DNA from: a virus
IMG/VR virus record: IMGVR_UViG_3300045135_000492
Location: 1-26,868 of that record
Direction: 5' to 3' (one strand)
DNA length: 26,868 bases
This document shows, piece after piece, positions 1-26,868 of the stretch (position 1 is the stretch's first letter; every line of letters begins with the position of its first letter). The notes beneath the pieces are model-generated. The model saw only the letters and a program-made list of their open reading frames with translations, searched no databases and was not told the origin of the DNA. Made by a program: the position numbers and the translations under genes.

Positions 1-2
1 TA

Positions 3-68
3 AAAGATGTTTCTAAAATGACAAGACAAGAAAAATTTTGGTATAATTTAAATAATAATAAAAAATAA
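3..68 (+). CDS. C-terminal end of a head-module gene (partial; scaffold or protease)
   Basis: An open frame runs from the window edge to TAA at 66-68 and encodes a 21-residue tail ending in WYNLNNNKK. It sits immediately before the capsid gene, where phages with XkdF-type proteases usually carry the end of the protease or scaffold gene. The other two frames stop within the first 20 bases. The stretch is short, so the evidence is mainly position and the open frame. It does not join in frame to the protease at the right end of the window if the two ends are placed together directly. Confidence 0.45.
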   Translation, partial: KDVSKMTRQEKFWYNLNNNKK

Positions 69-71
69 AAT

Positions 72-923
72 ATGGCTTTAACAATCACATCAAGTTCTTA
101 TGCGGGAAAACACGCAGGGGCTTACATTTCAGCAGCGTTAAGAGGTGCTGATAGTTTAGAGTTTGCAACAATCAGAGAAAATGTAGACTACAAAGAAGTA
201 CTTAACACAGTTTCGGGTGCAAACTTAGTAAAAGACGCTACTTGCGACTTTACAGAAAATTCGGCTACTTTAACACTTGCAGAAAGAGTTTTAGAAGTTG
301 AACCATTTCAAATTAATATTGACTTATGTAAGAAAACAATGTTATCTGATTGGTCTAACGACAATCAAGACGACTTTGTAGCATACGCTACTTCTTACTT
401 AGCGAACAACATTGCAGACGCAGTAGAGGGTTCTTTTTGGCAAGGTAACACTGCTACTTCAGGACAATTTAACGGGGTGTCTACTACAGGTATGGCGACT
501 TCAACAGCATCTGCTGCATATACGGCTGCAAATATTATTGCTAACTTAGGAGATTTAGTTGCTAATATTCCTGCTAACGTTTACGGAAAAGAAGACTTAT
601 ACATCTATATGAACAAAAAGACTTATAGGTTCTACATTAACGCTATTTCAGGATTATCTGCATTCCCATTCAACCATATGGGGCAGTATACTCCGGAATT
701 TGAAGGAACTAAAATCGCCATTTGCTCGGGTATCGCAGACAATGTAATGTATGCAGGAACTAAGTCTAACTTATTCTTTGGAACTTCTTTATCTTCAGAC
801 TTAACAGCAATTAAAGTTTTAGATATGGAAGAAACTACAGGTTCTGATGTAATCAGATGTGTAGCAAGATGGACTGCAGGAGTTCAAGTAGGAGTTGCAG
901 GAGACTTTACTTATCAATCATAA
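72..923 (+). CDS. Major capsid protein
   Basis: This 283-residue protein probably forms the icosahedral shell with an HK97-type fold. The call rests on length, composition (many Ala, Thr, Ser and Asn, few Lys), the ordered helix and strand pattern typical of capsid subunits, and position directly after the protease-scaffold block. The N-terminal part (about 1-60) would be the arm and the remainder the P and A domains; no catalytic motif is expected. The start is preceded by an A/T-only tract and no Shine-Dalgarno sequence. A hairpin follows the gene, so its mRNA may be protected or its readthrough reduced. I have no alignment, so the fold is inferred from general resemblance to flavobacterial phage capsids. 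Confidence 0.8.
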   Translation: MALTITSSSYAGKHAGAYISAALRGADSLEFATIRENVDYKEVLNTVSGANLVKDATCDFTENSATLTLAERVLEVEPFQINIDLCKKTMLSDWSNDNQDDFVAYATSYLANNIADAVEGSFWQGNTATSGQFNGVSTTGMATSTASAAYTAANIIANLGDLVANIPANVYGKEDLYIYMNKKTYRFYINAISGLSAFPFNHMGQYTPEFEGTKIAICSGIADNVMYAGTKSNLFFGTSLSSDLTAIKVLDMEETTGSDVIRCVARWTAGVQVGVAGDFTYQS

Positions 924-934
924 TAATAACTAAT

Positions 935-962
935 TTAGGTGGGGTGTAAAAGCCCTACCTAA
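935..962 (+). other. Stem-loop between capsid and tail tube genes
   Basis: TTAGGTGGGG (935-944) pairs with CCCTACCTAA (953-962) over 10 bp with one G-U pair around an 8-base loop. No T-tract follows, so it is not a classic intrinsic terminator. It could be an attenuator, an RNase-processing site or a 3' stabiliser that sets the capsid to tail-tube ratio. Confidence 0.7.
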
Positions 963-984
963 TATATAAAAACAAATTAATAAT

Positions 985-1548
985 ATGGCTTGTTTATTAA
1001 CATCAGGGAGAGCATTGCCTTGTAGAGATACAGTTGCAGGAGTAAAAGCAATTTATCTTTGTCAGCACGAAGACGCAACGCTAACTATTGCTAGTTCTGA
1101 AGTTACAGACTTTGAGGGTGTATCTACTTTATACAAATATGTATTAAAGAGAGGTACAGCAAGTGTAACAGAAACTATTAACGCTTCAAGTGAAAATGGT
1201 ACTGTATTTTACACTCCTTCTGTAAACGTTAAACTTCATAAACTTAGCAAAGAAGATCAAAACGAATTAAAACTTTTAGCACAGAACAGATTATTAGTAT
1301 TTGTAGAGTTAAACGAATTAAACGCAAATGGTAAGAATGTTATCTTATGCTTAGGGGCGGATAACGGAATGGAATTATCAGGAGGTACTGCAGTTTCAGG
1401 TGCAGGGCTTGGTGATATGAACGGATACGATTGGACGTTTGATAGTCAAGAACCTAACCCTATGGTAACGGTTGCAGACTATACTTCAGCACCATTTGAC
1501 AACACAGCATTTAACGGAGGTGTAGCAATTACAATTACTGCAAGTTAA
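985..1548 (+). CDS. Probable major tail tube protein
   Basis: The product has 187 residues. The segment from about 100 to 155 has a strand rich in hydrophobic residues (LLVFVELN), a Gly/Ser-rich stretch around SGGTAVSGAGLGDMNG (132-147) and an aromatic strand. This pattern is common in tail tube subunits of Bacteroidota phages. It lies directly downstream of the capsid gene and is the last gene before a strong terminator, so it belongs to the highly expressed capsid transcript, as expected for an abundant tube subunit. Three cysteines occur in the first 26 residues. The alternative is another abundant virion protein such as a decoration protein. Confidence 0.55.
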   Translation: MACLLTSGRALPCRDTVAGVKAIYLCQHEDATLTIASSEVTDFEGVSTLYKYVLKRGTASVTETINASSENGTVFYTPSVNVKLHKLSKEDQNELKLLAQNRLLVFVELNELNANGKNVILCLGADNGMELSGGTAVSGAGLGDMNGYDWTFDSQEPNPMVTVADYTSAPFDNTAFNGGVAITITAS

Positions 1549-1569
1549 TAATCTATTTTCATATATCTT

Positions 1570-1600
1570 AAAAGAGGGGCTTTTTAAAAGCCCTTTTTTT
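1570..1600 (+). terminator. Intrinsic terminator after the capsid / tail tube genes
   Basis: GGGCTTT pairs with AAAGCCC around a 3-base loop, and seven T residues follow (1594-1600). The stem can be extended by A-T and G-U pairs on the 5' side. It separates the capsid block from the next late promoter at 1608. Confidence 0.85.
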
Positions 1601-1607
1601 GTAATAC

Positions 1608-1639
1608 AAATATTTCTACATTATTTCTATTATATAATA
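1608..1639 (+). promoter_or_regulatory. Putative phage late promoter, copy A (leaderless)
   Basis: AAATA at 1608-1612 and TCTATTATATAATAT at 1626-1640 reproduce the two-part motif seen at three other late gene starts with identical internal spacing. By analogy with a -7 element, transcription would begin at about 1639, the A of the start codon, giving a leaderless mRNA. The motif does not match the host TAnnTTTG element. Confidence 0.6.
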
Positions 1640-2121
1640 TGATACAATTAACTTATGCTGACATTAACTATACTGCTTACGTTACTACTGAAGATAAAAG
1701 AATAAACACTAGCGTACCTGTTGCTAATATAGGTTTGCTATTTAAGTTTACAAATGATTTAAGCGGTGCGGTTAAATATGCTTATAGTAATAGTACAAGT
1801 ATTAATGATAGGTATTCGCAGGCAAGGTTTACACATAATACAACAGAAGATGTATTTACAGGCGATATAGACCTTAAACCTTTTGGGTATTGGAAGTATG
1901 AAGTTTATGAGGTTAGTTATACGGGTACAGTACCTGTATTAACTTCAGATAATAGTCCTTCTAACGAAAAAGATACTGCAGATATTCAAGAAGGTATTTA
2001 TGGTACAGTACAGGGGCTTGTAGAAGTAGGTAAAATGCACGTATCAGAAACAGTAGGACAAGAGCAAGTTAAGTACACAGAGTACACAGAAACACAAGGT
2101 AATAATTATATACATTTATAA
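1639..2121 (+). CDS. Conserved phage structural protein, function unknown
   Basis: The 160-residue product has no catalytic motif. A central FGYWKYEVYEVSY (82-94) and a C-terminal stretch with GTVQGLVEVGKMHV (122-135) resemble a protein repeatedly found near the portal and tail genes of flavobacterial phages. It is beta-rich and probably a virion component. It is the first gene of the block headed by late promoter copy A, and the next gene starts two bases after its stop. A role in the head, neck or tail cannot be separated from sequence alone. Confidence 0.6.
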   Translation: MIQLTYADINYTAYVTTEDKRINTSVPVANIGLLFKFTNDLSGAVKYAYSNSTSINDRYSQARFTHNTTEDVFTGDIDLKPFGYWKYEVYEVSYTGTVPVLTSDNSPSNEKDTADIQEGIYGTVQGLVEVGKMHVSETVGQEQVKYTEYTETQGNNYIHL

Positions 2122-2123
2122 AA

Positions 2124-2408
2124 ATGAGTTTAACAGATAGCACAAATTCACTATTAAGAGAACAACTAGGTAAAGGTTCAGTAGAAGTATTTACAACAGT
2201 AGCACAAACAGGAAAAGACTACTATGCAGTATATTTCCCTGTAACAAGTACTATTTCATCAATAACGGTTGCAAACGCAACAGGTGAAAGTGCTTTACAG
2301 ACAACAGTACCTGCAGGAACTACTTTATTTATGAGAACAACAGCAATTACTTTAACTTCAGGAATTGGTGTAGGTTATTTAGAATTAGACGGTAGAACAG
2401 GTCAATAA
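2124..2408 (+). CDS. Small beta-rich phage protein, unknown
   Basis: The product has 94 residues and is dominated by Thr, Ser, Val and Gly in alternating patterns that suggest a small beta-sandwich. There is no signal peptide or membrane segment. The stop overlaps the next ATG (TAATG), so translation is probably coupled to the LamG-like gene. A head-fibre or decoration role would fit the neighbours but is inference only. Confidence 0.55.
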   Translation: MSLTDSTNSLLREQLGKGSVEVFTTVAQTGKDYYAVYFPVTSTISSITVANATGESALQTTVPAGTTLFMRTTAITLTSGIGVGYLELDGRTGQ

Positions 2409-3079
2409 TGTTGGGGCTAGGAACAGGTTTATCATTAACAGGACTAGGTACTTGGTTGCCTAGCAATGAAACTTCTTTAGAGTTGTATTGTCAAAATCAG
2501 ACGGGTATAACTGAAGAAGTAGGCGTTGCTAGTTGGAAGGATATTTCAGGGAACAATAGGGATATGGTGCAAGCAGACGATACTGAAAAACCTGCTTATA
2601 GGCCAGATACAGGCGAAGTTACTTTTGATGGAAACGATAATTTACAAACTACAGGTCAAGTTACTTTAGATGGTGAATTTATTATTGGTTTAAGAATATC
2701 ATTTACTGACTTAGCCAATGAAGTAATAATAGCCGACAACACAACTGATAACAACTTTATAAGACTTAACAATTCTAGTACTATAGGCTTGAAATTTAGT
2801 TCTGCACAAAGCACAATAGCACTTAATGACCCTTTGATTGTAGACACTATTTATAGTTTAACGATAACAAGAAACGCTGCAAACTTAGTTGAAGTGTATG
2901 TAGATGGTGTATTGCAGAATGAAAGTATTACGAAAACAGGAACTTTATTACTAGACGCATTAGGAGTAAGACAAACAGATATAAATGATATTGCAGGTTC
3001 AATGTACGAAGTAATAGTATATTCAAAGCATAGTGATATTGTTGTTACAGAAACGAATACAAGATTAAATAGTATATAA
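2408..3079 (+). CDS. LamG / concanavalin A-like domain virion protein
   Basis: The product has 223 residues. After a Gly/Leu-rich N-terminus, residues 26-215 follow the laminin-G / concanavalin-like lectin pattern: ASWKDISGNNRDMVQ (41-55), VTFDGNDNLQ (71-80) and a late strand VEVYVDGVLQN. Such domains bind sugars or proteins and occur on phage surfaces. It overlaps the portal ATG by one base and lies between structural genes, so an exposed capsid or neck decoration that binds host or environmental glycans is plausible. No signal peptide is visible. Confidence 0.65.
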   Translation: MLGLGTGLSLTGLGTWLPSNETSLELYCQNQTGITEEVGVASWKDISGNNRDMVQADDTEKPAYRPDTGEVTFDGNDNLQTTGQVTLDGEFIIGLRISFTDLANEVIIADNTTDNNFIRLNNSSTIGLKFSSAQSTIALNDPLIVDTIYSLTITRNAANLVEVYVDGVLQNESITKTGTLLLDALGVRQTDINDIAGSMYEVIVYSKHSDIVVTETNTRLNSI

Positions 3080-4923
3080 TGGATAAAGTAACCGATATAA
3101 ATACTTCAGTAGACGAATTAATTAATGTAAATTTATCTACAATTACTACACCTGTAGTAAAAGAAGTTATGGGGCGTAAATGGATAGAATACGGAACTGA
3201 TGAATGGCGTAATTTATACCCTCAATTCTTATTAGACCTTTATTATAATTCAGGAACACACGCGGCAATTATAAACGCTACTGCAGATATGATAGCAGGA
3301 CAAGGTGTAATTATAGACGATAACGATAAATTAGAAAAAATAGCAGAACTAGAAGGTTTTTTGTTAAATTTTAATACCGAGGTATTAAATAAGACTGCTA
3401 TAGACTTAAAACTGCAAGGTGGTGTTGCTTGGAATATTATTTGGAGTAACGATAGGAAGACTGCTACTATACATCATTTACCTGTAGATAGATTAAGGAT
3501 AGGGTTACCTAACGCTATGGGGAAAGTAGATACGTATTATGTAAGTGCAGATTGGTCAAATACAAGACGTTATAAACCACAACCTATTCCTGCATTTAAT
3601 CCACACGATAGAACAAGCCCTAATCAAATACTATATTTTGGTGTTTATAGTCCTGCTATGGAACAATATTATACACCTGACTATGTAAGTGCTTGTGGGT
3701 GGGCTATGATAGACCAAAGAATAAGCGAATACCATTTAAACAATATAGAAAACGGGTTTTCAGGTAGTTGGTTTGTAAGTTTAAATAATGGAGTACCTGA
3801 AGAAGACGAGAGAGGGAAGGTAGAAAAAGGTATTAAAAAGAAATTCACAGGTGCTAAAGGAGATAAGATAATAGTATCATTTGCTAATGGTAAAGATAGG
3901 GCTGCAGAAATAACACCTATACAACAATCGGACTCTGATAAGCAGTATTTAGCACTTCAGGAGTTAATGACGCAAAATATAATGATAGGTCATAGGGTAA
4001 CAAGTCCTATGTTATTAGGTGTAAAAACAGAAGGTCAGTTAGGTGGTCGTGATGAATTAATGCAAGCATTTGACATTTACCAAACTACTATTGTTAAACC
4101 ATTCCAAAAGATTATATTAGATAATTTAAGGAAGGTATTAAGAATAAATGGACTAGACTTACCTATTTCTATAAAGCAATCACAACCTTTAACTTCAATG
4201 TTTACTATTGAAGAGATGAAGGAAGTAATGACTGAAGCAGAACTTAGGGAAAAAATGGGTTTAGCACCTTTAGAAGAACCTAAAGATGAATTTAGTAAAG
4301 TAGAAAAGACTGAATTAGATACTTTTTTAGATACAATAGAAGATATTCCTGAAGATTGGGAATTAGTAGATGAAGAAGTAGTAGATGGTGAACACATAGA
4401 TTTTAACTTTGAAGAAGAACTTAATAAAATAGCAGAAGATAAAATAGAACTAGCAAGTACAGGTAGGGCTATTCCTGAAAGGAAGTCTGAACAAGACGGT
4501 ATAAGTAAGAAGACTTACGACTACTATCGTGTAAGGTATGTATATGCAGAAGATGAATTTTTAACAAGAAAGTCAGGAAAGCAAAGAGAATTTTGTGCTA
4601 AAATGATGGGTGCTAAAAAGTTATATCGTAAAGAAGATATTGATAGAATGTCTACACTACCTGTAAATAAAGGTTGGGGTAAAGGTGGTGCAGATACTTA
4701 TGATATATTTTTATTCAAAGGGGGTGGTAATTGTCATCACTTTTGGCTAAGGCAAATTTATAAAACTACAATAGGTGAAAGCAAGACTACTAAGATAGAT
4801 GACGCTGAAGTTATCGGATATACTAAAGCAAGGTCTGAAGGGTTTACTGCTAAGAAAAACGACAATAGAGTAGCGAAACCGCCAAAAAGAATGAAGAACA
4901 AAGGATTTGTAAAAAAGAAATAA
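3079..4923 (+). CDS. Portal protein with a C-terminal Cys/His-containing domain
   Basis: This 614-residue protein should form the dodecameric DNA entry channel at one capsid vertex. Residues about 30-430 match the portal pattern: an N-terminal segment about a tethered chain end (YNSGTHAAIINATADMI), a wing region and a long stem/crown part. From about 483 to 560 a second module follows, with REFCAKMM, a basic YRKEDIDRMS segment and GGGNCHHFW near 548-556, then a Lys-rich tail. Portals of related flavobacterial phages appear to carry the same extension. It may be a MuF-like internal module, which is inference. The portal is separated from the terminase by more than 10 kb, which is unusual. Confidence 0.8.
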   Translation: MDKVTDINTSVDELINVNLSTITTPVVKEVMGRKWIEYGTDEWRNLYPQFLLDLYYNSGTHAAIINATADMIAGQGVIIDDNDKLEKIAELEGFLLNFNTEVLNKTAIDLKLQGGVAWNIIWSNDRKTATIHHLPVDRLRIGLPNAMGKVDTYYVSADWSNTRRYKPQPIPAFNPHDRTSPNQILYFGVYSPAMEQYYTPDYVSACGWAMIDQRISEYHLNNIENGFSGSWFVSLNNGVPEEDERGKVEKGIKKKFTGAKGDKIIVSFANGKDRAAEITPIQQSDSDKQYLALQELMTQNIMIGHRVTSPMLLGVKTEGQLGGRDELMQAFDIYQTTIVKPFQKIILDNLRKVLRINGLDLPISIKQSQPLTSMFTIEEMKEVMTEAELREKMGLAPLEEPKDEFSKVEKTELDTFLDTIEDIPEDWELVDEEVVDGEHIDFNFEEELNKIAEDKIELASTGRAIPERKSEQDGISKKTYDYYRVRYVYAEDEFLTRKSGKQREFCAKMMGAKKLYRKEDIDRMSTLPVNKGWGKGGADTYDIFLFKGGGNCHHFWLRQIYKTTIGESKTTKIDDAEVIGYTKARSEGFTAKKNDNRVAKPPKRMKNKGFVKKK

Positions 4924-4924
4924 T

Positions 4925-5470
4925 ATGAGTTACGTTTTATTTATATCGGAAAATACGCTAAAAGATAGTACTGCTATTAACGGAAATGTAGATGTAGAAT
5001 TTTTACTACCTTACGTTAAAGTAGCACAAAAGAAGTATGTAGAAACTAAACTAGGGACTGATTTATTTGCTAAGTTACAAGCAGATATTACAGCAAGTAC
5101 TTTAACAGGTGATTACAAGACCTTAGTAGATGACTATATTCAAGATATGTTAGTGCATTGGTCATTCTTTGAATGTTTGCCGTATTTAAGATATAAAGTT
5201 TCAAATAACAATATCGTTCAGAAGTCTGCAGAAAACAGTACGCCATTGACAAGAGAAGAAGCGTTTGATTTAAGAGAAGAAGTAAGGAATACTGCAGAAT
5301 TTTATACTAATAGAATGATAGAATATATTATACATAACACGTCTAATTTTCCTGAATATAGCACCAATACAGGTGCAGATGTTAAACCTAGCAAGAATGC
5401 TTACTATTCAGGACTTAACATAGAAAGCGGTTATAAGACTAGCGGAATTATTAAATCAAATGAGTATTAA
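4925..5470 (+). CDS. Head-tail connector / adaptor protein (DUF6712-like)
   Basis: The product has 181 residues and is mostly helical. The pattern of an N-terminal FISENTLKDSTAINGNV segment, a central helical bundle around YIQDMLVHWSFFECLPYL, and a polar C-terminus matches the adaptor family found just after portals in Bacteroidota phages. It would dock on the portal to connect head and tail. The start is two bases after the portal stop. The stop overlaps the ATG of the next tiny gene. Confidence 0.65.
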   Translation: MSYVLFISENTLKDSTAINGNVDVEFLLPYVKVAQKKYVETKLGTDLFAKLQADITASTLTGDYKTLVDDYIQDMLVHWSFFECLPYLRYKVSNNNIVQKSAENSTPLTREEAFDLREEVRNTAEFYTNRMIEYIIHNTSNFPEYSTNTGADVKPSKNAYYSGLNIESGYKTSGIIKSNEY

Positions 5471-5579
5471 AAGAGGTTACAAGCCGAAGTTGAAAAACGA
5501 AGTGGCGTTAAAAAAATATTTAAAAAATGCCAATAAGCAAAGCAGCAAAGGAAGTAGGAGAAGTAATAACGGTAAATAG
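5460..5579 (+). CDS. Small basic protein, 39 residues
   Basis: ATG at 5460 overlaps the end of the connector gene and opens a 39-residue frame, MSIKRGYKPKLKNEVALKKY followed by a Lys/Ser/Asn-rich tail. It is strongly basic and has no membrane segment. It overlaps the next frame by 53 bases, so one of the two may be fortuitous. Position and the tight start-stop overlap favour translation. The function is unknown; nucleic-acid binding would fit its charge. Confidence 0.45.
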   Translation: MSIKRGYKPKLKNEVALKKYLKNANKQSSKGSRRSNNGK

Positions 5580-5703
5580 TACGGCGTTAGGTTTAAGTTT
5601 TACTAATATTGAAAATGGATTAAAGATATTACTATTAATTATATCAATAATGTATACGTTAGACAAGTGGTATCAACACAGGAAAAGTAATGAGAATAAT
5701 TAA
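5527..5703 (+). CDS. Small membrane protein, holin candidate
   Basis: This 58-residue frame starts at ATG 5527 and has one hydrophobic segment, LKILLLIISIMYTL (32-45), followed by a basic, polar tail (KWYQHRKSNENN). Size, topology and position just upstream of a DUF5675 gene fit a holin or other small lysis membrane protein. Two alternative downstream starts (5690, 5704) cluster at its stop codon. A second one-span protein at 6229 is a rival holin candidate. Confidence 0.55.
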   Translation: MPISKAAKEVGEVITVNSTALGLSFTNIENGLKILLLIISIMYTLDKWYQHRKSNENN

Positions 5704-6226
5704 ATGGCTAGAAAGGTTATTAATTCAGTACGTAAGGTATCTAAAAAGAAAAGAAAGGGTGTACACTCAAAAAACGCTTCAAGAGGACAAAACGGCTTTA
5801 AACAAGTCTACAAAGGACAAGGTCGTTAATCTTTTATTAATACGTCAAGAATTTACAGATAAATCTACACAAGGGGTTTTATTTCTAAATGGAACTTATT
5901 TGTGTGATACGTTGGAAAATCCTTTTATTAATAACGAAAGGAATATTAGTTGTATTCCTAAAGGTAGGTATGATGTAAGGTTAAGACTACCTAGAGAAAG
6001 TGCAACAAGGGACTATGTACACTTGTTAGTTAAAGATGTACCTAATAGGGATTATATTTTATTTCATAGAGGTAATAAACCTGAACATACTAAGGGGTGT
6101 ATTCTAGTTGGAATGAATAGTCAACAAGATGTTGTTAATAAGTCAAAGGTTGCTATGGACTTGTTAATCAAAGAAATAATTAATTTGGGCGGTGAAAATA
6201 TTAAATTATTAATTAAAAATCAATAA
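5690..6226 (+). CDS. DUF5675 family lysis-associated protein
   Basis: The conserved domain covers residues 47-178: CDTLENP (72-78), IPKGRY (89-94), and HRGNKPEHTKGCILVG (126-141), the hallmark of DUF5675 proteins. They are often found in phage lysis cassettes and are suspected to act on peptidoglycan. The 46 residues before the domain overlap the 41-residue basic gene in another frame, and no ATG, GTG or TTG lies between that gene's stop and the domain. Either translation starts at 5690 and the region is doubly coding, or a ribosomal frameshift or sequence indel links the domain to the upstream small gene, or a rare start codon is used. Confidence 0.7.
   Translation: MRIIKWLERLLIQYVRYLKRKERVYTQKTLQEDKTALNKSTKDKVVNLLLIRQEFTDKSTQGVLFLNGTYLCDTLENPFINNERNISCIPKGRYDVRLRLPRESATRDYVHLLVKDVPNRDYILFHRGNKPEHTKGCILVGMNSQQDVVNKSKVAMDLLIKEIINLGGENIKLLIKNQ
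5704..5829 (+). CDS. Small very basic protein, 41 residues
   Basis: ATG at 5704 directly follows the holin-candidate stop and encodes a 41-residue protein with SKKKRKGVHSKNAS and a C-terminal YKGQGR. I recognise this RKGVHSK...GQGR pattern as recurring in small proteins of flavobacterial phages, which supports it over the overlapping frame. It lies wholly inside the first 140 bases of the longer frame that ends in the DUF5675 domain. The function is unknown; the charge suggests nucleic acid or membrane-surface binding. Confidence 0.55.
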   Translation: MARKVINSVRKVSKKKRKGVHSKNASRGQNGFKQVYKGQGR

Positions 6227-6228
6227 AA

Positions 6229-6372
6229 ATGGAAAATTGGATTGAAGTACTTTTAGCAGTTCTAGGAGTTGCTGAAGTAATCGTAAGACTTACACCAACA
6301 GAAAAGGATAATTCTATTCTTAACAAAATTATGTGGGTGGTAAACAAACTTGTACCTAATCGTATCAAGTAA
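6229..6372 (+). CDS. One-span small membrane protein of the lysis cassette
   Basis: ATG at 6229 opens a 47-residue frame with a hydrophobic N-terminal segment (WIEVLLAVLGVAEVIV, 4-19) followed by RLTPTEKDNSIL and a C-terminal VPNRIK. The PTEKDNSIL...PNR pattern is one I associate with a small protein next to lysis genes in many Bacteroidota phages. Its stop and the next ATG share a base (TAATG). It could be a holin or a spanin-like partner. Confidence 0.65.
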   Translation: MENWIEVLLAVLGVAEVIVRLTPTEKDNSILNKIMWVVNKLVPNRIK

Positions 6373-7085
6373 TGACTAACCGTTTTCGGTTAAAGCCACA
6401 CGAAATAGACGCTTTATTTAGAATGCGTAAAGGTAAAAATAACGTTTTGGTCATAGGGGATATACATTGCCCTTTTGACCTTGACGGATATTTAGACTTT
6501 TGTAAGGAAAAATACAATGAATATAATTGTAATGAAGTAGTCTTTATAGGTGATGTAATAGACAATCACTATTCTAGTTATCACGAAACAGATGCAGATG
6601 GAATGGGTGGTGCAGATGAACTTGAACTTGCTATAAATAGACTATCAAGATGGCACGAAGCATTTCCAAAAGCAACAGTTGTAATAGGAAATCACGATAG
6701 AATGATTATGCGTAAGGCACAAACAAGTGCAATACCTAGTAAGTGGATTAAATCGTACAAAGAAGTGTTAGGAGTTCCAAAATGGAATTTTGTAGTGTCT
6801 TATATAAAAGATGGTGTTCAATACTTACACGGTGAAGGTGGTACTGCTAGGACTAAATGTAGAGCCGATATGATGAATACGGTGCAAGGTCATCTACATA
6901 CACAAGCGTATTGCGAACACTATGTAGGCAAGAATTTCAGGGTGTTTGGTATGCAAGTAGGATGTGGTATTGACTTTGACAAGTACGCATTTGCGTATGC
7001 TAAAGCAGGTAAGAAACCAGCAATTGCTTGTTCAGTTGTTTTAAATGATGGTAAAACACCTATTAATCTATTAATGGAGTTGTAA
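6372..7085 (+). CDS. Calcineurin-like metallophosphoesterase
   Basis: This 237-residue enzyme has the complete metal-binding set: GDIHCPF (29-35), GDVIDNH (60-66), GNHD (106-109), HGEG (153-156) and GHLHT (173-177). It should bind two metal ions and hydrolyse phosphomonoesters or phosphodiesters; the substrate could be a nucleotide, nucleic acid end or protein phosphate. It is the last gene of its block and is followed by a terminator, so it appears to be expressed with late genes, which is odd for an enzyme of nucleotide metabolism. A host-type promoter motif begins at its last codons. Confidence 0.85.
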   Translation: MTNRFRLKPHEIDALFRMRKGKNNVLVIGDIHCPFDLDGYLDFCKEKYNEYNCNEVVFIGDVIDNHYSSYHETDADGMGGADELELAINRLSRWHEAFPKATVVIGNHDRMIMRKAQTSAIPSKWIKSYKEVLGVPKWNFVVSYIKDGVQYLHGEGGTARTKCRADMMNTVQGHLHTQAYCEHYVGKNFRVFGMQVGCGIDFDKYAFAYAKAGKKPAIACSVVLNDGKTPINLLMEL

Positions 7086-7108
7086 TTTAAATTATTTTCA
7101 TATATTTG
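7080..7108 (+). promoter_or_regulatory. Host-type (Bacteroidota sigma) promoter
   Basis: TTG at 7080-7082, an 18-base spacer and TATATTTG at 7101-7108 match the Bacteroidota consensus TTG-N17-23-TAnnTTTG. Transcription would begin near 7115. Only about 80 bases lie between that point and a strong terminator, so its likely product is a short RNA. Confidence 0.55.
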
Positions 7109-7114
7109 CATTAG

Positions 7115-7193
7115 TTTTAGGTGTAGTGCTCTTGAAACGTTTTTTCAAAAACTATTTTAGTTAAGACTGAGAATTGCCCTTCTCAGTTTTTTT
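7115..7193 (+). ncRNA. Candidate small phage RNA
   Basis: A host-type promoter predicts a start near 7115 and an intrinsic terminator ends at 7193, with no open reading frame of note between. The intervening sequence can fold into a small upstream hairpin (TTGAAA 7132-7137 with a TTTCAA arm just downstream) before the terminator stem. It does not resemble a tRNA. The exact 5' end and the existence of the RNA are inferred from promoter plus terminator alone. Confidence 0.35.
7163..7193 (+). terminator. Intrinsic terminator after the lysis / phosphoesterase block
   Basis: ACTGAGAA (7166-7173) pairs with TTCTCAGT (7180-7187) over 8 bp around TTGCCC, and a T-tract runs to 7193; extra A-T and G-U pairs lengthen the stem. 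It closes the late block that begins at 1639 and insulates it from the early region. Confidence 0.88.
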
Positions 7194-7254
7194 ATGTGTA
7201 ATAATTACACCTGAACCAAAAACAAGCGTAAAATCAACACTTTTTTACACTCTC

Positions 7255-7321
7255 AAATTATACCCGTAAGGGTATAAAACACCACAAAAACACTAAAAAT
7301 GTACCCTTACGGGTATAATTT
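7255..7321. repeat. 20-bp perfect inverted repeat in the long intergenic region
   Basis: AAATTATACCCGTAAGGGTA at 7255-7274 is the exact reverse complement of 7302-7321, with 27 bases between. Each arm also contains its own small palindrome, TACCC-gtaa-GGGTA. The structure lies in the 338-base non-coding stretch (7086-7423) upstream of the early promoter. It could be a pair of operators for a dimeric regulator, a cruciform or a replication origin element. Confidence 0.85.
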
Positions 7322-7366
7322 CATATCTAGTAAATTGACATTTCTGTTAAAAAAGTTGTTAAAACA

Positions 7367-7397
7367 TTTGTGAGTAACTGAAAAAGGTGTAGTTTTG
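7367..7397 (+). promoter_or_regulatory. Early promoter of host type
   Basis: TTTG at 7367-7370, exactly 19 bases, then TAGTTTTG at 7390-7397 is an excellent match to the Bacteroidota housekeeping promoter. A start near 7404 leaves a 20-base A-rich leader before the ATG at 7424. It would launch the whole early block using unmodified host polymerase. Confidence 0.75.
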
Positions 7398-7423
7398 TAC
7401 CATAATTTTAAAATAATAAAGAA

Positions 7424-7645
7424 ATGTTAGAAATCACAAACAAAAAATCAAACAGAGTTCATTTAATGAGTTCATCAGAAGCGTTAAACTTCTTTAGGGT
7501 AAACGATATTAATAATTATACTATCATTGACTTAAAAGAAAAGGCAAATCAAAAAAGAAATAGAATGTTAGATATTGCTGCAGGTGTAGGTTTAATTGTA
7601 GCGGCTATGCTAATGACTATTTTATACGTAAATACGAACTACTAA
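7424..7645 (+). CDS. Small early protein with C-terminal membrane anchor
   Basis: The 73-residue product has a polar N-terminal half (1-46) and a single hydrophobic segment at about 49-69 (LDIAAGVGLIVAAMLMTILYV), so it is probably a tail-anchored inner-membrane protein with its N-terminus in the cytoplasm. It is the first gene after the early promoter, a place where phages often encode host-takeover or superinfection-exclusion factors; that role is inference. TAATG overlap couples it to the next gene. Confidence 0.65.
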   Translation: MLEITNKKSNRVHLMSSSEALNFFRVNDINNYTIIDLKEKANQKRNRMLDIAAGVGLIVAAMLMTILYVNTNY

Positions 7646-7896
7646 TGAAAGCTCACGATACTATAGTAGTTAAAGAATTGCCCTTAGCGGTTATCGTAGC
7701 AACAAGAGATAAAGCAATATGCGTAAAGTTTGAAGAAGGTATGCGTTTTGAAACTTGGATACCTAAAAGCGTAATAGAAATTACGAGTAGTGAAGACCAA
7801 TTAAGACACTACAGAGAAATACAACAACACACAGCAACAATTAAGAGGTGGTTTTTAGAAAAAGAATTTAAAGGGTTAGCCGAAAACCTTAACTAG
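7645..7896 (+). CDS. Early protein, unknown (83 residues)
   Basis: I do not recognise a named family. The N-terminal half looks like a small beta domain (VVKELPLAVIVATRDKAICVKFEEGMRFETWIPK), and the rest is helical and charged. It sits between the membrane protein and the SSB-like gene, and resembles hypothetical proteins in flavobacterial phages. No membrane segment or catalytic motif is visible. Confidence 0.6.
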   Translation: MKAHDTIVVKELPLAVIVATRDKAICVKFEEGMRFETWIPKSVIEITSSEDQLRHYREIQQHTATIKRWFLEKEFKGLAENLN

Positions 7897-7919
7897 AGTA
7901 GGCAAAATAAATTATAATT

Positions 7920-8363
7920 ATGGAAATAAAAAGAAGTAAAGTAGTAAGTGTGCAAGCAAATGGAACTTGGGAAGGTAAATTTGGATTAATGTACAAGTCA
8001 GAAGTAGCGTTTGAAAATGGTGACGCAGGTGAATATTCGTCTAAAACACGTGAGCAACAAAAGTTTGTTGTTGGACAAGAAGCAGAATACACGTTTACAG
8101 GCGGTAATTATCCTAAAGTTAAACCTGTATACCAACAGCCACAAAATAATCCATCTAAAGGCTTTAAAAAGGACGATAACGTACAGAAAATGATTGTTAA
8201 ACAATCAAGTCTTAAAGCAGCAGTTGAATTTGATAATGAATGTAGTATAGAAGATGTGCTTAAAAACGCACAAATTTTTTACGATTGGGTTGTTACAGAT
8301 AAAGTAATAGTATCACAATCTGTAAATGCACAAACAAATGTTAAAGACGATTTACCTTTTTAA
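7920..8363 (+). CDS. Single-stranded DNA-binding-like protein
   Basis: The product has 147 residues. The N-terminal 70 read like an OB-fold beta barrel (VVSVQANGTWEGKFGLMYKS, then KFVVGQEAEYTFTGG), followed by a Pro/Gln/Asn-rich linker (75-85), a helical part, and the acidic tip DDLPF at the extreme C-terminus. That tip is the hallmark by which SSB proteins recruit partners. It would coat single-stranded phage DNA during replication and recombination. It is followed by a DnaA-C-like gene and an initiator-like gene. The fold is inferred; the C-terminal tip is directly visible. Confidence 0.7.
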   Translation: MEIKRSKVVSVQANGTWEGKFGLMYKSEVAFENGDAGEYSSKTREQQKFVVGQEAEYTFTGGNYPKVKPVYQQPQNNPSKGFKKDDNVQKMIVKQSSLKAAVEFDNECSIEDVLKNAQIFYDWVVTDKVIVSQSVNAQTNVKDDLPF

Positions 8364-8364
8364 G

Positions 8365-8874
8365 ATGACTGATACAGAAAAATTTGAGAACCTTTGCAAC
8401 CTTACGACTAATGTCTTAGGGTTGCCACAAGGGGTACTAAGCGAAAAGACTAGGAAGCAAGATATACAAGTAGCAAGATCTATTGCAGGTGTAATTGCAA
8501 GAATGGAAGAAGAAATACATTATACGGATATAGCAAGAGTATTAAACAGGGATAGGTCTTTAATCTATCACTATGAAAAATGTCATTCTAGTAACTACTC
8601 TACTTGGCTAAAGTACAGAAATGCTTTTAATAAAGTGTATACTGCTTATGTTCAGGATAGCAGCAATAAAAGAGTATTCATAAATAAGGAATGGTTAGAT
8701 AAACATCTTGCTAAAAATGAAGTTGTAAACAATCCAAAAGGACAAGTAAGACTAGAAATTATAAGTGGTAAAATAACAACAATTATAAATACTACCTATT
8801 TTGACTTTACAAATCAAATGGAATTAATTAAGTTTGCCTTACGTGATTATGACTACAAAATAAATATTAAGTAA
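8365..8874 (+). CDS. DnaA C-terminal-like DNA-binding protein
   Basis: I place the start at ATG 8365, two bases after the preceding stop, giving 169 residues; an in-frame ATG at 8326 would overlap the SSB-like gene. VARSIAGVIAR (36-46) and TDIARVLNRDRSLIYHYEK (54-72) match the helix-turn-helix and signature helix of DnaA domain IV, which recognises DnaA boxes, although the AAA+ ATPase domain is absent. The C-terminal half is unassigned. It probably binds the phage origin or regulates initiation or early transcription. Confidence 0.7.
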   Translation: MTDTEKFENLCNLTTNVLGLPQGVLSEKTRKQDIQVARSIAGVIARMEEEIHYTDIARVLNRDRSLIYHYEKCHSSNYSTWLKYRNAFNKVYTAYVQDSSNKRVFINKEWLDKHLAKNEVVNNPKGQVRLEIISGKITTIINTTYFDFTNQMELIKFALRDYDYKINIK

Positions 8875-9521
8875 TGGAAAAACCTAACTATTACGCAATT
8901 ATACCTGCAGGGGTGAGATATGATAAAACGCTTAAAGCAAACGAGAAACTTTTATATGGTGAAATAACGTGTCTTACGGAATATTCAGGTAAATGTTTCG
9001 CAACTAACGAATACTTTGCTAAACTTTATAATACTAACAAATCTACTATTTCAAGATGGATAGGTAATTTAAAAAAGCAAGGGTATTTAGATGTTCAGTT
9101 GGTTTATAAAAAGGGTACTAAACAGATTGATAAAAGGTATATTACCCTATTGACTAAATCGTCAATACCCTATAGGCAAAAAAGTCAATACCCTATTGAC
9201 GAAAAGAGCAAGGATAATACTACAAGTAATAATACTACAAGTTTAAATAATATATCTATAAGGAAAAACGATTTTATTTTTGAAGTTTTATCTTTTGATT
9301 ATGACGAAGAACTTTTAAATGAATTTATTGATTATTGGTCAGAACCTAATAAGTCAAAAACTAAGATGAAATTTGAATTAGAAAAAACTTGGTCAACTAA
9401 AGGAAGGTTGCGTACTTGGGTAAATAATAAAAAAAAGTGGGAAAAGCCAAATAATTTAAAAGGAATGTCTAAATTAGACACACAAATAAATGAGTGGCAA
9501 AAAGCAAAGGATTTACTATGA
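8874..9521 (+). CDS. Winged-helix replication initiator-like protein (HTH_36)
   Basis: The product has 215 residues. Residues 6-80 form an HTH_36-type winged helix: YYAIIPAGVRYDKTLKANEK, then NEYFAKLYNTNKSTISRWI and a wing LKKQGYLDV. A Ser/Thr/Asn-rich linker (about 105-128) leads to a C-terminal part with FIDYWSE, MKFELEKTW and RLRTWVNNKKKW, which resembles the C-terminal region of phage replisome organisers. It likely binds the origin and recruits the host helicase machinery. The ATG overlaps the previous stop by one base (TAATG). Confidence 0.75.
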   Translation: MEKPNYYAIIPAGVRYDKTLKANEKLLYGEITCLTEYSGKCFATNEYFAKLYNTNKSTISRWIGNLKKQGYLDVQLVYKKGTKQIDKRYITLLTKSSIPYRQKSQYPIDEKSKDNTTSNNTTSLNNISIRKNDFIFEVLSFDYDEELLNEFIDYWSEPNKSKTKMKFELEKTWSTKGRLRTWVNNKKKWEKPNNLKGMSKLDTQINEWQKAKDLL

Positions 9522-9745
9522 ACAATCAAGGAATGATACATATAGCAGAACGACAAGCATTAAAGGATATTGCTACTTATCAAAGTCAGTTAGTTGATAT
9601 GAGTTTTATTAATAAAAAGTTTGTTGTAACTGCAAGTTATATGTGTGTAATTTTAGGCAAAAAAATCAGAAAACAAAATAAATTATTAAGAAAAATTAAA
9701 CAAAATGAAACCATTAAAACAAGAAAACCTAAAAGAATTGACTGA
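9518..9745 (+). CDS. Small basic early protein, unknown (75 residues)
   Basis: I take ATG 9518, which overlaps the previous stop as ATGA, rather than the upstream in-frame ATG at 9494. The product has a short hydrophobic stretch in the middle (FVVTASYMCVILG) and a Lys-rich C-terminus (GKKIRKQNKLLRKIKQ). It may be weakly membrane-associated or a DNA-binding helper. It overlaps the next gene by 41 bases. Confidence 0.5.
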   Translation: MNNQGMIHIAERQALKDIATYQSQLVDMSFINKKFVVTASYMCVILGKKIRKQNKLLRKIKQNETIKTRKPKRID

Positions 9746-10073
9746 AAAAGTATTAGACTTGGTAGCAAAGACATCAGTAGAAATAGGTCATAGGTCTGAC
9801 GCACAGACACTAGCAAGTTTAAGTAAAATTTTTGCACAAGATTTGATGCAAGAAAAGAGGTTTGGAAATATGACTTTTAACCAAATACAAGACGCATTTC
9901 ATCAGGGTGTAAGGTTTGGTAAAGATGAACCATATCTAAATATCCGAACCTTTTACAAATGGACTTATGCCCACAAGAAGAAAATAGATAACGCATATTA
10001 TGAAGTACATACTTTAGGGAAACCAAAGGAAACAACTTTATGGTATCAAAAACCTTTAAAATTATTAAAATGA
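9705..10073 (+). CDS. Conserved flavobacterial-phage protein, replication-linked by position
   Basis: This 122-residue protein is mostly helical. SKIFAQDLMQEKRFGNMTFNQIQDAFHQGVRFG (45-77) is a pattern I recall from uncharacterised proteins that follow initiator genes in Bacteroidota phages. It has no P-loop, so it is not a helicase, but a helicase loader or primosome adaptor role would fit. The start overlaps the previous gene, and the stop overlaps the next ATG as ATGA. Confidence 0.6.
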   Translation: MKPLKQENLKELTEKVLDLVAKTSVEIGHRSDAQTLASLSKIFAQDLMQEKRFGNMTFNQIQDAFHQGVRFGKDEPYLNIRTFYKWTYAHKKKIDNAYYEVHTLGKPKETTLWYQKPLKLLK

Positions 10074-10291
10074 AACCAGAAGATTATTTTGAGAAAGCAA
10101 GAAAAATGTCTTTAGGGATACTTGAAGAATATGTTGTAAAATATGAAGGTGAGGTTTATTTATTGACAAAAGAAAAGTGTAAGAAAAATAAATTTGTTTA
10201 TTTTATGCTAGACTTAACAACACACGAAGAAGTTTGTGTAAAAAATAAATTTGCTGAAGAATTAATTAAAACAATTCCAAATGAAGACTAA
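10070..10291 (+). CDS. Small early protein, unknown (73 residues)
   Basis: ATG 10070 overlaps the previous stop as ATGA and is preferred over the in-frame ATG at 10040, which is inside the upstream gene. The product begins MKPEDYFEKARKMSLG and has a beta-rich middle (EVYLLTKEKCKKNKFVYFML). I do not recognise it. It overlaps the next gene by 11 bases, so it is translated as part of a tightly coupled chain. Confidence 0.55.
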   Translation: MKPEDYFEKARKMSLGILEEYVVKYEGEVYLLTKEKCKKNKFVYFMLDLTTHEEVCVKNKFAEELIKTIPNED

Positions 10292-10604
10292 AGAAACTAT
10301 AATTAGATTACTTGAAAAGTATCCTAGTTTAAAAGATGATGATAGTAGGTTAATTGCTAACTATTGGAATGAAGAATTGATCCATAAAGGAGTTGATATA
10401 AAGAAACTAACTGCAACAGATTTTATTAAAATGTTCTCAAATAGAGAACTTACAAATCCCGAAACAATTAGGAGGACTAGGGCTAAACTACAAGAAGAAA
10501 ATCCTGATTTAAGAGGTAAAATATATAAACTAAGACAAGTTGATTGTCAAAAGGATTGGCAAGAGCAACTAGGATATATGGCTAAAAGCATAAATAAACT
10601 ATGA
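10281..10604 (+). CDS. Conserved hypothetical helical protein upstream of methyltransferase 1
   Basis: The 107-residue product contains LLEKYPSLKDDDSRLIANYW (10-29) and ETIRRTRAKLQEENPDLRG (61-79). I associate this combination with small hypothetical proteins in Bacteroidota phages and prophages. It is all-helical and charged, without metal or nucleotide motifs. The ATGA overlap with the methyltransferase suggests coupled expression, perhaps as a DNA-binding partner. Confidence 0.6.
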   Translation: MKTKETIIRLLEKYPSLKDDDSRLIANYWNEELIHKGVDIKKLTATDFIKMFSNRELTNPETIRRTRAKLQEENPDLRGKIYKLRQVDCQKDWQEQLGYMAKSINKL

Positions 10605-11218
10605 AAATAACAAACGAATGTAATATAGAGTTAATGAAACGCTATCCTGATAACTACTTTGACCTTGCTATTGTAGACCCACCTTATGGGATTGATATTA
10701 ATGTAAATATGGGTAGGCGAAAAGGGGATAAAAAAAGTGATTACCATAAATTTGCAGGTCAAGATAAGTCAATACCAAGCGAAAGTTATTTTAAAGAATT
10801 ATTTAGAGTTTCTAAAAATCAAATAATATGGGGTGGAAATTATATGACAGATTATTTATACCCAAGTCCTTGTTGGTTGTTATGGGATAAGGGGTTTAGT
10901 GAAGATGTAACGTTTGCTCAATATGAATTAGCTTGGAGTAGTTTTAAATCGAGTGCTAAAAAATACGATTACAATGCTGCTAAAAATAGAAACAGAATAC
11001 ACCCAACACAAAAACCAGTAAAACTTTACGAATGGATTTTAATGAATTACGCAAAAGAAGGTGATAAAATATTAGATACTCATCTTGGCTCTGGAAGTAT
11101 TGCAATAGCTTGTCATAACTTAGGATATGATTTAACGGCTTGTGAATTGGATAAAGATTATTATGAGGCAGCAATGAAACGAATAGAACAACACAAACAG
11201 CAACAAAGATTATTTTGA
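10601..11218 (+). CDS. DNA adenine N6-methyltransferase, paralogue 1
   Basis: The product has 205 residues. It carries the catalytic motif DPPYG (26-30) first and the S-adenosylmethionine-binding motif DTHLGSGS (about 159-166) near the C-terminus, the beta-class order of the N6/N4 methylase family. HPTQKPVKLYEW precedes motif I as is usual. The region between holds the variable target-recognition part. It should methylate adenine in a short motif in phage DNA, which could protect it from host restriction. No restriction gene is adjacent. Its ends are almost identical in DNA to the paralogue at 14887, while the middle differs. Confidence 0.9.
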   Translation: MKITNECNIELMKRYPDNYFDLAIVDPPYGIDINVNMGRRKGDKKSDYHKFAGQDKSIPSESYFKELFRVSKNQIIWGGNYMTDYLYPSPCWLLWDKGFSEDVTFAQYELAWSSFKSSAKKYDYNAAKNRNRIHPTQKPVKLYEWILMNYAKEGDKILDTHLGSGSIAIACHNLGYDLTACELDKDYYEAAMKRIEQHKQQQRLF

Positions 11219-11628
11219 TGAAAAAGAAACCTATCACTAAATTAAAAAAAGAATTAGACGCTATATTTTCAAAGTATATAAGACTAAGGGAAGCAACAAG
11301 TACAGGTGCTGCACAATGTTTTACCTGTGGTAAGGTTGCACATTGGAAAACACTGCAGAACGGACATTTTCAAAGTAGAAGACATTTAGCAACAAGGTTT
11401 GACGAACAAAATTGTCAAGTCCAATGCGTGAAATGTAATATGTTTGAGCAGGGCGAACAATTTAAGTTTGGTTTAAACTTAGACGCTAAGTATGGTGAAG
11501 GTACTGCACAGGAACTAGAATACTTATCTAGGACTACAGTTAAGATAGGTAGGGTTGATTATGAAGAAAAGATAAGTTATTACAAAGACCTTGTTAATAA
11601 GTTATTAAAGGAAAAAGGATTATTGTAA
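11218..11628 (+). CDS. NinG-like recombination protein (Rap), HNH-type zinc fold
   Basis: I start at ATG 11218, which overlaps the methyltransferase stop by one base (TGATG); the codon before it is TTG and could extend the product by one residue. The 136-residue product has CFTCG (34-38), NGHFQSRRHLATRFDEQN (48-65) and CVKCN (70-74). This is the signature of lambda NinG/Rap, a structure-specific nuclease that assists Holliday-junction and homologous recombination. A NinB-like gene lies at 14503, so a lambda-like recombination pair is present. Confidence 0.85.
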   Translation: MKKKPITKLKKELDAIFSKYIRLREATSTGAAQCFTCGKVAHWKTLQNGHFQSRRHLATRFDEQNCQVQCVKCNMFEQGEQFKFGLNLDAKYGEGTAQELEYLSRTTVKIGRVDYEEKISYYKDLVNKLLKEKGLL

Positions 11629-11636
11629 AAAAATGT

Positions 11637-11644
11637 ATAACTTT
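11637..11644 (+). promoter_or_regulatory. Possible internal host-type -7 element
   Basis: TAACTTTG matches TAnnTTTG and lies five bases before the ATG at 11650, in a 21-base gap between genes. No TTG stands at a suitable distance upstream, and the predicted start would fall at about the ATG. It may be chance. Confidence 0.25.
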
Positions 11645-11649
11645 GATGT

Positions 11650-12003
11650 ATGATAAAACCAATATACGCTAGTAAGGAACACGAAGTAATAATGTTAGGA
11701 TATTTAGAAACAACAAAACAATTAGTAAAGGAAGTATCTGATAAAGATAGGTACAAGAATTATCTTGACGTTTACGAAGTTATAATTGAATATCATAACA
11801 ACTATGGAAATGGAGTAGAAAAGTCAGGGTGGTATGATTGGTTGTCGGTACTACCTGCAAACTTATCTGTAATGACTAACGGTTATTTTGCGGCACTAGA
11901 AAGTAAGTCTAACGCAGCAACTATAAGGGCGTACCGAACTATATTAAATGATATGTTAGAAGAAGTAGTGATGAAGTTAAGTAGTTTGAAAGTGAATGAG
12001 TAG
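11650..12003 (+). CDS. Early helical protein, unknown (117 residues)
   Basis: I do not recognise a family. The product is largely helical, with a Tyr-rich centre (NYLDVYEVIIEYHNNYGNG) and a Trp-containing segment WYDWLSVLP. There is no membrane segment. It overlaps the sigma-like gene by eight bases, so it could be a partner or regulator of it, but this is only contextual. Confidence 0.6.
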   Translation: MIKPIYASKEHEVIMLGYLETTKQLVKEVSDKDRYKNYLDVYEVIIEYHNNYGNGVEKSGWYDWLSVLPANLSVMTNGYFAALESKSNAATIRAYRTILNDMLEEVVMKLSSLKVNE

Positions 12004-12535
12004 GGTTTACGAAGTCATAGCAGAACAAAGAGTTGTATTTATGGGTATTGCTGAAAGGTTTACAAATGATATTAACGAAGTAGATGAAGCAGTTCAGGAG
12101 TTAATGCTATACTTTATGGGAATGAATAAAGAAACTTTAGAAACTATATATCATAAAGACGGGGTGAATGGTATTATACGCTATGGTGCAGTTGCGTTAA
12201 GACGTGCATTCACAAGTCCTAGAAGTTCTTATTTTTATAAATACAGAAAGTATTACACTAACTTAGACGATACTTGTAATACTACTGACCATACTAATAG
12301 GACGTTACAGGGCTTTGCAGAAGAAATAGAAGAAACGAATAAGTGGGAACAATTAGAAACTATAGATAAGTATTTAGAAGAAATGTATTGGTACGATAGG
12401 GAGGTATTTAAATTATATTATTACGAAGATAACACTTTAAGTTCTTTAGCAAAGAAGCTAGGAATTAGCAGGAATAGTTTATTTACTACTATAGATAAAG
12501 TTAGAAAGGAGTTAAAAGAAAACATAAATGAATAG
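11996..12535 (+). CDS. RNA polymerase sigma-factor-like protein
   Basis: The product has 179 residues. The C-terminal 133-175 is a sigma region 4 type helix-turn-helix: YDREVFKLYYYEDNTLSSLAKKLGISRNSLFTTIDKVRKELK reads as helix, turn and recognition helix. Residues about 17-45 (AERFTNDINEVDEAVQELML) resemble the acidic, core-binding part of region 2. It would redirect host RNA polymerase. Four copies of a non-host promoter motif precede the late blocks, and this is the natural candidate to read them; that link is inference. It could instead be a sigma-like repressor or activator. Confidence 0.75.
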   Translation: MSRVYEVIAEQRVVFMGIAERFTNDINEVDEAVQELMLYFMGMNKETLETIYHKDGVNGIIRYGAVALRRAFTSPRSSYFYKYRKYYTNLDDTCNTTDHTNRTLQGFAEEIEETNKWEQLETIDKYLEEMYWYDREVFKLYYYEDNTLSSLAKKLGISRNSLFTTIDKVRKELKENINE

Positions 12536-12935
12536 GTTTTTTACAGATACAGAAACATACGAAGCAAGACTATCTACTTGTAAGGGTTGCGAACACTATT
12601 TTAAACTTACAGGTAACTGTACTAAGTGCGGCTGCTTTATGAGAATTAAAGCAGGTATATCTATTATGTCTTGTCCTGTTGGTAAATGGGAGGCAACAAA
12701 TGAACTAGGAGAACCTGAACTACCTGCAGAACTATTACAAGAAGTATTAGAATTATACCCACAAATAGAACACGGACAACTAAAAGACCACGAACAAAAA
12801 CAAAGGTTTATAGAACTTTACAATACAATATACGATACTAAGTATAAAGTAACAACTAATTGCCCTAGTTGTATGAAGACTATGTTTAACGGAATACAAG
12901 CAATATATAAGAAATATGGCATACAAGACAATTAA
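12528..12935 (+). CDS. Zinc-binding early protein
   Basis: The 135-residue product has an N-terminal cysteine cluster, C18, C21, C31, C34, C36 and C49, in the pattern CxxC...CxxCxC...CPxxKW, typical of a zinc ribbon found in many phage proteins of unknown role. A second CPSC pair occurs near 112-115. The middle is acidic and helical. It directly overlaps the sigma-like gene by eight bases, so it could act as a transcription cofactor, but nothing in the sequence proves this. Confidence 0.65.
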   Translation: MNRFFTDTETYEARLSTCKGCEHYFKLTGNCTKCGCFMRIKAGISIMSCPVGKWEATNELGEPELPAELLQEVLELYPQIEHGQLKDHEQKQRFIELYNTIYDTKYKVTTNCPSCMKTMFNGIQAIYKKYGIQDN

Positions 12936-13128
12936 AAGCGTATTAAGACATCATATTAAAACAGGTGTAAGGTCTTTATGGACTTGGAGTAATAATAACT
13001 TCACTTGCATTTATGATAACTATGATGTGCAAGAGAGGATATATACACCACAACAACTTTTAAAAATATTAGAAAATGTTAATGATAGCAATAATACTAC
13101 TACTCCTGATAATAGCAGTGTTGATTAA
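12916..13128 (+). CDS. Small early protein, unknown (70 residues)
   Basis: The product begins MAYKTIKSVLRHHIKTGVRS and includes LWTWSNNNFTCIYDNYDV, then an Asn/Ser/Thr-rich tail. I do not recognise it. It overlaps the preceding gene by 20 bases. Its last 47 bases are also the start of a membrane microprotein in another frame. Confidence 0.5.
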   Translation: MAYKTIKSVLRHHIKTGVRSLWTWSNNNFTCIYDNYDVQERIYTPQQLLKILENVNDSNNTTTPDNSSVD

Positions 13129-13204
13129 TGTAGTAATTGAAAATAAAAGAGCGATAAAAGAAAATAAGAATTTGCTTGATAATATTAACCGACAAAAGTC
13201 CTAG
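13082..13204 (+). CDS. Membrane microprotein, 40 residues
   Basis: ATG at 13082 opens a frame with an almost pure hydrophobic start (MIAIILLLLIIAVLINVVI) followed by a charged tail (ENKRAIKENKNLLDNINRQKS). This is the topology of a one-span membrane protein or signal anchor. It overlaps the gene before it by 47 bases in another frame. The clean hydrophobic-then-polar arrangement in an A/T-rich stretch argues for a real product, although such stretches can arise by chance. Nothing else is seen from 13205 to 13317 apart from AT-rich sequence. Confidence 0.45.
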   Translation: MIAIILLLLIIAVLINVVIENKRAIKENKNLLDNINRQKS

Positions 13205-13317
13205 TCACTAAATATAGGCGTTATAAAAATGAGTTATACAGAATTTTTAAACGATTAATTGTTAATAGCATTAAACAAAATAAAAAATAAGTGTTAAACT
13301 AATTAAACAAAAATAAA

Positions 13318-13530
13318 ATGAAAGATAAATTAATTTTTATAATATATATATCAGTATTATCGGTTGAAATGTTTTTAAGCCCATTTATTTATGATTGGTA
13401 TTTGTTAAAGTTAGATGTTGAATTTATACCATTCCTTCCATTTATGTGGGTTACATTCTTGGTTTTAGGACAAGTTTTTATTGCTTTTATCTTGGGGTCA
13501 AAAGCATTTAATATAGATGATATGATATGA
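13318..13530 (+). CDS. Two-span membrane protein, unknown (70 residues)
   Basis: Hydrophobic segments at about 5-22 and 39-60 flank a short loop rich in aromatic and acidic residues (YDWYLLKLDVE). Both termini would lie on the same side of the inner membrane. It follows a non-coding gap and is preceded by an A-rich tract. A role in superinfection exclusion or host envelope change is possible but not shown. Confidence 0.6.
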   Translation: MKDKLIFIIYISVLSVEMFLSPFIYDWYLLKLDVEFIPFLPFMWVTFLVLGQVFIAFILGSKAFNIDDMI

Positions 13531-13535
13531 AAGAC

Positions 13536-13568
13536 AAAAGAATAATAAAAAAATAATAAAATGGAAAA
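13536..13568 (+). repeat. 33-bp direct repeat over a translation start, copy 1
   Basis: An A/T-rich 33-base string that includes ATGGAAAA is identical at 13857-13889. In both places it ends eight bases into a gene. A shorter form, AAATAATAAAATGG, also precedes the tape measure gene at 23987. It probably acts as the Bacteroidota-style A-rich ribosome recruitment region. Confidence 0.8.
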
Positions 13569-13866
13569 ATTATGCGTAAATAAAGCTGCAGGAAATTCAG
13601 AGTGTGTTAAGCAGTGTTGGGTTTGTAAAAGAGCAAGTGGTGTAGATAAAAGAATACCAAACTACTACATAGGTAATAATGGTTATGAAGCAAGAAAAGT
13701 TGTATCAGGATTTGATTTAAGTTATAATGTAGGTACTGCTACTACTTACTTGTTGAGAGCAGGTAAGAAGCCAGAGGAGGGAATGACTGATACGGAAAAG
13801 CATATAGAGGACTTACAAAAAGCAATTAATCATTTGGAGTTTGAAATTGAAAGGTTAAAAGAATAA
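13561..13866 (+). CDS. DUF3310-like protein with N-terminal cysteine motif
   Basis: The 101-residue product ends in a DUF3310 pattern: FDLSYNVGTATTYLLRAGKK (51-70) followed by an acidic helix with DTEKHIEDLQKAINHL. Family members are common in phages, and a nucleotide-related function has been suggested. The N-terminus carries four cysteines (C5, C15, C19, C22) not usual in the core domain, perhaps a metal site. The start lies within a 33-base repeat shared with the next gene. Confidence 0.75.
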   Translation: MEKLCVNKAAGNSECVKQCWVCKRASGVDKRIPNYYIGNNGYEARKVVSGFDLSYNVGTATTYLLRAGKKPEEGMTDTEKHIEDLQKAINHLEFEIERLKE

Positions 13867-13889
13867 TAAAAAAATAATAAAATGGAAAA
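13857..13889 (+). repeat. 33-bp direct repeat over a translation start, copy 2
   Basis: Identical to 13536-13568. This copy includes the last codons and the stop of the DUF3310-like gene and the first codons of the next gene, so the coding tail and leader were duplicated together. Confidence 0.8.
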
Positions 13890-14283
13890 TCAAGAAAAAA
13901 TAGAAGCAATTAACCTAATTAATGAAAATAGGGAGAATGGAAAGTACTTATCGTATTCAGAAACCACAAGTATACCTAAAGACAGAAGACTTGATTTAAA
14001 CAAGGGAGATATAATTTACTTTAAAGGAGAAAAGAAGCCTTATAAGATTAGAACACAAAATAATAAATATGTTATATGTACTCAAAATAATTTTGGAGAT
14101 ATTTACTATACAATAATTGATTGGGAAAACGGAATTAAAAGAGCAGCAGATAAATGGCATAATATAGATTTTGATACAGATGAAGGTATTGAAGAAGGGT
14201 TGAAAAACCTTACTAATGGGAAAGAGGATTTTAGTCAGATAAATTGGGATTATTTACGAATTGATAAAATAAAACAAAAGTAA
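13882..14283 (+). CDS. Conserved Bacteroidota phage protein, unknown (133 residues)
   Basis: KGDIIYFKGEKKPYKIRTQNNKYVICTQ is the clearest part: a beta-strand block that resembles hypothetical proteins in many Bacteroidota phages (GDIIYF..EKKPY.IR....Y.ICT). A YYTIIDWENGIKR strand follows. It may be a small SH3- or OB-like fold. The role is unknown. Its leader is the second copy of a repeat. Confidence 0.6.
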   Translation: MENQEKIEAINLINENRENGKYLSYSETTSIPKDRRLDLNKGDIIYFKGEKKPYKIRTQNNKYVICTQNNFGDIYYTIIDWENGIKRAADKWHNIDFDTDEGIEEGLKNLTNGKEDFSQINWDYLRIDKIKQK

Positions 14284-14284
14284 G

Positions 14285-14503
14285 ATGAAACTATATAAAT
14301 GCGAATGTGGTAACACAAGAGAGTTAAGCAAATCAACTATTGTTTATCGTAATAAGAAATGGGTAACAAAAGAAGCGAAATGCGAATGTGGTTTGTATAT
14401 GGAATGTGAGCCTGAAGAAGGTATGCCAACGCTTAAAAGAACTGAAGCGTCTTTATCAAAGGGTAAAGAATGGGATAGACTAAAGAAACACTTATCAGAG
14501 TAA
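14285..14503 (+). CDS. Small zinc-ribbon protein
   Basis: The 72-residue product has two CxC pairs, C6/C8 in KCECGNTRE and C33/C35 in KCECGLYME, plus C41, consistent with one zinc ribbon. The C-terminal third is basic and helical. It overlaps the NinB-like gene by one base, so it may be a nucleic-acid-binding helper of the recombination group. Confidence 0.65.
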   Translation: MKLYKCECGNTRELSKSTIVYRNKKWVTKEAKCECGLYMECEPEEGMPTLKRTEASLSKGKEWDRLKKHLSE

Positions 14504-14886
14504 TGAAGTTTGTAATTAAAGACGACAGGGATAAAAGAAGTCTTATAAACTACTTAAAAGAATTAGGTAATGACTATGTAGTAGAAGTAAAGAAGAAAAG
14601 AGATAATAGGTCTATTATGCAAAACAACTACTATTGGAAATGTATCGTACAAGTACTAGCAGAAGAAATAGGATACTATAATGATGAAATGCACGATATA
14701 CTTAAAGTAAAGTTTGCTAGTGAATGGAATACATTTACAAGAGGCGAAAAGATAGTAGGACTACAAACTATTAATAGCACTGCTAGAATGAATACACAAG
14801 CATTTGAAATATATTGTGAACAAATTAGAATATGGGCTTTAACTGAATTAGATATAAAGTTAATGCTTCCAAACGAATATGAATAA
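14503..14886 (+). CDS. NinB-like recombination protein (Orf family)
   Basis: The 127-residue product contains RSIMQNNYYWKCIVQVLAEE (36-55), IGYYNDEMHDILKVKF (56-71) and STARMNTQAFEIYCEQIRIW (92-111). This matches the NinB/Orf family, which binds single-stranded DNA and assists RecA loading in lambda. It is directly followed by methyltransferase 2. Together with the NinG-like gene at 11218 it suggests recombination-dependent replication or repair. Confidence 0.8.
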   Translation: MKFVIKDDRDKRSLINYLKELGNDYVVEVKKKRDNRSIMQNNYYWKCIVQVLAEEIGYYNDEMHDILKVKFASEWNTFTRGEKIVGLQTINSTARMNTQAFEIYCEQIRIWALTELDIKLMLPNEYE

Positions 14887-15531
14887 ATGAAAATAACAAA
14901 CGAAGATAATATGGAGCTAATGGCAAGGTATGAAGATAACTACTTTGACCTTGCTATTGTAGACCCACCTTATGGGATTGATGCTGAAAAAAGCCAAAAG
15001 ACATATAATAAAAATAATACTATTAGTAATGGTGGTAAATGGAAAGATTACGAAAATAAAAATTGGGATTTAGAAATACCTAACAAAGATTATTTTTATG
15101 AGTTGAAACGCATAAGTAAAAATCAAATTGTTTGGGGTGGCAATTATTTTGTTGAACATTTGAACAACACTAAATGCTTTTTGGTTTGGGATAAAATACA
15201 AAGGACATATTTATCTGATGGTGAAATAGCTTGGACTTCTTTTGATAAGCCGATGAAAGTATTTAGATATAGTAAAATAGATGCTTATGTAAATGATTGT
15301 GATATTAAAATACACCCAACACAAAAACCAGTAAAACTTTATGAATGGTTGCTTATGAATTATGCAAAAGAAGGAGATAAGATATTAGATACACATCTTG
15401 GAAGTGGCTCAATAGCTATTGCTTGTCATAACTTAGGATTTGAGCTTACAGCTTGTGAACTTGACAAAGATTATTTTGATGCAGCAATGAAAAGAATAGC
15501 AATACATAAGCAACAATTAACTATGTTTTAA
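14887..15531 (+). CDS. DNA adenine N6-methyltransferase, paralogue 2
   Basis: This 214-residue enzyme has DPPYG (26-30), a central variable region with QIVWGGNYF, HPTQKPVKLYEW and DTHLGSGS, in the same beta-class order as the first paralogue. Stretches of 48 bases (14935-14982) and 33 bases (15309-15341) are identical to 10649-10696 and 10996-11028, yet the part between differs strongly, so the recognition regions are probably different and the two enzymes may modify different motifs. It is the last early gene, and its stop overlaps the upstream element of late promoter copy B. Confidence 0.9.
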   Translation: MKITNEDNMELMARYEDNYFDLAIVDPPYGIDAEKSQKTYNKNNTISNGGKWKDYENKNWDLEIPNKDYFYELKRISKNQIVWGGNYFVEHLNNTKCFLVWDKIQRTYLSDGEIAWTSFDKPMKVFRYSKIDAYVNDCDIKIHPTQKPVKLYEWLLMNYAKEGDKILDTHLGSGSIAIACHNLGFELTACELDKDYFDAAMKRIAIHKQQLTMF

Positions 15532-15561
15532 ATAAATAAGAATGTTTTCTATTATATAGTA
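15530..15561 (+). promoter_or_regulatory. Putative phage late promoter, copy B
   Basis: AAATA at 15530-15534 and TCTATTATATAGTAT at 15548-15562 have the same spacing as the other three copies. The predicted start near 15561 gives a 24-base leader to the small terminase ATG. No terminator is visible between the early block and this site, so early transcripts could also run into the terminase genes. Confidence 0.6.
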
Positions 15562-15584
15562 TTGATTAATTAATTATTTTTCAA

Positions 15585-15854
15585 ATGGATAGACGAATAT
15601 ACAACGGCGGGAAAAGAGAGGGTGCAGGACGTAAGTCTAAAGGTGATGAACAAAAGTTAATTGAAAACTTAACACCTATGCACGAAAAGGCGTTAGAAGT
15701 GTTAGAAGAAGCAATAAACAATAAAAAGCAATGGGCGGTAAAAATGTTCTTTGAATACTTTTATGGTAAACCACAACAAAGAGTAGATGTAACTACTAAT
15801 GACGAGAGTATTAATATGCCCGTAATATCATTTGTAGAAACTGAAACTGAATAA
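15585..15854 (+). CDS. terS: Small terminase subunit (TerS-like)
   Basis: The 89-residue product has NGGKREGAGRKSKGDEQKL (7-25), a basic N-terminal pattern found in TerS-like proteins of Bacteroidota phages, then a helical segment AVKMFFEYFYGKPQQRVD and an acidic tail. It would recognise the packaging site and regulate the large subunit. It is much shorter than most TerS proteins. It lies directly upstream of the large subunit, whose frame begins inside its last codons. Confidence 0.7.
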   Translation: MDRRIYNGGKREGAGRKSKGDEQKLIENLTPMHEKALEVLEEAINNKKQWAVKMFFEYFYGKPQQRVDVTTNDESINMPVISFVETETE

Positions 15855-17043
15855 TAAATACAACCAACTATTTACATCTAAATGTAGATACTATGTAATT
15901 ACAGGGGGGCGTGGTTCAGGTAAGTCTTTTGCGGTATCTGTATTTCTTACACTACTTACAATGTCTGCTAATATACGTATACTTTTTACGAGGTATACAA
16001 TGGTGTCTGCACACTTGTCTATTATACCTGAATTTTTAGAAAAGATAGCACTACTTAATTTAAGTAATATATTTTCAGTAAACAAATCAGATGTAGTTAA
16101 TACTGCTAATAGTTCTGATATTCTATTTAGAGGTATTAAGACTTCTTCAGGAAACCAAACAGCAAGTCTAAAGTCTTTACAAGGAGTAAGTACGTGGGTA
16201 CTTGATGAAGCAGAAGAACTTGTAGATGAAGATACATTTGACACTATTGATTTATCTATAAGAGAAAAGAACGTACAGAATAGAGTTATACTTATCTTAA
16301 ATCCTGTGACAAAAGAACATTGGATATATAAGAGGTTCTTTGAAAATAGAGGTGTACAAGAAGGGTTTAATGGTGTTAAAGGTGATGTATGTTATATACA
16401 TACTTCTTATTTAGATAACCTTAGTAATTTAAGTGATAGTTTCGTAAGTCAAGTACAAAGGATAAAAGAAACCAATATAGAAAAGTACAATCATAAAATA
16501 CTAGGGGGGTGGTTAGCAAAAGCAGAAGGTGTAGTATTTAAGAATTGGAAACTAGGCGAATTTAATCCTGATAATCTACAAACATCTTGTGGAATGGACT
16601 TTGGGTATAGTGTAGATCCTGATACGCTTACAGAAGTTGCTATTGATAAAAAGAAACGTAAGATATACGTAAAAGAACATATATACAAGAATGGTTTAAA
16701 AACTAAAGAACTAGCAAACCTAATACTAAATAAAGTAGGTAAGAAGTTAATTATAGCAGATAGTTCAGAACCTAGACTTATAGACGACTTAAATTTTTTA
16801 GGTTGTAAAGTAGAAGCTGTGAAAAAGGGAACTATTGAAAGCGGTATATCACGTATGTTAGACTTTGAATTAATAGTAGAACCTAATTCAACTAATATAG
16901 TAAAGGAGTTAAACAACTATGTATATGCAGACAAAGGTTCTAAGTTATATGTAGATAATTACAACCACGCTATTGATGGTATTAGATATAATGTTATTTA
17001 CCACCTAGACAATCCACACGCTAAGCAGTACTTTATATATTAA
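15841..17043 (+). CDS. terL: Large terminase subunit (TerL), no ATG start
   Basis: This is the packaging motor. From a CTG start at 15841 it has 400 residues: Walker A GGRGSGKS (22-29), Walker B WVLDEAEE, then a C-terminal RNase H-like nuclease with CGMDFGYSVDP, a central IIADSSEPRLIDDL and a late NHAIDGIRY. It resembles the PBSX/Terminase_3 group. The first ATG in frame (15961) lies downstream of Walker A and would give an inactive ATPase. Between the upstream stop (TAG 15835-15837) and 15961 no GTG or TTG occurs, only CTG at 15841 and 15847, so a CTG start, or a +1 shift from the small subunit, or a sequence error is required. Confidence 0.85.
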   Translation: MKLNNKYNQLFTSKCRYYVITGGRGSGKSFAVSVFLTLLTMSANIRILFTRYTMVSAHLSIIPEFLEKIALLNLSNIFSVNKSDVVNTANSSDILFRGIKTSSGNQTASLKSLQGVSTWVLDEAEELVDEDTFDTIDLSIREKNVQNRVILILNPVTKEHWIYKRFFENRGVQEGFNGVKGDVCYIHTSYLDNLSNLSDSFVSQVQRIKETNIEKYNHKILGGWLAKAEGVVFKNWKLGEFNPDNLQTSCGMDFGYSVDPDTLTEVAIDKKKRKIYVKEHIYKNGLKTKELANLILNKVGKKLIIADSSEPRLIDDLNFLGCKVEAVKKGTIESGISRMLDFELIVEPNSTNIVKELNNYVYADKGSKLYVDNYNHAIDGIRYNVIYHLDNPHAKQYFIY

Positions 17044-17044
17044 A

Positions 17045-17072
17045 GTAGCCGCCCTATTAAAGAAGCGACTAC
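17045..17072 (+). other. Stem-loop after the terminase genes
   Basis: GTAG-c-CGC (17045-17052) pairs with GCG-a-CTAC (17065-17072) with one mismatch around a 12-base loop. No T-tract follows. It marks the end of the terminase block, ahead of late promoter copy C, and may terminate weakly or stabilise the 3' end. Confidence 0.5.
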
Positions 17073-17121
17073 CTTAAACAAAATAAAGAATTAAGAAAAT
17101 ATGGTCAAATATAATATTTTA

Positions 17122-17153
17122 AACTAATAACTAAATAATTCTATTATATATTA
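17122..17153 (+). promoter_or_regulatory. Putative phage late promoter, copy C (leaderless)
   Basis: AACTA at 17122-17126 and TCTATTATATATTAT at 17140-17154 match the other copies in spacing; only this upstream element deviates from AAATA. The distance from TATTATAT to the ATG is 11 bases, exactly as in copy A, so a leaderless tail-gene mRNA is predicted. Confidence 0.6.
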
Positions 17154-17934
17154 TGCAAATAGATATTAACAACAAAGGAGATAAGCAAAGTTACGAAATA
17201 ATGTCTTGGAAGGACGTAACACTTGAAAAGTGGGTAAGGTTAATAGAGGCGGAAAAAGAAGAAGAAGTAGATAAGGTTTTAGAAAAGGTAAATGTAATGT
17301 CTACCATTCCTAAAGAGTTAGTAGAACAATTATCTATTCAAGATGTAGCAAAGATACTTGAGTTGATAAACGATTTGCAGAAGACAGGAACAAGGGAGTT
17401 TAAAAGAGTAATAAAAGTAGATGGTGTAGAATATGGTTTTATTCCTGACTTAGAAGAAATTACGTTAGGCGAATATGCAGATATACAACACTATATTAAA
17501 GTAGGTATTGATAATAGTATGCATAAGATAATGGCGGTACTATATAGACCTATTGTAGAAAAGAATAAAAACGCTTATAGTATTGAAGCGTATAATAGCG
17601 AAACAATGCGAATACGTGCAGATAAGTTTTTAGAAATGAAAGCAATAGACGTACAAGCAGCGTTGGTTTTTTTTTACAATTTAGCGAACAAACTAATGAC
17701 CATTTTGCCATTGTACTTGGAGGAGGTAATGAAGAAACTACAGGCGCAGACGAAAAGTTTGCTGACAAATGGGGGTGGTTCGGTGTAATGTATAGGTTAA
17801 CAAATGGAGAAATTATAAATTTAGATAAAATAACAAAATTGAGATTGTACGAAGTGCTTACTTGGTTATCTTACGAAATAGATTTAAAAGAATTACATAA
17901 TGGTAGTAGACAAGACTTACAACAACGTAATTGA
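17153..17934 (+). CDS. Tail assembly chaperone, with -1 frameshift product
   Basis: The unshifted frame ends at TAA 17786-17788 (211 residues). The first 174 residues resemble tail chaperones of Bacteroidota phages: W-rich start, a central FIPDLEEITLGEYADIQHYI and KIMAVLYRPIV. At a run of nine T (17667-17675) the codon use switches: after it the 0 frame uses G or C in third position in 22 of 37 codons, while the -1 frame does so in 11 of 38, like the rest of the genome. The -1 frame contains ADKWGWFGVMYRLTNG and continues to TGA 17932-17934, giving a 260-residue fusion. Lambda-type tail chaperones (gpG/gpGT) work this way. Confidence 0.8.
17667..17675 (+). promoter_or_regulatory. T9 slippery site in the tail chaperone
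   Basis: Nine T residues are read as G-TT TTT TTT T-AC in the 0 frame. T TTT TTT is a perfect heptamer for -1 slippage, and the run is also long enough for polymerase slippage. Slipping opens the -1 frame to 17934. Confidence 0.7.
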
Positions 17935-18394
17935 TACGATTAAACAATTAGGTGCTAATCATCATCAAATCACAACAGTTACTTCAGGTGATATATGGGA
18001 GATAGATTTAGAAAAGAATACTAAATACCCTTTAATGCATATTAATACTGTATCAGTATCCGCAGGTAAATCGCAATTAACATTTAACTTCCAAGTGTTT
18101 ATAATGGATGCAGTAGAACCTGATGAAAGCAATGAACAAGAAGTGTTAAGTGATACTTTAAGTATTTGTTTAGATATTGTATCTATATTCAAGTCAGGAG
18201 AAAGTTTATACTTTTACAATTCAACACACGGACAAGAACCTGACTACTTTGTAGACGACAATTTTGATTTAGAACCATTTACAGAAAGGTTTGATAATTC
18301 ATTAACAGGGTGGGTGTTTAACCTACCTATAACGGTAGAGTTTAGATATAATAGTTGTAATGTACCTACACTAACAACAGCAATAGGTAAGTAA
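17900..18394 (+). CDS. Probable tail terminator / tail completion protein
   Basis: The product has 164 residues. The conserved-looking pattern is HHQITTVTSGDIWEID, YPLMHIN, then DTLSICLDIVSIF and a C-terminal EFRYNSCNVP. It occurs next to tail chaperone and gp10-like genes in flavobacterial phages, where a tail terminator is expected. It overlaps the frameshifted chaperone tail by 35 bases. The function is inferred from position and size. Confidence 0.55.
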   Translation: MVVDKTYNNVIDTIKQLGANHHQITTVTSGDIWEIDLEKNTKYPLMHINTVSVSAGKSQLTFNFQVFIMDAVEPDESNEQEVLSDTLSICLDIVSIFKSGESLYFYNSTHGQEPDYFVDDNFDLEPFTERFDNSLTGWVFNLPITVEFRYNSCNVPTLTTAIGK

Positions 18395-18462
18395 TGCTTA
18401 AATTTAAAATAGGAAATATAACTATACAATTATTACCACCTAAAATAACTTGGAAACTATGA
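18394..18462 (+). CDS. 22-residue microprotein in the tail block
   Basis: ATG 18394 shares a base with the previous stop (TAATG), and its TGA overlaps the next ATG (ATGA). The product, MLKFKIGNITIQLLPPKITW plus two residues, fits the start of a longer tail-associated protein (KFKIG...QLLPP) I associate with Bacteroidota phages, so it may be a shortened relative. It may also act only as a translation coupler. Confidence 0.45.
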   Translation: MLKFKIGNITIQLLPPKITWKL

Positions 18463-18971
18463 AGAACTTAGAAAGGTATTTAAATAGTTTCGGTAAGTCT
18501 GTTGTAAAGCAGTCTAAGGCACGTTTACAATCTTCAGATAAGGTTGTTTCAGGCTCTTTGTTAAATTCTATAAGGTACGAGGTAAAGCAAGATAAAGATA
18601 ATTTTGTAGTTCGTTTCTTTATGGCTGAACACGGGAAATTTATAGATAAAGGAGTTTCAGGGAAAAAGCAAAGGCAATACTATAAAGATATACAGGGCAA
18701 AAGAAGACAAAGCCCTTTTAAATATAAATCAAAACGACCACCTGCTAGTATGTTAGATAAGTGGATAGTAAGGCGTGGCATAGCACCTAGAGACGCTAAA
18801 GGTCGTTTTATGAGTAGAAAAAGTTTACAGTACCTTATAGCAAATAAGATATTCTTTAAAGGTACAAAAGGTATAAGTTTCTTTACAACGCCTGTAAGGT
18901 TAGCAATGAAGGACTTACCAAAAGACATATTAGTAGCAATAAGAAAAGATATAATAAATTCAATTAAGTAA
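18459..18971 (+). CDS. HK97 gp10-like head-tail joining / minor tail protein
   Basis: I start at ATG 18459 (ATGA overlap), not the upstream TTG at 18450, giving 170 residues. SGSLLNSIRYEV, FMAEHGKFIDKGVSGK and KRPPASMLDKWIVRRG match the gp10-like family: a basic, helical-to-beta protein with a conserved EHGKFIDKG turn and a WIVRRG segment. It helps complete the neck or tail. Position between the terminator-like gene and tail genes agrees. Confidence 0.7.
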   Translation: MKNLERYLNSFGKSVVKQSKARLQSSDKVVSGSLLNSIRYEVKQDKDNFVVRFFMAEHGKFIDKGVSGKKQRQYYKDIQGKRRQSPFKYKSKRPPASMLDKWIVRRGIAPRDAKGRFMSRKSLQYLIANKIFFKGTKGISFFTTPVRLAMKDLPKDILVAIRKDIINSIK

Positions 18972-20431
18972 TGGCGTTATCAATAACACAACAACCGAAA
19001 TACAAAACACTACCTGCAGCACAACCTGTAATATTTACAGCGTCAGACCTAAGTTATGTAGCAGCAAATTATAAAATTAAGTATGTAGCAGAAGTATATA
19101 TATCTACTACATCAACAGGAATTATAGCAACTGCTAATAAGGTAGCAACACTTAAAACAAGTCCTAATGGTTCAGGAGTAGGTATATTTGATTTAAGGTC
19201 TATTATTGAAAGTTATGTTAGTCCTGATTATACAGGTGCTTATGTAAATCCTGCAACACAATCTAATTACTCAAAATATAAAACTACAGGGTGGTCTGAA
19301 TTAACGCCACACCCTATACATTTAATAGATAAGTATTGTTGTAATAGTACTTCTGCAAGATACTTTGCAGTTAGGTTTAAAATAGAAGGGGCTACATCAC
19401 AAACAGGAAGCGTTACGGATAGTGGGCAAACTTCAGATAGTGATACCAATTTAGTATACAACGGATATATTAAAAATGAAGATGAATTATATTTAGATAG
19501 TACTAATGGTGAATTTGGGTACAACTTAGAAACTTCATCTACACACGTTATAATGAATGATGGTACTAACGGTAGTTTCTTAACTAATGCACCTAAACGG
19601 CTTAAAGCAAGACTTACAGACTATGGTACTATGGCGTTCTTTAACCATTTAACAGGGGCTAATAACGACTTTGAAATAGGTGGCGGTGGTGCTACTACTA
19701 AAAAAGTAGATAAAATCACTATTGAATTGTATGATAGTTCAGGTAGTCAGTTAGGCACAGATATAGATGTTACTTGTCAGGCGTCAAACGGGGGGTCTGC
19801 AGGTACAGATGGTAAATCGTACTACAAACTTCAGTATTTTGGTTGTTACCCTGCTAACTTAGATAATTGGAATACTACTTGGGATACACATAAAGCAAAT
19901 GTAAGTTATTATACTATACAGGCGTATAATGACGCTTCACAGAAAATAGCAAAAGAATATAGGATAGATATAATTGAAGACTGCAAATTTGATGGTATTC
20001 GTTTGGCTTGGGTTAATAAGTATGGGGTTTGGGACTATTACACTTTTAATATGAAATCTTCAAGAAGCTTAACTACTAAAAGAACACCATATACGCAAAT
20101 AGACGGAACTTGGAATGATACTATTTACAGAATACACGGCTATCAAGGTGGTAAAAAGAACTTTAGAGTAAATACAAAAGAAAAGATAAAAGTTAATACA
20201 GATTATATTTCAGAAGCAGAAGCAGTTTGGTTTGAAGAACTTATAGCAAGTCCTGAAGTATATATATTAAATGGATTTACTTCTAGTGATACAAATATGA
20301 TACGTAAATTTGTAGAACCTGTTACACTTACAACAACAAGTTACACACGTAAGACTAAAGCAAACGATAAGTTAATTCAATACACATTTGAAGTAGAACG
20401 TACTAAGAATAATAATATACAATCAATATAA
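18971..20431 (+). CDS. Tail protein, probably distal tail or tip
   Basis: The 486-residue product is beta-rich throughout, with no membrane segment. The C-terminal part contains GIRLAWVNKYGVWDYYTFNM and a later AEAVWFEELIASPEVYIL, resembling a tail protein class seen in Bacteroidota siphoviruses. A low-complexity Ser/Thr/Asp stretch near 140-165 could be a flexible insertion. It is translated with its neighbours by ATG overlap (TAATG at both ends). Confidence 0.6.
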   Translation: MALSITQQPKYKTLPAAQPVIFTASDLSYVAANYKIKYVAEVYISTTSTGIIATANKVATLKTSPNGSGVGIFDLRSIIESYVSPDYTGAYVNPATQSNYSKYKTTGWSELTPHPIHLIDKYCCNSTSARYFAVRFKIEGATSQTGSVTDSGQTSDSDTNLVYNGYIKNEDELYLDSTNGEFGYNLETSSTHVIMNDGTNGSFLTNAPKRLKARLTDYGTMAFFNHLTGANNDFEIGGGGATTKKVDKITIELYDSSGSQLGTDIDVTCQASNGGSAGTDGKSYYKLQYFGCYPANLDNWNTTWDTHKANVSYYTIQAYNDASQKIAKEYRIDIIEDCKFDGIRLAWVNKYGVWDYYTFNMKSSRSLTTKRTPYTQIDGTWNDTIYRIHGYQGGKKNFRVNTKEKIKVNTDYISEAEAVWFEELIASPEVYILNGFTSSDTNMIRKFVEPVTLTTTSYTRKTKANDKLIQYTFEVERTKNNNIQSI

Positions 20432-23136
20432 TGAGTTTACAATTAATATTATTCCCGCAAAGTTATGAAGGGTATTATAATTCAACTTCTGCTACAGTTA
20501 CAACGCAATATGTAGCAGACAATAGTTTGTTTCTTACATCTGACCTAGATACTTCTGTAGGCACTACTTTAGGTACTCCTTGTGATGAAGCAATAGATAC
20601 TGACGGGGCTATTATAGGGGCTTGGAAAAGATACCATACTACAGGTACTTCTTATGCGGTTACAACACCACCTGACAATTACTTTTCTGTAGCGTCAGGG
20701 GTTTTCCTTTCAGGTATTGAGTTTTTTAGTCACGCAACACAAGATAGTCATTCAGGGATATATCAAAAGATAGATGGTTTAGTTGTAGGTCAGTCATATA
20801 CAATAGTAATAGATATTGAACATCAAGCAACAGGAGGTATATTAACAATAGGTTGCCCTAATCGTACAGATACTTTAGCGGGTGGTGGTGTATGGAATGA
20901 AAATACTAACGTTTCACAAATAACAAGGTCTTTTGTAGCTGTTAACACGGAAGAAATCTTAGTATTAGATTATTTAAATGACAATGGCGATAATTTAAAA
21001 GTAAGTAAAGTATCTATTACACATAGTTCGCAAGTTGTTACTTCAGTATATGATGGTCAAGTTCTTTGTGATTTATATGAAGAAGAAGAAATACCTTTAA
21101 CATTAAGTATTGACGAATTTAAAAACGCTGCAGAAAGCATACAATCGTATTCTAAAGCATTTAAACTACCTGCTACTAAAAGAAATAATAAAATCTTTTC
21201 GCACTTATTTGACGTAACAAGAAGTGTGGACAATTTTAGTTTTAGCCCTTACAAAAAGACTAAGTGTATTTTAAAGCAAGATGGTCTTAATATATTTGAA
21301 GGGTTTTTAAAGTTAATAGATATAAATAATAAAGAAGGTGAAATAAGTTACAATGTAAACTTGTATTCAGACCCTATTGTACTTGCTGAAACTTTAAAAG
21401 ACAAGAAGTTAAAGGAAATTAATATGTCTGAATTAAATCACGACTATTACGCAGGAAACATAAAGAATAGTTGGACGGGTGTTTTGGATTTAAAAAATCC
21501 TTTATCCGCAGGTTCTTTTGCAGGAAACGTAAATGATACAACTACAGATGTTCTTAAATATCCTTTTGTAAATTGGATAGGAACGCACAACGCAAATAGT
21601 ACTCATATTAGTTTAGAGTATTTAGAAGATGTATTTAGACCTTTTATTAAATGTAAGTATATCTTTGATAGAATTATGTCGGAAGCAGAATTTACTTACG
21701 ATAGCGACTTTTTAAATTCCACAAAATTTACTAAGTTATTTATGGATTTTAATTTTGGAGGTGATAGAACGGGGGCGCAGTCAGGTAGTGGGGTTACGGA
21801 ATACGCGTCCCGTGATGTTTCATCACCTATGTCTTCTACTCAATCTTGGAAAACGTTAAAATTAAATTCAAGCCAACAACAAACAGTATACTACAACAAA
21901 TCAACAGGAAAACTAACAGCACAATCTAATAATACAATAGTTAGTGTTTCATATAGTTTGTCTGCAGAAAATACAACGTACAATCCGCATAATTCTCAAT
22001 TTAGAATTTTAAAAACAGAAACTTCAGGAGATACTACCGAATTAGAAAAAATATCAGACTATGTTTCAGGAAATTGGTTTGGGGGTGGTTCAGGCAGTAT
22101 AGATATATCGCTTAACAATGGGGACACTATAGAGTTTCAGCATAGGACAAATAGTTCTACTGCGGGATTGTTTGATGTTTCAGGTTTTGCTACTATGGGG
22201 GTTTCTTCAGAAATTATTGAAGCAGCCGATTTATTACAAAATGTACGTGGCGACTTAGGGCAGTGGGATTTTGTTAAAGGAATTTTTACAATGTTTAACT
22301 TAGTGGTTATGCAGGATAAATTAAATCCTACAAATTTAATTATAGAACCTTATAATGATATATTTATAGATAATTCTGATAGTGTAGAACACGATTGGAC
22401 TACTAAGATAGACGCTACAGAAATAAAACTTAAACCTATTGATTTAACTAAGTATGTGCATTTCAAATATGAAACAGATGATAGTGATTATAATGCTAAA
22501 AAATACAATAAAGCAGTAGACCGTGAGTATGGAGAAAAAATACTAGAACTTCCTGAATTAACTTTACTTGAAGGCGAACAAGAAATTATAGCGACACCTT
22601 TTGCGTCTACAGTTTGTAGGGAATTTCATAGTTCGTTTGACAATAATTTAATTGTACCTGCAATATATTCTTCAGGTGATAATGATGAATTTTCACCATT
22701 TGAAAATTTACCTAGAATACTGTATGATAATGGTGTTAATCAATTAGGTGCAGGTACTTATTCTTCAAATATTCAAAACCACGTATCAAGTAAGTTTACA
22801 AATGAAGACGAATTTTTGCAATTTAGTCATTTATCCGCAGTACCTTCAGGGGTGGGTGTAGAAGATTATAATTTTGAAAGCGAACCTTTGATAGGTAACG
22901 CTATAGGAGTACCTAGTGTAGATAATTTATATAGTTTATATTGGTCACCTTATTTTGACGAACTATATAATGAAGAAACAAGGGTTGTTACATTAAAAGT
23001 AAACCTTACCGCTTCAGATATTAATACATTTAACTTTTACGATACTGTATTCATTAAAAACAGGTCTTACAGAGTTAATAAAATAGAGTACAAACCAAAC
23101 GGACTATCTAAAGTTGAATTTTTACTTATACCATAA
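20431..23136 (+). CDS. Large tail / baseplate protein
   Basis: The 901-residue product is the largest in the window. Residues about 20-205 look like a beta-sandwich (possible carbohydrate-binding insertion), followed at about 213-330 by DLYEEEEIPLTLSIDEF and SYSKAFKLPATKRNN, a block that recurs in large tail proteins of flavobacterial phages. The end has FNFYDTVFIKNRSYRVNKI. Size and position upstream of the fibre suggest a hub or baseplate component that holds the receptor-binding protein. Confidence 0.6.
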   Translation: MSLQLILFPQSYEGYYNSTSATVTTQYVADNSLFLTSDLDTSVGTTLGTPCDEAIDTDGAIIGAWKRYHTTGTSYAVTTPPDNYFSVASGVFLSGIEFFSHATQDSHSGIYQKIDGLVVGQSYTIVIDIEHQATGGILTIGCPNRTDTLAGGGVWNENTNVSQITRSFVAVNTEEILVLDYLNDNGDNLKVSKVSITHSSQVVTSVYDGQVLCDLYEEEEIPLTLSIDEFKNAAESIQSYSKAFKLPATKRNNKIFSHLFDVTRSVDNFSFSPYKKTKCILKQDGLNIFEGFLKLIDINNKEGEISYNVNLYSDPIVLAETLKDKKLKEINMSELNHDYYAGNIKNSWTGVLDLKNPLSAGSFAGNVNDTTTDVLKYPFVNWIGTHNANSTHISLEYLEDVFRPFIKCKYIFDRIMSEAEFTYDSDFLNSTKFTKLFMDFNFGGDRTGAQSGSGVTEYASRDVSSPMSSTQSWKTLKLNSSQQQTVYYNKSTGKLTAQSNNTIVSVSYSLSAENTTYNPHNSQFRILKTETSGDTTELEKISDYVSGNWFGGGSGSIDISLNNGDTIEFQHRTNSSTAGLFDVSGFATMGVSSEIIEAADLLQNVRGDLGQWDFVKGIFTMFNLVVMQDKLNPTNLIIEPYNDIFIDNSDSVEHDWTTKIDATEIKLKPIDLTKYVHFKYETDDSDYNAKKYNKAVDREYGEKILELPELTLLEGEQEIIATPFASTVCREFHSSFDNNLIVPAIYSSGDNDEFSPFENLPRILYDNGVNQLGAGTYSSNIQNHVSSKFTNEDEFLQFSHLSAVPSGVGVEDYNFESEPLIGNAIGVPSVDNLYSLYWSPYFDELYNEETRVVTLKVNLTASDINTFNFYDTVFIKNRSYRVNKIEYKPNGLSKVEFLLIP

Positions 23137-23975
23137 TGAACTATAAAAAAGGATTTAAAATAAAACCAAAAGAAATAACAGCATTAGGTGAAGTGTTGTT
23201 TACAGATGGTACAAACGATAATTTGCGAGCAAATCAAAAGACTTGTGAGGAGTACGGATACAGGTACGATAGCGAAAAGGGTCTTTGTTATTCAGGTAGA
23301 CAAGGTAGTAAGGTTGCTAGGGTGTTCAGAAATATAACAAACAACACAACAGGAGGTACTACAGAAAGCGGTACTGCTAACACTACTTTGTTAGGAACTG
23401 CTAACAAGACTAAAGGACAAAACAATAACGGATTTGTAACAGGTGAAGAACACGAATTAGGGAACGGACTAGATAACGCTTCTATTGTAGGAGGTAAGAA
23501 AGCAAAAGCATTAAGACAAGGAGAAGTAGTAGTAGGTGGTGGTGGTGGTTATACATCTACACAGGGGGCGGTACAAACTTCAAGTGTTCAGGTAAGTGGT
23601 ACAACAACAGACGCAACGGCTACCAATTTAACAACACAAGATGACGGAACAAATATAATTGAAATGCAAGGCGGTTCTGTTACTATATTTGAATGTTACT
23701 TAACAGGGCTTGTAGTAGTTGGTAGTGGTAGTGTAAATGCAGGAAACCACAAAAGTATTAAAATAACAGGTAGTGTAGTGACTACAGGGGCGTTAGCGTT
23801 AACTATTACACAAAGTCAAACTACAATATCTAGTACTGTAGCAGGTATATCTGCAACACTTGTACAATCTAACAATCAGTTAGCAGTTCAGGTTACAGGT
23901 TTAGCAGGTGTAACTATCTATTGGACGTGTACAGTTAATATGCACGAAAACGTAATTAGTGGTAAATATTTTTAA
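23136..23975 (+). CDS. Tail fibre / receptor-binding protein
   Basis: The 279-residue product has an N-terminal virion-attachment part (1-60) with two cysteines (C37, C51), a Gly/Asn-rich repeat region (about 80-138) with LLGTANKTKG and ASIVGGKKAKAL that resembles YadA-type trimeric head repeats, and a beta-rich C-terminus with SSVQVSGTTTDAT and HKSIKITGSVVTTGAL, which is common at the ends of Bacteroidota phage fibres. A trimeric fibre that binds the host surface is the best guess. Confidence 0.7.
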   Translation: MNYKKGFKIKPKEITALGEVLFTDGTNDNLRANQKTCEEYGYRYDSEKGLCYSGRQGSKVARVFRNITNNTTGGTTESGTANTTLLGTANKTKGQNNNGFVTGEEHELGNGLDNASIVGGKKAKALRQGEVVVGGGGGYTSTQGAVQTSSVQVSGTTTDATATNLTTQDDGTNIIEMQGGSVTIFECYLTGLVVVGSGSVNAGNHKSIKITGSVVTTGALALTITQSQTTISSTVAGISATLVQSNNQLAVQVTGLAGVTIYWTCTVNMHENVISGKYF

Positions 23976-23986
23976 AAAATAATAAA

Positions 23987-25591
23987 ATGGCAAAAGAAAG
24001 TTTAGAGTTAGAAGTAAAATCAAATATAAAAGAAGCGGTAAAAGACACCGAAAAACTAACAGATGGTTTAAAGGACGCAACAAAGGAAACCGAAAACCTT
24101 GCTGACGCTACAAAGGACGGTAAAAAAGGCTTTTTAGGTTTAGGTGGTGCGGTTAAAAGTATAGGTGCAGGATTTAAAGCATTAGGAATAGGTCTTATTA
24201 TTGGTTTATTTACACAATTAAAAGAAATATTTGGTCAAAACCAAAAAGTAATGGACTTCTTTAATACAGCATTAGAAAGTACATCTATAATGTTTAATGA
24301 TTTATTTAGTTTCTTAAGTAATAACGTAGGGACTGTAGTTGATTATTTTAAAGGTTTATTTGAAGACCCTGTACAGCACTTAAAAGACTTTGGTAACGCT
24401 ATAAAAGAAAATATACAAGAACGTTTTGAAAGTTGGTTAGATACTATGGGGTACTTAGCAAGTGCAGTAGGTAAATTATTTAAAGGCGACTTTGCAGGGG
24501 CTATGGATAGTGTTAAACAAGCAGGAAAAGAAGCGGTTGATGTATTTACAGGGGTTAATAATTCAGTAGACAAAGCAGCAGAAATATACGAAAAGACAAC
24601 TAAAGCCGTAAAAGAATACACAAAATCGGTTGTTAGTAGTGCTTCTGCAAATGTGAAATTAAAAAAAGATAGTGAATTAGCAAAAGTTCAAATACAAGGT
24701 GTTATTGAAGAATATGATAGGGAGGCGGAAAAACTAAGACAGGTTCGTGATGACGAAACAAAGACTTTTGAAGAACGAATAGAAGCAAATAACAAGTTAG
24801 GCGAAACACTTGAAAAGCAAAAAGAAAAGATGTTAGAACTTGTTGATATACAGGTGAAAGCAGCACAAGTGGAATATGATAAAAATCAAAGTCAAGAAAA
24901 CCTTATAGCACTTACAGAAGCGTTAAACGAAAAGAAAGGAGTAGAAGCACAAATAACAGGGTTTCAATCTGAACAACTAACAAATCAAGTATCACTTGAA
25001 AAAGAACTTAAAGATGTTAAGAATGAAGTGTTGGCAGAAGGATTGTCAGGTATGCAAAGGGAACTTGCAGAACTTGAAGCAAATTATAAGTTAAAAAAAG
25101 AAATGGCTGAAAAGTCAGGAATGGATACTGCAGAAATTACTAAGAAATACGAAAAACAAAAATCTGCTATTGTAAGTGCAGGTATTAACGAACAATTAAG
25201 CGCTTATTCATCTTTTGCAGGTGCTTTAAGTGAAATGGCAGGAGAAAACAAAGCGTTAGCAGTTGCACAAGCAACTATAGATACTTATACTGCAGTTACT
25301 AAAACATTAAAAGAAAGTACTTTACCTTACCCTGCTAATATTATAGCGGCTGCAGGAATAGGTGTGCAAGGATTTAATAATATACGTAAAATTATGCAAG
25401 TAGACGTAGGAGGTGGCTCTAGTGGTTCAGCACCTACACCTACAGCAAGTACACCTGCACCTGAATTATTAAGTGGTAAGTTTGAGTTAAGTGGTGGTGA
25501 ACAAGAACCTATAAAAGCGTATGTAGTTACTGATGAAATGACTAATAGTCAAGATCAATTAGCAAACATAAGGCGTAGAGCTACAATATAG
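23987..25591 (+). CDS. Tape measure protein
   Basis: The 534-residue product is mainly helical: a coiled-coil N-terminus, a hydrophobic segment at about 58-78 (SIGAGFKALGIGLIIGLFTQL minus its first residue), a long charged coiled-coil (about 200-420) and a second hydrophobic part near 447-465, then a Ser/Pro/Thr-rich tail. This is the classic tape measure layout. At about 1.5 angstrom per residue it predicts a tail near 80 nm. It is the last gene of the tail block, which is unusual: it normally follows the chaperones and precedes the tip genes. Confidence 0.85.
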   Translation: MAKESLELEVKSNIKEAVKDTEKLTDGLKDATKETENLADATKDGKKGFLGLGGAVKSIGAGFKALGIGLIIGLFTQLKEIFGQNQKVMDFFNTALESTSIMFNDLFSFLSNNVGTVVDYFKGLFEDPVQHLKDFGNAIKENIQERFESWLDTMGYLASAVGKLFKGDFAGAMDSVKQAGKEAVDVFTGVNNSVDKAAEIYEKTTKAVKEYTKSVVSSASANVKLKKDSELAKVQIQGVIEEYDREAEKLRQVRDDETKTFEERIEANNKLGETLEKQKEKMLELVDIQVKAAQVEYDKNQSQENLIALTEALNEKKGVEAQITGFQSEQLTNQVSLEKELKDVKNEVLAEGLSGMQRELAELEANYKLKKEMAEKSGMDTAEITKKYEKQKSAIVSAGINEQLSAYSSFAGALSEMAGENKALAVAQATIDTYTAVTKTLKESTLPYPANIIAAAGIGVQGFNNIRKIMQVDVGGGSSGSAPTPTASTPAPELLSGKFELSGGEQEPIKAYVVTDEMTNSQDQLANIRRRATI

Positions 25592-25609
25592 CAACTAAAA
25601 TTTAGTCGC
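25591..25609 (+). other. Stem-loop after the tape measure gene
   Basis: GC-a-ACTAA (25591-25598) pairs with TTAGT-c-GC (25602-25609) with one mismatch and a 3-base loop. No T-tract follows. Like the hairpin after the terminase, it lies at a block end, just before a late promoter copy. Confidence 0.5.
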
Positions 25610-25621
25610 ACTTTAAAAATC

Positions 25622-25653
25622 AAATATTAGCAATTTATATCTATTATATATTA
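25622..25653 (+). promoter_or_regulatory. Putative phage late promoter, copy D
   Basis: AAATA at 25622-25626 and TCTATTATATATTAT at 25640-25654 repeat the two-part motif. The predicted start near 25653 leaves a 19-base leader to the ATG at 25672. It would drive the protease and, past the window edge, scaffold, capsid and tail tube genes. Confidence 0.6.
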
Positions 25654-25656
25654 TAC

Positions 25657-25677
25657 TAAAAAAATTATATTATGTAC
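25657..25677 (+). repeat. 21-bp duplicated leader and start, copy 1
   Basis: A T, seven A, TTATATT and ATGTAC string is identical at 26038-26058. In both places it contains the ATG of a gene whose product begins MY-TYL--LEELKS. Confidence 0.85.
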
Positions 25678-26040
25678 GAAACGTATTTATCAAAGTTAGA
25701 AGAATTAAAAAGTGAAAAGGTTGAAAGAGTTGAGTTGAATGCTGTTAAAGATTTTGAAAAAGAATATAATAATGCTTCTGAAATACATACTAAAGGAATG
25801 CGACAAACAGGTGAAATTGATACATTAGTAAATAAAGTGTTAGATTTATATGATGCAGCAGGTAAAAGTTATTTAAAGGCTAACGCTAGGTATCAAGAAA
25901 TTGAAAATGCTGCAAAAGAATTAGGTGTTGATGTACCTTCTAAAATAGAAGCATTAAAAAAAGATATATCTCAAAGTTTAAAAGATATAGATAAAGCAAG
26001 TAAGAATTTATTGAAAATTAAAAATACTGATTTAGTATAA
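25672..26040 (+). CDS. Coiled-coil protein upstream of the protease, unknown
   Basis: The 122-residue product starts MYETYLSKLEELKSEKVE and is predicted to be almost entirely helical, with heptad-like patterns (for example ALKKDISQSLKDIDKASKNLL). It may be a scaffold-like or head-assembly protein. The first 15 residues and the leader are shared with the next gene. Confidence 0.6.
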   Translation: MYETYLSKLEELKSEKVERVELNAVKDFEKEYNNASEIHTKGMRQTGEIDTLVNKVLDLYDAAGKSYLKANARYQEIENAAKELGVDVPSKIEALKKDISQSLKDIDKASKNLLKIKNTDLV

Positions 26041-26058
26041 AAAAATTATATTATGTAC
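26038..26058 (+). repeat. 21-bp duplicated leader and start, copy 2
   Basis: Identical to 25657-25677. Here the first three bases are the stop codon of the upstream gene. Confidence 0.85.
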
Positions 26059-26328
26059 AAGACTTATTTAGAAAGACTAGAAGAATTAAAATCTAAGCAA
26101 CCTAGTAAAATTGATTTGACTAAGTTAATCCGCAAAGATGTTTGGACTACAAATGTAGTTGCAGAAACATTTGAAGTTGGTGATATTGTTTATAGAGAAC
26201 TAGAGGAAGGTCAAACAGAGGACGATTTATGTCCTGTAGGTTCAGGTGAGTATTTTATGGAAGACGGAACTAAAATACAAATTGATAGTGAAGGTAAAGT
26301 AATTCTAATTACACCTGCAAATGACTAA
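26053..26328 (+). CDS. Small protein with duplicated N-terminus, head-assembly candidate
   Basis: The 91-residue product starts MYKTYLERLEELKSKQ, like the gene before it. Residues about 30-90 form a beta-rich part with FEVGDIVYRELEEG, GEYFMEDGTKIQIDSEG and KVILI, a pattern that resembles small beta modules attached to scaffold proteins of Bacteroidota phages. Its stop overlaps the protease start by eight bases. The exact role is unknown. Confidence 0.6.
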   Translation: MYKTYLERLEELKSKQPSKIDLTKLIRKDVWTTNVVAETFEVGDIVYRELEEGQTEDDLCPVGSGEYFMEDGTKIQIDSEGKVILITPAND

Positions 26329-26868
26329 AATAGTAGAGTTAGTAATATCAGAAGAAAATGAAGCATTAACTATTGACGCTATTAGTTTAGTGACTAATCC
26401 TGCAATAGAACAAGACTTTGTTTATTTTTCTAAAGAAAAGAATAATCTAACATTTGCAAAAGTAGATGAAGAAAAAAGGGAACTTATAAGTCCTGCTTTA
26501 ATTCCTAATAAGCAGATATTAAGATATGACGCAAATAGTGAGTATTATGTGTATTTCTCTAAGAATACAGTAAAGTTTGCTGCATATAGTTATTTAAAGC
26601 ATAACAATCACCATAAAGCAACTGAACAACATAACGATAGAGTTTCAGGTGTTCTAACTGTAGAAAGTTGGATAAAAGAAGGTGAGCAAGACAAGTCTAA
26701 TATGTATGGTTACGATTTACCTGTAGGTACTTGGTTTGTTAAAATGAAAATAGATAACGACGAAATTTGGAATAGAATTAAGTCAGGAGAATTAAAAGGA
26801 CTTTCAATAGAAGGGTACTTTGTAGATAAGGCAGAAAAACTAGCAAAGCAAGAAAGGACTTACACACA
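26321..26868 (+). CDS. XkdF-like prohead serine protease (partial)
   Basis: ATG 26321 opens a frame that continues beyond the window edge; 182 residues are visible. After an N-terminal ISLVTNPAIEQDF (21-33), the central YLKHNNHHKATEQHN (91-105) holds the candidate catalytic histidines, and LKGLSIEGYFVDKAEK (159-174) holds the candidate serine (S162) in the pattern typical of XkdF-like proteases. It would cleave scaffold and capsid precursors during head maturation. Position before the capsid gene, if the window ends are close together, is as expected. The end of the protein is not seen. Confidence 0.8.
   Translation, partial: MTKIVELVISEENEALTIDAISLVTNPAIEQDFVYFSKEKNNLTFAKVDEEKRELISPALIPNKQILRYDANSEYYVYFSKNTVKFAAYSYLKHNNHHKATEQHNDRVSGVLTVESWIKEGEQDKSNMYGYDLPVGTWFVKMKIDNDEIWNRIKSGELKGLSIEGYFVDKAEKLAKQERTYT

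Follow-up and report, generated by a model that had tools for sequence, protein, structure and literature searches.

A phage sigma factor that works with host core RNA polymerase at late promoters is known from phages phiEco32, 7-11, and T4, and the class of system described here is therefore not new. T4 gp55 is a small phage sigma-like protein with AT-rich -10-like late promoters (TATAAATA); T4 late transcription requires gp33 and the sliding clamp, and its promoters have no -35 element. The stretch of viral DNA analysed here (the window; 26,868 bp) resembles the T4 system in its small sigma-like protein and in the AT-rich, -10-like character of its putative late promoters, but differs in having a conserved upstream element. 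The late sigma of phage 7-11, SaPh711_gp47, has bipartite promoters GTAAtg-(16)-aCTA (PMC8948821). Phage 7-11 is like the window in that a phage sigma acts on host RNA polymerase, late promoters are bipartite, and early promoters are of the host-sigma type. However, it is an enterobacterial podophage with an unrelated promoter sequence, and is not known to have a family-wide residue-base code or the leaderless late mRNAs predicted for the window. Promoters of the phiEco32 sigma gp36 have the form tAATGTAtA, a single element attributed to missing sigma region 4 homology (PMC8948821, PMC4331800). In phiEco32, as proposed here, a phage sigma and host core drive middle and late genes; in contrast, both elements are conserved in the window and a sigma4-like HTH is present. 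Flavobacterial ECF sigma factors recognize promoters of motif SM6 with a CGT box and serve host regulons, e.g., type IX secretion (PMC9723704). They share the sigma2 + sigma4 layout with the phages studied here, and CGT at -10 with Nonlabens phage P12024S. The window family has the core TCTATT instead of the usual ECF CGT box: compared with the AAC-type -35 and CGT-type -10 of ECF promoters, 16-17 nt apart, it has AAA[C/T] and TCTATT at similar spacing and no CGT. We found no report on late-gene activation in Bacteroidota phages in the open literature; most subscription journals were outside the search.

The window is a linear IMG/VR virus contig with a GC content of 31.9%, and contains capsid, portal, terminase, lysozyme-like, and protease genes. 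Because it begins 71 bp ahead of the capsid gene and its 3′ end falls within the protease gene, part of the genome is absent from the record. Terminal direct repeats of 77-127 bp in five relatives suggested complete genomes of 27.4-29.6 kb; thus, the window probably lacks its end only. IMG/VR holds at least 559 related stretches. The closest cultured phage is Nonlabens phage P12024S/L (identity 65% for terminase and 31% for portal). From this relationship and from the TAnnTTTG early promoters we infer a Bacteroidota host, and the hosts of this large marine siphophage family are probably Bacteroidota (Flavobacteriia). Related DNA methyltransferase genes were present on either side of the sigma region (10601-11218 and 14887-15531), with short stretches 86% DNA-identical to P12024L.

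The original prediction placed a two-part motif of identical internal spacing at four positions in the window. Counts of the exact core and of shuffled sequences put this far above chance. The core TCTATTATATAnTAT had exactly four copies in the window, each on the + strand (1626, 15548, 17140, and 25640) and with the predicted identical internal spacing, and the core with AAATA at the right distance occurred three times vs. 0.00 expected (100 shuffles). The fourth copy in the window had AACTA in place of AAATA, as had been read in one copy. With three mismatches allowed, the core was found 27 times vs. 23.5 expected, which is nothing special; the signal thus resides in exactness and placement. 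Three of the four sites had also been described as lying behind a hairpin or terminator, which was convincing at 1608 only: the hairpin ahead of the 25622 site is weak and lacks a T run, and the 15530 and 17122 sites had no preceding hairpin better than shuffled sequence. Features are listed in Table 1.

Table 1. Features of the window and orthologous late sites of its relatives. Promoters, +1 positions, and leaderless starts are predicted.
Feature	Position	Strand	Elements	Remarks
Late promoter 1	1607..1639	+	CAAATATT from 1607; core TCTATTATATA 1626-1636	+1 at 1639 falls on the A of the ATG in gene 1639 (leaderless); serves block 1639-7085 with structural genes, portal, and a lysozyme-like gene; orthologous site in relatives
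Late promoter 2	15529..15561	+	TAAATAAA from 15529; core 15548-15558	+1 at 15561; serves terminase genes 15585 and 15961
Late promoter 3	17120..17153	+	TAAACTAA from 17120; core 17140-17150	+1 at 17153 = A of ATG (leaderless); serves tail block 17153-25591
Late promoter 4	25621..25653	+	CAAATATT from 25621; core 25640-25650	+1 at 25653; serves 25672 gene, protease, and onward
Intrinsic terminator	1569..1601	+		Between capsid block and late promoter 1; -16.4 kcal/mol, z -3.6
Host-type -7 element	7101..7108	+	TATATTTG	TTG upstream; head of early block
Second TAnnTTTG element	7390..7397	+	TAGTTTTG	Just ahead of first early gene, 7424
ECF-like sigma factor gene	11996..12535	+		179 aa; within early block; Pfam, PHROG, Foldseek
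Arg76 codon	12221..12223	+		Residue covarying with core base 1
Orthologous site a				Before terminase genes, or before inserted gene ahead of terminase
Orthologous site b				After large terminase gene
Orthologous site c				After tape-measure gene
Orthologous site d				Just 3′ of protease gene, ~660-820 bp ahead of capsid gene
Orthologous site e				Before homologue of gene 1639

Conservation of the motif was investigated in whole records of 50 contigs, reached via terminase, sigma, or motif; 32 were read fully and oriented. Five orthologous late-gene positions per genome carried the core in these relatives. The count of four sites is thus correct for the window but not for the genome; the missing one, just after the protease gene, falls in the absent end of the linear record. 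The motif search in relatives that had been proposed as a check gave 148 forward PWM matches and 1 reverse match across 33 records, at orthologous late positions, and did not reveal the many copies at random positions that would have refuted the prediction. The PWM was built from exact copies, so that forward exact copies were recovered by construction; independent evidence comes from the strand bias, from the inexact copies, and from the orthology of the positions. The upstream element, predicted as AAATA, was present but is in fact longer: [C/A/T]AAA[T/C]AAA emerged among copies selected solely by core. No motif site was found in the early block of relatives. Eight relatives had inserted genes between the first late promoter and the terminase or tail genes; in these, the promoter still lay at the head of the block, well upstream of terminase and tail.

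Early genes had been assigned to host promoters, and the relatives supported this assignment. In 13/25 genomes, TTG-N17-24-TAHHTTTG was present where the early block begins, no more than 350 bp past the phosphoesterase gene, vs. about 0.025 expected per 350 bp from overall density. The sigma gene sits in this block, behind the host-type promoters.

The sigma gene was found in 35 of the 50 relative records, one of which begins within the gene and holds just its last 26 residues. Each family record spanning the 11996 locus encodes the homologue, and those family records that were read and had the motif without the full sigma gene were fragments not reaching its locus. Relatives with the motif but without the sigma gene, which would have counted against the prediction, were therefore not seen in the family. 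The other sigma-less records, which were not read, are mostly larger contigs with one or a few motif matches that probably arose by chance. Another 39 sigma loci had 3 kb or more of downstream sequence; a PWM match was present there in 38, and the 39th had a variant core in that sequence. No PWM match was found up to 5.5 kb upstream of sigma at these loci. One relative (IMGVR_UViG_3300028925_001669) had two differing sigma homologues (698-1252 and 29145-29708), both with R76; on a circular genome, ~2.5 kb would separate them, and a duplication is possible. A scan of genome contigs gave two matches, both GTDB MAG contigs having the sigma gene and the phage late-promoter layout; these contigs, labelled Pseudooceanicola (an alphaproteobacterium) and Euryarchaeota (an archaeon), are probably mis-binned phage contigs.

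Residue 76 of the sigma covaried with core base 1, which lies at about -12 in TCTATT. All phages with C at base 1 had R76 in their sigma (93/93); in the 28 usable phages with A, residue 76 was N in 20, Y in 6, and otherwise T or H. Column 76 was alone among the 179 sigma columns in having residues disjoint between C- and A-type phages. In an initial set of 88 distinct sigmas linked to a post-terminase site, R76 accompanied C at base 1 in 84, and the remaining four combined A with N, N, T, and Y. This covariation involved two lineages only, for which the chance of any private column is ~7x7/179 = 0.27. Because the first result could have arisen by chance, A-type promoters were then sought on their own: IMG/VR was searched by DNA pattern alone before residue 76 was read from each linked sigma. 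Most A-type phages came from this promoter-only search. The final counts exclude L524, which does not properly belong to the family, and another locus (L536) from which the region is absent. A quick tree that still included the outlier L524 required four C/A switches, at least three of them forced by well-supported branches; a smaller, careful tree forced two. When ten other conserved phage proteins were used as a control, no well-populated column separated the groups fully (best balanced accuracy 0.90). Three C-type genomes had one protease-side site with A at base 1, and one phage with R76 had one A-type site before terS; the rule is thus not absolute at every site. Two apparent R76/A exceptions (G038 and L337) were rejected as anchoring errors, the regex having caught an earlier TAAACTA, and a presumed TATATACT site with R76 (L451) was actually a mis-registered TCTATTATATACT.

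Classical side-chain/base pairings include Arg with G and Asn with A. The covariation implies that the phage sigma very probably recognizes the late motif; it is strong but indirect evidence, without binding or transcription data. Since the sigma residue changes in step with the promoter base, the phage very probably re-aims host RNA polymerase at its late genes, an inference made from sequence. We consider it likely that the phages have their own code, in which R76 reads C:G at about -12 and Asn, Tyr, His, or Thr go with A:T, with a repeated switch between the two and with leaderless tail and structural mRNAs.

A second case was provided by Nonlabens phage P12024S (Inhavirus, NC_018271), whose arrangement was located via terminase and not by sigma search. 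AAAAC-N16/17-CGTTAATA occurred at five places on one strand, with a looser sixth at 167, and an annotated ATG lay exactly 12 bases past the C in 6/6 (179, 3031, 5412, 23961, 25201, and 26802). AAAAC-N16/17-CGTT fits the ECF pattern of AAC-type -35 and CGT-type -10. The product of gp33 (20595-21074), annotated as hypothetical, is a Sigma70_r2 protein above the cut-off (1.4e-5) and is probably the late sigma of this cultured phage; gp33 relatives in IMG/VR retain the pattern. P12024S is like the window family in late-block layout, AAAC-type upstream element, start-codon offset, and possession of its own sigma-like gene, but has the core CGTTAATATA and a sigma barely alignable to that of the window. 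Because the profile comparison of the two sigmas was weak, we do not claim homology between them.

The CGT at the start of the P12024S core could be taken to mean that the late sites are read by an alternative host sigma, ECF or other, which the phage exploits, and that the phage sigma-like protein does something else; flavobacteria do have several ECF sigmas with CGT-type -10 boxes (PMC9723704). However, it is a phage residue that covaries perfectly with the promoter base, through at least three independent switches, and no family record that spans the locus lacks the sigma gene. Reading by a host sigma is thus very unlikely.

The description of the 11996 product as a sigma-like protein was supported by profile and fold comparisons. 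The window protein matched Pfam Sigma70_r4 (2.5e-5; 24.2 bits vs. cut-off 24.1) and, weakly, PHROG phage sigma families; Sigma70_r2 remained below the Pfam cut-off in window relatives (16.8 vs. 24 in one relative). An AlphaFold2 model built from 43 relatives, of moderate confidence (pLDDT 76.7), had a helical domain at 1-87, a linker, and an HTH at 117-177. The Foldseek matches listed against PDB were almost exclusively sigma factors; the best was ECF sigma SigL (6dv9_F; 2.6e-4, probability 1.00), with SigW, SigE, AlgU, and SigK near. A PDB sequence search gave no convincing sigma, whereas this fold search did, and tblastn of the window sigma against cultured phages gave no match. As judged from the model, the protein appears to have an ECF-like layout with sigma2 and sigma4 only. 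Since just the HTH part of the window protein passes the Pfam cut-off, it might instead be a DNA-binding activator or repressor, not a sigma, for which the motif is an operator used together with host primary sigma. However, no exact TAnnTTTG element adjoins any of the four window sites, the model resembles sigma factors across both domains, and the site geometry predicts a Y-A start. We therefore regard an operator as very unlikely.

Such a start was evident from the sites themselves. If TATTAT is taken as the -10, an A 13 bases past the first T of the core is at a normal +1; this A was present in 93% of sites, with T or C just before it in 88%. The predicted 5′ ends in the window (1639, 15561, 17153, and 25653) agree with this conserved Y-A. 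Among 146 sites, an ATG opening a reading frame lay exactly at the predicted +1 in 58, i.e., about 40%, and up to 5 nt off in 23 more. In codons 2-15 after the p17153 ATG, differences per codon position were 36/25/76; in the protease block they were 256/79/456, third position foremost. No alternative in-frame ATG was found in these start regions. The ATGs at the predicted +1 thus look used, as far as codon patterns can tell. With the predicted +1 at an ATG in so many sites, many late mRNAs should be leaderless or nearly so, provided that the motif is a promoter, for which there are no transcription data. Leaderless mRNAs are uncommon in flavobacteria: they make up 5.5% in F. psychrophilum (PMC9723704), and in F. 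johnsoniae 87% of leaders are longer than 10 nt (PMC6847099).

The fixed offset of the ATG, together with its recurrence in all six annotated P12024S genes, would also suit a translation-initiation or mRNA leader element. This reading, too, is very unlikely: the same motif, including the +1 A, lies 9-36 nt before the ATG at capsid-side and terS sites, the spacing of the two blocks suits sigma -35/-10 recognition, and the covarying partner is a sigma factor. A promoter for a single-subunit RNA polymerase was rejected, as no large window ORF resembled such a gene on inspection.

At the level of sequence, the analysis demonstrated that the sites are conserved, that they co-occur with the sigma gene, and that residue and base covary; a sigma-like fold is predicted. 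Although RNA and biochemical data are lacking, it is highly probable that the four window sites are late promoters read by the phage ECF-like sigma of gene 11996. The original proposal that late genes use host polymerase with the phage sigma is thus supported by orthologous sites, co-occurrence, and covariation; transcription itself has not been shown. In the proposed mechanism, host polymerase with host primary sigma would transcribe the early block, including the sigma gene, from TAnnTTTG promoters near 7100-7400. The phage sigma would then join host core RNA polymerase, binding and timing being inferred. Its C-terminal sigma4 is presumed to read the upstream element (CAAATAAA / TAAACTAA) and its sigma2 the core TCTATTATATA, where Arg76 would favour C at base 1 (position about -12); these domain assignments are inferred. 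Transcription may start at the conserved A 13 bases past the first T of the core (the exact start is also inferred), and where this A is that of an ATG, the mRNA would be leaderless.

What is new here is the family, the apparent ECF type of its sigma, a recurring switch of one residue together with one base, and the predicted leaderless design. The family gives a full scheme in which early genes have host promoters and five late promoters with predicted starts are assigned to a phage sigma, and the proposed residue-base contact is specific and testable by two point changes. If the late mRNAs are leaderless, it must be asked how they are translated in hosts that have few such mRNAs. The system may provide a rule to predict late operons in metagenomic phages, and possibly an orthogonal sigma/promoter pair for a phylum with promoters unlike those of E. 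coli.
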